NCBI RefSeq assembly: GCF_001708185.1
Contig: NZ_MDDN01000001.1
Span: 434,001-498,000, forward strand
DNA: 64,000 nucleotides
Direction of reading: 5' to 3'
Origin: Lysinibacillus xylanilyticus
GTDB taxonomy: Bacteria > Bacillota > Bacilli > Bacillales_A > Planococcaceae
A program made the translations under genes and the position numbers. The notes below the pieces were generated by a model that ran no database searches, was not told where the DNA came from, and worked only from the letters and a program-made list of their open reading frames with translations. Positions 1 through 64,000 of this stretch are shown here, piece after piece; the stretch's first letter is position 1, and each line of letters begins with the position of its first letter.

Positions 1-985
1 TATTATCACTCATGCCACCATCGACAGCAATATATTTACGAACATTAGGTACTGTTTTTTGCGAACCAATTGTATACAGTGAAGTTCCTGCATCGCCTAC
101 AAGTGATCGTCCTGGCTCAATCCAAATTTCCGGCATAGTTAGACCAAGTACAGTCGCTTTGTTCTTTACAACCGTAATCATATCCTCTACATATACTTGC
201 GGCTCAAGCGGTGCATCTTCCTCAGTATAACGAATTCCGAAGCCCCCTCCTAAGTTTAACACAGTACATGTAAAATCGTGAGACTTGTTCCAATCAGAAA
301 TTTTATCGATTAATTTTTCCCCTGCTAAGCCAAAGCCAGCTGTGTCAAAAATTTGAGAACCGATATGGCAGTGTAGTCCTAGAAACTCTAGGTATTCATG
401 GTTAAAAGTTTGTTGGAAAGCCTCATCTGCTTGACCATTATTTAAGTCAAAGCCAAATTTAGAATCTGCTTGACCTGTCGTAATAAAATCATGTGTATGT
501 GCCTCAACTCCTGGTGTGACACGTAGTAAAATACGCATTTTTTGTTGACGGCGCTCTGAAATCTCTTGTAAAAGCTGAATTTCATAGAAGTTATCCACGA
601 CAATACAACCAATTTTCGAGTCAAAAGCTAATTCTAATTCAGCAATGCTTTTATTATTGCCATGGAAATGAATGCGCTCTGCAGGGAATCCAGCTTTTAA
701 AGCTGTAAATAATTCCCCTCCAGAGACAACATCTAAAGATAGATTTTCTTCTGCCGCTAATTGGTACACAGCTACACATGCAAATGCTTTTGAAGCATAA
801 GCTACTTCTGCTTTTACACCTAGTTTTTTAAACGTATCAATAAAGCTTCGTGCACGCTTTCGAATAAGTGCTGTATCATACACAAATAAAGGTGTACCAT
901 ACTCTTTTGCAAGCTCTAGTGTATCTACCTGTCCAATTGTTAAATGACCATCTTCAGAAATCGCTTGTGTTCCATATAAATGCAT
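1..985 (-). CDS. lysA: Diaminopimelate decarboxylase, C-terminus outside window
   Basis: PLP enzyme of the last step of lysine synthesis (meso-diaminopimelate to L-lysine plus CO2), cytosolic. About 328 N-terminal residues are visible. The PLP lysine sits in YASKAF near residue 66, followed by HCHIGSQIF and the phosphate-binding GGGFG loop, all typical of fold-III decarboxylases. The reading frame runs off the window start. I chose the ATG at 985 because a GGGAG SD lies 8 nt upstream; an in-frame ATG at 991 is too close to it. It lies 212 nt downstream of spoVAF on the same strand, as in B. subtilis, so co-transcription is possible. A T-run after a weak hairpin near 1160-1200 might partly separate them. 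Family assignment is firm. Confidence 0.95.
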   Translation of the reverse strand, partial: MHLYGTQAISEDGHLTIGQVDTLELAKEYGTPLFVYDTALIRKRARSFIDTFKKLGVKAEVAYASKAFACVAVYQLAAEENLSLDVVSGGELFTALKAGFPAERIHFHGNNKSIAELELAFDSKIGCIVVDNFYEIQLLQEISERRQQKMRILLRVTPGVEAHTHDFITTGQADSKFGFDLNNGQADEAFQQTFNHEYLEFLGLHCHIGSQIFDTAGFGLAGEKLIDKISDWNKSHDFTCTVLNLGGGFGIRYTEEDAPLEPQVYVEDMITVVKNKATVLGLTMPEIWIEPGRSLVGDAGTSLYTIGSQKTVPNVRKYIAVDGGMSDN

Positions 986-1197
986 GTGCATCTCTCCCTT
1001 TTCACATCGTTCCATCTTGTGATCAATTGCACCTCAATTTTAGAATGAATGTAGCAATCTTAGGCTACTATCCTTATTTAGAGGGATTACTTCATTCAAT
1101 AACGTGTCGTATTTTGTTGAATAAAAATAATTTTTACAAAAATCACAAAATACTATAGATGAACTTTATCACATGAAAAAAACGAGTGCAACGGCTC

Positions 1198-2640
1198 TTA
1201 TGATCTTTTTCGCTGTTTGGAATCGACTACATAAGGTCTTAATGCATCTACTGTCATTGGGAAACGGATAAGTACACGAAGCATCGCATTCGGAAAGAAC
1301 GGAATAAGCGGCCACAAATACGGCGCTTGCATCGGACGCAATGAACATAAATACGTAAATAAGATAAAGATCCCGATAAATAACCCATTAACTCCCCAAA
1401 TACCAGTCATTACTAATAACCCTAGTCTAAAGAATTTAACGGAGATACCTAGCTCATAAGACGGAATAATAAATGTCAGAATAGCTGAAATAGCTGTATA
1501 TAACACTACCTCTGGAGAGAATACCCCAACATCAATTGCAATCTGACCAATAACTATACCTGCAACCAACCCCATCGCAGTCGATAAAGGTGATGGGGTA
1601 TGAATGGCGGCCATCCTCAAAAATTCTATCCCTATATCTCCAATCAGTATTTGCAGCAAAATTGGGATATGCGATTTTTCCTTTTCACCTAAAAAGGATA
1701 ACGCATCCGGTAAATATGTCCCATGCGTTGCAAATAAATACCATAAAGGCAATAATAATAAACCAACAACTACTCCAATATAGCGCATAAAACGGACAAA
1801 GGTTCCAACTGTCGGTGCCTGTCTATACTCCTCAGCGTGTTGCAGTAAATGAAAAATAGTTGCAGGCACAATAATGACGGAAGGTGACGTATCAACCATA
1901 ATGGCTACATGGCCCTCTAGTAAATGCGCTGCGGTAATATCCGGTCGTTCCGTATAACGGACAAAAGGCACTGGATGGAACTTTTGTTTAAACAGCCATT
2001 CCTCTAGTGATTTATCAGCCATTGTCAAGCCATCATGGTGAATTTGTCCAAGGCGCTGTCGCAATTTATCGAGCATTTCATCATTCGCAATACCCTTTAT
2101 ATACGCAAGTGCGACATCGGTTTGACCGATTTCGGATACTTTATGTAGCTCGAAACGTAAATTACTATTACGAATTCGCCGACGAACCAAACCAACATTT
2201 TGTGAAATACCTTCAATAAAGCCGTCCCTAGAACCACGAATAACCTTTTCATTGTCAGGCTCCTCAGGTGAACGCCCTGGATAATTTCGAATATCAGCAA
2301 CATAGGCATAACCACTTTTAGTTACAAAGGTTACTTGTCCACTTAATGTATCTACTAAAAAGGTTTTGCGTTCCGTTTCCTCTGATCGGCCTTGGAAATT
2401 GAAATAGGCTTCAAAATACTCCTTTTCATCCTCAACATCAATGTCCTCATCAGGCAACATATTAGAGAGTAATTGCGTTAACACTACTCCGTCTACAAGT
2501 CCGCTTATATATACACAAAGAACCGGCAAATCTTTGACAAATAGATGCTTAATATTAACGTCAAATGATTCACCGTCACCAAATTGTTCTTTAAGAAAAC
2601 TTTCGGCTTCTTCTAAGCTGTTAAATAGTTTATTTGTCAT
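1198..2640 (-). CDS. spoVAF: Stage V sporulation protein AF (GerA-family membrane protein)
   Basis: A 480-residue protein of the GerA/SpoVAF family: a long soluble N-terminal half (about 1-280) followed by clustered hydrophobic segments (about 285-450, e.g. VVGLLLLPLWYLF and the segments after AIHTPSPLS). In B. subtilis, SpoVAF is the last gene of the forespore spoVA operon; it sits in the spore inner membrane and aids germination. Here it starts 15 nt after sigF and is followed by lysA, which supports SpoVAF over a GerAA-type receptor subunit. The usual spoVAA-spoVAE genes that should separate it from sigF are absent, so it may be expressed with the spoIIA operon or from an unseen forespore promoter. 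Start ATG at 2640. Confidence 0.88.
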   Translation of the reverse strand: MTNKLFNSLEEAESFLKEQFGDGESFDVNIKHLFVKDLPVLCVYISGLVDGVVLTQLLSNMLPDEDIDVEDEKEYFEAYFNFQGRSEETERKTFLVDTLSGQVTFVTKSGYAYVADIRNYPGRSPEEPDNEKVIRGSRDGFIEGISQNVGLVRRRIRNSNLRFELHKVSEIGQTDVALAYIKGIANDEMLDKLRQRLGQIHHDGLTMADKSLEEWLFKQKFHPVPFVRYTERPDITAAHLLEGHVAIMVDTSPSVIIVPATIFHLLQHAEEYRQAPTVGTFVRFMRYIGVVVGLLLLPLWYLFATHGTYLPDALSFLGEKEKSHIPILLQILIGDIGIEFLRMAAIHTPSPLSTAMGLVAGIVIGQIAIDVGVFSPEVVLYTAISAILTFIIPSYELGISVKFFRLGLLVMTGIWGVNGLFIGIFILFTYLCSLRPMQAPYLWPLIPFFPNAMLRVLIRFPMTVDALRPYVVDSKQRKRS

Positions 2641-2655
2641 GCTGTCACCATTTTC

Positions 2656-3447
2656 TTAAATGTCTTTTTTTACTTCTTCCTGTTCAACTGTGGCACTTGT
2701 GGCCATCCAACTTTTCAATTGAGCTAGAATTTTTTTCTCTAATCGTGATACCTGAACTTGTGATATACCGAGCCTATTAGCAATTTCAGTTTGGGTACAA
2801 TCTGAGAAATATCGTAAATAAATAATTGATTGCTCTCTAGGCTCAAGTCTTGTGAGCACCTCTTTTAGTGGAATATAGTCAAATGGCTGCTCGGATTTTT
2901 CATCCTTCATCTGATCCATTAATGTAATAGAATCGCCTTCACTTTCATACAATTGCTCATGCAAGGAAGCAGGATCTCTCAATGCATCTGAAGCTGTTAC
3001 AATTTCCTCAGTTGTGACACCAAGAACCTGTGCCAATTCATGAATGGTTGGCGGGTGCTCATTTTTTTTAATGAATTCATCAGTTGCATGACGAATTTTA
3101 AAATTAAGTTCACGAATAGATCTGCTAACTTTCACCATACCATCATCCCTTAGAAAGCGCTGAATTTCACCGATGATCATTGGTACAGCATATGTCGAAA
3201 ACTTTACATCATACGTTAGATCGAATTTATCCACAGACTTCATGAGTCCTATGCAGCCAATTTGGAATAAATCCTCAAGCTCCACACCTCTACTTGTAAA
3301 GCGTTGGACGATAGACCACACAAGCCTCGTATTCCCCTCAATCATTCGTTTACGAGCCTCATGATCGCCCTGCTGTGCACGTGCAATTAAATCTCGCATT
3401 TCTTCCTGTGACAATAGCTTATCGGACGACTGTTCTAGCGGCTTCAC
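2656..3447 (-). CDS. sigF: RNA polymerase sporulation sigma factor SigF
   Basis: First forespore-specific sigma factor, held inactive by SpoIIAB and released by SpoIIAA. It has 263 residues, close to the usual 255. Region 2 shows LFQIGCIGLMKSVDKFD and region 4 ends in a helix-turn-helix QTEIANRLGISQVQVSR. The start is GTG at 3447, with SD TGAGGT 7 nt upstream; that SD overlaps the spoIIAB stop codon, implying translational coupling. Third gene of spoIIAA-spoIIAB-sigF, as in all Bacillales. The gene after it is spoVAF rather than spoVAA. Confidence 0.97.
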   Translation of the reverse strand: MKPLEQSSDKLLSQEEMRDLIARAQQGDHEARKRMIEGNTRLVWSIVQRFTSRGVELEDLFQIGCIGLMKSVDKFDLTYDVKFSTYAVPMIIGEIQRFLRDDGMVKVSRSIRELNFKIRHATDEFIKKNEHPPTIHELAQVLGVTTEEIVTASDALRDPASLHEQLYESEGDSITLMDQMKDEKSEQPFDYIPLKEVLTRLEPREQSIIYLRYFSDCTQTEIANRLGISQVQVSRLEKKILAQLKSWMATSATVEQEEVKKDI

Positions 3448-3457
3448 AATCGCAACC

Positions 3458-3898
3458 TCACATTACCGCTGTTCGAACCGAGTAAAATTTCTTCGTAAAC
3501 GTGACAGTTGTACCTTCTTGCCACTTGGACATTACTGTCAACTGATCTGAAAAACTATCCATAATTGTAAAGCCCATACCTGAACGTTCCATCGCACTTT
3601 TCGTCGTATATAACGGCTCCATAGCTTGACTTACATCCTCAATGCCAATACCTTTATCCAAAACAGACACGGTTACAATATCATCCTCACGTTTTGCATG
3701 AACTGTAACAACGCCTTTACCATCCTCTTCATAACCGTGAATTATGGCATTAGAAACAGCCTCTGAGACAACCGTTTTAAATTCGGACAGCTCATCAATA
3801 GTTGGATCTAATTGTGCGATAAAGCCTGTCACAGCTACACGCGCCAATGCTTCATTTTCACTAAGTGCTAAAAAAGTTAATGTCATTTCGTTATCCAT
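3458..3898 (-). CDS. spoIIAB: Anti-sigma F factor / serine kinase SpoIIAB
   Basis: GHKL-fold protein of 146 residues that binds SigF and phosphorylates SpoIIAA on serine. The N box is SEAVSNAIIHGYE (about 46-58) and the G boxes are DKGIGIED and SGMGFTIM. Its ATG overlaps the end of spoIIAA by 8 nt (shared ATGGATAA), and its stop overlaps the SD of sigF, so the three genes are translationally coupled. Length and motifs are complete. Confidence 0.97.
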   Translation of the reverse strand: MDNEMTLTFLALSENEALARVAVTGFIAQLDPTIDELSEFKTVVSEAVSNAIIHGYEEDGKGVVTVHAKREDDIVTVSVLDKGIGIEDVSQAMEPLYTTKSAMERSGMGFTIMDSFSDQLTVMSKWQEGTTVTFTKKFYSVRTAVM

Positions 3899-4244
3899 TT
3901 ACAATCCCCCTAACTCGCTCAATTGCTTCTTCTTCTGTTGCATCCATCATCCACGGCCCTAAACCTGAAAATTGAAATACTTTTCGATTTGTCGGCGATG
4001 GATTCAATAAAACTGTTCGTCCAGCGACCGCCTCTAACTCGCGCATTCGACCAAGCACTAAACCTACACCTGAACTATCCATAAAGGAAAGCCCCTCTAA
4101 GTTCCAAATAATGGTCGTTACAGCGCCCTGAAAAATTGCTGCAGATATTTTAGCTCGAATTTGCTCTACTGCATGATGATCGAGCTCCCCAAATAAACGT
4201 ATAACCACTGTCTCTCTTGTTACCATTTCTAATTGAAAATGCAT
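3891..4244 (-). CDS. spoIIAA: Anti-anti-sigma F factor SpoIIAA
   Basis: STAS-domain protein of 117 residues. When dephosphorylated by SpoIIE it binds SpoIIAB and frees SigF. The phosphoacceptor serine lies in FMDSSGVGLV (about 57-58). A longer frame opens at 4280, but AGGAGG lies 8 nt before the ATG at 4244 and only 2 nt before the ATG at 4250, so 4244 is preferred; it also matches family length. First gene of the operon. I looked for a SigH promoter upstream and found only AAGGATT and GAAT elements 9 nt apart, which is too close. The dacF gene that precedes it in B. subtilis is absent; a long repeat array is there instead. Confidence 0.95.
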   Translation of the reverse strand: MHFQLEMVTRETVVIRLFGELDHHAVEQIRAKISAAIFQGAVTTIIWNLEGLSFMDSSGVGLVLGRMRELEAVAGRTVLLNPSPTNRKVFQFSGLGPWMMDATEEEAIERVRGIVNG

Positions 4245-4445
4245 GAACATCGCCTCCTCCTCGTGCAATTCCACATTCAATGTGGTGAATCCTTGCAGCT
4301 GACAGAACTAGTGCAAAGTCTTCCGAAATAGTGTCAAATCGACATACTTATAGCTTTTTAGGTTAAGTGCAGTATGGGATAAATCAACATTTTTTAAACG
4401 TGACGGCCATTTTTCACAAGAATTATTATGATGATCAATTATGCC

Positions 4446-4468
4446 GAGGCATAATTGCGTTCAGAGGC
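4446..4468 (+). repeat. Degenerate copy of dispersed GGCGTAATTGCGTCCGGA motif
   Basis: The stretch GGCATAATTGCGTTCAGA is a diverged copy of an 18-bp word also found at 16411-16428 on the same strand and at 25744-25761 on the opposite strand. It lies between the spoIIAA upstream region and the 21-bp repeat array. Function unknown. Confidence 0.5.
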
Positions 4469-4507
4469 TTTGTGCTTGCGCAAAGAACTCTTTTCTTATT
4501 ACGAAGT

Positions 4508-5362
4508 CTATCCGTCTATTTGGTGATTCAATCCGATGCTTCGGCTTTTTTCCGTCGTTTTGTCGGTTCTATTCACGATTTTGGCTGCTCTATCCGTCGT
4601 TTCGTCGTTCTATTCACGATTTTGGCTGCTCTATCCGTCGTTTTAGCTTTTCCTTCCTTCGCTCGGGCTCTTCTTTCCGTCGCTTCGACTCTTCCTTCCG
4701 TCGCTCTGGTTTCTTTCCGTCGCTTTGAATCTACCTTCCGTCGTTTGGCCGGTTCTATCCACGATTTTGGCTCTTCTTTCCGTCGCTCTGGCTCTTCTTT
4801 CTGTCACTTTGGCTTCCTTCCGTCACTTTGGCGGTTCTATCCACGATTTTGGCTGTTCTATCCACGATTTTGGCGGTTCTATCCGTCGCTTTGGCGGTTC
4901 TATCCACGACTTTGGCTGCTCTATCCGTCGCTTCGGCTCTTCTTTCCGTCGCTTTAGCTTTTCCTTCCGTCACTTCGACTCTTCCTTCCGTCGCTTAGAC
5001 TCTTCTTTCCGTCGCTCTGCCTTCCTTCCGTCGCTTTAGCTTTTCCTTCCATCACTTCGACTCTTCTTTCCGTCGCTTTAGCTTTTCCTTCCGTCACTTC
5101 GACTCTTCCTTCCGTCGCTTTGCCTTCCTTCCGTCGCTTCGACTCTTCTTTCCGTCGCTGGAGTCTTCCCTTCCGCCGCTCTGCCTTCTTTCCGTCACTT
5201 TAGCTTTTCCTTCCGTCGCTTCGACTCTTCTTTCCGTCGCTGGAGCCTTCCCTTCCGTCGCTCTAGCTCTTCTTTCCGTCGCTCCAGCTCTACTTTCCGT
5301 CGCTCTAACTCTACTTTCCGGCACTCTGGCTCTTCCTTCCGCAGCTTCGACTTTTCTTCCCG
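4508..5362. repeat. Long array of about 40 imperfect 21-bp units
   Basis: The stretch between the pdp terminator and spoIIAA consists almost wholly of a 21-bp unit: a conserved core, TTCCGTCGC or TATCC(GTCG/ACGA), plus a variable filler of about 10 bp. Core starts at 5232, 5253, 5274, 5295, 5316 and 5337 are exactly 21 apart. Two flavours alternate: TTCCGTCGCTT and TATCCACGATTTTGG. Because 21 is a multiple of three, several frames stay open on both strands with a 7-residue period, but none has a convincing SD or domain, so I regard the region as non-coding. Two more units of the same core lie at 9.1 kb. Confidence 0.9.
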
Positions 5363-5428
5363 TCGCTCTGTCTTTCCCTCTCCGCCACAAAAACCTCCTT
5401 TCCACCGCTTCAACTTCCGCTTTTTAGA

Positions 5429-5474
5429 ACAAAAAAAAAGCGAGAACCCCTTTGTTAAAGAGAGTCCTCGCTTC
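5429..5474 (-). terminator. Rho-independent terminator of deoB-pdp
   Basis: On the minus strand AAGCGAG pairs with CTCGCTT around an inner imperfect stem, followed by nine T residues. It begins 8 nt after the pdp stop codon. The 21-bp array starts about 70 nt beyond it. Confidence 0.9.
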
Positions 5475-5481
5475 ATATTGT

Positions 5482-6732
5482 TTATATAATTGTAAAAGCT
5501 TGCTGTACTTTTTCGATTGTTTCCTCATCAATTTGACGATTTGAATATAAATAAGCAATCGGCTCGTCAGCACGAACACGGTCGCCTTTTTTGGCGATCA
5601 AGTGAATACCTGCATCATAATCAAGTTCAGATTCCTTTGTTAATCGACCTGCACCAAGACTAACGCTTGCTTCTCCGATTAATAGTGCATTAATCGTCTC
5701 GACAGTGCCTTCAGAAGACGCTTTGACAGCTACTTTGTTTGCTGTATCTTTTTGTACAAGATCCGCTAAATCGCCACCCTGTGCTACGATAAATTCATCA
5801 AATTTTGCAGCTGCTGAACCATCCTCTAATACTCGTTTCACAGCTGCTGTTGCTTCGGCCTCATTTACTCCTGCTGCAACCTGGTACATAAGCGAAGAAA
5901 TAATAATACATTCCTCAAGCAGATCCACATGTGTTTCATCCATACGTCCGCTTAGTAAAGCATATGCTTCTACTACTTCAAGCTTATTACCAATCATTTT
6001 ACCTAATGGATTATCCATATCACTAATATGCGCGACTACTTTACGCCCTAGCTTTTCACCAATTGCCGTCATCGTATCAGCTAAAACTTGCGCTTCTTCT
6101 TCTGTTTTCATAAATGCACCAGAGCCACATTTAACATCAAGCACAATACCGTCTGCACCACTTGCTATTTTCTTACTCATGATGGACGCGGCAATTAATG
6201 GAATTGAATCGACAGTACCCGTCACATCTCGTAATGCATACAATTTTTTGTCAGCTGGTACAAGATTACCTGTTTGACCAGCAACTGCAATTTTATGTTT
6301 ATTGACATTGTCGATAAATTCCTGTGATGAAAGCTCCGTTTTAAAGCCACGAATCGACTCTAATTTATCGATTGTACCACCTGTAATGCCTAGACCCTTG
6401 CCACTAAATTTTGCTACTGGAATATCTAGCGCAGCAATTATTGGCGTGACAATTAGTGTGACTTTATCGCCTACACCACCTGTCGAGTGTTTATCAATTT
6501 TAAACCCTTCAATAGATGTTAAATCAATAACATCACCAGATTCTATCATTGCTTTCGTTAAATAGAATATTTCATCATCTGTCATGCCTAATAAGCGAAT
6601 TGCCATTAACAGGGAGCTCGCTTGATAATCAGGAATTGAACCCGTAGTGTAGCCTTCTACGAAATACTGAATTTCAGCCTGTGATAGCGCTTTGCCCTGC
6701 TTCTTCTTTTCAAACAGCTGTGCCATATTCAT
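5482..6732 (-). CDS. pdp: Pyrimidine-nucleoside phosphorylase
   Basis: Phosphorolysis of uridine, deoxyuridine and thymidine to base plus (deoxy)ribose-1-phosphate in nucleoside salvage. It has 416 residues, slightly shorter than the B. subtilis enzyme of about 433. The family signature begins KHSTGGVGDKV at 81 and continues through KFSGKGLGITGGTIDKLES. ATG at 6732 has a run of five G 10 nt upstream. It lies 15 nt behind deoB, so the two form an operon: the pentose-1-phosphate made here is the DeoB substrate. The purine phosphorylase gene (punA) that separates them in B. subtilis is missing. Confidence 0.96.
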   Translation of the reverse strand: MNMAQLFEKKKQGKALSQAEIQYFVEGYTTGSIPDYQASSLLMAIRLLGMTDDEIFYLTKAMIESGDVIDLTSIEGFKIDKHSTGGVGDKVTLIVTPIIAALDIPVAKFSGKGLGITGGTIDKLESIRGFKTELSSQEFIDNVNKHKIAVAGQTGNLVPADKKLYALRDVTGTVDSIPLIAASIMSKKIASGADGIVLDVKCGSGAFMKTEEEAQVLADTMTAIGEKLGRKVVAHISDMDNPLGKMIGNKLEVVEAYALLSGRMDETHVDLLEECIIISSLMYQVAAGVNEAEATAAVKRVLEDGSAAAKFDEFIVAQGGDLADLVQKDTANKVAVKASSEGTVETINALLIGEASVSLGAGRLTKESELDYDAGIHLIAKKGDRVRADEPIAYLYSNRQIDEETIEKVQQAFTII

Positions 6733-6747
6733 ATCGATAGATCCCCC

Positions 6748-7929
6748 TTATTTTAAATCCCCTAAGAAACTTTTACCGAATGCTGGTGTTTCTACTTGGA
6801 AGTTTTCAGCAACTGTCGCTGCAATATCTGCAAAAGTTTCACGAAGTGCTAGCTCACTACCATCATTAAAGCGTGGTGAATAAACAATTAACGGTACATA
6901 TTCACGTGTATGATCTGTCCCAGGGAATGTTGGATCATTACCATGGTCTGCCGTAATGATTAGTAAATCATCTTCTGACAATGCCTCAGTAATTTCTGGT
7001 AAACGAGCGTCAAATTCTTGTAATGCATTACCATAACCTAGCGGATCACGTCGATGGCCAAAATTTGCATCAAAGTCCACTAAGTTTAAGAAGCTCATAC
7101 CATGGAAATCACGACGCACTACCTCTGCAAACTTATCCATACCGTCCATATTATTTTTCGTACGTACTGCATCTGTGACACCTTCACCGTTGAAAATATC
7201 AGAAATTTTCCCGATTGCTATAACATCTAAGCCTGCATCCTTTAGGACATTCATCGTTGTACGGCCAAATGGTTTTAACGCATAGTCATGACGATTAGAT
7301 GTACGTGTGAAGTTTCCTGGCGTACCGATGAATGGACGAGCAATCACACGGCCAACTAAATATTCTGGTTGCAATGTTAGCTCACGAGCAATTTCACAAA
7401 TTTTATACAGTTCCTCTAACGGAATAATTTCCTCATGTGCAGCAATTTGCAAAACAGGATCAGCAGATGTATAGACAATAATTGCCCCTGTCTCCATATG
7501 CTCCTTGCCGAAGTCCTCGATCACTTGTGTCCCACTTGCAGGTTTATTGCATAGCACTTTACGGCCTGTACGTTTTTCAAGCTCTACAATAAGCTCTGCA
7601 GGGAATCCTTCAGGATATACCTTAAACGGTTTATCAATATTTAACCCCATGATTTCCCAATGCCCTGTCATAGTATCTTTACCAACAGATGCTTCTTGCA
7701 TTTTTCCGTAAAATGCTTTTGGTTTGTCAGTAGCTTGCAGACCTTGTAACGGTTCAATGTTCGCTAAGCCGAAAGACTCCATATGTGGCATTGTAAGCCC
7801 ATTCATTTTTTCTGCGATATGTCCAAGAGTATGTGAACCCACATCTCCAAAGTTTGCTGCGTCTGGAGCTTCACCAATTCCAACTGAGTCCAATACTACT
7901 ACATGGATTTTCTTAAATGGTTTATTCAT
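6748..7929 (-). CDS. deoB: Phosphopentomutase
   Basis: Interconverts (deoxy)ribose-1-phosphate and -5-phosphate, linking nucleoside breakdown to central metabolism. Alkaline-phosphatase-superfamily metal ligands are visible in [13 protein letters not shown] (about 12-24), [14 protein letters not shown] and TADHGNDPT. 393 residues, the usual length. AGGAGG lies 8 nt before the ATG. Promoter-proximal gene of deoB-pdp; xerD lies upstream on the same strand with an 88-nt gap. Confidence 0.97.
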
Positions 7930-8017
7930 AATTGTTGCCTCCTAATCTCTTGTCTTTATTTTACCAAAAAACAGCGAAAAATAAAGGTCAGACCTCCGAC
8001 TAACGCAAATCCCTCTC

Positions 8018-8920
8018 TTAAGCGCGTGGATGGAACTGCTTATATACCTCTGATAGTCGTGATTTACTAATATGAGTATAAATTTGCGTTGTGGAAATAT
8101 CTGCATGTCCAAGCATCTCTTGCACTGCTCGTAAATCAGCACCATTTTCCACTAAATGTGTTGCAAAGGAATGACGTAATGTATGCGGCGTTAACTCATG
8201 TTGGATGCCTGCCTTTAAAGCGTGCTCCTTCATTAATTTCCAACAACCTTGCCTTGTTAAACGTTTTCCTCTTTGATTAATGAAAAACGCATCTATTTTT
8301 GGGTATTTTCCTTGTAATTGACTCCGTGCACCATCTAAATATGTGCTTAATGCGGACAGGGCGCTTTTTCCAAGTGGAATGATACGCTCCTTGCCACCCT
8401 TACCAAAAACACGGACAAAGCCCATCGTTAGGTGAATATCAGCTAAATCCAAAGCAATCAACTCACTAATGCGCATCCCTGAACCATATAATAACTCTAA
8501 CATGGCCACGTCCCGGACGCCCTGTGGTTTGCTGCGATTTGGTGCCGCTAATAAAGCTTCAATTTCTTCAATAGAGAGGATATTTGGGAGCTTTTGCTCG
8601 ATGGTTGGCATTTCTAAATGGACTGTCGGATCTGTTTCTGCTCGCTTTTCTCGCAGTAAAAATTGATGAAAACTACGAATAGAGGAGATATGGCGAGCAA
8701 CAGTACGACTTGTCTTTCCTTGCATACGCAACTGTTCTAAATGACGTAAAATGGTCATTCTCTCCACATTACGAAAATCCGACATACCTTCCGCTTCCCG
8801 CAAAAAATTCACATAATTCTCTAAGTCTCGGCGATAGGATGCTAATGTATTATCAGATAACTGCCGTTCTACCTGGATAAAATGGATATAATCCTCTATT
8901 GCATATTGAAATTCATTCAT
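8018..8920 (-). CDS. xerD: Site-specific tyrosine recombinase XerD
   Basis: Resolves chromosome dimers at dif together with XerC. 300 residues: N-terminal SAM-like core-binding domain (1-90) and C-terminal catalytic domain with the full R-K-H-R-H-Y set: R in YGSGMRISEL, K in FGKGGKERII, HTLRHSFATH, LGHADISTTQIYTH. SD AAGGGGG lies 8 nt upstream of the ATG. Its position between fur and deoB matches B. subtilis ripX/xerD; the small yqzK gene usually found between fur and xerD is absent. Confidence 0.95.
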   Translation of the reverse strand: MNEFQYAIEDYIHFIQVERQLSDNTLASYRRDLENYVNFLREAEGMSDFRNVERMTILRHLEQLRMQGKTSRTVARHISSIRSFHQFLLREKRAETDPTVHLEMPTIEQKLPNILSIEEIEALLAAPNRSKPQGVRDVAMLELLYGSGMRISELIALDLADIHLTMGFVRVFGKGGKERIIPLGKSALSALSTYLDGARSQLQGKYPKIDAFFINQRGKRLTRQGCWKLMKEHALKAGIQHELTPHTLRHSFATHLVENGADLRAVQEMLGHADISTTQIYTHISKSRLSEVYKQFHPRA

Positions 8921-9113
8921 CTTAGCGCCCCCTTACTGTCAATTATTCTCTATTTTATCACGGCTAATAGAATTGTGCTAAATCACCCTCTTATTCTGAT
9001 TGAAGATGATTAAAATACTCTACAAACGATCGTGTATAGTTGCTATATCAAATGTTTGGGTGAGATCCAATATGAAGCTTAGTGAATGCCCTTCTCTTTA
9101 TGGTGTTCTAACC

Positions 9114-9168
9114 ATTGATTCGACGGTTCTATCCGTCGCTTCGTTGATTCTATCCGTCGCTTCAGCCT
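9114..9168. repeat. Two-unit 21-bp array (TTCTATCCGTCGC core)
   Basis: TTCTATCCGTCGCTTCGTTGA is followed directly by TTCTATCCGTCGCTTCAGCC, preceded by a partial unit GATTCGACGG. The core is the same as in the large array at 4.5-5.4 kb. It lies about 55 nt beyond the fur terminator. The rest of 8921-9274 shows no gene. Confidence 0.8.
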
Positions 9169-9219
9169 TTCAGTAGAATTGAAATATTGTAGAACGAAAT
9201 AATTTGTTATTCAAACAAA

Positions 9220-9272
9220 ACAAAAAACCGCCTGATTCAATCTAAAACTTAAGATTAAAACAGACAGCTTCT
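9220..9272 (-). terminator. Rho-independent terminator of fur
   Basis: On the minus strand GCTGTCTG pairs (two G-U wobbles) with CAGGCGGT, and an inner stem TTTTAATCT/AGATTGAA extends it. A TTTTTTG tract follows. It starts immediately after the fur stop codon. Confidence 0.85.
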
Positions 9273-9274
9273 CG

Positions 9275-9739
9275 TTATTTTTCTTCATTCGATTCGTCGT
9301 TTTTATCATGACAGCGCCAGCAAATGCCGTGGAAAGTTAGTCGGTGATCCTTTATGATAAAGTTCCAACGTTTTTCCACAACGGCTTCCACATCTTCAAG
9401 TAAATCTTCTTGAATTTCATCAACCGCACCACATTCAATACAAACTAGATGATGGTGGAAATGCGCAGCTCCCTCTTGGCGTAAATCATAGCGCGATACG
9501 CCATCGCCAAAGTTGATTTTGTCGACAATTTTGAGCTCAGTTAGTAACTCTAACGTTCTATAGACAGTAGCTAGACCAATCTCTGGTGCCTTTTCTTTCA
9601 CTAAAAGGTAAACATCTTCTGCACTAAGGTGATCCTCTTCGTGCTCAAGCAGTACAGCAACTGTTGCTTCTCGCTGCGGCGTCAGCTTATAACTAGCACT
9701 ATGCAACTGTTTTTTTATACGATCAATTCGGCTTTCCAT
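9275..9739 (-). CDS. fur: Ferric uptake regulator Fur
   Basis: Iron-dependent repressor of 154 residues. N-terminal winged helix (KLTPQREATVAVL, GLATVYRTLELL), metal-binding AHFHHHLVCIECG near 92-104 and a second CxxC (CWRC) near the C-terminus, i.e. the structural Zn site. Fur, PerR and Zur look alike by sequence. I choose Fur because xerD-fur-spoIIM-nudF is the B. subtilis fur neighbourhood. It has its own promoter and terminator, so it is likely monocistronic. The acidic tail after CWRC is variable in the family. Confidence 0.9.
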   Translation of the reverse strand: MESRIDRIKKQLHSASYKLTPQREATVAVLLEHEEDHLSAEDVYLLVKEKAPEIGLATVYRTLELLTELKIVDKINFGDGVSRYDLRQEGAAHFHHHLVCIECGAVDEIQEDLLEDVEAVVEKRWNFIIKDHRLTFHGICWRCHDKNDESNEEK

Positions 9740-9763
9740 GTGACGCCCCCCTAAACTCTTTCC

Positions 9764-9793
9764 ATTATACCAAAGGAGTAAATCCTATTACAA
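9764..9793 (-). promoter_or_regulatory. SigA-type promoter of fur
   Basis: On the minus strand TTGTAA (-35) and TATAAT (-10) are separated by 18 nt, about 30 nt upstream of the fur start. No clear palindromic Fur or PerR box was seen. Confidence 0.6.
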
Positions 9794-9862
9794 GATAGTG
9801 TATAGATTTCAAATAAGCTTTTGTATGTTTTTACCTGATGTAATTTACGCGAAAAATCTCTA

Positions 9863-10375
9863 TCATTTTAATACATAAGAAATAACAATAAACTCAGCCA
9901 CTATTATGATGAAAAATGCGATAAAATTCAACAATATTGTCCGACCATGTACATTTTTTCCGATTTTTCGCTTTGACCAAGCTGGTACAAGTAAATTGCA
10001 TAGGACTAGCAACAATATACAATAGATGAGCTGAAATGGAAACCACCAAATCGTATAAACCCAAAAGGCTTCAAGTTTTTGTAATAAAAAAACCGAGCTA
10101 AAGCCAAAAAAAGTCGCACGCATCGCTACGGTTACACGGACAAATACCTTCAAAACACTATGTGTTGCAAGCAATAGCACAAGAACTATTGAAACAGCAA
10201 CAGGTAATACTAAACGAAATATAGAATGCCTGTCCCCTTCTGCTAAACGAGGCTCTATAAATAAAATAAAAGGCTCTGCATTCGGCCCACCAATAATATG
10301 AAAGAAGATAACGCCACAAACGAAACTTACTGCAATAATGGAAGCGTGATAAAATATAGACACCGTACGAGACAT
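9863..10375 (-). CDS. spoIIM: Probable stage II sporulation protein M (divergent)
   Basis: A 170-residue membrane protein with about five hydrophobic segments and no soluble domain. Its place between fur and nudF is that of spoIIM in B. subtilis. The middle part (FGFSSVFLLQKLEAFW, WWFPFQLIYCILL) lines up loosely with the SpoIIM core, but the protein is about 40 residues shorter than the B. subtilis one, mostly at the N-terminus. SpoIIM is part of the DMP (SpoIID-M-P) engulfment complex. An ATG at 10381 is only 1 nt from the SD AAGGAG; the one at 10375 has 7-nt spacing and is preferred. Assignment rests mainly on synteny. Confidence 0.55.
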   Translation of the reverse strand: MSRTVSIFYHASIIAVSFVCGVIFFHIIGGPNAEPFILFIEPRLAEGDRHSIFRLVLPVAVSIVLVLLLATHSVLKVFVRVTVAMRATFFGFSSVFLLQKLEAFWVYTIWWFPFQLIYCILLLVLCNLLVPAWSKRKIGKNVHGRTILLNFIAFFIIIVAEFIVISYVLK

Positions 10376-10448
10376 AAACATGCTCCTTTTCTATCAAGGT
10401 TTGTACAGCTTATGCTCGTCCTCTTCTATTATGCTAAAGTTTATTTTC

Positions 10449-10985
10449 TTATTGTGTCGCAAGCCAAAGTACTGCAAATGCTGTCTTTGCGTCAAATATA
10501 CGCTCATCTGCAACCATTTGCCCCGCCTCTTCCAACGAAACTTCTAATAAATCGACAAATTCATCTTCATCTAAATCTGCTTTGTTTTCAATTTTATATA
10601 ATTCTTTTGCCACAAATAGATGAATGATTTCATCTGCGAAACCTGGTGACGTTGCAAATGCTTGTAAAAAGGTAAAGCTCTGAGCACCGTAACCTGTTTC
10701 TTCCTCTAATTCACGTCGTGCTGTAACAATCGGTTCCTCACCAGGTTCAAGCTTTCCAGCTGGAATTTCAATAATGGAACGTTCTAAAGCTTTACGATAT
10801 TGCTCCACTAACACTAATTTCCCTGCATCAGTAACAGCAATAACCGCTACTGCACCCGGATGCTTAATAATTTCTCTTTTTGCAACATGACCATTCGGTA
10901 ATGTGACATCATCAATCTGTAGTTTCACAATTTTCCCGTCATAAATGGGTGTAGTCTTTGTCGTTTTTTCCTCAAACTTTTTCAT
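10449..10985 (-). CDS. nudF: ADP-ribose pyrophosphatase (Nudix)
   Basis: Hydrolyses ADP-ribose to AMP and ribose-5-phosphate. 178 residues. The complete Nudix box starts at GKLEPGEE and continues RRELEEETGYG (about 76-98). The N-terminal strands (TPIYDGKIVKLQIDDVTLPNG) are typical of this subfamily. It is divergent from the aldo/keto reductase gene, as nudF and yqkF are in B. subtilis. Confidence 0.93.
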   Translation of the reverse strand: MKKFEEKTTKTTPIYDGKIVKLQIDDVTLPNGHVAKREIIKHPGAVAVIAVTDAGKLVLVEQYRKALERSIIEIPAGKLEPGEEPIVTARRELEEETGYGAQSFTFLQAFATSPGFADEIIHLFVAKELYKIENKADLDEDEFVDLLEVSLEEAGQMVADERIFDAKTAFAVLWLATQ

Positions 10986-11061
10986 TGACTATAACCTCGC
11001 TTGTTCTTCAGATATGTTCATTGTACCATTACAAGTAGAGAAATCGAAGGAGGTCATTCGC

Positions 11062-11961
11062 ATGAAAAAAAGACAGCTTGGCTCAAGTGAATTGTTTATT
11101 TCAGAAATTAGTTTAGGGGGCATGTCTCTTTCGACAGATAAGAAAAAGGCTGCTGATATTGTCGATATGGCTTTAGATGCTGGCATTAATTATATCGACA
11201 CAGCCGATTTATATGACTTTGGCACTAACGAAGAGATAATTGGCACTATTTTAGGGAAGCGCCGTCAGGATGTGATCGTAGCTACGAAAGTTGGTAACCG
11301 ATGGACAGAAGGAAAAGAAGGATGGCATTGGGATGCATCCCCGGCTTATCTAAAGGAAGCTCTACATGCTAGCTTGAAACGACTAGGTACTGATTATATT
11401 GATGTTTATCAGTTACATGGTGGCACTATTGAGGACGACTGGGATGGAATTATCGACACATTTGAAGGTTTAAAAAAGGATGGATTGATCCGCGAATATG
11501 GCATTTCCTCTATTCGCCCAAATGTACTAAAGCGTTTTTTACCAGCAAGTTCTGCCAAAAGTGTCATGATGCAATATAGTGCTTTAGATCGTCGTCCTGA
11601 GGAATGGCTCGACTTTATTGCAAGTGAGGGGGCTTCCATTGTAACACGTGGTACCGTTGCAAAGGGTTTACTAACTAATAGCTGGAAAGAACGTTTACAG
11701 CGTGTAAATAGCTTTAACACATATACAGCGGACGAATTAACAACAGCATTAACAAACTTAGCTTCACATTACGACGATTTACATGCACTAGCAATCGCCT
11801 TTAATTTAAAGGAGCCTACTATAGCCTCAACGGTAATAGGTGCAAGCTCACAAGAACAACTTGCACAAACACTCGCTGCCTATGAAAAAATAGACTCAAT
11901 AACAGATTTTACAGCAGTAAATGAACGAACAAAAACAGAACAGTATACAGATCACCGATGA
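11062..11961 (+). CDS. Aldo/keto reductase, YqkF-like
   Basis: NAD(P)H-dependent oxidoreductase of 299 residues in a TIM barrel. The catalytic tetrad is visible: D and Y in YIDTADLYDFG, K in VATKVGNRW, H in VYQLHGG. An open frame begins at 10945, inside nudF on the opposite strand, but AAGGAGG lies 8 nt before the ATG at 11062, which also fits family length. Substrate unknown. It overlaps the vanZ-like gene by 4 nt (ATGA), so the two are coupled. Orthology to B. subtilis yqkF is inferred from position next to nudF. Confidence 0.9.
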   Translation: MKKRQLGSSELFISEISLGGMSLSTDKKKAADIVDMALDAGINYIDTADLYDFGTNEEIIGTILGKRRQDVIVATKVGNRWTEGKEGWHWDASPAYLKEALHASLKRLGTDYIDVYQLHGGTIEDDWDGIIDTFEGLKKDGLIREYGISSIRPNVLKRFLPASSAKSVMMQYSALDRRPEEWLDFIASEGASIVTRGTVAKGLLTNSWKERLQRVNSFNTYTADELTTALTNLASHYDDLHALAIAFNLKEPTIASTVIGASSQEQLAQTLAAYEKIDSITDFTAVNERTKTEQYTDHR

Positions 11962-12428
11962 AGAAATGGCTGGTCTTAATTGCATTTTTAGTAATACTTG
12001 CTATTTCCTCTAGCATGACCTATGAACAACAAAGTATACTTCCAGAATTAGAAGACGCATTGGCAAATAAACCTTTCGAGAAGCAATTATCTGTTTTAAA
12101 AATACCTTATTGGGACACAGTTGTTTCTGTTGAAGAGCGCGGTTACTTTAAATTTGTAGAATTTTTAATTCGAAAATTAACGCATTTTGTTGGATTCGGT
12201 TGTATCGCACTTGGTATTTACTTTGCATGGGGAAAACGTCGGTTCGCCGCAGGTGTCGCTATTGCGGGAACAGCCTTTATTGCCATACTAGATGAGTTTC
12301 GTCAAAGCTTTACACCAGGACGTATGATGAGTGGACAGGATGTTATTTTGGATACAGCTGGAGCGATTGTTTTTGTAGGGATTGTAGTGTTGGTGAAGAA
12401 AATTTTCAAAAGACAAAGGGCACGCTAA
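11958..12428 (+). CDS. VanZ-like family membrane protein
   Basis: 156 residues with an N-terminal hydrophobic segment and two or three further membrane segments. The VanZ signature is clear: RKLTHFVGFGCIALG, then DEFRQSFTPGRMMSGQDV and a final helix. The VanZ family is named for low-level teicoplanin resistance, but most members have no known function. Co-translated with the upstream aldo/keto reductase. Confidence 0.85.
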   Translation: MKKWLVLIAFLVILAISSSMTYEQQSILPELEDALANKPFEKQLSVLKIPYWDTVVSVEERGYFKFVEFLIRKLTHFVGFGCIALGIYFAWGKRRFAAGVAIAGTAFIAILDEFRQSFTPGRMMSGQDVILDTAGAIVFVGIVVLVKKIFKRQRAR

Positions 12429-12499
12429 AAATACCCTTTGTTATGAAAGAGTTGTTACTACAGCTTATAATAAAAAGTAAGAGAAGGGAGCAATTTAAA

Positions 12500-12738
12500 A
12501 TGAAACAAATCCAATTAAACTCTCCTGAATTTAATCGTGTACTTAAAAATTTACAATTAGAAAATTTATCCCTAACTCCAACGCTTCAAAAAAAGTACTT
12601 AAGATCGTTAATTCTGGTATACAAATTTCACCTACCATTATTAAGGGAGTTCTGAATAATGTCGGTGAAATTGAGTATTATTCCGATAAAAACAAGAATC
12701 TTTCCGATAAATCTCAGAATCTTTCCGATAAAACATAA
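12500..12738 (+). pseudogene. Small gene split by a -1 frameshift at A_AAA_AAG
   Basis: ATG at 12500 has SD AAGGGAG 9 nt upstream. The zero frame reads MKQIQLNSPEFN...LTPTLQKK and then stops at 12655 after an atypical tail. At 12589-12595 lies A AAA AAG in frame. A -1 slip there moves into a frame that continues naturally (VLKIVNSGIQISPTIIKGVL) to a stop at 12738, giving about 79 residues. The shape LSLTP...SGIQISPTIIKGVL loosely recalls the helical VbhA-type antitoxin domain, but no Fic partner is near. The last about 15 residues are encoded by the 21-bp array. It is either a frameshifted pseudogene or a case of programmed or polymerase slippage; the sequence alone cannot tell. Confidence 0.5.
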
Positions 12739-12780
12739 AATTGTTCCGATAAATCTCGAAATCTTTCCGATAAAACATAA
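12681..12780. repeat. Five-unit exact 21-bp array (TTCCGATAAA core)
   Basis: TTCCGATAAA starts at 12681, 12702, 12723, 12744 and 12765, exactly 21 bp apart; the fillers differ (AACAAGAATCT, TCTCAGAATCT, ACATAAAATTG). It sits directly beyond the yqkE terminator on the minus strand, between convergent genes. Confidence 0.9.
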
Positions 12781-12816
12781 AAAACAGTGAATCCGCAAAA
12801 TTTGGATTCACTGTTT
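12781..12816 (-). terminator. Terminator of thiolase-yqkE, probably bidirectional
   Basis: AAAACAGTGAATCC and GGATTCACTGTTTT form a perfect 14-bp stem with a 9-nt loop, with T-rich flanks on both strands. It begins 3 nt after the yqkE stop. Confidence 0.93.
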
Positions 12817-12819
12817 TCT

Positions 12820-13086
12820 TTAAAATTTTGAGCCTTTATCGCCGTATTCGTTGAGTAGTTCTTCAAACGATTTGTTTTTTTCACGTTGTTTGCGTTCAAA
12901 TGCTAGCTTTGCTTGACGCTCTTCCTCAGCGGCCTGTTCTTTCGCTGTTAAATCTTGTTTTGCAGCTTTTAGTTTGGCAAGCACGTCACCGCCAAGCTGA
13001 TCCGCTAATGTAACGGCCTCCTGCTTTGGTAAGCTGGCTTTCATGCCATCATTTGCATGTTGCTGCTGTTTTCGTTTCTTTCCCAT
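12820..13086 (-). CDS. YqkE-like small charged protein (DUF3886)
   Basis: 88 residues, very rich in K, E and Q. After MGKKRKQQQ comes ADQLGGDVLAKLKAAKQDL, then a predicted charged helix KEQAAEEERQAKLAFERK and a conserved end FEELLNEYG. It resembles B. subtilis YqkE, whose function is not known, and sits between the yqkF-like and yqkD-like genes as expected. The ATG at 13086 has SD AAGGTG; the longer frame from 13128 starts inside the spacer after the thiolase gene. Follows the thiolase gene by 25 nt on the same strand. Confidence 0.75.
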   Translation of the reverse strand: MGKKRKQQQHANDGMKASLPKQEAVTLADQLGGDVLAKLKAAKQDLTAKEQAAEEERQAKLAFERKQREKNKSFEELLNEYGDKGSKF

Positions 13087-13111
13087 TTTGTAATTCACCT
13101 TCTTATCGACT

Positions 13112-14296
13112 TCACGGGCGTTTGACAACTGTTGCTACGCCTTGCCCACCACCGATACATAATGTTGCGAGACCTGTTTTCGCATCACGCTTTTCCATTT
13201 CATGTAAAAGCGTGACTAAAATGCGCGCACCACTTGCACCAATTGGGTGACCAAGAGCAATTGCTCCCCCGTTGACATTTAGTTTATCATGATTAAAGCC
13301 TAGTTCGCGATCCACAGCAATAGATTGAGCTGCAAATGCTTCATTCGCTTCAACTAAATCTATATTATCTAACGTCACATCAGCCTTTGCCAATGCCTTT
13401 TTTACTGCCGTTACTGGACCAGTTCCCATAATAGCTGGATCAACCCCTGCACTTGCATTTGCTGTAATTTGCGCCATTGGTTGAATGCCTAACTCTACCG
13501 CTTTTTCTTTCGACATCACCACTACAGCCGCTGCACCATCGTTAATACCTGAAGCATTTGCCGCTGTTACAGTGCCTTCCTTTTTAAAGGCAGGTCGTAG
13601 TTTAGATAGAGACTCTCCAGTAACCCCATTACGCGGGAACTCATCTTGTTTGAAAACAATAGGATCTCCCTTGCGCTGTGGAATTTCCACAGCTACAATC
13701 TCATCATTAAACTTCCCTGCTGCAATTGCCGCTTCCGCACGCTGTTGTGAACGTGCTGCAAAAGCGTCTTGTTCTTCTCGTGAAATTTCATAGGCATCAC
13801 ATAAATTTTCTGCTGTAATACCCATATGGTAATCATTAAATGCACACCATAATCCGTCATGAATCATCGTATCAACTACTTTTTGATCCCCCATGCGGAA
13901 GCCTTCTCGTGCATTTTTTAATACATACGGTGCTTGGCTCATATTTTCAAAGCCACCTGCAACGATAATATCCGCATCGCCTGCTAAAATAGCCTGTGTC
14001 GCTAAGTGAACTGCTTTTAGTCCTGAGCCACAAACTTTGTTAATTGTTAATGCTGATACTTGATGTGGTAAGCCTGCTGCAATTGCTGCTTGACGAGCTG
14101 GGTTTTGACCAAGTCCAGCCGATAAGACATTCCCCATAATGACCTCGTCGACTTGTTCACCTGCTACGCCAGCACGTGCTAATGCTTCTTTAATAACAAT
14201 GCTCCCTAATTTTGTCGCTGCTACGTCTTTTAATGTTCCTTGGAATGAACCAATAGCTGTACGTACAGCACTCACTATTACAACCTCTTTTGACAT
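13112..14296 (-). CDS. Acetyl-CoA C-acetyltransferase (thiolase)
   Basis: Biosynthetic-type thiolase of 394 residues that condenses two acetyl-CoA or cleaves acetoacetyl-CoA. The acyl-acceptor cysteine is in [12 protein letters not shown] (about 88); [17 protein letters not shown] and the catalytic CIGGGQG complete the active site. A longer frame opens at 14341, but GGGGAG lies 7 nt before the ATG at 14296 and [16 protein letters not shown] is the family N-terminus. It could act in mevalonate, butanoate or polyhydroxyalkanoate metabolism; no pathway partner is adjacent. Could equally be named thlA, atoB or mmgA. Confidence 0.93.
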
Positions 14297-14513
14297 CACA
14301 TTTCTCCCCTTTTCCCCGTTCAAAATCAACACTGCATGCATATGCTACTAGCAGATATATATATTTTAACAAATATTTTGACGATTTTCGATAGATAGAA
14401 ATAATCGCACTTTTGCCAAAGATATTGTAAAATGTTGACGTGTTTTAAACAATCTCAGTTGGGAACATTACAAGTAAGAAAAGTGCATACACAGGACGTT
14501 GGAGGTGTTAATA

Positions 14514-15485
14514 ATGAAAAAGAAAATGCTTTTATTTTCAGGTATAACGACAACGCTTGCCGCAGCAGCAACAGGTCTGTTCGGCTTCGCTCTTTCTAAT
14601 AAATTAATGTACATTAAGCAAAAGGATCCTGAATTTGTTCGTGAACGCGAAACTACTGCTAAACGTTATGACGAAGCTTGGTACAATAAAAATTTAAAAT
14701 GCGAATTAAATATTGACTCTCCAAACGGCTATACGATACGCGGTATTATGTTTCAGCCATTAGAAACAAATAACACTATCATCATTTGCCACGGGGTAAC
14801 AGAAAATAAAATCAACTCAGTCAAATATGCTCGACTTTTTGAACGACTTGGCTACAATTCCGTTATTTTTGATCACCGTAGGCACGGGGAGACAGGTGGG
14901 AAAACGACTAGCTACGGTTACTATGAAAAAAATGACCTTGACGCAGTTGTCAAAACTGTAAAAGCTATGATTGGGGAAAACGCCATTCTTGGTATTCATG
15001 GTGAATCGATGGGTGCTGCAACAATGTTACTATATGCAGGGACGGTAGAGGACGGTGCAGATTTCTATATTTCTGATTGTGCGTTTTCTGATTTCTCAAT
15101 GCTGCTTAAACAAATTGCGAAGACAGAATTTAAATACGGCTCAATTATTCCAATTCGATTTGCAGATTTCTTTGTCCGCTTGCGTGACGGCTATTCCTTC
15201 AAAAGTGTTACACCTGCTGAGGCTGTGACAAATATTGAAAAGCCCGTGCTCTTTATTCACAGTATTCCAGATACATTTATTCCGGCTTCCATGTCACTGG
15301 ACTTATACCATAAAAAGAGTGGTCCAAAGAAACTGAAGCTATTTGATAACGGTGCTCATGCACAGTCCTTTAATGAAAATATGGCTGAATATGAGGATTT
15401 AATTCATGACTTTTTAGAAAATTTTATCTATCAAAGAATTAAGCATGATTCTTCTTCATCTAATGTCATTCCATTTCATTTTTAG
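14514..15485 (+). CDS. Alpha/beta hydrolase, YqkD-like, membrane-anchored
   Basis: 323 residues. An N-terminal signal-anchor (about 4-26, LLFSGITTTLAAAATGLFGF) precedes an alpha/beta hydrolase fold. HG oxyanion motif in IIICHGVTEN; nucleophile elbow GIHGESMGAA; acid D in HSIPDTFIP; H in NGAHAQSF. SD GGAGG lies 8 nt before the ATG at 14514; the frame opens 15 nt earlier at 14499. Matches B. subtilis YqkD by neighbourhood (yqkD-yqkE-yqkF-nudF). Substrate unknown. Confidence 0.85.
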   Translation: MKKKMLLFSGITTTLAAAATGLFGFALSNKLMYIKQKDPEFVRERETTAKRYDEAWYNKNLKCELNIDSPNGYTIRGIMFQPLETNNTIIICHGVTENKINSVKYARLFERLGYNSVIFDHRRHGETGGKTTSYGYYEKNDLDAVVKTVKAMIGENAILGIHGESMGAATMLLYAGTVEDGADFYISDCAFSDFSMLLKQIAKTEFKYGSIIPIRFADFFVRLRDGYSFKSVTPAEAVTNIEKPVLFIHSIPDTFIPASMSLDLYHKKSGPKKLKLFDNGAHAQSFNENMAEYEDLIHDFLENFIYQRIKHDSSSSNVIPFHF

Positions 15486-15529
15486 TGCATATGAAAAGCT
15501 CTTGTGTCAAAAAATAAAATATAGCTCTT

Positions 15530-15680
15530 CCGCAAAACGAGAGGTTGATTTCCGTTCAGACTGAGCGCTTTGTAGCTGTCGCTTTGCTTTCGCTACAGAA
15601 AACATTTGTTGCTGTCGCTTCGCTTTCGCACAGATAAAACGAAAATTCAACAATACATCAGTGTGAAAGCAAAGCGGCAT
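15530..15680 (+). repeat. Dispersed repeat with TTGCTGTCGCTTCGCTTTCGC words
   Basis: After the hydrolase gene the sequence carries GCTGTCGCTTTGCTTTCGCTACAG and then GCTGTCGCTTCGCTTTCGCACAG (each split here at fewer than 24 bases), two related words about 37 bp apart. The second word, with its AYAAAAC tail, reappears inverted near 61493-61530. An open frame at 15679-15924 runs through this stretch and into luxS on the opposite strand and has no SD; I treat it as spurious. Confidence 0.6.
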
Positions 15681-15780
15681 GACTCATATCCTCAAGAAAG
15701 CAAGTAGTCTGGAATGGAAATCCCCTCATTTAAAGCGTCATAACCATTACAAAGATTGCTTTGACTATTTTGTTTTCAGA

Positions 15781-15840
15781 CACTTTGAAAAACCTTTCGA
15801 GCAGAATGAACATGCACGCAAGGTTTTTCAAAGTGTTTTT
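15781..15840 (+). terminator. Perfect 16-bp inverted repeat overlapping the luxS end
   Basis: CACTTTGAAAAACCTT (15781-15796) and AAGGTTTTTCAAAGTG (15820-15835) are exact inverted copies around a 23-nt loop, followed by TTTTT on the plus strand. As a plus-strand terminator it could serve the hydrolase gene. It abuts the luxS stop codon, so it may also stop minus-strand transcripts, although the T-run on that side is weak. Confidence 0.7.
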
Positions 15841-16309
15841 ATTCTGCAAAAACGATATGCCATTCATCACGTTTCGCTAAAAATTCTTTGGCTAACGCTT
15901 GTGCACCTTCTAAACTATGGCTAGCTGCCCAGCCGCATTGTACTTCATTACAAGCAGGAACAGCAGTTGCCTTTGTAACGTCCGTAAAAGTTTTTTCTAA
16001 AATATTTAACAAGTCCTGATAATTATTGTGATTAATAAGTGATACATAGAAGCCTGTTTGGCATCCCATTGGACTGAAATCCACAATTTGATCGGAGTGA
16101 TTTCGAATAATGTCAGCCGATAAATGCTCTAAGGAATGTAATGCAGGCATTTCCATATGCTCTTTATTTGGCTGTTTAAAACGAATGTCATATTTGTATA
16201 CTTCATCGCCATTTTTCCCTGTTTTTACACCCGCTAAACGTACATACGGTGCTTTAACTTTTGTATGATCTAAATCAAAGCTTTCAACATTTGTTTTTTC
16301 TTTCTGCAA
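15839..16309 (-). CDS. luxS: S-ribosylhomocysteine lyase LuxS
   Basis: Cleaves S-ribosylhomocysteine to homocysteine and DPD, the precursor of autoinducer-2, in the activated methyl cycle. Metal site HSLEHL near 57-61 and a later Cys in [15 protein letters not shown] is the catalytic loop. No ATG gives a normal N-terminus: the longest frame starts at 16342 upstream of any SD. AAAGGAG lies 9 nt before an in-frame TTG at 16309, giving 156 residues with the expected NVESFDLDH start, so I call a TTG start. Standing alone, without mtn or pfs beside it. Confidence 0.95.
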
Positions 16310-16404
16310 TGCACAAAACTCCTTTATATAGAATATTTCCATTATAACGAGTTTTTCGATAGAATTGTATGATTTTTAAGAATTATTCAAATATTTTTCG
16401 AGGT

Positions 16405-16466
16405 TACCTTGGCGTAATTGCGTCCGGAAGCTTTAACTTCTTTCTGCGGGTTTTTGGATACCCGCT
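16405..16466 (+). repeat. Dispersed motif GGCGTAATTGCGTCCGGA plus hairpin
   Basis: The word at 16411-16428 matches 25744-25761 in inverse orientation and, less well, 4449-4466. It is followed by a hairpin formed by CTTTCTGCGGGT and ACCCGCTGAAAG around TTTTGGAT. Part of the luxS to yneF spacer; no gene seen there. Confidence 0.6.
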
Positions 16467-16474
16467 GAAAGAAA

Positions 16475-16513
16475 TTAAAAAAACAACTAGCCAAGGCTTG
16501 GACTAGTTGCTCT
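16475..16513 (-). terminator. Rho-independent terminator of yneF
   Basis: On the minus strand GCAACTAG and CTAGTTG pair around the inner stem TCCAAG/CTTGGC, followed by seven T residues. It starts 14 nt after the yneF stop. Confidence 0.9.
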
Positions 16514-16526
16514 TTAAAAATTCCTA

Positions 16527-16745
16527 CTATTTTTGGAATTTATTCATTTGTGTCATCATTTGACGTACTTGCTTTTCAGACGGCGTACGACCCATTTGTG
16601 CCATCATCATACGAATCATTTGTTCGTTAATTGGTGGGTTTTCTTTTAAATATTTCATCATAGCTTTACGAGCGAAATAGAAACCAAGTGCTGCGCCCGC
16701 TGCTAACGCGATAATAACAATAATAATCCAGCCCCATGTAGGCAT
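16527..16745 (-). CDS. yneF: YneF family small membrane protein (UPF0154)
   Basis: 72 residues: one N-terminal membrane helix ([19 protein letters not shown]) and a cytoplasmic tail with [19 protein letters not shown], the UPF0154 signature. SD GGAGGAGG is 8 nt before the ATG at 16745; the frame continues to 16799 without a better start. Function unknown. Next to sirA as in B. subtilis. Confidence 0.9.
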
Positions 16746-16845
16746 ACAACCAACCTCCTCCACTACAATATACCGAGAAAAAAACTCTCCACGCTCCATT
16801 ATACACCAAATTTTAGCGTGTTACTATATATTGTAGTGAATTTTC

Positions 16846-17271
16846 CTAATGCATTGTATACTTCATTGGTTTTAACCACCCACACTCATTATCCTGTTTA
16901 TTAAAAGCAATAAAACGCTCACTCATTTTCGCAAGCATCTGAAATAGATCCAAATCGAGCATTCGTGATCCTTCACAATAGACACAAATTTTACGTTCCA
17001 CTAAATAAATAGCCATTTTCCCTTTTATTGGATGTTCTAAAAATAAAGCATTACGAGCCCTCTCTAAATGTGCATACTTGGAATCTAGTTGCGCCTCTAG
17101 CATTGTAGCTATCTCTTCGAAGCGAACCGTTTCACATATATATGCAAGCTCTTTTAAGGATTTCTCATTAGCGTCTTCACAGCCTTGCATCATTTCTAAT
17201 AACTTACGCTCTCTGCCGAAAATAAACGTTAAATGCTCTTCTTTAATTTTATATATGGAATAGGTTCTCAC
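16846..17271 (-). CDS. sirA: Sporulation inhibitor of replication SirA (YneE)
   Basis: 141 residues. N-terminus TYSIYKIKEEHLTFIFGRE and C-terminus ECGWLKPMK resemble B. subtilis SirA (YLIKEEFANHYFGRES, GWLNPVK, as I recall them). SirA is made under Spo0A control and binds DnaA domain I to block new replication rounds during sporulation. Start GTG at 17271: AAGGAGG lies 7 nt upstream, whereas the ATG at 17322 has no SD. The yneF neighbour supports the call. The middle is poorly conserved, so confidence rests on both ends plus synteny. Confidence 0.8.
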   Translation of the reverse strand: MRTYSIYKIKEEHLTFIFGRERKLLEMMQGCEDANEKSLKELAYICETVRFEEIATMLEAQLDSKYAHLERARNALFLEHPIKGKMAIYLVERKICVYCEGSRMLDLDLFQMLAKMSERFIAFNKQDNECGWLKPMKYTMH

Positions 17272-17593
17272 TAGAAATCCTCCTTCGCTCATTTCTTTTT
17301 CATAAGTATAGCTCATCCACACTCTTTAATTTGTCAAACGAAGGAGGCCCTCATCTTCTATTTTTGTCGAAAACTTTCTACTTTCGGTTCTATCAATTAC
17401 TTTATGACATAATGCGTTTCTTATTAGTTATTACATGTCCTATCTGTGTTCTATTTTTGCAAATGTGCACCTCTTCTATAGCAGCTTAGACTATTCTCAG
17501 CCTCAAGACCTAGAGCAAAATCAATTTCCAGTCCGTTTTAGAAGAGCTTTCTAATAGGTAATATAAAAGTACAAACGAAAGGAGCTAGAACAT
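17272..17593. other. Intergenic region between sirA and the lia-like operon
   Basis: Divergent promoter region of about 320 bp. I see no ORF with an SD, no hairpin with a T-run and no tandem repeat. An AATAGGTAATATAAA stretch near 17553-17567 could hold a -10 box for the downstream operon, but no good -35 box pairs with it. Confidence 0.4.
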
Positions 17594-17947
17594 ATGAGAA
17601 AATTTCTTTTATTAACAGGAGGCTTCATCGCAGCATGTGTTGCACTTGCCTTAGTTGGACCGCTCGCTGGCTTACTATTTTCTGGTTTATTTGTAGCGCT
17701 TGGCATGCACTTCTATATTGCAAGCAAGTCGACATTCGGCAAAATCATTTGGTTTACAGTTGGTCTGATGGGTGTTCTATCAGCAATATCTAATGTCCCG
17801 GCTATGGTTGGTTTAGCGGCAATCGCTATCATCTATGTGATCTACAAAAAATGGAATAACGAAGATGTAAAAATTCCAACAATTGAAGCGAAAGAAGAAG
17901 ATCCGTTTACAAACTTTGAAAGAGAATGGTCAAACTTAACAAAATAA
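17594..17947 (+). CDS. LiaI-like small membrane protein
   Basis: 117 residues with three or four membrane helices in the first 85 (FLLLTGGFIAACVALALVG, LLFSGLFVALGMHFYIA, VGLMGVLSAI, VGLAAIAIIYVIY) and an acidic cytoplasmic tail. It precedes a PspA/LiaH gene and liaF-liaS-liaR, the place of liaI in B. subtilis, where LiaI anchors LiaH at the membrane. AAAGGAG is 9 nt before the ATG. The name rests on context; sequence likeness to LiaI is only general. Confidence 0.65.
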   Translation: MRKFLLLTGGFIAACVALALVGPLAGLLFSGLFVALGMHFYIASKSTFGKIIWFTVGLMGVLSAISNVPAMVGLAAIAIIYVIYKKWNNEDVKIPTIEAKEEDPFTNFEREWSNLTK

Positions 17948-17962
17948 AAGGAGCGAATTTAA

Positions 17963-18601
17963 ATGAACTTATTTCAACGTTTTAAATATACAATAGAGGC
18001 AGATTTACATCATGTATTTGATAAGAAGGAACAAAAAAATCCAATTGCAATGTTAAACCAATACATTCGTGAGGCAGAAAAGCAAACCGAGCAAACTGGA
18101 AAATTATTAGAGCGTCAAGGTCAGCTAAAGGAAAAGCTTGAGCAGGAATTTAAGCAAAATGCAGAATTACTAGCTAAACGTGAAGCTCAACTAAAATTAG
18201 CTACTACTAGCGGTGAGCAAGATTTAATCGACTTCGCAACTGACGAAGTAGCTGCTTACACAGCACGTAACAACACATTACAAGCAAGCATTGAAGCAAG
18301 CACACGTGAATACTTTGAGCTTGAGCGTAAATTTGAAACAATGAAACACAAAATTAAAGACATGAAAGTGCGTCAATTACAGCTTATGGGCAAAGAAAAC
18401 GTGACACGCGCACACCATCAAATGGACGGGATGATTGCTAAAAATAATAAAACGAACTTTGAAGATTTAGAGTCATATATCGATAAGCTTGCTTACCAAA
18501 TCGACAAAGATCATGAAGTAACATCTTTCGAGACTCGCCTTGCACAGCTTGAAAAAAATGCCGCAGAAGAAAACGCACCACTGCTTATTGAAAACAAATA
18601 A
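17963..18601 (+). CDS. liaH: PspA/IM30 family protein, LiaH-like
   Basis: 212 residues, almost entirely predicted coiled coil with very few prolines. The start NLFQRFKYTIEADLHHVFDK and PIAMLNQYIREAE are PspA/IM30 hallmarks. Such proteins form large oligomers that bind and stabilise the stressed membrane. It follows the LiaI-like gene by 15 nt with SD AAGGAG, so one operon. Membership of the PspA family is clear; the LiaH name is by position. Confidence 0.85.
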   Translation: MNLFQRFKYTIEADLHHVFDKKEQKNPIAMLNQYIREAEKQTEQTGKLLERQGQLKEKLEQEFKQNAELLAKREAQLKLATTSGEQDLIDFATDEVAAYTARNNTLQASIEASTREYFELERKFETMKHKIKDMKVRQLQLMGKENVTRAHHQMDGMIAKNNKTNFEDLESYIDKLAYQIDKDHEVTSFETRLAQLEKNAAEENAPLLIENK

Positions 18602-18713
18602 CATGTTATAATGAAGGAAATGCGCCATATTTAGCGGCGCATTCTTTCACGTTTTGAACTAGAGGGACCCCATTCCCTCTCTTATACTCTTAGTAGAAAG
18701 AAGGGTGACCCTC

Positions 18714-19397
18714 TTGCAAAATTTCACAACTAATAAGCTCACATTTTGGGTACTATGCTTCTTTTTACTCGTTTTTGTGGAGCTCACAATTTTTAACAAC
18801 GGTGGTGCCTTTTGTTTATTAATTGGAGCCGGACTTCTTTATTTAAGTTTCTCAAAAAAAGTTCGTTTCTTTAAATGGACGGGGATTTTCTTTATCGCAA
18901 TCGCACTCTTTACAATGTGGAGTTTACGCTTCTTTATCGTCATTATTCTCTTATATATGCTCTATCAATACTTGCAAAGAGAAAACCAACCAAAAGTTGT
19001 TGGTTTGGAGCTTTTCGAAAAGCTCCCCGCTACGAAAAACGAATTAATCGGTACAATGCCTGCACCTGTAGAAGCCTATAAATGGCAAGATGTACAAATC
19101 CAGCGACTTGCAGGTGACATTACGATTGATACAACACAAACTATTTTACCAGCTGGCACAAGTCTCATTACGATTCGCCAAGGCATTGGTAAGGTGCAAG
19201 TTTATATTCCATATGAAATTCCATTCCGTTTACAATACACAACATTGTTTGGTGAATTGAAATGTCTACATGTTGGGCCACAACGCATACTCAATGAAAG
19301 TGTAAGTTTCTCAGATGGAAACCCTGAGGATGCAAAGCGTACACTCGTTATACATGTTGCAACATGGCTTGGGGACTTGGAGGTGCTACGTAAATGA
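18714..19397 (+). CDS. liaF: LiaF-like regulator of envelope stress response
   Basis: About 227 residues. Four hydrophobic segments in the first 100 (LTFWVLCFFLLVFVELTIF, CLLIGAGLLYLSF, WTGIFFIAIALFTMW, FFIVIILLYMLYQYL) and a C-terminal beta-rich domain (DITIDTTQTILPAGTSLI, VYIPYEIPF) of the DUF2154/LiaF type. LiaF keeps the kinase LiaS inactive until cell-wall antibiotics act. Start: TTG at 18714 with AAGGGTGA just upstream; a GTG at 18705 is the alternative. It overlaps liaS by 4 nt. Confidence 0.85.
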   Translation: MQNFTTNKLTFWVLCFFLLVFVELTIFNNGGAFCLLIGAGLLYLSFSKKVRFFKWTGIFFIAIALFTMWSLRFFIVIILLYMLYQYLQRENQPKVVGLELFEKLPATKNELIGTMPAPVEAYKWQDVQIQRLAGDITIDTTQTILPAGTSLITIRQGIGKVQVYIPYEIPFRLQYTTLFGELKCLHVGPQRILNESVSFSDGNPEDAKRTLVIHVATWLGDLEVLRK

Positions 19398-20431
19398 TAG
19401 CCTTTATCTCGAGATTATTTACGCTATTTTTCATTTTGTTGAGTGCTGCATTTGGACTCCTTGTCGCTATCTGGGGCGAGCCAAATGAGAAAATATGGGG
19501 GCCATTATGGCAGCAGAATTATAATAATATACCACTTGGCGGTTATATTGCCCTCAGTCTTTTTGCGATCAGTTTACTGATTGCAAGCTGGATTAGTATG
19601 ACTGCTCGTGCAAGAGAAGCTCAGGCAACCCGCATTGTGAAACAATTAATTGAACCAGATTTTGTATTACCTAAAAAACAACCTTTACCGAAACCTTTGA
19701 AAAAAGCTTTGGAACAAACAAGTGAGTTAATCGATACTCAACGAAAAAGCTTACAGCGCTTATCCAATGAACGTGCAGAAGCCAACGATAAAATTATTCA
19801 AGAACGAATTATTGCTGAACGCCAACGCCTTGCTCGTGAACTGCATGATTCTGTATCGCAGCAATTATTCGCTGCTTCGATGTTACTTTCCGCTTTAACG
19901 GAAACTGACGAAAATGCCACAAGCTTAAAGCAGGTCGAAAAAATTGTACAACAGGCACAGCTTGAAATGCGCGCATTATTATTGCATTTACGTCCGGTAG
20001 CTTTGCATAATAAAACTCTTGCTCAAGGTCTTGAGGAGTTAATTATTGAGCTGCAGCAAAAAGTATTTTTTCATATTGAATATGAGCTAGAGGAAATGTC
20101 ATTATCAAAAGCGGAAGAGGATCATTTATTCCGCATTGCACAGGAGGCGTTATCCAATACGCTACGCCATGCCAAAGCGAGCGAAGTTGAATTACTGCTC
20201 GTTGCCCGCGATGATTTAGCTATTTTACGTATCCAGGACAATGGCCTCGGCTTTGATGTCGAAGCTGATAAATCTACTTCTTATGGTCTGCAAAATATTG
20301 CTGAACGTGCTGTAGAGATTGGCTGTATGTATAAAATTGTGTCAGTGCCTGGTGAAGGTACAATTGTAGAGGTTAAAATCCCGCTACAAAAGGAGGAAGA
20401 AGTGAATGATTCAAGTGTTAATAGTGGATGA
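19394..20431 (+). CDS. liaS: Sensor histidine kinase LiaS/VraS
   Basis: 345 residues: two membrane helices (about 5-28 and 50-72), a linker coiled coil, HisKA_3 dimerisation domain with phosphoacceptor H in [12 protein letters not shown] (about 153), and an HATPase domain ([34 protein letters not shown]). Typical of LiaS/VraS, which respond to lipid-II-targeting antibiotics through LiaF. ATG overlaps liaF; its end overlaps liaR by 26 nt. Confidence 0.92.
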
Positions 20432-21038
20432 TCACGAAATGGTGCGTATCGGTGTTTCTGCCTATTTGTCAGCACAACCAGATATCACTGTCGTCGGTGA
20501 AGCTGAAAATGGTAAAGAGGCAGTGGAACGAGCTCTCGCCCTACGTCCAGACATTATTTTAATGGATAATGTCATGCCAATCATGACTGGAGCTGAGGCG
20601 ACAGCTGAAATTTTAGCAGCATGGCCAGAGGCAAAAATAATGATGGTTACAAGTTTTTTAGACGATGATAAAGTTTATCCTGCATTAGAGGCTGGTGCAG
20701 TTAGCTATATTTTAAAAACTTCAAATGCAAAGCAAATCGCGGATGCCATTCGCAAAACGATGGGCGGCGAAACCGTGCTCGAGCCAGAAGTAACTTCAAA
20801 AATGATGCATCGTATGCGCCACGGCAATAGCAGCCCACTTTATGAGCAACTTACAGATCGTGAAATGGAAGTATTACTGCTGATGGCACAGGGCAAAGCA
20901 AATCAGGAAATCGCCGATGAACTATACATTGCTTTAAAAACGGTGAAAACACATGTCAGCAATATTTTAGGGAAGCTCGATGTTCAAGATCGCACACAAG
21001 CAGTTGTCTACGCTTTTCAAAATGGGCTTGCGAAGTAA
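20406..21038 (+). CDS. liaR: Response regulator LiaR/VraR (NarL family)
   Basis: 210 residues. Receiver domain with acidic pocket [10 protein letters not shown] and phosphoacceptor D in ILMDNVMPI (about 55), K in LKTSNA; C-terminal LuxR-type helix-turn-helix ([32 protein letters not shown]). AAAGGAGG lies 9 nt upstream of the ATG, inside liaS. Last gene of the operon; it presumably activates the lia-like operon itself. Confidence 0.93.
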
Positions 21039-21079
21039 ATTTTTCTTGGGTCGTTTGATTAAATACTGGTCTTGCTAGT

Positions 21080-21196
21080 TTATCAGCGATATTGCTTGGG
21101 TTATCAGCGATTTCGATCTTTTATCAGCGATTCTACCTTGCTTATCAGCGATTTTCGTCTTTTATCAGCGATTCTACCTAGCTTATCAGCGATTTT
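21080..21196. repeat. Six-unit 20-21 bp array (TTATCAGCGATT core)
   Basis: TTATCAGCGA starts at 21080, 21101, 21121, 21142, 21162 and 21183: spacings 21, 20, 21, 20, 21, close to exactly two turns of B-DNA. Fillers come in two kinds, TTCTACCT(T/A)GC and TTTCGTCT. It lies about 20 nt beyond the terminator of the minus-strand HAD gene and about 40 nt after liaR. Confidence 0.9.
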
Positions 21197-21211
21197 CGTC
21201 TGTTTTCCAAA

Positions 21212-21247
21212 AAATACGAAACTGCATTTCTACCAATGCAGTTTCTG
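21212..21247 (-). terminator. Terminator of the HAD gene
   Basis: GAAACTGCATT and AATGCAGTTTC form an 11-bp stem with a 6-nt loop. On the minus strand it is followed by GTATTTTTTGG. It begins 9 nt after the HAD stop. Confidence 0.88.
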
Positions 21248-21255
21248 ACTATCTA

Positions 21256-21906
21256 TTAACCAAGAAGTTCTTTAATTTCATTTACACTGTTAACTATATA
21301 TGTTGCTTGTGCATCCGTTAATTCTTCGAGTGAGCCATAGCCAAAAGTAACACCGATAGAATCAATTTGATTTTCATGTGCCCCAACAATATCGTATTTT
21401 CGATCTCCAATCATCATAAATTGATTGTTATCCACTTCATTAAAATGTTCGCGTACAAATGCGATAATCTCTCCTTTTGCGGATCGTGTACCATCAAGAT
21501 TGCTACCTGCAACAAGGTCAAAAAAATGTTCAAGGTTGAAATATTTTAAAATCTGTTCGGCAAATAAAGTTGGCTTTGATGTAGCAATTGCTAATCTATA
21601 TCCCTGTTGCTTTAAATCGGCTAACAAAGCTGGAATATTTTCGTACAGTTTATTCTCAAACATCCCTCTTTCCGTGAATCGTTCCCGGTAATCGCTAATA
21701 GCTTGCTCAATTTGCGCATCATTAAATCCATAAATTTCACGAAAAGATACTTGTAATGGCGGTCCTATAAAACTTTCAAGTTCATCTAAATCGCTTACTT
21801 CGATATCTGCCTTTTGTAATGCGTATTGAACTGATTTCGTTATCCCTATCTTCGGATCAGATAATGTTCCATCTAAATCAAATAAAACAACGCTATATTT
21901 CTTCAT
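21256..21906 (-). CDS. HAD-superfamily phosphatase (PGP / 5'-nucleotidase-like)
   Basis: 216 residues with all HAD motifs: nucleophile FDLDGTLSDP (about 9-18), motif II ATSKP, lysine in SAKGEI and motif IV MIGDRKYDIVGA. An alpha-helical cap lies after the first motif. The IGITKSVQYAL and FIGPPLQVSF segments are usual in HADs annotated as phosphoglycolate phosphatase or purine 5'-nucleotidase. Substrate cannot be told from sequence. ATG at 21906 is 8 nt after AAGGAG; a GTG at 21909 is the alternative. Confidence 0.85.
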   Translation of the reverse strand: MKKYSVVLFDLDGTLSDPKIGITKSVQYALQKADIEVSDLDELESFIGPPLQVSFREIYGFNDAQIEQAISDYRERFTERGMFENKLYENIPALLADLKQQGYRLAIATSKPTLFAEQILKYFNLEHFFDLVAGSNLDGTRSAKGEIIAFVREHFNEVDNNQFMMIGDRKYDIVGAHENQIDSIGVTFGYGSLEELTDAQATYIVNSVNEIKELLG

Positions 21907-21937
21907 CACAAGCTCTCCTTATAAAAAAATTACTTTA

Positions 21938-22921
21938 TCAAATTGATTGATAGACTGTTGAACCAAAATCATGAATATCTTCGATGTAGTCAAACCTATC
22001 TGGTGAACCAAAGCTATTAAATCCTCGAACTGCCACAATATTTTCTTTTGGAATTACCAGTACTGCTACGCTTGTATAACCAAGTAATTGAAAACTTCCT
22101 TGAGGTAATATCGGGCTTAACTCTGTAATCCCCTCCCTCTGTTGAGGCTGAATAAACCAGAAAAATCCATTAGTTGGAGAGTGCTTAGGTTTAGAATTCG
22201 GGGATTGAATTGACGTTGAAAGCTGTATGATTTCCTCAGGTATAATTTGTTTTCCATTTATTTTCCCTTTGTTCAGATGAACTTGCCCCCATTTAGCTAG
22301 CTCTCTTAATGAACTATACATATTCATTTTGCTGCCATCGCATATATCACTTTCATACCAAAATGGACTATCATTATGAATTACTTCTATATGCTGTTCG
22401 TTTTTTTCACTGAACCAATTTGTTTCAGTAAAAGACAATGTCTGAAATACTTGTTCATCCACGATTTCTGCAATCGTTCTTCCAGTAACTTTATAAATGA
22501 CTTTTGCAAGTAATTCTACATTAATATCTCGGTATGCCCAGTTATAACCTGCTTCGAATTCCTTCATTATTTTTTCATTTTGACGACGTAAGCCGTGAGT
22601 ATGTGTTAGTAGATGTCTAATTGATACATCGGCAAAAACTTTTTCATTTTCTAAATAATCACTTAGTGGATCATCTATTGAGGCAATATAGTTATGATAA
22701 ATCGCATACGCTACAGCAAAACCTACATATGTTTTACGAACAGAAGCAAGATGGAAAAGAGTATGCGTTCCTACCCTCTTTGCGTCTTGGTGTTGTCCTT
22801 GCATGCCAAAATATTCTTCTAGTACGGTTTGACCATGCTTATTAATAATAACTCCGCCACCAGTACAATCTAATTGTGAGAAAGTTTTCTTTACTTGTGT
22901 GAGTATAGCTTGTGAGTTCAT
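21938..22921 (-). CDS. Serine hydrolase, beta-lactamase (class C) family
   Basis: 327 residues. SxxK motif in HLASVRKTYVG (about 56-66), the YxN-type tyrosine in YNWAYRDINVELL, and an HxG-like end. No signal peptide, so it is probably cytosolic, as are many class-C-like esterases. It lies 31 nt upstream of the HAD gene on the same strand, possibly one transcript. Not a recognisable antibiotic-resistance enzyme; substrate unknown. Confidence 0.8.
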   Translation of the reverse strand: MNSQAILTQVKKTFSQLDCTGGGVIINKHGQTVLEEYFGMQGQHQDAKRVGTHTLFHLASVRKTYVGFAVAYAIYHNYIASIDDPLSDYLENEKVFADVSIRHLLTHTHGLRRQNEKIMKEFEAGYNWAYRDINVELLAKVIYKVTGRTIAEIVDEQVFQTLSFTETNWFSEKNEQHIEVIHNDSPFWYESDICDGSKMNMYSSLRELAKWGQVHLNKGKINGKQIIPEEIIQLSTSIQSPNSKPKHSPTNGFFWFIQPQQREGITELSPILPQGSFQLLGYTSVAVLVIPKENIVAVRGFNSFGSPDRFDYIEDIHDFGSTVYQSI

Positions 22922-22972
22922 TTAAATAGCCCTCCTACTCTTCTCATTGTATACCAAACAGAAATTAATACC

Positions 22973-23003
22973 AGAAGGTTCCTTCTCCAAGGAACCTTTT
23001 ATT
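22973..23003 (+). terminator. Terminator-like hairpin in a gene leader
   Basis: AAGGTTCCTT (22975-22984) and AAGGAACCTT (22989-22998) form a 10-bp stem with a 4-nt loop, followed by TTATT. No plus-strand gene lies upstream; the next gene starts 40 nt downstream. It may be a leader attenuator or part of an operator. Confidence 0.5.
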
Positions 23004-23037
23004 ACCATAAACGTTATTATTTATAAGGAGGGGTTGT

Positions 23038-23385
23038 GTGGATACTCGATTTACTTATAAGCATTTCGTAAATGAAAATACGTTTTCACTTCTTGATCCG
23101 ATTTTTGAAACTACCCTACTTTTTGCTGTTTTGCTACTCATTATCGTGATTATAAAAAAAGTATCTATTTGGTTTTGTTTACTTTTTGCAAGCCTCTCAG
23201 TAATTGTCACAGGTCAGCTCCTTTGGTTTAGTGGCATTATTGTTGATGAGCTAAATTTAGGAGGAAGTAACAAGGGCTTTTACTGTTTTGTCGTTATGCT
23301 TCTCATTCATTGTGCAGCTGTTTGGATTTCTTTAGTGAAGTCCTCTAAACATGAAAAAATACCGCAGTACTCAGAGGAGATTTAA
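23038..23385 (+). CDS. Small four-helix membrane protein, unknown
   Basis: 115 residues with about three hydrophobic stretches (TTLLFAVLLLIIVIIKK, IWFCLLFASLSVIVTGQLLWF, CFVVMLLIHCAAVWISLV) and a charged C-terminus; possibly DUF4306-like. GTG start with AAGGAGGGG just upstream. Divergent from the serine hydrolase gene and convergent with tkt. Function not recognised. Confidence 0.65.
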   Translation: MDTRFTYKHFVNENTFSLLDPIFETTLLFAVLLLIIVIIKKVSIWFCLLFASLSVIVTGQLLWFSGIIVDELNLGGSNKGFYCFVVMLLIHCAAVWISLVKSSKHEKIPQYSEEI

Positions 23386-23410
23386 CCTACTGAGTATTGC
23401 GGTATTTTAT
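23358..23410. terminator. Bidirectional terminator, small membrane gene / tkt
   Basis: ACCGCAGTACTCAG (23361-23374) and CTGAGTATTGCGGT (23390-23403) pair almost perfectly, with A-rich left and T-rich right flanks. The stem overlaps the end of the plus-strand coding region and ends about 10 nt before the tkt stop, so one hairpin serves both genes. Confidence 0.9.
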
Positions 23411-23413
23411 AAA

Positions 23414-25408
23414 TTATAGTGCTTTTACCTTCGCTACAACATTGTCTACTGTGAATCCGTATTTTTCCATTACCAATTCACCTGGTGCAGAAGCGCCGAA
23501 CTTGTCGATTGCAAGAACGTCTCCTTCGAAACCAGTGTACTTATGCCAGCCGAATGATGCGCCCATTTCGATTGCAAGACGTTTTGTTACAGCTTTTGGA
23601 AGAACAGACTCTTTGTATGCTGCATCTTGTTTTTCGAAGCGATCCATAGAAGGCATTGAAACTACTGCTACATCCACACCATCAGCTTTTAATGCTTTTT
23701 GTGCTTCAATTGCAAGTGAAACCTCAGAGCCTGTTGCAATTAAAATGGCATCTGCCACTTCTTTTGTAGCAGGAGACACTGTATAAGCACCTTTAGTAAC
23801 ACCTTCACGCACTGTATCAATAGATGCGTCAAGCACAGGTAAGTTTTGACGAGATAATACTAAAACAGTTGGTGTTTTTTCAGATGCTACTGCTAGCTCC
23901 CATGCAACTGCTGATTCATTTGCATCAGCTGGGCGAACAACAGATAGATTTGGCATTGCGCGTAAAGATGCAAGGTGCTCGATTGGTTCATGTGTTGGAC
24001 CATCTTCCCCTACAGCAATTGAATCATGTGTAAATACATAAGTAACAGGAAGACCCATTAATGCAGAAAGACGTACTGCTGGACGAACGTAGTCAGAGAA
24101 TACGAAGAATGTACCGCCGAATACATTAAGCCCACCATGAAGTGCCATACCGTTCATAGCTGCACCCATTGCAAATTCACGTACACCAAACCAAATATTA
24201 CGGCCAGCATAATCGTCTGCAGAGAAATCTCCAGCGCCTTTCATTGTTGTTTTATTTGAGCCAGCAAGGTCAGCTGAACCACCGAAGAATGATGGTGTTT
24301 TCTTCGCAATTGCATTGATTGCCTCTCCTGAAGAAGAACGAGTAGCTACTGATTTACCTGCTTCGTATACTGGTAATTCTGAAGCGAAATCCTCTGGTAA
24401 TTGACCATTCATTGCTTTTTCAAATTGTGCTGCTAATTCTGGGAACTCTTGCTTATATGCTTCAAACATAGCATTCCAAGCTTCTTCTGGTTGTGCCCCT
24501 TGAAGCTCTGCAGCTGCAGTAAATGTATCGTATACTTCAGTTGGAATTTGGAATGGTTCATGTGCCCATTCATATGTTGCTTTTGTTAATACAGTCTCAT
24601 CTTTACCTAATGGTGCACCGTGAGAATCTGCTTTACCTGATTTGTTAGGTGAACCGAAACCAATGACAGTTTTTACTTCGATAAGTGTTGGCTTGCCAGT
24701 TGATTTTTTAGCTTCCTCGATAGCTGTGTTAATCGCTTCAACATCTGTACCATCAGCAACTTTTAAATAGTTCCAGCCATAAGATTCAAAACGTTTTTGC
24801 ACGTTTTCTGAGAATGACTTTTCTAAGTCACCGTCTAAAGAAATATCATTTGAATCGTATAAAACGATTAACTTTTCAAGCTTTAAGTGACCAGCTAATG
24901 AAATAGCCTCAGCTGCTACACCTTCCATTAAGTCGCCATCGCCACAAAGTGCGAATGTATAGTGATCAACGATGTCATGACCTGGTTTATTGTAAGTAGC
25001 TGCTAAATGACGTTCAGCCATTGCCATACCAACTGTCATAGCAATACCTTGACCTAGAGGACCTGTTGTTGCCTCTACCCCAACAGTATGACCATATTCA
25101 GGATGTCCTGGAGTTAATGAATCCCATTGACGGAAGTTTTGAATTTCTTCCATTGGTAAGCCGTAGCCACCAAGATGAAGTAGGCTGTATAGAAGCATAG
25201 AGCCATGACCTGCAGAAAGTACAAAACGATCGCGGTTATACCATTTTGGATTTGCCGGATTATGGCGAAGTTGTTTTGTCCAAAGCGTATAAGCCATTGG
25301 CGCTGCCCCCATCGGTAAACCTGGGTGACCTGAGTTTGCTTTTTCAATTGCATCGATTGACAAAGTTCGGATAGCATTAATCGCTAGTTGATCCGCATGT
25401 TGAGTCAT
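23414..25408 (-). CDS. tkt: Transketolase
   Basis: Thiamine-diphosphate enzyme of the pentose phosphate pathway, 664 residues, full length. ThDP motif [14 protein letters not shown] (about 154-167), substrate histidines in AGHGSML and [23 protein letters not shown] lies 12 nt before the ATG. In B. subtilis tkt lies between ynzC and sirA/yneF; the same order is kept here with inserted genes. Own promoter and terminator. Confidence 0.97.
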
Positions 25409-25433
25409 TATGTTGTGACATCCTTTCTCGTCC

Positions 25434-25487
25434 TATATATTGTTCTTTTACAGTTTAGTCAACATTGCTTCAGAAAACAATGTTTTT
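25434..25487 (-). promoter_or_regulatory. SigA-type promoter of tkt with overlapping inverted repeat
   Basis: TTGACT (-35, 25457-25462) and TATATA (-10, 25434-25439) are 17 nt apart on the minus strand. AACATTG (25461-25467) and CAATGTT (25478-25484) form an inverted repeat touching the upstream edge of the -35 box, which could be an operator or just a hairpin. Confidence 0.65.
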
Positions 25488-25599
25488 GTTATACTATTTA
25501 TGTTTTGTTACATACTTTATCTTTATTCAGTAGAAAAATACCGCCTAATTATAAAAAAATATTTATTTAAATAAAATATTTTCACAGATGTGACCGTAT

Positions 25600-25772
25600 A
25601 AGGCCAACTGAATAAAGATAATGCCTCCGGCGGATGTCACGGATTTTGAAAGGAGTTAATATAAGAATGTTAGCCTAAAACCTTCGCATCCTGTGAAAAC
25701 GGCTAACTGACCTGCATCTTGCAGGCCTAAGCCCAATTCAAAATCCGGACGCAATTACGCTGAGGAGTAATT
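25600..25772. repeat. Palindromic dispersed element in tkt-ynzC spacer
   Basis: GGATTTTGAA (near 25641) and TTCAAAATCC (near 25738) bracket about 90 nt with internal complementary words (CCTGCA/TGCAGG). It ends in the inverse of the GGCGTAATTGCGTCCGGA word found at 16.4 kb and, degenerate, at 4.4 kb. No coding frame. Rest of 25409-25789 is the tkt promoter region. Confidence 0.65.
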
Positions 25773-25789
25773 GATCTAAATGTGACACA

Positions 25790-26023
25790 TTAATTTAGAA
25801 ATTTATTTTTTTTCGCTTGTTTTACCTTCTCTGGTGTTACATCATTACCTTCTGGATCTACCACTTTTACATTTTCAATTGTATCACGCATCGTTGCTCT
25901 AAATGTAGCTAGATACTCCTTGCGAAGCGCTGTTTGTTCTTTAGCTTCTGACTCTGTTAATTGTCCACTTTTAGCCTTGGCAGAAAGTTCATTGATTCGG
26001 TTAATTTTTTCTTTTGATAACAT
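25790..26023 (-). CDS. ynzC: YnzC family small protein (DUF896/UPF0291)
   Basis: 77 residues. [20 protein letters not shown] and [17 protein letters not shown] are the family signature, a two-helix hairpin followed by a disordered tail. ATG at 26023 follows SD AAAGGTG; the frame upstream to 26068 has no SD. In B. subtilis ynzC belongs to the SOS operon yneA-yneB-ynzC; here GNAT, XRE and def genes separate it from yneB, so SOS co-regulation may be lost. Confidence 0.92.
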
Positions 26024-26228
26024 AGTTACACACCTTTCAATACATATCTTAATGAATATGGTATGCAAAGTATAGCATGGATTCCCTTAAAATGCAGTTA
26101 TACCAACCTTTTTAGTGACCCTCAACATTTACAATAAATGCCACACCATACATGACTTTGTGAAGTTAGTTGTGTAAACTAATTTATGGGGTACAAAAAG
26201 ATCCATTTATGTTTGGGGGAAAAATGAA

Positions 26229-26741
26229 ATGTTTATCAAAACGAAAAGACTATTAATAAGAGAATTTGAGGTTCAAGATTGGCAAGCTGTCTATGAATAT
26301 ACTTCAAATCCAAATGTGATGAAGTATATTCCAGAGGGCGTTTTTAATGAGGAGAACGCAAAAAATTTTGTTTCAGAAAATAGCGGTGACAAAGCAAAAC
26401 ACTTTCCTGTTATTTTACTAAATGAAAATATTGTCATTGGTCATATGGTTTTCCATCAATGTTTTGGTGACCATACGTATGAAATTGGTTGGGTATTGAA
26501 TCCGAACTATTACAATAATGGCTACGCCTCTGAAGCCGCAAGAGCTGTACTAGACTATGGATTCAAAGAAATGAAACTTCATCGAATTATTGCAACTTGT
26601 CAGCCAGAAAATATCCCATCGTATCGAGTGATGGAGAAAATCGGCATGAGACGCGAAGGTTATTTTAAAAAATGTATACCACACGGAGATGAGTGGTGGG
26701 ATGAATATTATTATGCTGTATTAGATGAGGAATGGGCATAA
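26229..26741 (+). CDS. GNAT acetyltransferase, RimJ/RimL type
   Basis: 170 residues. Begins MFIKTKRLLIREF; acetyl-CoA-binding region around EIGWVLNPNYYNNGYASEAA (about 85-104), then the conserved HRIIATCQPENIPSYRVMEK and GMRREGYFK. Such proteins N-acetylate proteins or small amines; the substrate is unknown. SD GGGGGAAAA. Part of an insert in the tkt-lexA region. Confidence 0.88.
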   Translation: MFIKTKRLLIREFEVQDWQAVYEYTSNPNVMKYIPEGVFNEENAKNFVSENSGDKAKHFPVILLNENIVIGHMVFHQCFGDHTYEIGWVLNPNYYNNGYASEAARAVLDYGFKEMKLHRIIATCQPENIPSYRVMEKIGMRREGYFKKCIPHGDEWWDEYYYAVLDEEWA

Positions 26742-26806
26742 CCAATTCTTTATACTTTTGTTAATAGATCGTAGGAAACGCTATTAGTTGAAATAAAAAT
26801 AGTGGA

Positions 26807-26949
26807 GGCTGGGACAGAACTCGATTATTTTGAAAAATAGCGAAAACAGATAATAACTTTTCCGCTTCAATGAGTAGAGTGTTCCTTCCTAAATCAAAAA
26901 AATGTTAGACCAATTGCAAGGTCTAACATTTTTTCTTTTTGTTGCAGCC
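26807..26949 (+). mobile_element. MITE-like element, copy A (right end decayed)
   Basis: 143 bp starting GGCTGGGACAGAA and ending TTTTGTTGCAGCC, an imperfect inverse (3 mismatches) of the start. The inside is nearly identical to the inverse of 45590-45730, including an ATGTTAGACC...GGTCTAACAT hairpin with flanking A/T runs. No coding capacity. It lies 65 nt after the GNAT stop and its hairpin may end that transcript. Confidence 0.8.
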
Positions 26950-27045
26950 TCTTTTTTAAAGTCAAAATGTCCAATATATTGGACGTTTTACATTAGTTTC
27001 CATGTAATAAATAAACCAACACTTTAGACAAAAGGAGGTATAAGT

Positions 27046-27237
27046 CTGAAGAATATAATAAAAGCACTAAGAAAAAAATTAGGACTAACACAAGAAGCCC
27101 TTGCAAGGGAATGTGGGGTTGTTAGACACACTATTAATTGTATTGAAAATGATAAGTATGACCCAACTCTTGAATTAGCCTTTAAAATTGCTAAAGCTCT
27201 AAATAAAAAAGTTGATGAGGTGTTTATATATGAGTAA
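27046..27237 (+). CDS. XRE-family transcriptional regulator, CTG start
   Basis: 63-residue Cro/CI-type helix-turn-helix protein: IKALRKKLGLTQEALAREC, GVVRHTINCIEND, then LELAFKIAKAL and VDEVFIYE. No ATG, GTG or TTG is available: an in-frame TAG lies at 27025-27027 and the only sensible codon after AAAGGAGG (27031-27038) is CTG at 27046, 7 nt downstream of GGAGG. The frame is complete and conserved, so a CTG start is likely. Its stop overlaps the start region of the deformylase gene (ATGAGTAA). Confidence 0.85.
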   Translation: MKNIIKALRKKLGLTQEALARECGVVRHTINCIENDKYDPTLELAFKIAKALNKKVDEVFIYE

Positions 27238-27808
27238 ATTCCATCTTGAGTATATGATAACAATGAAAGATTTTGTAAAGGAGAGTGCTGCGATATTACG
27301 AAAAAATACGAATGAGGTTACGTTACCTGTTTCAAAAGAAGATCAAGATACATTAATTTGTATGCTTAAGTATTTAAAAAATAGCCAAGATCCGGATATT
27401 TCAAAAAAATATAAATTACGTTCAGGAGTTGGCTTATCTGCCAATCAAATTGGTCTGAATAAACGAATGTTTACTGCACTTTATAAAGATGGAGGTAAAT
27501 ATCATGAATATATGTTAATTAACCCAAAAATCGTTAGTCACTCTTTAAACATGATTTATTTACCGGAGGGGGAAGGTTGTCTTTCGGTCAATAGAAACGT
27601 TAATGGCTTTGTTCCAAGATATGAAAGAATTAAAGTTAAAGCATATGACATACATGGGCAAGAAACCATTTATCATTTCAATGGATACGGTTCCATCGTA
27701 ATGCAACACGAAATAGATCATTTAAACGGTATCATGTTTTATGACAGAATAAATAAAGAAAATCCATTTAAACTACCAGACAATGTTATTATTGAGAGTT
27801 TGTATTAA
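27230..27808 (+). CDS. def: Peptide deformylase
   Basis: Removes the formyl group from nascent proteins. All three motifs are present: GVGLSANQIG (motif 1), EGCLSV with the metal Cys (motif 2) and QHEIDHLNG with the HExxH zinc/iron site (motif 3). 192 residues if started at the ATG at 27230, which follows GAGGTG by 5 nt and overlaps the XRE stop; the family N-terminus MITMKDF begins at 27254 but has no SD. Probably a second deformylase besides the one next to fmt, which is not in this window. Confidence 0.9.
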   Translation: MSKFHLEYMITMKDFVKESAAILRKNTNEVTLPVSKEDQDTLICMLKYLKNSQDPDISKKYKLRSGVGLSANQIGLNKRMFTALYKDGGKYHEYMLINPKIVSHSLNMIYLPEGEGCLSVNRNVNGFVPRYERIKVKAYDIHGQETIYHFNGYGSIVMQHEIDHLNGIMFYDRINKENPFKLPDNVIIESLY

Positions 27809-27840
27809 TTAAGAAAAGACTAGTAGTGCAATTTTACCCG

Positions 27841-27898
27841 AAATAACGGTCAGTACGATTAACTGACCGTTATTGGGCCAACAAAACGTTGGTCCCCT
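27841..27898. other. Two adjacent stable hairpins without T-runs
   Basis: AATAACGGTCAGT (27842-27854) and ACTGACCGTTATT (27862-27874) are exact inverted copies with a 7-nt loop. Directly after, GGGCCAAC and GTTGGTCCC pair with one bulge. They lie between the stop codons of convergent def and yneB. Neither has a T-run, so they may be RNA stability elements or protein-binding sites rather than simple terminators. Confidence 0.6.
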
Positions 27899-27965
27899 AG
27901 CGTCGCCACAAGATAAGGCTTCCTATCAGCAGGATGACAAAACTCCCACTGATTGAAGTTTCATT

Positions 27966-28942
<977 letters not shown>

Positions 28943-28959
28943 CATCACAACCCCTTTTC

Positions 28960-29038
28960 AGAATGTTTGTTCGGAATGTATGTTCTTATAATAATGCGAA
29001 CAAATGTTTTTGTCAAACACTTTTCGAACCTATGTTTG
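28960..29038. promoter_or_regulatory. Cluster of LexA (SOS) boxes between yneA and lexA
   Basis: B. subtilis LexA boxes follow CGAAC-N4-GTTCG. CGAACCTATGTTTG (29025-29038) has one mismatch and overlaps the lexA -35 box. Weaker, two-mismatch sites lie at 28960-28973 (AGAATGTTTGTTCG), 28973-28986 (GGAATGTATGTTCT) and 28997-29010 (CGAACAAATGTTTT). The two left sites abut head to tail near the yneA start. Together they would repress both divergent genes. Confidence 0.8.
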
Positions 29039-29064
29039 CTTAAGTGTTCGCATTCTGTTATACT
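29036..29064 (+). promoter_or_regulatory. SigA-type promoter of lexA
   Basis: TTGCTT (29036-29041) and TATACT (29059-29064) are 17 nt apart; the start codon is about 40 nt downstream. The -35 overlaps the best SOS box, which fits autorepression. Confidence 0.8.
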
Positions 29065-29105
29065 ACTAATAAGTAGAATGATTAGAAAAAAAGAGGTGAG
29101 CAATC

Positions 29106-29723
29106 ATGAAAAAAGTTTCGAAAAGACAAGAAGCCATATTAGAGTTCATCAAAGAAGAAGTACGCACAAAGGGGTATCCACCATCTGTACGTGAGATTGG
29201 TGAAGCAGTTGGACTTGCTTCAAGCTCAACAGTTCATGGACATTTAGCTCGTTTAGAACAAAAGGGCTTCATTCGTCGAGACCCAACTAAACCACGCGCT
29301 ATTGAAATCCTAGAGCCAGAGGATTCTATTCAAAAGCAACAAGTTGTACATGTCCCACTTGTTGGGAAGGTTACAGCAGGTTCTCCAATTACTGCTATTG
29401 AAAATATCGATGAATACTTCCCACTTCCAGATATTTATGGTACAAGCGAAGATGAGTTATTTATGCTAGAAATTATGGGTGAATCAATGATTGAAGCTGG
29501 CATCTTAGACGGTGATTTAGTCATAGTTAAACAAAGAGCAACAGCTAATAATGGTGATATTGTCGTAGCCATGACTGAAGAGGATGAAGCAACTGTAAAG
29601 CGTTTCTTCAAGGAAAAAAACCATTTTCGTTTACAGCCTGAAAACGCAACAATGGAGCCGATTATCGTAGACCAAGTTTCTATTTTGGGGCAAGTTGTTG
29701 GTCTCTATCGTCGTGTACATTAG
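29106..29723 (+). CDS. lexA: LexA repressor
   Basis: SOS master repressor with self-cleavage, 205 residues. N-terminal winged HTH ([38 protein letters not shown]), scissile Ala-Gly in KVTAGSPI (about 91-92), catalytic Ser in [11 protein letters not shown] and Lys in [13 protein letters not shown]. Complete and typical. Own terminator just downstream. Confidence 0.98.
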
Positions 29724-29742
29724 TATCTCAATATTAAAGTAT

Positions 29743-29780
29743 AAAAAGAGGATATTATGTTCGCATATACCTCTTTTTCT
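29743..29780 (+). terminator. Terminator of lexA
   Basis: AAAAAGAGG (29743-29751) pairs with CCTCTTTTT (29770-29778) around an 18-nt loop, 20 nt after the lexA stop. Confidence 0.75.
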
Positions 29781-29930
29781 TAATTTAAGGCTAGAGAATC
29801 AAGCAAGATGAGCACGAGTACACGCATTTAGTCCAGTCCTTTTGGAAAAAATCAAAATACGAAAACGCGTTGCTAGAAATAGTACTAAATGAAGATGTCG
29901 AAGGAGACTTTTCGGACATCTTTTTTCTTT
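29781..29930 (+). other. Startless open frame ending in a terminator-like hairpin
   Basis: A frame without a start codon from about 29787 reads protein-like sequence (DEHEYTHLVQSFWKK, YENALLEIVLNEDVEGDF) for some 45 codons, then runs into a hairpin GATGTC (29894-29899) with GACATC (29915-29920) and TTTTTT. It may be the tail of a decayed gene with its terminator. I cannot name the family; chance cannot be excluded. Confidence 0.3.
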
Positions 29931-29949
29931 TGATCATAACTTTGCTTAA

Positions 29950-29984
29950 AAGAAAAAAAGAATCCACTTTAGCATGGATTCCTA
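29950..29984 (-). terminator. Terminator of the PuuD-like gene
   Basis: GAATCCA (29960-29966) and TGGATTC (29975-29981) form the stem; on the minus strand seven T residues follow. About 45 nt after the stop. Confidence 0.75.
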
Positions 29985-30028
29985 GTAAGCATCGAAACGT
30001 CGAACTAGCAATTTTAAGTTATCAAGTA

Positions 30029-30751
30029 TTATGCCTCTACTTTGAATTTCAAACTTGCCCTTACAAATGCAGTAAATAATTTCTTCGATCCACCATCTCC
30101 TACAATGGCAAGCTCTTCAGGATGCCACTGTACGCCCAGACAAAATGGTAAATCTTCGTGTACTACCGCTTCAACGATACCATCACTTGATTTTGCTGCT
30201 ACTTTCATTTTTTCCGAAACTACATTTACAGCCTGATGATGAAATGAATTAACAGCAATTTGCGCTTCCTCAATAATCGTTTTTAGTAGTGTATCAGGTG
30301 TAACATGAACATAATGTGTAGCAACGCCTCGAGCCGCTTGTTGTTTGTGCTTTAATAATTTACTACTATGATATTCGCTATCAATATCCTGATAAACCGT
30401 ACCTCCTAGCGCTACATTTAGTATTTGCATCCCTCGACAAATGCCAAAAATCGGCATTTGGCGAATAAAGGCCGCTTCAATTAAGGCAAGCTCCACAGAA
30501 TCCCTTTCTGGATGAACTTTCCCTAATTTCGGTGTAGGTTCTGCACCAAAGAGAAATGGATGTACATCATAGCCACCCGATAATAATAATCCATCCGTTA
30601 ACGATAAAATTTGTGCTACATCCTTTTCTATGCCAAGCGGAATTATCAATGGAATTCCACCAGCTTCAATGACACTTTTGCTGTAGGCGGCGTTTAATCT
30701 AGAAGACAAATCATCTTCCACAAAGGCCGTTATACCGATAACTGGTTTCAC
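30029..30751 (-). CDS. Class I glutamine amidotransferase, gamma-glutamyl-GABA hydrolase-like
   Basis: 240 residues of the PuuD/peptidase C26 family. Nucleophile Cys in IFGICRGMQ (about 108), catalytic His-Glu in GVQWHPEE; DGLLLSGGYDVHP is the family oxyanion region. PuuD cleaves gamma-glutamyl-GABA in putrescine breakdown, but no other puu gene is near. GTG at 30751 follows GGAGGGG by 5 nt and gives the standard VKPVIGITA start; the longer frame from 30772 lacks an SD. Confidence 0.85.
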   Translation of the reverse strand: MKPVIGITAFVEDDLSSRLNAAYSKSVIEAGGIPLIIPLGIEKDVAQILSLTDGLLLSGGYDVHPFLFGAEPTPKLGKVHPERDSVELALIEAAFIRQMPIFGICRGMQILNVALGGTVYQDIDSEYHSSKLLKHKQQAARGVATHYVHVTPDTLLKTIIEEAQIAVNSFHHQAVNVVSEKMKVAAKSSDGIVEAVVHEDLPFCLGVQWHPEELAIVGDGGSKKLFTAFVRASLKFKVEA

Positions 30752-30784
30752 TTTATCCCCTCCATGATCCACAAGATTTACGAC

Positions 30785-31537
30785 TTACCAACATTCAAAA
30801 TACCAATTCATCAACGCGTCTCCATAAAAATAGACAACGATCCCTGCTAGCGCAATAGATGGTCCAAATGGTATAGGCGTTTTTCTTCCCTGCCTACGGA
30901 CCTTTAACACCACTATCCCAACAATCATTCCAATCACAGCTGATACAAATAGTGTCAGAAGTGTATGTATTGTGCCGAGTACAAGACCGAGTAAAAAGAA
31001 TAATTTAATATCGCCACCACCCATACCACCTCTTGATAAAGCAGCAATACTATATAGTATGCAAAATCCTACGACAGCACCAACTATACTATCCCACCAC
31101 GGAGACAACGGCGATATCAAGCGTCCAATAATTAGTAATGGTAAAAAGAATAGGAGTATTTTATCAGGAATAAGCATATACGCAAAATCCGATACAACAA
31201 TAATTACTAATAATGAAATCAATAATAGTGCTACAAAAAATTCTGCACTAAAGCCTAATTTCCAATAAGCCAAGGCAAATAATATGCCTGTTATAAGTTC
31301 CATCAGTGGATAAATCCCAGAAATTTTTTGACCACAGCTACGGCATTTCCCACCTAAAAACATATAAGACAACACAGGTATCAAATCAAGCACAGTCAAC
31401 TTTCTCTTACAATGAATACAATGCGAAGGTGGACGGAAAATCGACCCTTTTATTGGTATCCGTAAGCCCACTACATTAAAAAAAGAGCCAAGAACGAAGC
31501 CAAAAAGTAAAACAATAATTGTATAAGCCATTTCCAT
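30785..31537 (-). CDS. comC: Type IV prepilin leader peptidase / N-methyltransferase
   Basis: 250-residue membrane aspartic protease with both usual cysteine pairs CIHC and CRSC (about 40-75), catalytic Asp in VSDFAYMLIPD and GGMGGGDIKL, and about seven membrane helices. It processes competence pseudopilins (ComGC type) in Bacillales. AGGAGG is 8 nt before the ATG. Not next to folC, its B. subtilis neighbour; the amidotransferase gene follows by 33 nt. Gene symbol by homology. Confidence 0.88.
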   Translation of the reverse strand: MEMAYTIIVLLFGFVLGSFFNVVGLRIPIKGSIFRPPSHCIHCKRKLTVLDLIPVLSYMFLGGKCRSCGQKISGIYPLMELITGILFALAYWKLGFSAEFFVALLLISLLVIIVVSDFAYMLIPDKILLFFLPLLIIGRLISPLSPWWDSIVGAVVGFCILYSIAALSRGGMGGGDIKLFFLLGLVLGTIHTLLTLFVSAVIGMIVGIVVLKVRRQGRKTPIPFGPSIALAGIVVYFYGDALMNWYFECW

Positions 31538-31769
31538 CTTTATGTCCTCCTATACCAATAGACGCCCATACAATTCAAGTATGCGCGCCATTTACATTAT
31601 TGTGATCCTTCAAAATAGATCGTCGTTACCTGTTTTTCCTAATCTTCTAGTATACTAAAGTTAATTATAGCAGTTTTCATCACACGCTTTGTATTATAAT
31701 TTTCAGATTTTTTAAAATACATTTCTAGCAACTTAAAATTTGAAGATTTAAATGACAATCATAATGAAA

Positions 31770-31806
31770 ATAGCCTATTAGAAAATACTTCTAACAGGCT
31801 TTTTCA
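31770..31806 (-). terminator. Terminator of the DUF2339 gene
   Basis: AGCCTATTAGAA and TTCTAACAGGCT form a stem with one mismatch and a 5-nt loop; T-rich flanks on both sides. The remaining spacer 31538-31769 is AT-rich and shows no gene. Confidence 0.8.
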
Positions 31807-31817
31807 AACGATCTCTA

Positions 31818-33935
31818 TTATTTTTTCAACAATCGTCCCGACAGCAGCAACCCAATTCCACCAACCGTCATAAACAGTATTGCTCTAATTAGTAAATCGA
31901 GGGCCGACAAATCGAAGAATATAAGTTTTACAAAAGCAATAATTAAGATGATAAAACCAGTTAGGCGTAATGCTCGTAAATGACGACCTGAGCTAAGCCA
32001 TAGTGCAACGCTTGCTGTAAGGAATAATGTAATTGTTGAGAACACAATACTTAACTTCCAATCAAGTATCCCATTATATGCAAGTTGGAATATTAGCCCC
32101 TTAACAGCTATCATCGTAAGCACAACGCCTGCACTTACAATTGGGTCCAAAAGTTTCTCTAGTTGCACTTGATAGGTTTGATAAATGCGCCCCTTCTTTA
32201 GTAAATCGACAATAATTGCTACGATAACCGCAATATACACGATTCTTGTCACTATATTTAACCACGCGACACCTTGCATATTGTATGGTATAGCTACAAG
32301 CATTAGTGTAAAGAGAAGGAAAAATACACTAAGAGCAGGTGTTAATGCACGCCCTTTATATTTTATTGGTACTAGAAGCGATCCGACAAATAATAAAGCG
32401 ATTATTATACACATCAGATGCGGAATATTACTAACATCTGCAAAATAAGTTGCATCAATCTTTCCGATATAAGCTAAGAAATAACTAGTTGTTATTAAAG
32501 CTAAAATATCAATCACATACATATCCTTCATGATCTGTTCAAATACAGTCAGTGTCTCTTTTGGACGTCTCGCATATAAATAAATAATCAGGAGATAAAT
32601 TCCAGGCATCACCAAACTCGCATGATTTATGCTGAAAAATGGTGCAGGATCATGAATACTAAAGTTTATGGCAAGTACAATCATAAATAAGAATGAGCCG
32701 ACAACCTTCATGATACTTGCTCGTAAACGTAAACTCATCATAACACCTGCAAAGACGATGAACGGGATCAATATGTGATCCACTTTCCCTGGTAAATTCA
32801 TAACTAGTAGCGTATTAAATAGTGTAATAAACGCGAGTGTTACGGCACTATCAAATGCCTCCTGCCATTTTTGCTTATAGCCATAACCCGCTAAAATTGC
32901 AAATAAACTGACTATTACGAGTAACAGTGCTTCTCCAAATTCAATTGTTGTAATAATAAAATTCATGAGCAATAAACTGAATAAACCAAGGCTAAATTGC
33001 ATACCAACATGAGTATATTTCCATGTAGACGCTACATTATATAAACGACACCAACTCGTGTTAAAAATAGATAGCATAACAAGCAAACCTATTGCAAAAA
33101 CAACTTGATTGTCATTATTCATAAATGTTTCTATGCTGATCGCTAGCACAGTGAAAAAGGTTGCGATATAGAGTGCCCACTTCTGCTTGTGTTGATGAAT
33201 GACAAATTGCAACATCGTAAACAGTACAATCACATAGATTAAAATAATAACAGGACTAAAATCCATATATTCTAGTAAATAAGGTAGTAATAGTGAGGTA
33301 AATGCTACAAATACTGTTAGCACCTCATTTTTCTTTAAGAAACTAATAGCAATACCATAGCCGATATAAACCATCGCTATCACAAGCGCAAGTGTTAAAC
33401 CTATTATTTCATATAATATCGCGCCAGCCGCTGTCGTTAATATCCCAACAATAAATGCTCCGCCATATAACGAAATCGTAACAGCTGATGATCCTACTTT
33501 TTTGCGCTCTAAAACATAAGCTATTAAGGTTAAGGCAAGCGATAATACATAGGCAAGGATGATTTTAACTTCGTTCGATAAATAGCCATAATCACTTACT
33601 AGCTTTAGACCCCAAAGCACTCCCATCACTAAAATAACCATAAATACTTTTGGTAGTGCCCCCATAATACGTTCCTCTAACGTTCGCTGTGGCTGCACCT
33701 TTTTTTCTGGTGCTGACATTTGCTTTGGATTTGGCTCCGAATTTAGTTTTGGATTCGGTTTTGGCTTTAGGTTTGGCGCAGGCTTTAGCGTAGATTGCTC
33801 AATCATGGATTTTTCGGCACTCAGTGTACTTGTTTTTGCAACTGATTGTTGACACTTCACGGCCTCTAACTCTTTCCGTAAATCCATCATTTCTTGCTCG
33901 AGTTTGACAATCCTCTGCTCCATTTCAAGCGACAT
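31818..33935 (-). CDS. Large polytopic membrane protein (DUF2339)
   Basis: 705 residues. An N-terminal coiled coil (about 1-27, EQRIVKLEQEMMDLRKELEA), a low-complexity linker rich in P, K and N (PNLKPKPNPKLNSEPNPK, about 53-70), then some 18-20 membrane helices to the C-terminus with almost no loops. This layout is that of DUF2339 proteins, of unknown function. RSEETERK-like catalytic motifs are absent. Single gene, own terminator. Confidence 0.8.
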   Translation of the reverse strand: MSLEMEQRIVKLEQEMMDLRKELEAVKCQQSVAKTSTLSAEKSMIEQSTLKPAPNLKPKPNPKLNSEPNPKQMSAPEKKVQPQRTLEERIMGALPKVFMVILVMGVLWGLKLVSDYGYLSNEVKIILAYVLSLALTLIAYVLERKKVGSSAVTISLYGGAFIVGILTTAAGAILYEIIGLTLALVIAMVYIGYGIAISFLKKNEVLTVFVAFTSLLLPYLLEYMDFSPVIILIYVIVLFTMLQFVIHQHKQKWALYIATFFTVLAISIETFMNNDNQVVFAIGLLVMLSIFNTSWCRLYNVASTWKYTHVGMQFSLGLFSLLLMNFIITTIEFGEALLLVIVSLFAILAGYGYKQKWQEAFDSAVTLAFITLFNTLLVMNLPGKVDHILIPFIVFAGVMMSLRLRASIMKVVGSFLFMIVLAINFSIHDPAPFFSINHASLVMPGIYLLIIYLYARRPKETLTVFEQIMKDMYVIDILALITTSYFLAYIGKIDATYFADVSNIPHLMCIIIALLFVGSLLVPIKYKGRALTPALSVFFLLFTLMLVAIPYNMQGVAWLNIVTRIVYIAVIVAIIVDLLKKGRIYQTYQVQLEKLLDPIVSAGVVLTMIAVKGLIFQLAYNGILDWKLSIVFSTITLFLTASVALWLSSGRHLRALRLTGFIILIIAFVKLIFFDLSALDLLIRAILFMTVGGIGLLLSGRLLKK

Positions 33936-34023
33936 TCAATCATCCACCCCACTTAATCATTTTTCAACATTATAACATATTTACCATTGTTGCAAAATTA
34001 CACTTTTGTTTCATTTTTACTTT

Positions 34024-34275
34024 TTATCTAGGTCTACGATACATTAAAGCACGTTCACTATCACTGGTTCCCCTTGTAGTTGGATCTACGACAACTCCCA
34101 TTAAAACAAGAATCGATAAAACAATATTAATAATGGACGTTAGCTGCGCACTCATTGCACTCGTTAAATCATAGCCAAAAATAGCTGCTACTTGCTGTGC
34201 GAGTAATAATATCAATGAAAATAGCGACAGTAAAAATGGTTTATGCAGAAGACGGATTCTCCAGTTAATTCTCAT
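34024..34275 (-). CDS. Phage holin, phi LC3 family-like
   Basis: 83 residues: a basic start MRINWRIRLLHKPF, two membrane helices (LLSLFSLILLLAQQVAAIFG, TSIINIVLSILVLMGVV) and the highly typical end DPTTRGTSDSERALMYRRP. Phi LC3-type holins permeabilise the membrane for endolysin release. No endolysin or phage gene is adjacent, so it may be a domesticated holin. Confidence 0.85.
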   Translation of the reverse strand: MRINWRIRLLHKPFLLSLFSLILLLAQQVAAIFGYDLTSAMSAQLTSIINIVLSILVLMGVVVDPTTRGTSDSERALMYRRPR

Positions 34276-34433
34276 AAACGCTCACCTCCCCCCTTCTCAA
34301 TCACATTATATGCTCCGTGGTTACATGACACATATGCAAAAATGGAGCATCCAACATGAATTTACAGAAATTTTCCTTTATCTCGCTGTCTTCACAATTA
34401 GGAGGGAATTCTGCTCAATACTCACTTTTTAGG

Positions 34434-34462
34434 GCAAAAAAAACACCCCTAAGGATGTTAAT
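34434..34462 (-). terminator. Terminator of the SnoaL-like gene
   Basis: On the minus strand AACATCC and GGGGTGTT pair with a small bulge, followed by eight T residues. It touches the stop codon of the gene. Confidence 0.7.
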
Positions 34463-34880
34463 TAATTTTATTACGGTTGAGTTGTTTTTCAATACCAGCC
34501 CGATCAATCTGAATCCAATATTCTGCTATCTTTTCATCTTCAATTCTATAAACTGCGCTTGCTATTTCAATAACAGGAAGACTTGTTGGCTGATATCCAT
34601 CAACTTTTCCAACATGTGTACCAACTTGTTTCCATCGTACATATACTTTATTTTCTTGTACCATAAACTCTTGGATTTCTAATGAAAAATCGCCATATGC
34701 TTCTACCATTTCTTGTACATGGTCAGCATAATCTTGGGGAGTTCTTAAAACCGTTAACTCCTCTTCAGAAATAACTTGGTGTGCCAATACTTGTTCTGCC
34801 ATTAACTCTGTTGCGTAATCTGGATTATTCCCTGAACGTACTTCTTCAAAAAATTTCTTCACAATTTGTTCTGGTGTCAT
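34458..34880 (-). CDS. SnoaL-like / NTF2-fold protein
   Basis: 140 residues in the alpha+beta cone fold seen in ester-cyclase-like SnoaL proteins: VKKFFEEVRSGNNPDYATEL, then HQVISEEELTV, VRWKQVGTHVGKVDGYQPT and EYWIQIDRAG. Polyketide cyclases are the name-givers, but most bacterial members have unknown roles. SD GGAGGGTTCAA-like before the ATG. Single gene. Confidence 0.75.
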   Translation of the reverse strand: MTPEQIVKKFFEEVRSGNNPDYATELMAEQVLAHQVISEEELTVLRTPQDYADHVQEMVEAYGDFSLEIQEFMVQENKVYVRWKQVGTHVGKVDGYQPTSLPVIEIASAVYRIEDEKIAEYWIQIDRAGIEKQLNRNKIN

Positions 34881-35362
34881 TTGAACCCTCCGCTATAATT
34901 TACTATATATTCTGACGAGAATCACTTCATCTCCCCATGCTTAATAATAATTCGAGAGACAAGATATTGGAACCATATTCTACAAATTCCACTCTCCACT
35001 TCATGGAACTTATAATGACCTTGACTAGCTTTCACACAATGCCCTCTGCAGTTGTACTGATTGATAACTTTCTTGAAATTTTGCTGAAGGTTCCATTTTT
35101 ATATGTTTTATCAGGTATGTTTATTAAACATTTTATTCATTCAAATATATTCAAGAACACTAATTTCACTGCGGGCTACATCAGTTGAAAACTGTAATAT
35201 ATTAGTAAAATATCAACAAAAAACAACCTTTTATCGGTCAATATATATTTTCCTAATCTACACACCTGATGTTTTATCATAGATGCTACGTTCATATAAA
35301 TAGTTAAGATGCATCTTGCTTAGCGCTGATGCCTTCAAATTTGCATATAGTGGGTGATCGAA
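34881..35362. other. Intergenic region before the acyltransferase gene
   Basis: About 480 bp, AT-rich. A plus-strand frame at 34937-35188 (83 codons) has no SD, no recognisable domain and no close neighbour on its strand; I do not call it. No hairpin with T-run or tandem repeat was seen. Confidence 0.4.
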
Positions 35363-36364
35363 ATGGTGTATGAGTGGAATGTTTTAAGGGCAATTGCCTG
35401 CTTATCTATTGTATTATTACACGCTACAACTAATACAGAAATTATTAACGGATACATCGAAAATCCGTACTATCAATTTTTCAGATTATTATTATGTTTC
35501 GCGACGCCAACATTTATTCTATTATCTATTATTATTTTAGCAAAGCGCTACCCAGTCGAACTACCTCCTAACTTTTTATGGCGACGTTTTCAATTTGTTT
35601 ATATTCCATTTGTTGCTGCTAGTATTTTGTATGCAGTATATGCAGCTCTTCATTATGATGAAAGCTTTTGGAATGCACTGTATCGCCATATTCTCTTAGG
35701 AGATTTCTCGGGATGGTTTGTCATGACAATCTTTCAATTATACATTCTGTTCTTTATCATAAAAAAGTATCAGCTATCAAGCATATGGCTAACACCAATT
35801 ATGTTGGCACTTGGTATTTTATATATGACGCTCGCAAAGCTGAATGGTGAATTCTTTATAGTAAACGATAATCTTGTTCGTTTACTATTTATTGGTTGGC
35901 TTCCTTATTTCGCAATTGCTTATTTAATCGGTACGCATTATCGATGGATTACCTTATATATTAGTAAGTACAAATTCTTTACGCTAGTTTTCGTTGTTCT
36001 TTCAGCATCTATACTGGCGATCAACTATTATTTGGGAGCCACTGAAATCACATCTAGACGATTAGATATGATGTTGCTTATTATTTCAATAACTTTATGC
36101 ATTTTAGCATTTGGTCAAATTGTGCCGAAGCTAAAAATCGTTAATTTAGTAAGTCAATATTCATTTGGTATATTTTTGATCCATTGGCTTGTTCAAGAAT
36201 TTTTAGTCCCTTATACAGCACAAATACCTACTACCTCTCTTCAAGTCATCGCGCTATTTCTTTCGAGCGTAGTTATCTGTATGTTGATTATAAAAATCAT
36301 TTCATTTTTACCTTATAGTGCTTATCTAATTGGCAAGGCACACATTAAAAAGCCATCTCAGTAA
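35363..36364 (+). CDS. Membrane acyltransferase, acyltransferase-3 family
   Basis: 333 residues with about ten membrane helices. RAIACLSIVLLHATT near the start carries the conserved His of the family; a second conserved stretch is FGIFLIHWLVQEFLVP (about 270). Such enzymes O-acetylate cell-wall or surface polymers. ATG at 35363 follows a GGGTGATC SD; a GTG at 35354 is too close to it. It ends 7 nt inside the end of yhhQ on the other strand. Target unknown. Confidence 0.82.
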   Translation: MVYEWNVLRAIACLSIVLLHATTNTEIINGYIENPYYQFFRLLLCFATPTFILLSIIILAKRYPVELPPNFLWRRFQFVYIPFVAASILYAVYAALHYDESFWNALYRHILLGDFSGWFVMTIFQLYILFFIIKKYQLSSIWLTPIMLALGILYMTLAKLNGEFFIVNDNLVRLLFIGWLPYFAIAYLIGTHYRWITLYISKYKFFTLVFVVLSASILAINYYLGATEITSRRLDMMLLIISITLCILAFGQIVPKLKIVNLVSQYSFGIFLIHWLVQEFLVPYTAQIPTTSLQVIALFLSSVVICMLIIKIISFLPYSAYLIGKAHIKKPSQ

Positions 36365-36993
36365 TGAGATGGCTCTATGCTTTTACGCTTGTCAAATTTC
36401 CGTGCCACAAAAACTAACCCGTAAACAAGTGGCGTTGCTACAATCGACGCTAAAAATTTAAACAGATACTGTGTTATAAACAATGTCAGTAATACTTTAA
36501 ATGGCATTACACCATAAAAGGCTATCGTAATAAATAGTGCCGTATCGATGAGCTGACTTACCATCGTAGACGCATTGTTTCGAAGCCAAAGCTTACCGTC
36601 GCCATGCTTTTCCTTAAATTTACTAAATATCATGACATCCAAATTTACACTAACCGTATACGCAACAAGGCTTGCAATAATGACACGCATACTGCCACCA
36701 AGAATTATCTCAAACTCCTTTTGATGAGCAAAGGCTTGTGCAGGTGGTAGCTCAATGGCAATAGCAATAAAGCATGCCGCAAACACTTGTGCTATAAGCC
36801 CCGTTCTTACCGTGCGACTGCCCGCTTCCCTACCGTACACTTCGCAAATTACATCAATAAGAGGATACGTGAAAATAATAAGTATTGCTGCTGCCGGAAG
36901 TATCATCCATTCGCCTATACTAAACACTTTAACAGCTAAAACATTTGCCAAAATTAAAAAGCCAACAAACAACCCATTTAAATAATACAGCAT
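36358..36993 (-). CDS. yhhQ: Queuosine precursor transporter (YhhQ/VUT family)
   Basis: 211 residues with six or seven membrane helices. Family features: YLNGLFVGFLILANVLAVKVF, YPLIDVICEVYGREAGSR and a later DVMIFSKFKEKHGDGKLWLR. YhhQ imports preQ0/preQ1. Its ATG overlaps the queF stop (TGATG), so the two are coupled and share the preQ1 riboswitch upstream of queF. A TTG at 36996 is an alternative start. Confidence 0.93.
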   Translation of the reverse strand: MLYYLNGLFVGFLILANVLAVKVFSIGEWMILPAAAILIIFTYPLIDVICEVYGREAGSRTVRTGLIAQVFAACFIAIAIELPPAQAFAHQKEFEIILGGSMRVIIASLVAYTVSVNLDVMIFSKFKEKHGDGKLWLRNNASTMVSQLIDTALFITIAFYGVMPFKVLLTLFITQYLFKFLASIVATPLVYGLVFVARKFDKRKSIEPSHY

Positions 36994-37493
36994 CAACGAT
37001 TATCCACCTTTTCAGGATACAAATCGTGGTTCATCAAACGATGTTCCGCCATCTTTTCATATTTTGTGCCTGGGCGGCCATAGTTGCACCAAGGATCAAT
37101 AGACAAGCCACCGCGCGGCGTAAACTTGCCCCATACCTCAATATAACGCGGTTCGATCAGCTTAATTAGATCATTCATGATGATATTGACACAGTCCTCA
37201 TGAAAGTCTCCGTGATTACGGAAGCTAAATAAATAAAGCTTTAGTGACTTACTCTCTACTAGCTTTTTATCTGGAATAAAAGAAATATACATTGTTGCAA
37301 AGTCAGGCTGCCCTGTCATTGGACAAAGACTTGTAAATTCTGGACAATTAAATTTTACAAAAAAATCGTTTCCCGTATGCAAATTATCGACTGCCTCAAG
37401 TACTTCCGGTGAGTACTCAAATAAATACTTTGTGTTTTGGTTACCAAGTAGTGTTAAATCTTGTAATCCTTGTTCATCTGTTCTTCCTGCCAT
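36993..37493 (-). CDS. queF: 7-cyano-7-deazaguanine (preQ0) reductase
   Basis: Reduces preQ0 to preQ1 with NADPH in queuosine synthesis. 166 residues, the short unimodular form. Catalytic Cys in [18 protein letters not shown] (about 48-65), and the QueF motif [20 protein letters not shown]. First gene after the preQ1 riboswitch; coupled to yhhQ. queC, queD and queE are not in the window, so import of preQ0 by YhhQ may matter. Confidence 0.96.
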
Positions 37494-37540
37494 AAAAATG
37501 CCTCCTCAAGTTGTGAGAAGTCCATTATGCGTGAAACCTA

Positions 37541-37583
37541 ATAAAAAAAAATCGCCATATCCGCATTTTTGGGACATGGCGTA
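37541..37583 (-). terminator. Attenuator hairpin of the preQ1 riboswitch
   Basis: On the minus strand CGCCATGTCC pairs with GGATATGGCG (one mismatch), followed by nine T residues. It lies between the aptamer and queF, so ligand binding probably triggers termination. Confidence 0.85.
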
Positions 37584-37595
37584 AATGACGTCATC

Positions 37596-37633
37596 CATAG
37601 TTTTTTATAGAGGGTATGCGCTATGAACCTCTT
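37596..37633 (-). ncRNA. PreQ1 class I riboswitch aptamer
   Basis: On the minus strand AGAGGTTC, then ATAGCGCATA, CCCTCT and ATAAAAAACTA match the preQ1-I consensus: a P1 stem GAGG/CCTC and an A-rich tail that forms the pseudoknot. About 100 nt upstream of queF with an attenuator between them. Recognised by eye. Confidence 0.93.
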
Positions 37634-37639
37634 TTATAT

Positions 37640-37952
37640 TCGCTAGTTATCTTAACTTAATGAATGCAATCCGTCAACTAATTTTTTTCATATCCAATGC
37701 ATTGACAAAAACACTTTCAAGTTATACTGTTTTACAGCTCCTTTCCTACTCTTCAGCCTTTTGTTGCATGTTGTCTTTTATCGTTTAGCAACTATCAGTG
37801 GTTACAATTTTGCTCAATTCCGATTATTATGATTATTTTCAAGTTGTCTACTTCTTTGTTTGAACTATTATCAAATATGTCTACCTTACTCTATCATAAT
37901 CCGAAATGTTTCTGTAACTCTCGGTCAACTTGAGGATATTCGAAATACTTTC
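37640..37952. other. Spacer upstream of the preQ1 riboswitch
   Basis: About 310 bp without a plausible ORF. It should hold the queF promoter; a minus-strand TTGACA-like box is not obvious. Nothing repetitive seen. Confidence 0.35.
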
Positions 37953-37995
37953 AAAAAAAGTGATGCCAAGCCCCATTTAAAGGACTTGGCATTTT
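37953..37995 (-). terminator. Terminator of the 38.0-kb hypothetical gene
   Basis: TGCCAAGTCC and GGGCTTGGCA pair on the minus strand with a short loop; CACTTTTTTTG follows. About 25 nt after the stop codon. Confidence 0.85.
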
Positions 37996-38020
37996 AGCTG
38001 AATTAACCACGGTTATCATT

Positions 38021-38560
38021 TTAGTTTGTATAGTCAATGGAATTGGCGATGTCGACTAACACTTCAGGTGTCACCTTTTCGGAAACCCTTTTATCAATCC
38101 ACAGCATATATTGCCAATCTCCTCTTTCAAAAGCGAGTACATTGAAACCTGATATTTCCATATAGATTGAAGTCGTTCCGTTTTTCAATTCGAATGTCTT
38201 TACTATATAGTCCTTTTTAGATAGTAACTTAAAATGATTAGGTCGAACAGTTATTTTATAATGATGCTCCGGAAGTCGATTATTAATAAATGTAACTTCA
38301 TAAAAATCATTCCTATCACCATCAAGATTATTAAATCGACCAAAATGATGCGTAAAACTAATAGGAGGTACTCGAAGTGGTAGCTTTAGTTCTTGATGAA
38401 AGTGCCGCTCAAAATCGGAGGCAGCTGCTTCAACCGTTTTATAGCCTATTTCAGGATAAATTTCTTCATAAGGACTGAACGAATCATTTAGATAGGCATT
38501 ATTTGGTTGAGAAAATAATAAATAAAAGGAACTTAAGCAGAGAGAAAAAATTCTGTCCAT
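38021..38560 (-). CDS. Probable secreted protein, unknown family
   Basis: 179 residues. A hydrophobic N-terminus (IFSLCLSSFYLLFS) looks like a signal peptide or anchor. The rest is soluble, mixed alpha/beta with many aromatic residues (FTHHFGRFNNLDGDRNDFYE, WQYMLWIDKRVS). I do not recognise the family. Preceded by a GAGGTGATAAAA SD. Single gene with its own terminator. Confidence 0.6.
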   Translation of the reverse strand: MDRIFSLCLSSFYLLFSQPNNAYLNDSFSPYEEIYPEIGYKTVEAAASDFERHFHQELKLPLRVPPISFTHHFGRFNNLDGDRNDFYEVTFINNRLPEHHYKITVRPNHFKLLSKKDYIVKTFELKNGTTSIYMEISGFNVLAFERGDWQYMLWIDKRVSEKVTPEVLVDIANSIDYTN

Positions 38561-38740
38561 TTTATCACCTCAGTATCACTTTAGGCGTAGTTTTTCCCAA
38601 CACAATGAATTTATGCAGCAAGTTGTAGTATGTTCACAGTTATTTATTCTTTTTTATCATAACTAGATCCAACTTGTTTTAAAGCGTGTGAAATAGATAT
38701 TTTTTGCACCGGAAGTCTATATGCAAAGAATCACCTCTAG

Positions 38741-38796
38741 TACGCGGGTATTTCACCCTTTTTACGCGGATATTCTCTCTGTCACGCGGATTTAAA
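38741..38796. repeat. Three-unit array (ACGCGGATAT core)
   Basis: ACGCGG starts at 38742, 38764 and 38784: spacings 22 and 20, average 21. Contexts: TACGCGGGTATTTC, TACGCGGATATTCT, CACGCGGATTTAAA. It lies directly beyond the yjiH terminator on the minus strand. Confidence 0.75.
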
Positions 38797-38800
38797 TAAA

Positions 38801-38847
38801 GAAAAAGCAATTATTCGCACTCATTAAATGCGAACAATTGCTTTTTA
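38801..38847 (-). terminator. Terminator of yjiH-like gene
   Basis: AAAGCAATTATTCGCA and TGCGAACAATTGCTTT form a 16-bp stem with one mismatch and a 9-nt loop; T-rich on both flanks. 3 nt after the stop codon. Confidence 0.9.
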
Positions 38848-38849
38848 GA

Positions 38850-40205
38850 TCAGAAAAGTAAATGTGCAACTAATGCTGCGATTGGTAGTGAAATAATCGT
38901 ACGTAATAAGAAAATAACAACTAAATCAAAAAACTTCAGCGGAATTTTCGTACCTAAAATTAGTCCACCGACTTCTGACATATAGATAAGCTGTGTAACA
39001 GAAACGACAGCAATGACAAATCGTGTAGTTTCAGCTTCGATTCCTTCTCCTAAAATTGAAGGTAAGAACATATCTGCAAAGCCGACAACCATTGTTTGTG
39101 CCGCCTCAGCTGCTTCAGGTAAACCAAGCACTGTTAAAATAGGTTCAAATGGCTTCCCTAAAACGGTAAAAATACTAGTGAATTCAGCAAGCATTAAAGC
39201 AATGGTACCAAATGCCATAACAACGGGCGCTACGCCAATCCATAAATCCAAGACATTTCTAGATCCATCTTTAATAAATTGAAGAGGATCACGATTTGCA
39301 TGTGCGACTGCTAAAGCATTTTCTAGACCATGTGACATCGAATTATAACCTTTGGGTAATTCCTCACGTGATAAATCTACTGGACTACCATCGATATACG
39401 TATCTTCTTTGTTAGCAAGCGGATAAATTCGCGGCATTATTACCGCTAACACAAGACCGCAAAGTACAACCGTTACATAATATGGAATAAAATAGCGTGA
39501 CAAATGCACTGTATCCAATACGACGATACAGAACGTGATGGATACTACAGAGAAGCTTGTTGCAATAATGGCAGCCTCTTTTTTCGTGTAGTTCCCCATT
39601 TCATATTGCTTACTCGTCATCAGAACACCAATTGTTCCATCCCCCACCCACGATGTAAGTGCATCAACCGATGAACGACCAGGACTTTTAAAGAGAGGAC
39701 GCATAATTTTTACCATCATTGTTCCGAAAAATTCAAGTAAGCCGAAGTTTGTTAAAAATGGTAATAGTAGACCCGCAAATAAGAAAATCGTAAATAAAAA
39801 CGTTACCAAACCATCATCAGGGTTCATTAATAACCCACCAGTATTTTCATTGTTAATCGCTGATGGTCCAAAATCAAATACAACCATTGAAGCAAATATT
39901 AAACCGATAATTCGTATTATTGTCCAAAACCAATTGACATAAAACAATGTATCTAAAATACTAGGCTTCTTTGTATGATCGCGAGGAATGAATTTGGCAA
40001 TAAGTGAACCAATTGCCGAAATCGCAAACATAATGATAGTAAAATAACTAATCACAGGCGCAACAACACCCGCTAATATATTTGCTAAAATAGCAATTGG
40101 AACTTTCCATCCCTCATCTGTTAAGACTGGTGTCATGAATAATAGGACACCAATAAGAGAGGGGATTATGAAGTAAAAGTATGAAGAAGTAGGATATTTT
40201 TTCAT
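38850..40205 (-). CDS. YjiH family transporter-like protein (nucleoside-recognition/GATE domain)
   Basis: 451 residues, about ten to eleven membrane helices. The GATE domain shows around RSSVDALTSWVGDGTIGVL (about 168-186) and again in the C-terminal half (LGLPEAAEAAQTMVVGFADM). Substrate unknown. The frame opens at 40310, but the ATG at 40205 has GAGG 9 nt upstream and MKKYPTSSYFYFIIP as a natural start, so about 35 residues are trimmed. Single gene; its terminator is followed by the 38.7-kb array. Confidence 0.82.
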   Translation of the reverse strand: MKKYPTSSYFYFIIPSLIGVLLFMTPVLTDEGWKVPIAILANILAGVVAPVISYFTIIMFAISAIGSLIAKFIPRDHTKKPSILDTLFYVNWFWTIIRIIGLIFASMVVFDFGPSAINNENTGGLLMNPDDGLVTFLFTIFLFAGLLLPFLTNFGLLEFFGTMMVKIMRPLFKSPGRSSVDALTSWVGDGTIGVLMTSKQYEMGNYTKKEAAIIATSFSVVSITFCIVVLDTVHLSRYFIPYYVTVVLCGLVLAVIMPRIYPLANKEDTYIDGSPVDLSREELPKGYNSMSHGLENALAVAHANRDPLQFIKDGSRNVLDLWIGVAPVVMAFGTIALMLAEFTSIFTVLGKPFEPILTVLGLPEAAEAAQTMVVGFADMFLPSILGEGIEAETTRFVIAVVSVTQLIYMSEVGGLILGTKIPLKFFDLVVIFLLRTIISLPIAALVAHLLF

Positions 40206-40392
40206 AATTAAAAGCCTCATTTCTCTAGTTTTATCAAAGTTGTATACATCAGGCTTGTTAGTTATATACTGTTCAACCGCCAAGAAGTATATCTGTATAA
40301 AGCGAAACATTAATCAGTGGAAATTTCTTTATCTTCGCTGATTAATATTTGCCAATTGGGCATTTACGAGCGGTTAATGAGGGATAAAATAA

Positions 40393-40545
40393 AAAAAGCA
40401 TTCCTCTAAAAAGTAATAAAGGAACGCCTAAACACTACTTTTTTATAATTAACATCTGCAATGCGAAATTTTAACAATCCCAACATTATTCATAATTTAC
40501 ATTTATGAGCTACAAAAATACCGTAAACCCAACAACACATCCGGT
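40393..40545 (-). ncRNA. Candidate small RNA with own promoter and terminator
   Basis: On the minus strand TTGAAT (-35, 40571-40576) and TAGAAT (-10, 40548-40553) are 17 nt apart. About 115 nt downstream a terminator forms from GCGTTCC and GGAATGC (one G-U) followed by seven T residues (40390-40428). No gene lies between. The transcript would be about 150 nt and ends before the yjiH-like start. It holds only tiny frames without an SD (e.g. one reading MCCWVYGIFVAHKCKL). Confidence 0.4.
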
Positions 40546-40553
40546 TAATTCTA

Positions 40554-40945
40554 CAACAAAATGAATTTTTATTCAATGTAAAATATTAGTTATTGTTATA
40601 ATTCTCATCTGATATCATCCAGCACTTCTTCTTTGTATCATTACCTTTCAACAAAGCTCAATTTTACAATAGCTAAAATGTTGTCTAAATTATATGTGTA
40701 ACATTTAATGTATCCAACCTTGTTCAAAGGACGGATCTTTCTTACATACTAGCACTTTCAAACTATAAAAAAGCACACCTATCATCAAAAAATTATTGAA
40801 AAGGTCATAAATACTTTAAATTTCGACATGCATTTCATCACTTCGGTTTTCGATAGTAGTTTACATTATTAACATTTGATGAAATTTTTCAATAATCATA
40901 CCTATTTTGATTGCCTAAGAGATTTAACCAACTCTTAATAGGCAT
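40554..40945. other. AT-rich spacer upstream of cotD
   Basis: No ORF with an SD. One hairpin, GCCTAAGAG (40911-40919) with CTCTTAATAGGC (40931-40942), lies just upstream of the cotD promoter. Confidence 0.4.
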
Positions 40946-40953
40946 ACAAATAG

Positions 40954-40981
40954 ACCACATTGTCTTTCATCTCATATCTTA
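40954..40981 (+). promoter_or_regulatory. SigK-type promoter of cotD
   Basis: CATATCTTA (40973-40981) matches the SigK -10 consensus CATANNNTA exactly; an AC dinucleotide lies 17 nt upstream as a minimal -35. The start codon is about 39 nt downstream. Fits mother-cell expression of a coat gene. Confidence 0.6.
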
Positions 40982-41019
40982 AGTATGAACCACAACTTAT
41001 CAAAACAGGAGGTTATAAC

Positions 41020-41361
41020 ATGTTTAAACGTATGCATCACCATGCAAAAGGTCCACATTGTTGTCCACCACAAGCATGCCCAACTCAATTTGACCCACCA
41101 CATTTTTTACCACCAGAAGAATATATTCGTACCAATTACATCCATACTGTCGTGCCACATGTACAACCAGCACATATTACAACAGTTAACAAACATATGA
41201 TTGATCATCAATATTACTTCCCTTTCACAGAATGTGTAGTGAATGAATGTTGCGAAAATCATACACTTTGCGATATGCGACCTGATCCTTGCCATATGCA
41301 CCATCATCATCACATGCCACACCATCATCATCATCACCATCAAATATATATGGGCTACTAA
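41020..41361 (+). CDS. cotD: Spore coat protein CotD-like, His/Cys-rich
   Basis: 114 residues with 28 or so histidines. N-terminal MHHHAKGPHCCPPQACPTQF, then DPPHFLPPEEYIRTNYIHTVVPHVQPAHITTVNKH, here split as FDPPHF, PHVQPAHITTVNKH and HQYYFPFTE, all CotD-like, and a C-terminal MHHHHHMPHHHHHHHQ tail. CotD is an inner coat protein made under SigK. SD CAGGAGGT is 6 nt before the ATG at 41020; the frame opens earlier at 40960 without SD. The two His tracts and CC pairs suggest metal binding or cross-linking (inference). Confidence 0.85.
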   Translation: MFKRMHHHAKGPHCCPPQACPTQFDPPHFLPPEEYIRTNYIHTVVPHVQPAHITTVNKHMIDHQYYFPFTECVVNECCENHTLCDMRPDPCHMHHHHHMPHHHHHHHQIYMGY

Positions 41362-41431
41362 ATATTTGATTGAAAATGTCTAGCGCCTATCAGTTCTTGT
41401 TATAGTATTTACTATCAAATTATGAATTTCA

Positions 41432-41470
41432 AAAGAAAAAAACCGAGTACCTTGATTAGGTACTCGGTTA
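41432..41470 (-). terminator. Terminator of glnR-glnA
   Basis: ACCGAGTACC (41442-41451) and GGTACTCGGT (41459-41468) form a perfect 10-bp stem; on the minus strand seven T residues follow. 8 nt after the glnA stop. Confidence 0.93.
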
Positions 41471-41475
41471 ATATA

Positions 41476-42810
41476 TTAGTACATTTTTAAATATTGGTCG
41501 CGTTCCCATTGATGTACTGTTGTACGGTACATATCGAACTCGATTTCTTTTGCTTCTTTAAAGTTTGCGTAGATATGCTCGCCTAAAGCTTCTTGAGCTA
41601 CTTTATCTTTAGCTAGTAATGCTAAAGCATCGTCAAGTGCTGGTGGTAAGTTTTCAATACCGTTCGCTTTACGCTCTTCTTCAGTCATTACATAGATGTT
41701 ACGATTAATCGCAGCTGGTGGTGTTAATTGTTGACGAATACCTTCAAGACCAGCTTCTAAAATAACAGCCATTGCTAAATATGGATTTGCAGATGGATCC
41801 ACAGAACGTACTTCTACACGAGTTGAAAGACCACGTGCTGATGGAATACGGATAAGTGGTGAACGGTTTTGAGCTGACCATGCTACATAACATGGTGCTT
41901 CGTAACCAGGTACAAGACGTTTATAAGAGTTAACTGTTGGGTTTGTTACAGCTGTGAAACCTTGAACGTGAGCAAGGACACCCGCCATGAATTGCATTGC
42001 TGTTTCAGAAAGACCTAGTTCAGTCGATTCATCGTAGAATGAATTCTCTTTACCTTTAAATAATGAAACATTGAAGTGCATACCAGAGCCAGCTTCACCG
42101 AATAATGGTTTCGGCATGAAAGTAGCATGTAAGCCATGTTTACGTGCAATTGTTTTAACTACTAATTTGAACGTTTGAATGTTATCACAAGCTGTGATTG
42201 CATCTGCATATTTAAAGTCGATTTCATGTTGTCCAGGAGCTACCTCATGGTGAGATGCTTCGATTTCAAAGCCCATTTCTTCTAGCTCTAATACGATATC
42301 ACGACGGCAGTTTTCGCCAAGATCTGTAGGTGCTAAGTCGAAGTAACCACCATGGTCGTTTACTTCTAATGTTGGTTCACCTTTTGCATCTAATTTGAAT
42401 AAGAAGAATTCTGGCTCAGGCCCTAAATTGAAGCTTGAGAAGCCCAACTCTTCCATTTTTTTAAGGATACGTTTTAAGTTGTTACGTGGGTCACCAGCAA
42501 ACGGCTCGCCTTTAGCAGTGTATACATCACAGATGAAACGTGCTACTTTCCCTTTTTCAGAAGTCCAAGGGAACACTACGAAAGAATCTAAATCAGGATG
42601 TAAATACATGTCCGATTCTTCGATACGAACAAAGCCTTCAATGGATGAGCCATCAAACATCATTTTATTTTCTAGCGCTTTGTCTAATTGGCTTACAGGA
42701 ATCTCAACGTTTTTAATTGTGCCAAGAATATCCGTAAATTGTAATCGAATAAAGTTTACGTTTTTTTCCTCGATAAGACGTTTAATGTCCTCTTTTGTGT
42801 ATTTACCCAC
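41476..42810 (-). CDS. glnA: Glutamine synthetase, type I (GlnA)
   Basis: ATP-dependent synthesis of glutamine from glutamate and ammonia; feedback-inhibited GlnA also controls GlnR and TnrA. Signature DGSSIEGF (about 53-60), ATP-binding [12 protein letters not shown] and later [17 protein letters not shown] at 42810 gives 444 residues, the B. subtilis length; AGGAGTG lies 9 nt upstream. The frame opens 12 nt earlier at a GTG inside the SD. The Gram-positive GSI-alpha type lacks the adenylylation tyrosine loop. Confidence 0.97.
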
Positions 42811-42905
42811 AGTTTTCCACACTCCTATAAATTGTCTAGCTTTTATTATTACCCTACCCTATTAAAATAATCTAAACTGTTACCAGAAGCGTACGTTTGC
42901 TTTAA

Positions 42906-43280
42906 TTAATAGAATCGAGATAAATCCCCTTGTCTGATGGAAGATTTTTGCATGCGCTGTGCTTGACGCATTTCTTCACGCATAATGCGACGTAATTCTG
43001 AATCACTTAAATTTGGTTCTTCTGTTGCAACAGCATCATTCTTTTTAGCGAATAGTTTTTTAATCTTCGCCATATTCATACCTTGTTCTAAGTAATCTTT
43101 AATTTCAAGCAGTATGTCGACGTCATTTAATGAAAACATTCGACGGTTGCCTTCTGTTCGGTGCGGCTCAATTAAATGGTGTTCTTCATAATAACGAATT
43201 TGACGTGCCGAAAGCTCAGTCAATTGCATCACAATATTCATGGATAATAACGGCATAGTTCGTCTAATTTCACGACTCAT
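42906..43280 (-). CDS. glnR: Nitrogen-metabolism repressor GlnR (MerR family)
   Basis: 124 residues. MerR-type [23 protein letters not shown] to [20 protein letters not shown] and [17 protein letters not shown]-terminal tail that senses feedback-inhibited glutamine synthetase. First gene of glnR-glnA. A perfect GlnR/TnrA box upstream indicates autorepression under nitrogen excess. Confidence 0.96.
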
Positions 43281-43303
43281 TTAAGTCCCTCCAATACCCG
43301 CTA

Positions 43304-43356
43304 ATCATATAACGAAAATTTTACACTGTCAACCAGTCATGTAAGGTTTCCTTACA
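43304..43356 (-). promoter_or_regulatory. glnR promoter with GlnR/TnrA box
   Basis: Minus-strand TTGACA (43327-43332) and TATGAT (43304-43309) are 17 nt apart. TGTAAGGTTTCCTTACA (43340-43356) fits the TGTNA-N7-TNACA box exactly and lies 7 nt upstream of the -35. A half-site TGTAA with N7 and GTTAT overlaps the spacer, as in B. subtilis where two boxes are used. Confidence 0.88.
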
Positions 43357-43394
43357 TCAATTAAAATATTTTTTTCGAATTGATGAAAAATTGT

Positions 43395-43432
43395 AAAAAA
43401 CTATTCAAAACGAAAGTATTGAATAGTTTTTT
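43395..43432 (-). terminator. Terminator of the YnbB-like gene
   Basis: ACTATTCAA and TTGAATAGT pair around a 10-nt loop; T-runs on both strands. 7 nt after the stop codon. Confidence 0.85.
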
Positions 43433-43438
43433 CATCTC

Positions 43439-44689
43439 CTATTTTTGGATTTTTTGTACAGCACTACAAATAGCAAATTTTACGTGCTCATATGTTAACC
43501 CACCTTGAATAAATGCTGTAAACGGCGGACGAATAGGACCGTCTGCTGTAAGCTCAATACTTGAACCTTGAATAAAAGTTCCAGCTGCCATGATGACATC
43601 ATCCTCATAGCCAGGCATGTACGCTGGCTCTGGTGCGTAATGCGCATTAATTGGTGAGTTTGCTTGAATTTCACGACAAAACGCAATCATTTGTTCCGCG
43701 GTTTGGAAAGAAACCGATTGAATTAAATCTGTACGATTAGCATCATACCTTGGTGATGTATTCATCCCAATTTCCCCTAGCATAGCAGCTGTGAAAATGG
43801 CACCTTTTAATGCTTGAGATACAACATGTGGTGCAAGGAAAAATCCTTGATAGAAATCACCAAGCGTGTTTAATGTTGCTCCTGCCTCAGCACCAATACC
43901 TGGTGATGTCATACGATAAGCACATTTCTCAACTAAATCTGCACGACCCGCAATATAACCACCAATTTTCGCTAAGCCTCCACCAGGATTTTTAATGAGC
44001 GAACCTGCCATTAAATCAGCCCCAACCTCGGTCGGTTCCTGTGCCTCAACAAATTCACCGTAGCAATTATCAACGAAAATAACGGCATTTGGCGCTAATT
44101 CACGGATTTTTGCACACATGTCTGCAATTTGTGAAATGGTAAAGGATGGGCGTGTTGCATAGCCCTTCGAACGTTGGATAGCAATCATTTTTGTGTTTGG
44201 TGTAATTGCAGCTGCAACGCCCTCCCAATCGATCTCTTGATTATTGATTAAATCTACATGGCTATAACCGATTTTATAATCTTTTAAGGAGCCAGTATCC
44301 TTATCGCCACCATCGACTATTGATTGCAATGTATCATACGGCTGACCCGAAATATAAAGTAATTCGTCACCAGGACGTAATACTCCGAATAAACTAAGCG
44401 TAATTGCATGTGTACCTGAAATAATTTGCGGACGTACGATGACAGCCTCCGCTCCAAAGACCTCTGCATAAACACGTTCTAGATTGTCACGCCCCTCATC
44501 ATCATAGCCATAACCATTAGACGGATGCAGATGATAATCACTTACTTGATGCTTTCTAAACGCAGCAAGCACTTTTTGTTGGTTGAAGAATGCCATGTCT
44601 TCTACCTTTGCATGAAAAGGACGCACCTTTTCTTCTATTTTAGCTGCTAATGCTAGTGTTTCTTCCATTAAATTTGTTGTAAAAGTCAT
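43439..44689 (-). CDS. PLP-dependent YnbB-like protein (aluminium resistance / methionine gamma-lyase family)
   Basis: 416 residues, fold-type I PLP enzyme. PLP lysine likely in IQRSKGYATRPSF (about 196); HPSNGYGYDDEGRDNLE and LIKNPGGGLAKIGGYIAG are family-typical. Annotated in many genomes as aluminium resistance or methionine gamma-lyase; the true reaction is uncertain. ATG at 44689 has GGAG 9 nt upstream; the frame runs on to 44719. Its place upstream of glnR is that of ynbB in B. subtilis. Confidence 0.85.
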   Translation of the reverse strand: MTFTTNLMEETLALAAKIEEKVRPFHAKVEDMAFFNQQKVLAAFRKHQVSDYHLHPSNGYGYDDEGRDNLERVYAEVFGAEAVIVRPQIISGTHAITLSLFGVLRPGDELLYISGQPYDTLQSIVDGGDKDTGSLKDYKIGYSHVDLINNQEIDWEGVAAAITPNTKMIAIQRSKGYATRPSFTISQIADMCAKIRELAPNAVIFVDNCYGEFVEAQEPTEVGADLMAGSLIKNPGGGLAKIGGYIAGRADLVEKCAYRMTSPGIGAEAGATLNTLGDFYQGFFLAPHVVSQALKGAIFTAAMLGEIGMNTSPRYDANRTDLIQSVSFQTAEQMIAFCREIQANSPINAHYAPEPAYMPGYEDDVIMAAGTFIQGSSIELTADGPIRPPFTAFIQGGLTYEHVKFAICSAVQKIQK

Positions 44690-44949
44690 TATATTCTTCT
44701 CCATTTCACATTTGTTCAAATCCTATCTTAACAATTTGTATGCTTGCCTGCAAAACTTGCTATTGTTTCTAATTGCATTTTACGCTAATCTAAATTGCGG
44801 ACTTCATCTATTATGTCCTACTATAATAGGATATTTAATATCTGATAATTCCAAAGCATAAGTTGATACTTTTCTTAGCAAAAACTTCTACGCTACAAAA
44901 AGGGTTTGCAACTAATCAAAAAGATTTATTCATATAGGGAGTGAAAGGG

Positions 44950-45555
44950 TTGGCTTGGGAGGTTTTTAGTATTATTGGAACAATTGCCTTCGCTATTTCT
45001 GGGGCAATCATTGCAATGGAGGAAGAATACGATTTATTCGGTGTATATATACTCGGGATTGTAACCGCTTTTGGCGGAGGAGCTATACGAAATTTGCTCA
45101 TAGGTTTGCCTGTAACAACACTGTGGGGACAGGATATGATGTTCCAAATTGCCATTGCAGCCATTACAATTTTTTTCTTATTTCCACATCGACTCATCCA
45201 ACATTGGCATCGCTGGGGCAATTTCACTGATGCTATCGGTTTATCGGCATTTGCAATTCAAGGTGCTCTCTATGCCGTGAAGCTCGACATGCCCATTAGT
45301 GCAGTTATTGTAGCTGCTGTCTTAACAGGGTCAGGCGGTGGAATTGTTCGAGATTTATTAGCTAGACGACAACCATTAATTCTCCGTGATGAAGTCTATG
45401 GTGTTTGGGCAGCACTAGCTGGACTTATTATTGGGCTTGGATTATTTTCAGGGGATATCTATTTATATGTATTATTTGGTGTAATTACTGCACTAAGAGT
45501 TCTTTCATATATGAAGAAATGGCGTTTACCGTTGCGGAAATTGCAGCGGGCATAG
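44950..45555 (+). CDS. TRIC-type cation channel family protein (UPF0126)
   Basis: 201 residues, seven membrane helices in two similar halves, each with a glycine-rich GGGxxRD/N motif: TAFGGGAIRNLLIG and TGSGGGIVRDLLARRQP. Prokaryotic TRIC channels conduct monovalent cations. Start TTG at 44950 gives the family N-terminus AWEVFSIIGTIAFAISGA; a GTG at 44941 sits in the SD. Single gene, followed by a MITE-like element. Confidence 0.88.
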   Translation: MAWEVFSIIGTIAFAISGAIIAMEEEYDLFGVYILGIVTAFGGGAIRNLLIGLPVTTLWGQDMMFQIAIAAITIFFLFPHRLIQHWHRWGNFTDAIGLSAFAIQGALYAVKLDMPISAVIVAAVLTGSGGGIVRDLLARRQPLILRDEVYGVWAALAGLIIGLGLFSGDIYLYVLFGVITALRVLSYMKKWRLPLRKLQRA

Positions 45556-45589
45556 CTAAGTTTCCTTACATCACCGTATAACAACAAAA

Positions 45590-45730
45590 GGCTGGGACAG
45601 AAAGAAAAAATGTTAGACCGATTTCGGTCTAACATTTTTTTGATTTAGGAAGGAACACTCTACTCATTGAAGCGAAAAGGTTATTACCTGTTTTCGCTAT
45701 TTTTCAAAATAATCGAGTTCTGTCCCAGCC
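45590..45730 (-). mobile_element. MITE-like element, copy B (both ends intact)
   Basis: 141 bp with perfect 13-bp terminal inverted repeats GGCTGGGACAGAA / TTCTGTCCCAGCC. Close to one end is a hairpin ATGTTAGACC...GGTCTAACAT flanked by A and T runs, usable as a terminator. The interior is the inverse of 26807-26949. No ORF. It begins 35 nt after the TRIC-family gene. Target-site duplication not evident. Spacer 45731-45906 shows nothing else. Confidence 0.85.
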
Positions 45731-45906
45731 TCTTCTTTTTTATCAATAGCAGATTTTAAATCCTTTAACTATAACTTTTGTTTATGTGTAGCAGCGCCTA
45801 GAAACAATATATCCTAATAGAAATAGTATGTTACCCTAAGTAAACTTTTTGCTTGCTGAGTAACTACTTTCATAAGAACTTGTTTTTAGAATCTCATAAT
45901 ATTTAA

Positions 45907-46962
45907 TTACTTTTCTAACAGCAGAATAGCTTCCTCTAATGTTGTCATGTTTTTCATCATGGAACATGCTGCGTCCAAAATAGGAAACGCTAAAGCTGCA
46001 CCAGAGCCTTCGCCCAATCGCATATTCATCTGCAACATCGGTTCAACTCCGAGCATTTCAGCAGCAATTTTAGCACCTGGTTCTTCGGAAGCATGAGAAG
46101 GAATGATATAGTCTTTTACTTTTGGTTCGAGTTCGTATGCAATAAGTGCAGCAATAGTAGAAATGAAGCCATCAATCACAACAGGCTTGCGATTTGCAGC
46201 TGCAGCGAGTACAACTCCAGCCATAGCACCTATTTCTAAACCACCAACTTTTGCAAGAATGTCAATAGCATCATCACGATTTGGTTTGTTTAATGTAATA
46301 GCATTATGAATAACTTCTATTTTATGGTCGATTCCACCTGGCCCAACACCTGCACCGACCCCTGTCACTTCAATCGGATGACATGCACGAAGAACCGATA
46401 ATATTGCAGCACTCGGTGTTGTATTTCCAATCCCCATTTCACCTGTCCCGAGTACATTCGCCCCTTTTGCTATTTCTTCGGTAGCTACTTCAATTCCTAC
46501 TTCAATAGATTGAATGGCTTCTTCCCTTGACATGGCAGGACCTTTTGCCATATTGTCCGTTCCATATTTAATTTTTTTTAGGATAACACCAGCATCATGC
46601 GGAATATCTTCTTTTACGCCAACGTCTACTGTGACAATTTTAGCATCTGTGATTCTTGCGATAGCACAGACACCAGTTCCACCTCTAGGAAAATTTAATG
46701 TTTGAAAGACCGTCACATTTTGTGGATTAGATGTCACCCCTTCATCACAAACACCATGATCTGCGGCACACACAATAATCGCTTTATTATCAATCGCAGG
46801 AAATAGTTCTCTTGTAATCCCAGATAGTTGCACAGCAAGGGTTTCTAGTCTTCCCAAACTTCCAGGAGGCTTGCATAGTGCATCTATGCGTTCTCTTGCC
46901 TGCTCCATCATTTTGTGGTCAGTACTGTGAATGTTTTGAATCGTCTGTTGTAATAATTGCAT
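45907..46962 (-). CDS. cobT: Nicotinate-nucleotide-dimethylbenzimidazole phosphoribosyltransferase
   Basis: Makes alpha-ribazole phosphate, the lower ligand of cobalamin. 351 residues. Family sequence CAADHGVCDEGVTS, GEMGIGNTTPSAA, GVGAGVGPGGIDHK and the catalytic-glutamate region near the end (RLGEGSGAALAFPIL). Behind a B12 riboswitch with its attenuator, and alone: the other cobalamin genes are not in this window. Start ATG at 46962 after AAAGGGGAAAT. Confidence 0.96.
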   Translation of the reverse strand: MQLLQQTIQNIHSTDHKMMEQARERIDALCKPPGSLGRLETLAVQLSGITRELFPAIDNKAIIVCAADHGVCDEGVTSNPQNVTVFQTLNFPRGGTGVCAIARITDAKIVTVDVGVKEDIPHDAGVILKKIKYGTDNMAKGPAMSREEAIQSIEVGIEVATEEIAKGANVLGTGEMGIGNTTPSAAILSVLRACHPIEVTGVGAGVGPGGIDHKIEVIHNAITLNKPNRDDAIDILAKVGGLEIGAMAGVVLAAAANRKPVVIDGFISTIAALIAYELEPKVKDYIIPSHASEEPGAKIAAEMLGVEPMLQMNMRLGEGSGAALAFPILDAACSMMKNMTTLEEAILLLEK

Positions 46963-47011
46963 GAAAATTTCCCCTTTCTTTTTTGCCCCATTACTCGAAG
47001 ATATGATTTAG

Positions 47012-47065
47012 AGAAAAAAATAAAAAGCCTGTAGTTTATTTCATAACAAATAAACTACAGACTTT
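47012..47065 (-). terminator. Attenuator hairpin of the B12 riboswitch
   Basis: GTCTGTAGTTTATTT and AAATAAACTACAGGC form a 15-bp stem (one wobble) with a 6-nt loop, followed by TTTTTATTTTTTT on the minus strand. It lies between aptamer and cobT. Confidence 0.92.
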
Positions 47066-47087
47066 TCCATCGTCTATATAATACGCA

Positions 47088-47246
47088 GCAGTTAGGCAGG
47101 TCTCCTGGCTCAATTTCAACATTTCATAGAACCTTCCCAGACTATGCTAGTGGCATTCTCCATGAAACTCTCTTTTACAGTGGTGGGACCGCTAAAGCTT
47201 TTCACTTTATTCCCTATTCTCCCGCAATGGGCACCTAATGCTTTTA
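47088..47246 (-). ncRNA. Cobalamin (B12) riboswitch
   Basis: Minus strand, 5' to 3': GGTGCCCATTGCGGG, GGGAATAAAGTG, GGTCCCACCACTGT, GCCACTAGCATAGTC, GGGAAGGTT, and the end GAGCCAGGAGACCTGCC, i.e. the B12-box order of cobalamin aptamers. It controls cobT through the attenuator just downstream. Recognised by eye; boundaries within about 10 nt. Confidence 0.93.
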
Positions 47247-47262
47247 TGCAATTATTTTAAAT

Positions 47263-47487
47263 TTACGATAAAGTGTTTTTTGTGTCAATATATTTAATTA
47301 AATGAAAAATTGTTCCAGGGATTCCTTTGCTGGCATTCGTTCCAAAATAGTGAATTCCAGTAAAAGAGTCTTTTAACACTTCGAATAACCAAATAAATCT
47401 AACGTACGCGAATTTAGGTTCCTGAGGGCTGGCAATTTGAGCCCATGCTGAATCTTCTCTCCAATAGAAAATTGATTCATAACGCGC
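47263..47487 (-). pseudogene. Startless remnant of an unrecognised gene
   Basis: A 74-codon frame between a TAG (47488-47490) and a TAA (47263-47265) has no start codon yet reads like a real protein C-terminus: FYWREDSAWAQIA, FAYVRFIWLFEVL, TGIHYFGTNASKGIPG, TIFHLIKYIDTK. Another frame just upstream reads VTCERLGIYLGKIDCG before a stop, consistent with a frameshifted gene. It ends right before the B12 riboswitch. Family not recognised. Confidence 0.4.
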
Positions 47488-47657
47488 CTACTCAACCACA
47501 ATCTATTTTTCCTAGGTAAATTCCTAATCGTTCACAAGTAACGGATTCAATTAAAACTTATTTCCTATAAATATAGTAGGGAAAGTAATTTTTTGATGTA
47601 TGTCTATTGAATAAAAATATGCTGATGACTAACATGAAAAATAACTACATTTCAAAC

Positions 47658-48422
47658 TTAGCCTTCATTTTGCATTTTCCTAATCTCAACAATATTCTTC
47701 CAGATCGCCCTATCAACTTTGGCAAAACTACGTATGCTTGGCGTTGTATTTACTTCGAATAATATAGGTTTTCCTTCTAGATTTATTCCAAAATCAATGC
47801 CATATTCTCTACAAGGAAAGTGGGATGCTATTACTTCAGCTACTAAAATTGAATCCTCTTTTAGAGAATCTATTGTTTGATCTTTCTTTGTATTATCCAT
47901 CATCAAATAACCTGATAATAATTCCTCAATCGATATTGCTTTAGAACCTCGATTTGAATTGACAATCCCATGATCCTCAGTTGCCACTCTTCCGTAAATC
48001 CCACCAATTACCCATTTTCCCTTTAGATTTTGAACATGAACACGAATAGATATTGAATTCCCATCAGGGGTTAGACTTTTGACCCCCTCTTGTATAATAT
48101 AAATTCCGTTTAATCTACCTTGTTTCTCATATGGATGTAGAACTTGGTGGAAATCCTCAATTGCTGCTACACATTTACTTATTTCCTCACCTTGCATGGT
48201 AAATCCGTTAAAACAATAGTGTCCATCTTTTCTTTTGTAGACTTTATAAATTGCTCTTCCTTGTCCAGCGCTATTATGTTTCACATAAATATACTCATAC
48301 TTATTTAATAAATAGATTAGGTTTTCTAGACTGTAAAGTATTGATTCTGGCATGCAGTTATTTGTTAAAGGATTTTGTTTTAAGAGTAAGCATTGTTCCC
48401 ATTTTCCAAGTCCGTTTTTCAA
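47658..48422 (-). CDS. YheC/YheD family coat-associated ATP-grasp protein
   Basis: 254 residues. YVKHNSAGQGRAIYKVYK, FIIQEG-like YIIQEGVKSLTPDGN, SIRVHVQNLKGKWVIGGIYG and the metal-binding end GIDFGINLEGKPILFEVNTT form an ATP-grasp core of the endospore coat-associated YheC/D kind. These are usually 360-450 residues; this one lacks the N-terminal region, so it may be a short form or a truncated copy. A TTG at 48422 has GAGG 8 nt upstream; the GTG at 48431 overlaps the SD. Confidence 0.78.
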   Translation of the reverse strand: MKNGLGKWEQCLLLKQNPLTNNCMPESILYSLENLIYLLNKYEYIYVKHNSAGQGRAIYKVYKRKDGHYCFNGFTMQGEEISKCVAAIEDFHQVLHPYEKQGRLNGIYIIQEGVKSLTPDGNSISIRVHVQNLKGKWVIGGIYGRVATEDHGIVNSNRGSKAISIEELLSGYLMMDNTKKDQTIDSLKEDSILVAEVIASHFPCREYGIDFGINLEGKPILFEVNTTPSIRSFAKVDRAIWKNIVEIRKMQNEG

Positions 48423-48722
48423 TAAACTCACCTCATTTAGTTAGATATTTTTATTTCTTTTGTATTGATAGTGTAGTCCTCTCCACTTATGGAGGTTACT
48501 GTATTCTATGTAAATAGATTTATCTTGCATAGGTGGGTGAGACTTGGTAACGCGATATCTCATATTTTTCATTTTGAGTCCCATAATTAAATTTACTACA
48601 CTAGAAAAGTAGCATTATGATTGTTCTCAATACACCATTTTTTAATTTCAAAATCATTAGTTTCTAATATACTTGCCCTGCTAATATTTACTTTTAGTCA
48701 TATGATAATGTCGAGTTATAAG
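48423..48722. other. Spacer between yheC/D and the PEP-mutase remnant
   Basis: 300 bp, AT-rich. No ORF, hairpin with T-run or repeat recognised. Confidence 0.35.
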
Positions 48723-48938
48723 ATGGAAGATCTTAGAAAAACAACAAAATTTTTTAATAAAAAAATATATTTAGACACACTTAAATTAATGGATACCTAT
48801 AACGGTCTTTCCGCAAAAGTTGTAGAGGAAGTTGGTTTAAATGGGATATGGGCGAGTGGTCTATCGATATAAGGATCATTAGGTGTAAGAGATAATAATG
48901 AAGCATCATGGACGTAGGCATTAGATATACTAGTTTAA
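48723..48938 (+). pseudogene. Decayed phosphoenolpyruvate mutase fragment
   Basis: From ATG 48723 the frame reads MEDLRKTTKFF, then [24 protein letters not shown], stop, [14 protein letters not shown], stop, ALDILV, stop. The words [38 protein letters not shown] (recalled in two parts) are the N-terminal core of PEP mutase, the first enzyme of phosphonate synthesis. Two in-frame stops and loss of the remaining three quarters make it a pseudogene. No partner gene (decarboxylase or transaminase) is nearby. Confidence 0.85.
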
Positions 48939-49037
48939 ACTTTGCCAGTTATAACCTAAAGATTCGTGAGCAAAAAAAAGGATAATCCATACAATAAAAT
49001 TTTAGGCCTCATCATGAACTCACTAAAAAATAAGAAC

Positions 49038-49080
49038 AAGAAAAAAGAAAGAGCAAATATTAATAGGCTCTTTCTCTTTA
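49038..49080 (-). terminator. Terminator of the rhodanese gene
   Basis: AAAGAGC and GCTCTTT pair on the minus strand around a 12-nt loop, followed by CTTTTTTC. About 15 nt after the stop. Confidence 0.8.
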
Positions 49081-49090
49081 AAGTATGTCA

Positions 49091-49393
49091 TTATTTAAAT
49101 TCTAACTCTCCATCATATGCAAGCATGCCGCCTTCAAGGTTTGTCACGTCAAACCCTTGAGCTTCTAAGTATGAGCATGCATTTGCTGAACGAGCGCCAG
49201 CCTTGCAAACGATAATGTATGGCTTTGAAGCATCTAATTCATTTATGCGATCAGGGATTGTCCCAATAGCAATATGTTGAGCACCAGGAATCATACCTTG
49301 TGCTACCTCATCATCTTCACGAACATCAATAATGTATAGATCTTCGTTCGCATCTAATAGTTCTAATATTTCTGTTGTCTCCATCGTTTTCAT
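49091..49393 (-). CDS. Rhodanese-like sulfurtransferase
   Basis: 100-residue single-domain rhodanese. IDVREDDEVAQGMIPGAQHI (about 22-41) and active-site loop VCKAGARSANA with the persulfide Cys. Likely sulfur carrier or stress-related; exact role unknown. GGAGG lies 9 nt before the ATG. Own terminator. Confidence 0.9.
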   Translation of the reverse strand: MKTMETTEILELLDANEDLYIIDVREDDEVAQGMIPGAQHIAIGTIPDRINELDASKPYIIVCKAGARSANACSYLEAQGFDVTNLEGGMLAYDGELEFK

Positions 49394-49442
49394 CTGTGTA
49401 GTCCTCCAATATATCGATTTCCTTTTACATTATAGCCTGAAG

Positions 49443-49483
49443 GCAAAAAAACAGCTAGTGTCATGAACACTAACTGTTTTACT
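49443..49483 (-). terminator. Terminator of hfq
   Basis: AACAGTTAGTGT and ACACTAGCTGTT pair (one mismatch) with a 5-nt loop, then seven T residues on the minus strand. About 10 nt after the stop. Confidence 0.9.
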
Positions 49484-49492
49484 CTAATGTTT

Positions 49493-49723
49493 CTATTCGT
49501 CTGTCTCTAAAAAATCGACTTGCTTTGCTGGAACAAATGTGGAAATAGCGTGTTTGTAAATAAGATGCTGTTTACTTTCAACATCTACTAATAACACTGT
49601 AAAATTATCATAGGATTTCACAGTCCCTTTTAACTGGAATCCGTTTAACAGAAACACAGTAACAAAAACACTGTTTTTACGTAGATGGTTCAAGAATGTA
49701 TCTTGCAAGTTAATTGATTTCAT
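49493..49723 (-). CDS. hfq: RNA chaperone Hfq
   Basis: 76 residues. Sm1 motif [20 protein letters not shown] and Sm2 motif [12 protein letters not shown] are complete. Hexameric Sm-like RNA-binding protein. ATG at 49723 follows a G-run SD; TTG at 49726 is too close. Downstream of miaA as in B. subtilis, with a 135-nt gap. Confidence 0.95.
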
Positions 49724-49858
49724 CAAATATACCCCCCTTGCTCTCTTCCTACCTCTTCATTCCTATATTAGCACGTTCTACCAATTTATCAATTAGTAAT
49801 TTTTAGAAATTTATCAAAAGTATAAAAACAAAATCTACGATAAGGCGAGATCAATCAA

Positions 49859-50761
49859 CTAAAGTTGTTCTTCATTTTTAAGAAAGTAAACATCCATTTT
49901 ATTGCGGAAATATGTTAGTTGTCTTTTCGCATAGCGGCGAGAATTTTGTTTCAAACTGTCAACAGCTTCTTCTAAAGAACATTTTCCATCTAGGTAATCA
50001 TATAATTCCTTGTAGCCGATTGCTTGGATTGACTGTACACCACGAATATTTTGCTGCCATAAACCCTTTACTTCTTCCAAAAGCCCCTTTTCCATCATTA
50101 TATCAACGCGAAGGTTAATACGATCATAGAGCTCTTCACGTGACATATTTTGCCCAAGCCCTATAATCACATGATTGTAAAGTGGAACTTCTCCACGATT
50201 ATGTGCTTCTGCTGCCTTTGAAACGCCACTAAGCTCAATCATTTCTAACGCACGTATGACACGGCGAGTATTATTTGGATGAATGGTCTCTGCTGTTTGT
50301 GGATCAAGGTTTTTAAGTTTAGCATGCATAGCCTCTGGACCTAATTTCTCCAGTTCTTCATAATAGGCTTTTCTTGCTACTTCATCTACCTGCTCCTCAG
50401 TAAATTGAAAATCATAGAGTACTGCCTGTACATATAATCCTGAGCCCCCTACAATAATCGGTAGCTTGCCGCGTGCTTGAATTTCCGCAATTTTAGCACG
50501 CACTAATTTTTGATAGTCAGCTACTGAGAAAGGTTCCGTTGGCTCTTTGAAGCTAATTAAATGATGTGGCACACCTTCCATCTCTTCTTCCGTAATTTTC
50601 GCTGTACCAATATCTAAATCTTTATAAATCTGCATGGAGTCACCATTAATGATTTCGCCATTATATTTTTTCGCTAACTCAATGCTTAGTGCCGTTTTAC
50701 CAGAAGCAGTAGGTCCTACGATTGCTACAACCTCTGCTCGCTGTATTTTATCTTGTATCAT
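49859..50761 (-). CDS. miaA: tRNA dimethylallyltransferase MiaA
   Basis: Transfers a dimethylallyl group to A37 of tRNAs reading UNN codons; MiaB, also in this window, then thiolates that base. 300 residues. P-loop [11 protein letters not shown] (about 16-26), [20 protein letters not shown] and QIAY-like [12 protein letters not shown]. Overlaps the end of the upstream lipase gene by 14 nt. Confidence 0.97.
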
Positions 50762-51665
50762 ATTTTTCTAACCACCGTAATAAAACTTGATAGACTGCTT
50801 CTTGATTATCTTCGTTCAAAATTTCATGACGCTTATCCTCAAATAAGTAAACCGTCACATCCTGTAAGCCCGCTGCTGCAAATTGTTCTGCCACAGAGTA
50901 TACGCCTTGACCTTGTTCTCCAACTGGATCCATGCTACCACTTATCAATAATATCGGTAACTCTTTCTTTATATTCGCTATCTCTTTTTTACGATTTAAC
51001 GACTTAAAACCCGTTGTTAAATCCACAAAAAATTGATTTGTTGGGATAAAGCCACAATATGGATCATCTATATATTTTTGCACCTCATCCTCTGTCGAGC
51101 ATAACCAATCATACGCAGTCTTCGAACTTGGGAACTGCTTATTAAAACTACCAAAGCTGAGCTTATTTAATATTTTGCTCTCCGTCTCTTTACCAAATTG
51201 CTTGGCCAATGCTTTTGCTACTAAATTCCCCATCTTATGCAATGCTGTAACATTCCCTGTTCCACAAAGAATCGCATTATCCACTTGCTCGCTATACAAT
51301 TGAATATATCTTCTAGTAATGAACGACCCCATACTATGACCAAATAAAATCAAAGGTACATCTGCAAATTGTACATGCATTAATGTTACTACCTCATGAG
51401 CATCCTCTACTACACGGTCAAAACCATTTTGTTCGGCAAAGAAACCTAGTGTGCCATTATAAGCTGCTGTTTCTCCATGTCCTCGATGATCATGCATTGT
51501 TACTGCATAGCCAGCTTCATTAAGAGTACGAGCAAATTTCACATAACGTCCACTATGCTCCGCCATACCATGTAAAATATGAATATGACCAATACATGGA
51601 TTCGACGGCTTGAATGTTCGAGTAAACAGGAAATGACCATCTGACATTTCAATATAGCGCTCCAT
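50748..51665 (-). CDS. Alpha/beta hydrolase, monoacylglycerol lipase-like
   Basis: 305 residues. [10 protein letters not shown] (oxyanion region), nucleophile elbow LFGHSMGSF (about 110-118), acid in [11 protein letters not shown], and His in [10 protein letters not shown]. This set is typical of lysophospholipase/monoglyceride lipases; a link to glycerol use via adjacent glpD is plausible (inference). 15 nt after glpD, overlapping miaA: probably one transcript glpD-lipase-miaA. Confidence 0.85.
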
Positions 51666-51680
51666 TACCTACACCCCTTC

Positions 51681-53315
51681 CTATATAAAACTTGTTGCAT
51701 CTAAAATAGCTTGCTCTAGTTGAGCGATATAAGTATTTCTTTGTGACTCTGTATAGCGAAAATGTTGTTGCATAACTTGAATGACCTGCTGTTTATAACG
51801 TTTTACTGCATCAATATCGAAGTATAATAAACCTGTACGACGAATAAAGAAATCACTTGGTGTGTACACCATTTCTGCTTCTATGCCATAAAGTAACATT
51901 GCATGTAAGGCAAGAGGCATCGTACTTCCATGCTCATGCAAATATTTCACCTGGTTAAACAACGCATCTACATTCGTGCCATATTTTTGAACGAGCGTCT
52001 TCGCTTCATCATAATTAAGACCATATTGAACACCTTCTCTTGCTTTATACGCTGTATAGTCAGGGAAATTGAGAGCATTGAGGCCTTTCGCACCAGAAAG
52101 CGATATCTCACGCGTTATACATGGACCTGCGTGCTTATATCTATGTGTTTTCACAATTTTATCAACGATTGTTTCTGCCATTTGGCGGTAGCCCGTTAAT
52201 TTGCCACCTGCGATTGTCATTAGTCCACTTGGAGCCGTCCATATTTCATCTTTTCGTGAAATTTCAGATGGATCCTTTCCTTTTTCAAAAATAAGGGGAC
52301 GTACACCTGCCCACGACGATTCAATCGTTTCTATTGAAATATTTGCTGTTGGAAAAACAGTTTTTGCAGCATCCATTAAATAATCAACATCCTCTTTGGA
52401 TGCGACAGGATGTGCAGGGTCTCCCTCATAAACTGTATCCGTTGTTCCTACATAAGTTTTGCCATCACGTGGAATTGCAAAGGCCATGCGTCCATCCACT
52501 ATATCAAAATATACTGCTTGCCTTAATGGAAAATCCTTTTGATCAAGGACAATATGAACCCCTTTTGTGAGTCGTAATTGCTTTTTGTCTGCTACTTTAT
52601 CCTTGTGACGGACCTCATCTACCCAAGGTCCAGTAGCATTAACGATTTGCGCAGCATGCACTTCTATCATTTTCCCTGTCACATGATCCTTTACTTGCAC
52701 TCCTACAAGCTTTTTCTTTTGATATAAAAATTCTGTCATCTCCGCATAATTTAGACAAAGTGCCCCGTATTCAACCGCTTTTTTCAGTACCTCTATTGTC
52801 AGACGGGCATCATCTGTACGATATTCAACATAATAACCACCACCGACAAGCTCATCTCGATTGAGTAGAGGCTCTAGCGCTGCTGCTTCCTGAGCATTCA
52901 GCATTGTTCTACGTTCATGCTTTTTGACACCTGCTAATCGATCATATACCTTCAATGCCAGTGATGTTGTTAATGGACTAAGTGAGCCCTTCTTATATAA
53001 TGGCAGGAGCATTTTTTCTGGCGTTGTAACGTGAACCGCACTGTCATAAACAATTTCACGCTCACGCCCAACCTCAGCTACAACACCTACATCAAGTTGC
53101 TTTAAATACCGAAGTCCACCATGAATAAGCTTTGTTGAACGGCTGGATGTGCCAGCAGAAAAATCCTGTTTCTCGATCAAGGCGACTGACAATCCCCTAG
53201 ATGCAGCATCAAGTGCAATGCCAGCACCAGTAATCCCGCCACCAATGACTAATACGTCAAAGCTATATTGCTCTAAAAAATGTATAATTTTAGGACGATG
53301 TTCAAATGAAAACAT
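51681..53315 (-). CDS. glpD: Glycerol-3-phosphate dehydrogenase (FAD)
   Basis: Membrane-associated oxidation of glycerol-3-phosphate to DHAP with electron transfer to quinone. 544 residues. FAD dinucleotide fold VIGGGITGAGIALDAASRG (about 22-40), SSRSTKLIHGGLRYLKQ, the substrate region YVEYRTDDARLT and ATGPWVDE; late IAGGKLTGYRQMAE. ATG at 53315 is 8 nt after a G-run; the frame reaches 53330. glpF/glpK are not next to it. Confidence 0.95.
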   Translation of the reverse strand: MFSFEHRPKIIHFLEQYSFDVLVIGGGITGAGIALDAASRGLSVALIEKQDFSAGTSSRSTKLIHGGLRYLKQLDVGVVAEVGREREIVYDSAVHVTTPEKMLLPLYKKGSLSPLTTSLALKVYDRLAGVKKHERRTMLNAQEAAALEPLLNRDELVGGGYYVEYRTDDARLTIEVLKKAVEYGALCLNYAEMTEFLYQKKKLVGVQVKDHVTGKMIEVHAAQIVNATGPWVDEVRHKDKVADKKQLRLTKGVHIVLDQKDFPLRQAVYFDIVDGRMAFAIPRDGKTYVGTTDTVYEGDPAHPVASKEDVDYLMDAAKTVFPTANISIETIESSWAGVRPLIFEKGKDPSEISRKDEIWTAPSGLMTIAGGKLTGYRQMAETIVDKIVKTHRYKHAGPCITREISLSGAKGLNALNFPDYTAYKAREGVQYGLNYDEAKTLVQKYGTNVDALFNQVKYLHEHGSTMPLALHAMLLYGIEAEMVYTPSDFFIRRTGLLYFDIDAVKRYKQQVIQVMQQHFRYTESQRNTYIAQLEQAILDATSFI

Positions 53316-53382
53316 ACCTTTTTCCCCCATTAGCTATGATTTGAAAATACATGTAACCTCTACAACTTTTTGCTAGATCGCT

Positions 53383-53598
53383 TTAAGAGCCGGTCCTTAT
53401 TGTGCATCCATTTCTGATTGATAAGTTACCTGCAAGCGGAATATCCTCATCAAAGAATAGAATTGGAGCAGTCTTTGTATAAATCTCTGAAGAAATTTTC
53501 ACCTCTAGTAACATTGACATTAGGGTATTTAATAGCGTACAAAGTTCTTCATCCCACTTCAAGTCGTAGGTATTATACAGCAATGTACGAGTGGCAAT
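53383..53598 (-). CDS. Small unknown ORF, possible ATT start
   Basis: About 71 residues with balanced composition (YDLKWDEELCTLLNTLMSML, VKISSEIYTK, FFDEDIPLAGNLSI). No ATG, GTG or better start: AAAGGGGG lies 7 nt before an in-frame ATT at 53598 that would give MATRTLLYNTYD; a TTG at 53583 lacks an SD. An out-of-frame ATG next to the SD stops after nine codons, so a frameshift is also possible. I recognise no family. Between mutL and glpD. Confidence 0.3.
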   Translation of the reverse strand: MATRTLLYNTYDLKWDEELCTLLNTLMSMLLEVKISSEIYTKTAPILFFDEDIPLAGNLSIRNGCTIRTGS

Positions 53599-53634
53599 AC
53601 ATTGTCCCCCTTTCTAAAATGTCAGGCGTTACAA

Positions 53635-55506
53635 CTACATTACCCGTTTAAACATTTTCTCCACTTCATAAGTTGTAAAATGAATAAGTACTGGACGTCC
53701 GTGTGGGCATGTAAATGGATTATCAGCATTACGTAAATCTTGTAATAACGTTTCCATTTGCTCTTTCGTTAAATAATAATTGGCCTTTATCGATTTTTTA
53801 CAGCTCATCATAATCGCTGCTGCCTCACGCATTTTTTTAACGTCCGCCTTTTTAGTTGTCAGCACCTGTTCAATTAAGTCCTCGATAATTTCCTGTTCTT
53901 CCCCTTTAGGAAACCAGCTAGGATGCTCTCTCACGACAAATGAGGACTGTCCAAACTCCTCTAAAAATACGCCGACAGCTTCTAATTCCTGTCTATTCTC
54001 TCTTAAAAGAAGCGCCTCATCAGCTGCATAATGGAAAGTCAACGGGAGCAATAAAGCCTGTCGTTCATTCGGGTTTACCTGACCGACCTTTTCACGGAAA
54101 AATTCATATTTAATACGCTCCTGTGCAGCGTGCTGATCGATTAAATAAAAGCCATCCTCCATCTGTGCAACAATATACGTACCGTGAATTTGCCCTACTA
54201 CTTCAAGCGCAGGGAATGGTTCTTTAATAGGCTCATCTTGTAAAACTTCTCTAGGTTCCTCTAGCCCCTCTAGCGTCATTTCTTCAGGAGGATTTGCTTC
54301 CATCATTGGTGTTGGCTGCCAGCTACCTTCAATAACAGTAGGGACGGGCTCTGCCACTATAGGCTCTAATTGTTTTTGCTCCTGAACAGTTTGCACATCA
54401 TAAAGCTTTTCTACTATGGCATTCATTTTCTCCACATTAAGCTTTGGTGCCGGCTTCCATATATTTAACTGCTCCGTCGCAGGCTTCGCGACTTTTTCCT
54501 TCTTTTCCATTTGCGGCACGCGAATAACATGGCGTATTTGCTCCCGTATTGTTTCCTCAATTAGTTTAAGAAGCTCTGGTTCTTTACTTAAACGTATTTG
54601 ATGCTTAGCAGGATGAACATTGACATCTGTTAAATAGGGATCACCTTCGATAAAGAGTGCTACAATCGGAAAACGCTCAATTGGTAAATACGTATGATAG
54701 GCATCTACAATCGCTTTTTGTACTAAATAATGCTTCACCCAGCGACCATTAACAAACAACGACACATAGTTTTTCGAAGCACGAGTCACCTCCGGTAATG
54801 ACACAAAACCAGAAATTTTATAATCGTGTGACTCTCCATTGAAGGACACCATTTTCTTAGCATTATGCACACCGTAAATGGCAGCTAATACTTGCTGCAC
54901 GTCACCTCGTCCATTTGTTTGTAACAATTGCTGACCGTTATGTAGCAATCTAAACGCAATTTGTGGATTTCCAAGTGCAAGACGGTTCATTAGGTCAATG
55001 GTATGCCCAAGCTCGGTCTGTATTGTTTTCATATATTTTAATCGAGCAGGTGTATTGAAAAATAACTGTGACACTGTAATATCTGTTCCTTTACGCAAAG
55101 GACCAGGTTTATGTGTAGCGACGTGTCCACCTTCAAGCTCTAAATAAGTACCTGATTCACCATTTGACGTAATGAGTGTCATTTTAGACACCGATGCAAT
55201 TGAAGCTAACGCCTCACCACGAAAGCCAAGTGTACGAATTCGAAATAAATCATGCTCCTGATGGATTTTACTTGTTGCATGGCGAGAGAATGATATTAAT
55301 GCATCCTCTTCATCCATGCCACTACCATTATCAATTATTTGAATTGAAGTGAGGCCCGCTTCTAGTAAAAAAACATCAATGGACGTACTTCCTGCATCAA
55401 TCGCATTTTCAACAAGCTCTTTGACTACAGAGGCTGGCCTTTCAACTACTTCCCCTGCAGCGATTTTATTGGACAGCCACTCGTCCATAATTTGTATTTT
55501 TCCCAT
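53635..55506 (-). CDS. mutL: DNA mismatch repair protein MutL
   Basis: 623 residues. GHKL ATPase: ELVENAIDAGST (about 30-41), DNGSGMDEED, GFRGEALASI; variable acidic linker (about 350-440); C-terminal endonuclease domain with QHAAQERIKYE and SCKKSIKAN, plus CPHGRPVLI. These match Gram-positive MutL with nicking activity. 14 nt after mutS. AAAGGAG SD. Confidence 0.97.
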   Translation of the reverse strand: MGKIQIMDEWLSNKIAAGEVVERPASVVKELVENAIDAGSTSIDVFLLEAGLTSIQIIDNGSGMDEEDALISFSRHATSKIHQEHDLFRIRTLGFRGEALASIASVSKMTLITSNGESGTYLELEGGHVATHKPGPLRKGTDITVSQLFFNTPARLKYMKTIQTELGHTIDLMNRLALGNPQIAFRLLHNGQQLLQTNGRGDVQQVLAAIYGVHNAKKMVSFNGESHDYKISGFVSLPEVTRASKNYVSLFVNGRWVKHYLVQKAIVDAYHTYLPIERFPIVALFIEGDPYLTDVNVHPAKHQIRLSKEPELLKLIEETIREQIRHVIRVPQMEKKEKVAKPATEQLNIWKPAPKLNVEKMNAIVEKLYDVQTVQEQKQLEPIVAEPVPTVIEGSWQPTPMMEANPPEEMTLEGLEEPREVLQDEPIKEPFPALEVVGQIHGTYIVAQMEDGFYLIDQHAAQERIKYEFFREKVGQVNPNERQALLLPLTFHYAADEALLLRENRQELEAVGVFLEEFGQSSFVVREHPSWFPKGEEQEIIEDLIEQVLTTKKADVKKMREAAAIMMSCKKSIKANYYLTKEQMETLLQDLRNADNPFTCPHGRPVLIHFTTYEVEKMFKRVM

Positions 55507-55520
55507 AGCGCATCACTCCT

Positions 55521-58091
55521 TTACTTTTTTGCGTTTAATAATTGCTGCTGTAATTCATATAATATATTCATCGCTTGCATTGGTGAAGTGCCCAGAATAT
55601 TTACCTTTTCTAAGCTTTTAAGCACCTCTGCCTCTGCTGGAGCGATTGGTTCCGCCTCCGCAAATAGTGACATTTGCACTGGCTGTTCAGCAACCTCCTC
55701 CTGGGACTCAGCTACTACCGTTCCAGCCTCGAAGTTTTCAAGCAAAACTCGTGCTCTTGTTAAAATTTCCGCTGGCAATTGTGCAAGCTGTGCTACATGA
55801 ATTCCATAAGATTTATCGGCAGCTCCCTTTTTCACCTTGTGTAAAAAGACAACTGTGCCATTTTTTTCAGTAGCAGATACGTGTACATTCTGCAGTCGAG
55901 GAAGCTCCTTTTCAAGTGCTGTTAATTCATGATAATGCGTTGAAAACAGTGTATTCGCCCCAATTTTATCATGGATATATTCCATCATCGATTGAGCAAG
56001 ACTCATGCCATCATAAGTAGATGTCCCTCGACCAATTTCATCAAACAACATCAAACTATTTTTCGTAGCATGCATAATAGCGTGCTGCGATTCTAACATC
56101 TCCACCATAAATGTTGATTGTCCAGCAGCTAAATCATCCGCTGCACCGATACGTGTAAAGATCTGATCTGTAATCGGTAATCTAGCTTTTTCAGCAGGTA
56201 CATAACAGCCCATTTGTGCCATGACAACGATCAGTGCAACCTGACGCATATACGTACTTTTACCGGACATATTCGGTCCTGTAATAAGCATCATATTATT
56301 AGTATCCTCAAGTACACAATCATTCGGCACATACATTTGCTTATTGAGCATTTTCTCAACAACCGGATGGCGCCCCTCAATGATTTCAAGGGCACGACCT
56401 TCATGAAATTCAGGCTTCGTAAAACGATATTTCTCCGAAACACTCGCAAAGCTTAAAAGCACATCTAATTCACTAATACTTGCCGCTAACGCTTGTACAC
56501 GTGGAATAAACGCCTTTAACTCATCGCGTATTTCTACAAACAAGTTGTACTCTAACGTTAAACTTTCTTCTTCAGCATTTAATATTAATGCTTCTTTTTC
56601 TTTAAGCTCCTGTGTAATATAACGCTCGGCATTTGCCAAAGTTTGCTTACGTTCATAGCGTGTTAAATCAGCTAAATGGATGTTGGATTTTGTAATTTCA
56701 ATATAATAACCGAAAATTCGATTATAGCCGATTTTTAAGTTTTTAATGCCTGTTTTCGTCCGTTCTTCTTGCTCTAGCTGGGCAATCCAATCCTTTCCAT
56801 TACGAGAAGCATAGCGTAGCTCATCTAATCGCTCATTATAGCCATCACGAATAACGTCACCTTCTTTTATCGTAATTGGTGGATTATCTGTAATAGCACG
56901 AGCTAATAGTGCCTCTACATCCTCACACATATCCAATGCTGCACCTAACTTATGCAATGTTTCTTTATTGGTACTAAGTAATTGTTGCTGAATAGCAGGT
57001 ACTTGACGTAACGAATCACGTAGCTGTGCTAAATCTCGTCCACCAACATTCCCGAAAGCTACACGACCAGCTAAACGCTCTAAATCATATACTTGTTTTA
57101 AAGAGGCTTGTAGCTCTGTTCTTACAAAATACTCTTCCAATAAATCAGTCACGATTGCTAATCTTGCTTCAATGGCAGAACGTGTTGCAAGAGGCTGATG
57201 TAACCATTGCTTTAACTTTCGCCCACCCATCGCAGTTACTGTGTCATCTAATAGCCATAATAGGGTACCTTTTTGATCGCCACCGCGTATAGATTGAATA
57301 AGCTCTAAATTACGCTTTGAGCTAGAGTCAATTCGTAAATAATTTTTCATTTCATTATACGTAAATGTTTGAATATGTGATAACGAACGCATTTGCGTTT
57401 TATCGATGTAAGCAAGCAAACGAAGACAAACAACATGTAACTCATTTGGCACCGCTTCTAAATAGCTTGCTACTTTGTCCATTGTCATTTCATCCGTTTC
57501 AACGGAAAGCACAATACTCGCATTGACTGCGTGCTCCGCTAACAAAAGCTGTAAACTATCCGTTACAATCAGTTCACGAATACCATATGCCTGCATTTGC
57601 ATTAAGAGTGCTTTGCCATCGCCCTCAATAGAGGAAGCAACTGCTTCACCCGTCGATAAGTCTAAATATGCATAGCCGAATGTTTTGTCATCAATTTGCT
57701 CTGCCGCACCAATAAAATGATTGGTTTTACCATCGAGTGCTTTCCCTTCCATAATCGTACCCGGTGTAATAAGTTGTACGACTTCACGTTTCACTACACC
57801 CTTTGCTTGCTTCGGATCTTCTGTCTGCTCACAAATGGCAACCTTATAGCCCTTTTGCACAAGTGTTTCAATATAATTTTTCGCCGAATGATGAGGAACG
57901 CCGCACATTGGAATACGCTCTTTCGCACCTGCATCCCGGCTCGTTAATGTTATTTCTAAAATTTGTGAGGCATTAATTGCATCCTCAAAAAACATCTCGT
58001 AAAAATCGCCTAATCTAAAAAATAAAAAGGCATCCTTATAATCTTCCTTTACCTGTAAATACTGTTGCATCATCGGTGTGTATGTTGTCAT
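55521..58091 (-). CDS. mutS: DNA mismatch repair protein MutS
   Basis: 856 residues. Mismatch-reading FxE loop in FRLGDFYEMFFEDA (about 25-38), Walker A GPNMSGKSTYMRQ (about 605), Walker B LMLFDEIGRGTSTYDG and the beta-clamp-type motif QMSLFAEAE near the C-terminus. Order miaB-ricA-cotE-mutS-mutL is as in B. subtilis. Confidence 0.97.
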   Translation of the reverse strand: MTTYTPMMQQYLQVKEDYKDAFLFFRLGDFYEMFFEDAINASQILEITLTSRDAGAKERIPMCGVPHHSAKNYIETLVQKGYKVAICEQTEDPKQAKGVVKREVVQLITPGTIMEGKALDGKTNHFIGAAEQIDDKTFGYAYLDLSTGEAVASSIEGDGKALLMQMQAYGIRELIVTDSLQLLLAEHAVNASIVLSVETDEMTMDKVASYLEAVPNELHVVCLRLLAYIDKTQMRSLSHIQTFTYNEMKNYLRIDSSSKRNLELIQSIRGGDQKGTLLWLLDDTVTAMGGRKLKQWLHQPLATRSAIEARLAIVTDLLEEYFVRTELQASLKQVYDLERLAGRVAFGNVGGRDLAQLRDSLRQVPAIQQQLLSTNKETLHKLGAALDMCEDVEALLARAITDNPPITIKEGDVIRDGYNERLDELRYASRNGKDWIAQLEQEERTKTGIKNLKIGYNRIFGYYIEITKSNIHLADLTRYERKQTLANAERYITQELKEKEALILNAEEESLTLEYNLFVEIRDELKAFIPRVQALAASISELDVLLSFASVSEKYRFTKPEFHEGRALEIIEGRHPVVEKMLNKQMYVPNDCVLEDTNNMMLITGPNMSGKSTYMRQVALIVVMAQMGCYVPAEKARLPITDQIFTRIGAADDLAAGQSTFMVEMLESQHAIMHATKNSLMLFDEIGRGTSTYDGMSLAQSMMEYIHDKIGANTLFSTHYHELTALEKELPRLQNVHVSATEKNGTVVFLHKVKKGAADKSYGIHVAQLAQLPAEILTRARVLLENFEAGTVVAESQEEVAEQPVQMSLFAEAEPIAPAEAEVLKSLEKVNILGTSPMQAMNILYELQQQLLNAKK

Positions 58092-58141
58092 TTTTTAATT
58101 TACCTCGCTCTTGCCATATAGATATTTTTATTATAACAAAA

Positions 58142-58198
58142 GATACATGCGAAACGCCTCATTCACCTTTTTTAAGATGTTAGCGTTTCGCATGTATG
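58142..58198 (-). terminator. 15-bp perfect inverted repeat after cotE
   Basis: ATACATGCGAAACGC and GCGTTTCGCATGTAT are exact inverted copies around a 25-nt loop, 22 nt after the cotE stop; CTTTTGTTATAAT follows on the minus strand. A long-loop terminator of cotE is likely, but the T-run is short. Confidence 0.65.
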
Positions 58199-58219
58199 AA
58201 AGAAATATGGCTTTTAGTA

Positions 58220-58822
58220 TTATCTTGGTTTTTCACCAGGAAACGATGAGGACTCTAAAACAAACCTTCCTTCTCCGCTAGAACTAGACGATGAACTTGA
58301 ACTGGAGCTAGAGCTGGAGCTTGAGCTAGATGAAGATGAGCTCTCATCTTTAAAGTTCCATTCCTCTTCGAAATCTAGTGGATGTACACTAATGCAAATC
58401 GTCGTTTCACCCATTACCTCTACAACGACTTCGCGTTCTACTACAATTTCAAATTTTGTGCCGCATGGAGAAATGATTGCCTCTATGCAGTTTGGTTCTT
58501 GAACTACACGCACTCGAACTTCATCACTAACACTCACTTCGCCATCTCTAAAATGGAGCTTCACTTTGTCTTTATAGTGAACCGTTTCAGAAAACACTGC
58601 TGTTTTCGAATGATTACTATAGGCATACCAGACATTGACATCAAATTTCCCTGATACTTCTACAAATTTACCGACTTTTTTTGCGGAGCAAGTATGATTG
58701 ATGACCCAGCAACCAAGAATACTCGTCGGTTTATTTGATGGACATAATGTTACACGTTCTTCCGTTCTCTTCTTCCCTTTGGCAACTACTGCTTTCGTCA
58801 CGATTTGTCGTAAACGTTTCAG
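58220..58822 (-). CDS. cotE: Outer spore coat morphogenetic protein CotE, CTG start and poly-Ser tail
   Basis: 200 residues. N-terminal LRQIVTKAVVAKGKKRTEE, PTSILGCWVINH, KVGKFVEVSGKFDVNVWYAY, QEPNCIEAIISPCG and VEVMGETTICISV match CotE throughout. Outer-coat assembly depends on CotE. Instead of the acidic tail of B. subtilis, a run of 22 serines follows NFKDE, encoded by mixed codons. AAGGAGG lies 7 nt before an in-frame CTG at 58822, which gives the family N-terminus; the ATG at 58885 has no SD and adds 21 unrelated residues. Confidence 0.93.
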   Translation of the reverse strand: MKRLRQIVTKAVVAKGKKRTEERVTLCPSNKPTSILGCWVINHTCSAKKVGKFVEVSGKFDVNVWYAYSNHSKTAVFSETVHYKDKVKLHFRDGEVSVSDEVRVRVVQEPNCIEAIISPCGTKFEIVVEREVVVEVMGETTICISVHPLDFEEEWNFKDESSSSSSSSSSSSSSSSSSSSSSGEGRFVLESSSFPGEKPR

Positions 58823-59054
58823 CGCAATTCCTCCTTCGACTCTTTTCACTCCATCATATGCAGGTAGCGCCCATTGGGTGAACATATATTTTTATAGAAT
58901 TAAATTGCATCCGGATTTAACTTCATATGTCTAAATCACGATAACTTCCACGAGTATTGAAGAATAACACATAAAAATAGCCTTAATAACATCATTCGAG
59001 CTTTTCATATTGTTGAAAAACTATAATGTCAATGAAATTAAGGTGTCCTGAATA
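58823..59054. other. Promoter region upstream of cotE
   Basis: Contains CATTCGAGCTTTT at about 58995, a direct copy of the right arm of the ricA terminator 80 nt away. No gene seen. Confidence 0.4.
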
Positions 59055-59094
59055 GGAAAAGCCCGAATGAAATCATTCATTCGAGCTTTTTCTT
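59055..59094 (-). terminator. Terminator of miaB-ricA
   Basis: AAAAGCCCGAATGA (59057-59070) and TCATTCGAGCTTTT (59077-59090) form a 14-bp stem with one mismatch; T-rich on both sides. Confidence 0.88.
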
Positions 59095-59103
59095 CTATTA
59101 TTT

Positions 59104-59541
59104 TTATGAGCAGCTGCCTGGTTTTGTATTTGCTACGTATGAGCCAGTTTCTCCACGTAGTACATCGCCGCCTGTTGAGCGAACAATCTCATTTGTGACA
59201 TTGTTAGCAATTGTATTTGATACTAATTGCAATAAATCATTTACATCACCTTGAGATTCTTTAAATTGTTGGACTACTGGAATTGCGTTGATTTCTTCTT
59301 CGATTTTAGCAATTTTGTCTTCAATCAATTTCAGCGCTTTTTCTTTTCCTAAGTGTTGGAAGTTAACAGCTTGCTTTTGTAGGCTTTTTAGACTTGCAAT
59401 ACGCTCACGTACTTGTTGGTTTTCATTAATTTGTGCTTCTGCCTTTTTGAAAAATTCAACTTCTGGCGTATTGGCAATCATATGCGCAATTTCGTGTGAC
59501 TTCTTGATTAGATCTTCTTTTGTATATAATACTTGTGTCAT
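59104..59541 (-). CDS. ricA: RicA (YmcA) regulator of RNA processing, biofilm and sporulation
   Basis: 145 residues, mostly helical: LIKKSHEIAHMIANTPEVEF, FKKAEAQINENQQVRERI, LQKQAVNFQH, VVQQFKESQGDVNDLLQLVS, then a short tail with a late Cys. In B. subtilis RicA, RicF and RicT form a complex with two [4Fe-4S] clusters that aids RNase Y processing. ATG is 1 nt after the miaB stop. Confidence 0.92.
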   Translation of the reverse strand: MTQVLYTKEDLIKKSHEIAHMIANTPEVEFFKKAEAQINENQQVRERIASLKSLQKQAVNFQHLGKEKALKLIEDKIAKIEEEINAIPVVQQFKESQGDVNDLLQLVSNTIANNVTNEIVRSTGGDVLRGETGSYVANTKPGSCS

Positions 59542-61086
59542 TTACGCTTCCACCTTTTCATTTTTTACTACTTCTACGAATTCTCCACTCAATGAATATG
59601 AAGTAGCTTCAACTATTTTCACCTTCACTAATTGACCAATTAAATCTGCTGGGGCTTTAAAGTTTACAAGTCGATTTTTACGAGTATAGCCAGCTAACAC
59701 ATCATCGCGTTTTTTACTTGTACCTTCGACTAATACTTCGACAATTTCACCCTTCATGCTCTCTAATGCTTTGCGAGAGTATTCCCCTACAACCTCATTT
59801 AATCGCAGAAGACGTTCTTTTTTCACTTCTTCAGGTACATTATCCACCATTTTGGCAGCAGGTGTACCCTCACGAGGAGAGTAAATATAAGTAAAGGCCA
59901 TTTCAAAGCCTACTTCACGGTACAAGGCTAACGTCTCTTCAAATTGCTCCTCTGTTTCATTCGGATAGCCAACAATAATATCAGTCGTTAGCGTTACTTC
60001 AGGAATAGCCGCTTTAATTTTTGCTACTAATCCAAGGAAATGCTCACGCGTATATTTACGTGCCATAATTTTTAACACTTCATTCGAACCAGATTGTACT
60101 GGTAAGTGAATATGCTCTACTAAGTTACCACGTTTTGCAAGGACTTCGATTAAATGATCATCGAAGTCGCGTGGATGACTCGTTGTAAAGCGAATACGCG
60201 GGATATCAATTTTTCGTAATTCGTCCATTAAATCACCAAGTCGGTAATCAATATCCTCGAAATCCTTACCGTAAGCGTTGACATTTTGTCCAAGTAGCAT
60301 AATTTCTTTATAGCCGGAAGCTGCTAGTTCACGAACTTCAGCAATGATTTCTTCCGGACGGCGACTACGCTCCTTACCACGCGTATAAGGTACGATACAA
60401 TACGTACAGAACTTATCACAGCCGTACATAATATTTACCCAAGCTTTGATAGAGCCAAGACGTTTTTTCGGCAGATTCTCAATAACATCGCCTTCTTTAG
60501 ACCAAACCTCAATGACCATTTCCTTTGACATATATGCTTCTTTCAAAATGTTTGGTAGACGGTGAATATTGTGTGTACCAAACACCATATCGACATGAGG
60601 ATAGCTTCTTAAAATTTTATTTACAACGGATTCTTCCTGTGACATACAGCCACAAACCCCAATAAGCATTTCTCGATTTTTACGTTTATATTTCAGCAGG
60701 AAACCAAGTTCTCCAAATACTTTATTTTCTGCATTTTCACGGATGGCACACGTATTCAGTAGCACGACGTCAGCCTCATCGATCACATCTGTAGGCGTAT
60801 AACCAAGCTGCATAAAGATCCCAGCCATTACTTCTGTATCATGCTCATTCATTTGGCAGCCATAGGTACGAATATAAAATGTACGTCCTATGCCCATACC
60901 TGCAAACTCTGCTGCAATGTTAAAGTCCTTATGGTACTTAACTTCTTCTTTCCCACGTTTTTTAGCATCTTTTAATGAAGGTGCCGTAAAGACCGTTTCA
61001 AAATATTTACTATAATCCTTTTCAGGCTTGTCTTCTTTTTTTGGTTGATTGACTTGTTGATTAGCTAAACGTTGTTCCTCATTCAT
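59542..61086 (-). CDS. miaB: tRNA-2-methylthio-N6-dimethylallyladenosine synthase
   Basis: 514-residue radical SAM methylthiotransferase. N-terminal cluster cysteines in [21 protein letters not shown] and [10 protein letters not shown]; radical-SAM [15 protein letters not shown] (about 224-238); TRAM domain at the C-terminus. Acts on i6A37 made by MiaA. SD AAAGGAG is 13 nt from the ATG at 61086, rather far. Same operon as ricA. Confidence 0.97.
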
Positions 61087-61199
61087 CGCAATCAGGTAAC
61101 TCCTTTCAAACGAATTCCATACACTTGAATTCCCATTTTACTATTATACTTAATAATTGCTACATCCTACAAGGTTTGCGTACTAAATGTCGTGGTTTA

Positions 61200-61650
61200 G
61201 ACTTAATTACGGCTTATTACCAAAACGTATGATTGATTTCCGTTCCTGCTGGGGATAAAACATTTGCCGCTGTCGCACAGAGCAAAGCTTCCTAAGGGCG
61301 TCGGGGCAATCGATGTTTTTTGTACGAAAGTGCAGTGCAACGTAGCGGCAGTGACAGGAAGTTGATCACGAAGGCGTTATCACAGGACGTGATGTTTTTA
61401 GCCTTCGTTCCCCATACCGCTTCGCTGCAGGGTCTCGTGCCAACAGATGCTTTTTGCGCGAAAGCGTAGTCCTGACGAAGTGCCAGCAGAGGGTTTTGTC
61501 TGTGCGAAAGCGCAGCGACAGCAACAGCAACGATGTTGGTCACGAAGGCGTTATCACAGGAAGTGATGCCCTTAGCCTTCGTTCCCCTATCGCTGATCCC
61601 CAAGGAGTCGCCCAGCCTCCACTCCAATCAACTTATAAACAAAACATACG
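61200..61650 (-). repeat. Intergenic repeat region with internal direct repeat
   Basis: About 450 bp without a credible gene. A word starting TCACGAAGGCGTTATCACAGG and ending TAGCCTTCGTTCCCC (about 49 bp) occurs at about 61364 and again at about 61538 with a few differences. 61493-61530 carries the inverse of the 15.6-kb word. The end GGAGGCTGGGCGACTCC (inverse) recalls high-copy intergenic repeats of Bacillaceae. The region is GC-richer than its surroundings. Confidence 0.7.
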
Positions 61651-61721
61651 TCTTAACAAATGTCATCTACAACTTTTGGTGATGAGCCTTAATTACTCTT
61701 AGCTACCTTAATTCCCCAAAA

Positions 61722-61766
61722 AGAATAGGACACCTTTGATAGGATTCTGTATCAAAGGTGTCCCTG
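61722..61766 (-). terminator. Terminator of the D-Asp-ligase-like gene
   Basis: GGACACCTTTGATA and TATCAAAGGTGTCC form a perfect 14-bp stem with an 8-nt loop; TATTCTTTTTGG follows on the minus strand. 20 nt after the stop. Confidence 0.92.
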
Positions 61767-61783
61767 CGCTTAGCTTGACCTTA

Positions 61784-63034
61784 TTAGTAGTACTTTTTAT
61801 ATTTTAGATTCAAATAAAAATTGTATAGTTTCAGCTTTGACCATCGTTTTACGTTCATATCTTCTTTAAAATATAGGGCATTCGAATATTTGCCCTGTTT
61901 TATTAATCGTTTGGCTTCTATTTTCAATTTTTCATTTTTCAAACCTTTAAACAACACACTTTCTGGAATCAGTGACCACAAATGCTTAGTCTGAACATAC
62001 GTTAGCTCTTGACTTGCATTGAATATATAATCATTAGCGACATACTGCATTAAATTATGACCACTCGCTGTCACATAATAGCTAGAAGCACCCGATCGTA
62101 AGTTCATTTCAAATATTTTATATTCCCCGTCACGAACATCTAATTTCATGTCAATGTTCGCATATCCAACATATCCAATATCCTCTAAAAAATAACGGAT
62201 ATTGTCCATTAGCTGTTCGTCGAAATCCGTCATAATCGCCAGAGACGTCCCAATATTTTGTGGTGAGGGATCTTCGAGAAGTTTGTTACCTAAACACATC
62301 AATTTAACCCTCTTATCCTTCCCTACGTAAACATCTAATACACGAATATAAGAATCATCACCTGGAATAAATTCTTGAAGAATTAAAGAATCTTTATATG
62401 TAGAACGATAAATACTGCTAATAATCTGCTGCTTCTCTTCTTCATTGTTTGCAAGAAATACTTTTTTCTTCTCGGGGAAGGAACAACTTGTATATTCGAC
62501 AGAATTCGATGGTTTAATAATCATCGGATAATCAAATGGAACATCACTTATTGCATGTTCCTTTGTCACTACCACCGTTTTTGGATATTTAATATTATAT
62601 AAATCACAACACTTATAAAACTCTTCCTTTGTTCGAATCCGCTTCATTAAATCTTCATCTATATAAGGCAAAATGAAATATCGCTGTAGCGTCTGTTTAT
62701 TGGTAATGATAAGCTCCGCATAATAACAATCACCTACAAGTAAGATTAGTTTCTTATTTTTGAACTGCTTCGCGACGTCTATTAAAGCTTGTACAAAATA
62801 GTCTGGTTCATCTAATCGGTCCACATATTGAAAGTCGATGATTTGACTATTTTGAGTTGCTATTCCTCGTGTCCCACCTAGCAAGAGTGTTCGAATGCCT
62901 TTTGTTTTCAATGCGGGTTCTAATACAAGGCTTTTTATACGGTACGCTTCGTAAAAGGAGCGGGCTACACCATATGCATTTTGGCCAGATTGTATGATTA
63001 CCGGCAAAAAGATTTGATCTACTTTTATTGACAA
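61784..63034 (-). CDS. ATP-grasp ligase, probable D-aspartate ligase
   Basis: 416 residues. NAYGVARSFYEAY near the N-terminus, YFILPYIDEDLMKRI, KPSNSVEYTSCSF, LILQEFIPGDDSYIRVLDVY, MCLGNKLLEDPSPQNIGTS and the metal-binding DGEYKIFEMNLRSGASS follow the same pattern as the E. faecium D-aspartate ligase (Asl-fm) as I recall it. That enzyme adds D-Asp to the lysine of the peptidoglycan precursor; Lysinibacillus walls are of the L-Lys-D-Asp type. TTG start at 63034, GAGAGG 9 nt upstream. No aspartate racemase in view. Exact substrate is inferred. Confidence 0.78.
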   Translation of the reverse strand: MSIKVDQIFLPVIIQSGQNAYGVARSFYEAYRIKSLVLEPALKTKGIRTLLLGGTRGIATQNSQIIDFQYVDRLDEPDYFVQALIDVAKQFKNKKLILLVGDCYYAELIITNKQTLQRYFILPYIDEDLMKRIRTKEEFYKCCDLYNIKYPKTVVVTKEHAISDVPFDYPMIIKPSNSVEYTSCSFPEKKKVFLANNEEEKQQIISSIYRSTYKDSLILQEFIPGDDSYIRVLDVYVGKDKRVKLMCLGNKLLEDPSPQNIGTSLAIMTDFDEQLMDNIRYFLEDIGYVGYANIDMKLDVRDGEYKIFEMNLRSGASSYYVTASGHNLMQYVANDYIFNASQELTYVQTKHLWSLIPESVLFKGLKNEKLKIEAKRLIKQGKYSNALYFKEDMNVKRWSKLKLYNFYLNLKYKKYY

Positions 63035-63127
63035 ATTTACTCGCCTCTCATTTATAAATGAATTTAATCATTTGTATGCAATTTGTCTTGTACTTATGTA
63101 ACTAAAAGTATTATGAACTACGGTGTG

Positions 63128-64000
63128 CTAAATCTGAATTAATTTTTTCTTACGCTGTTCAAAACCTACAATTGATTGTACACCAAAGCTTTTAAGCAAT
63201 TCTGCATTGACAAATGTATACTTGCCTAAATCGTCCGGGAAATGTGCATCTGAGGAAATTGTAAAGGCTACACCATGGTCAATTAAAATTTGCAAGAAAC
63301 GAGGTCCTGGGCACATTTCCTTTACTGGATAGCGATAATATAAGCCTGCATTTATTTCAGTGGCAGTTTGTGTTGTCATAAGTGCCTTTGCAATTCTTTC
63401 ATACCAAGAGTCAAGAAAAACCGTATCCTTCACTTGATAGTCAAATACTTTAAAGTTGTCCAAATGTGCCACAAAATCAAACATATTGGAGAGGATCATT
63501 TTTTCTACTGTAGCAAAAAAACGCGTATAGTTCTGCTGTAAAGTAGCTGTATTCATACCCTCAAATATGTATTGTGTTTGAGGGTTATCAAAGCCCCAGC
63601 CTTCCACAAAATGGACAGATCCGATGACATAATCCCATTGATATGCTGCTAATAATGATGCTAATTCTTCCTCACCACCGACAAAATAATCCGCCTCAAT
63701 ACCAAGCTTTAAGGAAATACCATGACGACTCCACTTTGCCTTTGCTCGATTAATAGCTGACACAAAATCATCCATGCTTTCCGTCATCACACGATCAAGC
63801 CAGTAACGCTGCACTTTACCAACTTCGTTATCACCCAACTGCATATAACGCTCAAAATATGTTCGCGTCTCCTTAAAACGATATAGATGGTCGACAATGC
63901 CAACCTCGCGCAAACCAAGTTGTTTAGCCTGTTGTAGATATAAATCTAACCATTCCTCACTATAGCAGCCACTTTGTAATCGCTTTGCCAACTGCTGTAT
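63128..64000 (-). CDS. PHP-domain histidinol-phosphatase-like protein, N-terminus outside window
   Basis: The frame stays open to the window edge; about 290 residues are visible. PHP metal motifs: VGIVDHLYRF, LGIEADYFVG, GSVHFVEGWGFD, VAHLDNFKVF and SSDAHFPDD. The first motif (HxH) must lie in the missing part. HisK-type histidinol phosphatases and other PHP phosphatases share this pattern; no his gene is next to it. No promoter can be judged. Confidence 0.85.
   Translation of the reverse strand: MQQLAKRLQSGCYSEEWLDLYLQQAKQLGLREVGIVDHLYRFKETRTYFERYMQLGDNEVGKVQRYWLDRVMTESMDDFVSAINRAKAKWSRHGISLKLGIEADYFVGGEEELASLLAAYQWDYVIGSVHFVEGWGFDNPQTQYIFEGMNTATLQQNYTRFFATVEKMILSNMFDFVAHLDNFKVFDYQVKDTVFLDSWYERIAKALMTTQTATEINAGLYYRYPVKEMCPGPRFLQILIDHGVAFTISSDAHFPDDLGKYTFVNAELLKSFGVQSIVGFEQRKKKLIQI

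What the first reader, a model, noticed from the sequence alone, without database searches (positions are those of the whole stretch)
4508..38796. Five helically phased microarrays, all just beyond minus-strand terminators
Seen: arrays with a short core every 20-22 bp (mostly exactly 21) at 4508-5362, 9114-9168, 12681-12780, 21080-21196 and 38741-38796. The cores differ: TTCCGTCGC (two loci), TTCCGATAAA, TTATCAGCGATT, ACGCGGATAT. In every case the array starts within about 75 nt beyond the rho-independent terminator of a minus-strand gene (pdp, fur, yqkE, HAD, yjiH-like). Inference: 21 bp is two helical turns, so every core faces the same side of the DNA, as would suit cooperative protein binding, DNA bending, or protection of gene ends from read-through. 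I know of no named element family that fits.
Basis: partly seen in the sequence, partly recalled or inferred. Interest (0 to 1): 0.85.

Follow-up and report, generated by a model that had tools for sequence, protein, structure and literature searches.

The report
Phased 21-bp arrays at gene ends
Some relatives of Bacillus carry many short DNA arrays just past the ends of genes, in which a fixed core word recurs every two turns of the double helix while the bases between vary, as if an unknown DNA-binding protein lines up there.

Summary
Of 39 intergenic gaps in the window, exactly the five named hold a core repeated at 20-22 bp (shuffled mean 0.09, maximum 2). In 864 kb of the host genome, noncoding recurrence peaks at lag 21 (95 places; 0-15 at each other lag from 18 to 24). 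Several core families share the period; cores are nearly constant, spacers vary. Other genera carry other cores at 20-21 bp, sometimes at the same gene ends. Arrays lie nearer the stop than the start codon in 58 of 63 codirectional gaps and run with the upstream gene in 50 of 63; a terminator-like hairpin precedes 44 of 60 (controls 86 of 150). Stretches of 19 genus members without family A show one noncoding lag-21 place in 373 kb. Single cores of A, B and C are about as rare as chance. Best reading: cooperative DNA-binding arrays, protein unknown. Selfish repeats and gyrase-type wrapping stay open. Static curvature and RNA structure fail as general explanations. Eight literature searches listed no description; one paper was seen in passages.

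The parts
4508..5362 (-). Array of about 38 units, family A (AGCGACGGAAAGAAG on the sense strand -) with interspersed A2 units (ATCGTGGATAGA); 21-bp steps with some 19
5431..5473 (-). Terminator-like hairpin and T tract of pdp, between its stop codon (5482) and the array
   Evidence: sequence; -20.3 kcal; missed by the stricter detector
5482..6732 (-). pyrimidine-nucleoside phosphorylase (pdp), upstream of the array on the sense strand
   Evidence: TIGR02644 E=1.3e-157
9114..9168 (-). Small array, 2-3 units of family A/A2
9216..9274 (-). Terminator-like hairpin of fur
9275..9739 (-). fur
   Evidence: NF051892
12681..12780 (-). Array of 5 units, family C (TTTATCGGAA on the sense strand -)
12774..12819 (-). 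Terminator-like hairpin of the yqkE-like gene, T tract touching the array
12820..13128 (-). DUF3886 (yqkE-like) gene
   Evidence: PF13025
21080..21196 (-). Array of 6 units, family B (AATCGCTGATAA on the sense strand -), between convergent genes
21208..21245 (-). Terminator-like hairpin of the HAD gene
21256..21909 (-). HAD-family hydrolase gene
   Evidence: PF13419
38741..38796 (+). Array of 3 units, ACGCGGATA; resembles the CGGATAAA arrays found in other genera; opposite orientation to the other four by the GATA-bearing strand
38797..38846 (-). Terminator-like hairpin of the Gate-domain membrane-protein gene
38850..40310 (-). Gate-domain (nucleoside recognition) membrane-protein gene
   Evidence: PF07670

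Best explanation
These are non-coding, DNA-level, cooperative protein-binding arrays placed directly after transcription units. Shown: a core of 9-12 bp recurs at about two helical turns; the core is nearly constant while the spacer varies; the core words of A, B and C are not found singly more than chance gives; the arrays sit just past stop codons, often past a terminator-like hairpin, and mostly run with the upstream gene; some genus members have many of them and others almost none. Inferred: a sequence-specific protein of the array-bearing lineages binds each core, neighbours touch on one face of the DNA, and the resulting row marks the gene end, holding off read-through or antisense polymerase or managing the supercoils that build up there. 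The protein is not identified. A two-block layout with different cores near and far from the gene suggests a polar complex.
For: Selecting by core inflates core conservation, but a plain 21-bp walk over 27 units of six arrays gives 93-100% agreement per core base and 37-93% per spacer base. Single copies outside arrays: A 1 (expected 1.4), B 2 (1.3), C 9 (6.4), A2 3 (1.2). Placement and orientation; control repeat; hairpins. Three array pairs taken as orthologous between G070 and G071: core 2 of 108 sites changed, variable spacer 12 of 84, remaining tag 5 of 60. One noncoding lag-21 place in 372,702 bases of 19 genus members without family A, against 95 in 864 kb of the host. Two-block arrays: in 5 of 5 arrays with both words the ATCGCTGATAAA block comes first, with an 18-bp junction in 4 and 39 bp in the fifth.
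Against: No binding protein, binding data or transcript data. Several core families coexist in one genome, which one protein does not explain simply. 19-bp steps (55 of 252 in family A) are about a fifth of a turn out of phase. Orientation is loose for family B (10 ++, 7 --, 11 convergent, 4 divergent). All 58 hits in G032 and all 60 A hits in G001 turn with the half of the chromosome, so gene and replication direction are not separated there; family C in G001 does not follow the halves. Slippage does act: TRF also finds 40-42-bp dimers and unit orders recur at different loci. 11 of 12 spacer changes between G070 and G071 switch between AT and GC, against selection on a GC rhythm in the spacer. 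Arrays were pooled from related genomes and are not independent.
Confidence: 0.5

Rival explanations
1. Selfish or mutational repeats: lineage-specific tandem repeat families that spread among gene-end intergenic regions by recombination or an unknown mobilising enzyme and are tolerated there, without host function.
For: Some C and B arrays share flanking words at several loci; C unit orders recur at different loci; each family is in 7 or 8 of 32 genus genomes; array length differs at the same gene end; another dispersed element occurs in 28 copies in the same kind of place.
Against: Slippage alone would copy core and spacer alike, yet cores are kept and spacers vary at fixed spacing; the word TTATCAGCGATT/AATCGCTGATAA is shared by Lysinibacillus-group genomes and genomes of another genus; the arrays are oriented with the gene in 50 of 63 while the other dispersed element is 10 to 8; the same gene ends carry different cores in different species (chance of such coincidence not computed).
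Confidence: 0.27
2. Strong gyrase (or HU-like) wrapping sites: AT/GC alternation every 10.5 bp makes the array easy to wrap, so gyrase is drawn to the end of the transcription unit to remove positive supercoils, as a counterpart of BIME-2 elements of E. coli.
For: The E. coli gyrase motif has phased 10-bp GC variation, and gyrase sites are enriched downstream of highly transcribed operons and in BIME-2 (PMC6379681, passages seen).
Against: The wave is missing in A, Cg and L072a; 11 of 12 spacer changes between G070 and G071 switch AT/GC class; cores are nearly constant words, whereas the gyrase motif is loose; genus members almost without arrays presumably have gyrase too (inference). The same paper says gyrase attraction to downstream regions seems not hard-wired.
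Confidence: 0.12
3. RNA-level elements: read-through or separately started transcripts carry repeated motifs for an RNA-binding protein or Rho.
For: Orientation follows the upstream gene in 50 of 63; family A is purine-rich on the sense strand; three S arrays and one two-block array fold better than shuffles (z -1.4 to -2.9).
Against: A terminator-like hairpin usually precedes the array (44 of 60); the five A, B, C and Cg arrays tested show no excess RNA structure on either strand (z -0.4 to 1.9); near-exact two-turn spacing has no obvious reason in RNA.
Confidence: 0.08

Closest known systems
Plasmid iterons and partition-site repeats (definition from my own knowledge)
   Same: Direct repeats of about two helical turns with a conserved core, suited to a row of protein molecules on one face
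   Different: Dispersed over the chromosome (19 loci by the exact family A pattern alone, my count), just past genes, several core words per genome; the ten window genes beside the five arrays include no rep or par gene
REP/BIME elements
   Same: Dispersed intergenic repeats; a gyrase link is conceivable
   Different: Direct repeats at a fixed 20-21-bp period; no fold excess in the A, B and C arrays tested
Bacterial minisatellites and short tandem repeats (recalled)
   Same: Tandem units; copy number varies between species; dimers of units are duplicated
   Different: Spacers vary while core and period are kept; the same period with different cores in different genera

Membership tests
Iteron / partition-site arrays | Direct repeats of 17-22 bp | tested here: met
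Iteron / partition-site arrays | rep or par gene next to the array | tested here: not met
   window only: ten neighbours are phosphorylase, Fur, XerD, SpoIIAA-like, VanZ, DUF3886, response regulator, HAD, Gate protein and one without match (NCBIfam for ten, Pfam for eight)
Iteron / partition-site arrays | Bound by a Rep or ParB-like protein | not testable with these tools
   no binding data
REP/BIME | Palindromic units able to form stem-loops | tested here: not met
   RNA folding of nine arrays: A, B, C, Cg no excess; S and the two-block array some; the 38741 array was not folded
REP/BIME | Gyrase binding | not testable with these tools
   only the 10.5-bp GC wave was computed
Neutral slippage minisatellite | Whole unit equally conserved | tested here: not met
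   core bases 93-100%, spacer 37-93% in an unselected walk; 2 of 108 against 12 of 84 changes; one search agrees but selects on the core
Statically curved DNA | Predicted curvature above ordinary intergenic DNA | tested here: not met
   13 of 14 arrays within the host intergenic range (ranks 0.03-0.82), Cg above all; two S arrays exceed most of their column permutations (0.06, 0.10) (recalled wedge values)
Protein-coding heptad repeat | Spacing a multiple of 3 | tested here: not met
   19- and 20-bp steps are common in A and B
Known Rfam RNA | Match at gathering score | tested here: not met
   5 window matches, none at an array

The most novel reading that the evidence does not exclude
A new class of bacterial gene-end element: lineage-specific proteins, each with its own core word, assemble in two-turn register on arrays directly past transcription terminators and form polar nucleoprotein blocks that separate neighbouring transcription units; the recognised word changes between lineages while the helical architecture, and even some of the genomic sites, persist.
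Probability: 0.35. Interest if true: 0.92.

Novelty: new variant of a known kind. Interest (0 to 1): 0.74.

Why it matters
If a host protein binds these arrays, they would be a natural, easily assayed case of helix-phased cooperative binding at gene ends and a handle on how some Firmicutes separate neighbouring transcription units. Different cores at the same gene ends in different species would let one watch a DNA-binding protein and its sites change together. Even if the arrays prove selfish, repeats that keep a two-turn period while their spacers drift need an explanation that slippage alone does not give.

Tried and rejected
Static curvature: wedge model with values recalled from Bolshoy 1991; only the Cg array lies above host intergenic DNA. 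RNA structure: no excess for A, B, C and Cg; hairpins seen by eye in one S array do not carry over to those families. Rfam: nothing at arrays. Coding heptads: broken by 19- and 20-bp steps. DnaA boxes, CsrA (GGA), Chi and Rho-type readings were considered from memory only and not tested. Plasmids: blastn of two window arrays, no match (BLAST's low-complexity filter is on). Viral contigs: family B pattern 0, family A pattern in 7 contigs, not examined. Papers: some searches ran (46, 58 and 60 returned no paper; some asked about BIME and iterons); I saw listings, and passages of one paper. The library lacks most subscription journals.

Limits. Genes were called by my own codon-score script, so contexts marked -- or -+ may partly be missed genes. 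Dropped before the counts: chains of fewer than 3 units, 3 arrays without two flanking genes, and 5 of 65 arrays with a sense-strand gene upstream that overlapped it or lay over 400 nt away (the 21 C arrays were not tested there). The terminator control used 130 nt, the arrays their own distance. Several's 20 rows are two-unit or low-complexity repeats and were not used as arrays. One search showed 39 of 80 loci. Gap classes for the null come from the host genome only. Two different host samples measure 864 kb: 464 + 400 kb; one 864-kb piece plus 400 kb from then on.

Full report
What is there. All five arrays exist as described. In the window's 39 noncoding gaps a scan for three successive 8-mers at 20-22 bp finds exactly these five; 100 shuffles give 0.09 on average, maximum 2. 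The neighbours were checked: pdp, Fur, a DUF3886 protein, a HAD hydrolase and a Gate-domain membrane protein.

Genome-wide. In 864 kb of the host genome (174,661 noncoding bases; 12-mers with at most one mismatch, low-complexity words left out) recurrence at lag 21 is seen in 95 noncoding places, against 0, 15, 7, 4, 3 and 4 at lags 18, 19, 20, 22, 23 and 24, with harmonics at 42 (61) and 63 (45); coding regions show the usual multiples of three. Exact patterns find 74 family A, 17 family B and 36 family C pairs in the whole genome, and none for the same patterns read backwards.

The unit. A core of 9-12 bp is nearly constant; the rest varies widely in B, S and Cg and less in A and C. Neighbour spacing: A 195 at 21, 55 at 19, 2 at 20; B 278 at 21, 69 at 20, 5 at 22-23; C 78 of 84 at 21; S 88 of 88 at 21; Cg 115 at 21 and 2 at 19; G072 17 at 20 and 1 at 22. 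S and the other word of those genomes (GCTGATAAA) differ by one base and are mixed in that row. The genomes with S (G070, G071, G073, G138; genus code g5) are unnamed; that they are Sporosarcina is my guess. G032 is Cytobacillus gottheilii by its locus L092. A walk in 21-bp steps that does not select on the core gives the same contrast over 27 units. Single cores outside arrays: A 1 (1.4 expected), B 2 (1.3), C 9 (6.4), A2 3 (1.2).

Relatives. In the genus, A is in 8 of 32 genomes, C in the same 8, B in 7; G013 has its own word in 16 pairs and G030 one such pair. One stretch of up to 20 kb from each of 19 genus members without A shows a single noncoding lag-21 place (and 4 at lag 42) in 372,702 bases; one of them, G021, has one B pair. 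No tree was built; the loci with family A past pdp have pdp 93-94% identical to the window's, the other Lysinibacillus loci L058-L069 88-90%. Of 150 genomes searched in the order, 9 hold CGGATAAA three times at 19-23 bp. Around fur, other cores at 20-21 bp appear in L066, L072, L092, L093 and L119 and L078.

Same gene ends, different cores (39 of 80 loci shown). Past pdp: family A in the window and L059, L061, L062, L067, L068, another word in L072. Past yqkE: C in the window, L062 and L068, other words in L066 and L078. Past fur: A/A2 in the window, another word in L093. How often chance would give this was not computed.

Placement. For 106 arrays with two called neighbours (85, 21 C arrays; related genomes pooled, one gap with two arrays) contexts on the sense strand are ++ 50, convergent 30, -- 13, divergent 13. 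In codirectional gaps 58 of 63 are nearer the stop end (median 98 against 306 nt) and 50 of 63 run with the gene; against gap classes of the host sample convergent gaps are over- and divergent gaps under-represented (p=1e-4). By first-listed family, A is 12 ++ and 3 convergent of 15, C 10 ++, 8 convergent, 3 --, 3 divergent of 24, B 10 ++, 11 convergent, 7 --, 4 divergent of 32. A control repeat of the host genome (28 copies, 18 in codirectional gaps) is nearer the stop in 12 of 18 and oriented 10 to 8; host arrays are nearer the stop in 11 of 11. A terminator-like hairpin lies between stop and array in 44 of 60 against 86 of 150 array-free gene ends (p=0.04); the first core follows the T tract by a median of 34.5 nt. 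In G032 (58 of 58 hits) and for A in G001 (60 of 60) orientation also flips between the two halves of the chromosome, so replication direction is a live alternative there; C in G001 is mixed within the first half.

DNA rhythm. Mean profiles give shares of 0.45 (B), 0.37 (C), 0.64 (S), 0.30 (A2), 0.14 (A), 0.09 (Cg). Against selection for it, 11 of 12 spacer changes between G070 and G071 switch between AT and GC. In E. coli the gyrase motif has phased 10-bp GC variation and gyrase sites lie downstream of transcribed operons (PMC6379681, passages). Predicted static curvature is ordinary in 13 of 14 arrays.

Polarity. Five arrays of the S-bearing genomes hold both ATCGCTGATAAA and ATCGACGATAAA; in all five the first block comes first on the sense strand, with an 18-bp junction in four and 39 bp in the fifth; some are probably orthologous. 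In A arrays the A2 units lie further from the gene in 8 of 10 (one of these level to two decimals; two slightly the other way; six of the ten lie past pdp in different species).

Interpretation. A kept core and step with freer spacers argue against plain slippage; two-turn spacing after terminator-like hairpins argues for DNA rather than RNA; the rarity of single cores argues for cooperative use. The most likely mechanism is a row of protein molecules on one face of the DNA at the gene end. That a protein exists, what it is and what it does are inference. Selfish repeats are the strongest rival; gyrase-type wrapping is possible.

Noticed in passing
L183:11039, L184:5122, L187:19822, L188:16807, L191:909: Two-block arrays: ATCGCTGATAAA units at 21 bp, an 18-bp junction (39 in L184), then ATCGACGATAAA units at 21 bp.
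   Followed up: partly
L264 (minus strand) and L266, C arrays: C arrays pass from TTATCGGAA units into TTATCGCC and then TCACC units further along.
   Followed up: no
host genome, e.g. left of C1:501800; 28 merged copies in 1.264 Mb: A dispersed intergenic element with CTTCGCTTTCGCACAGAG repeats, sometimes next to arrays.
   Followed up: partly
G072 loci L195-L197; L119:9042-9137: Arrays with a 20-bp rather than 21-bp period.
   Followed up: no
family A and Cg arrays: The second commonest step is 19, not 20 or 22; helical phase alone does not explain it.
   Followed up: no
window 25659-25725, 61354-61417, 61527-61591, 47078-47253, 37591-37637: Three Bacillaceae-1 RNAs, a cobalamin riboswitch and a PreQ1 riboswitch.
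   Followed up: no
L274-L280: Seven viral contigs hold one family A pattern match each.
   Followed up: no
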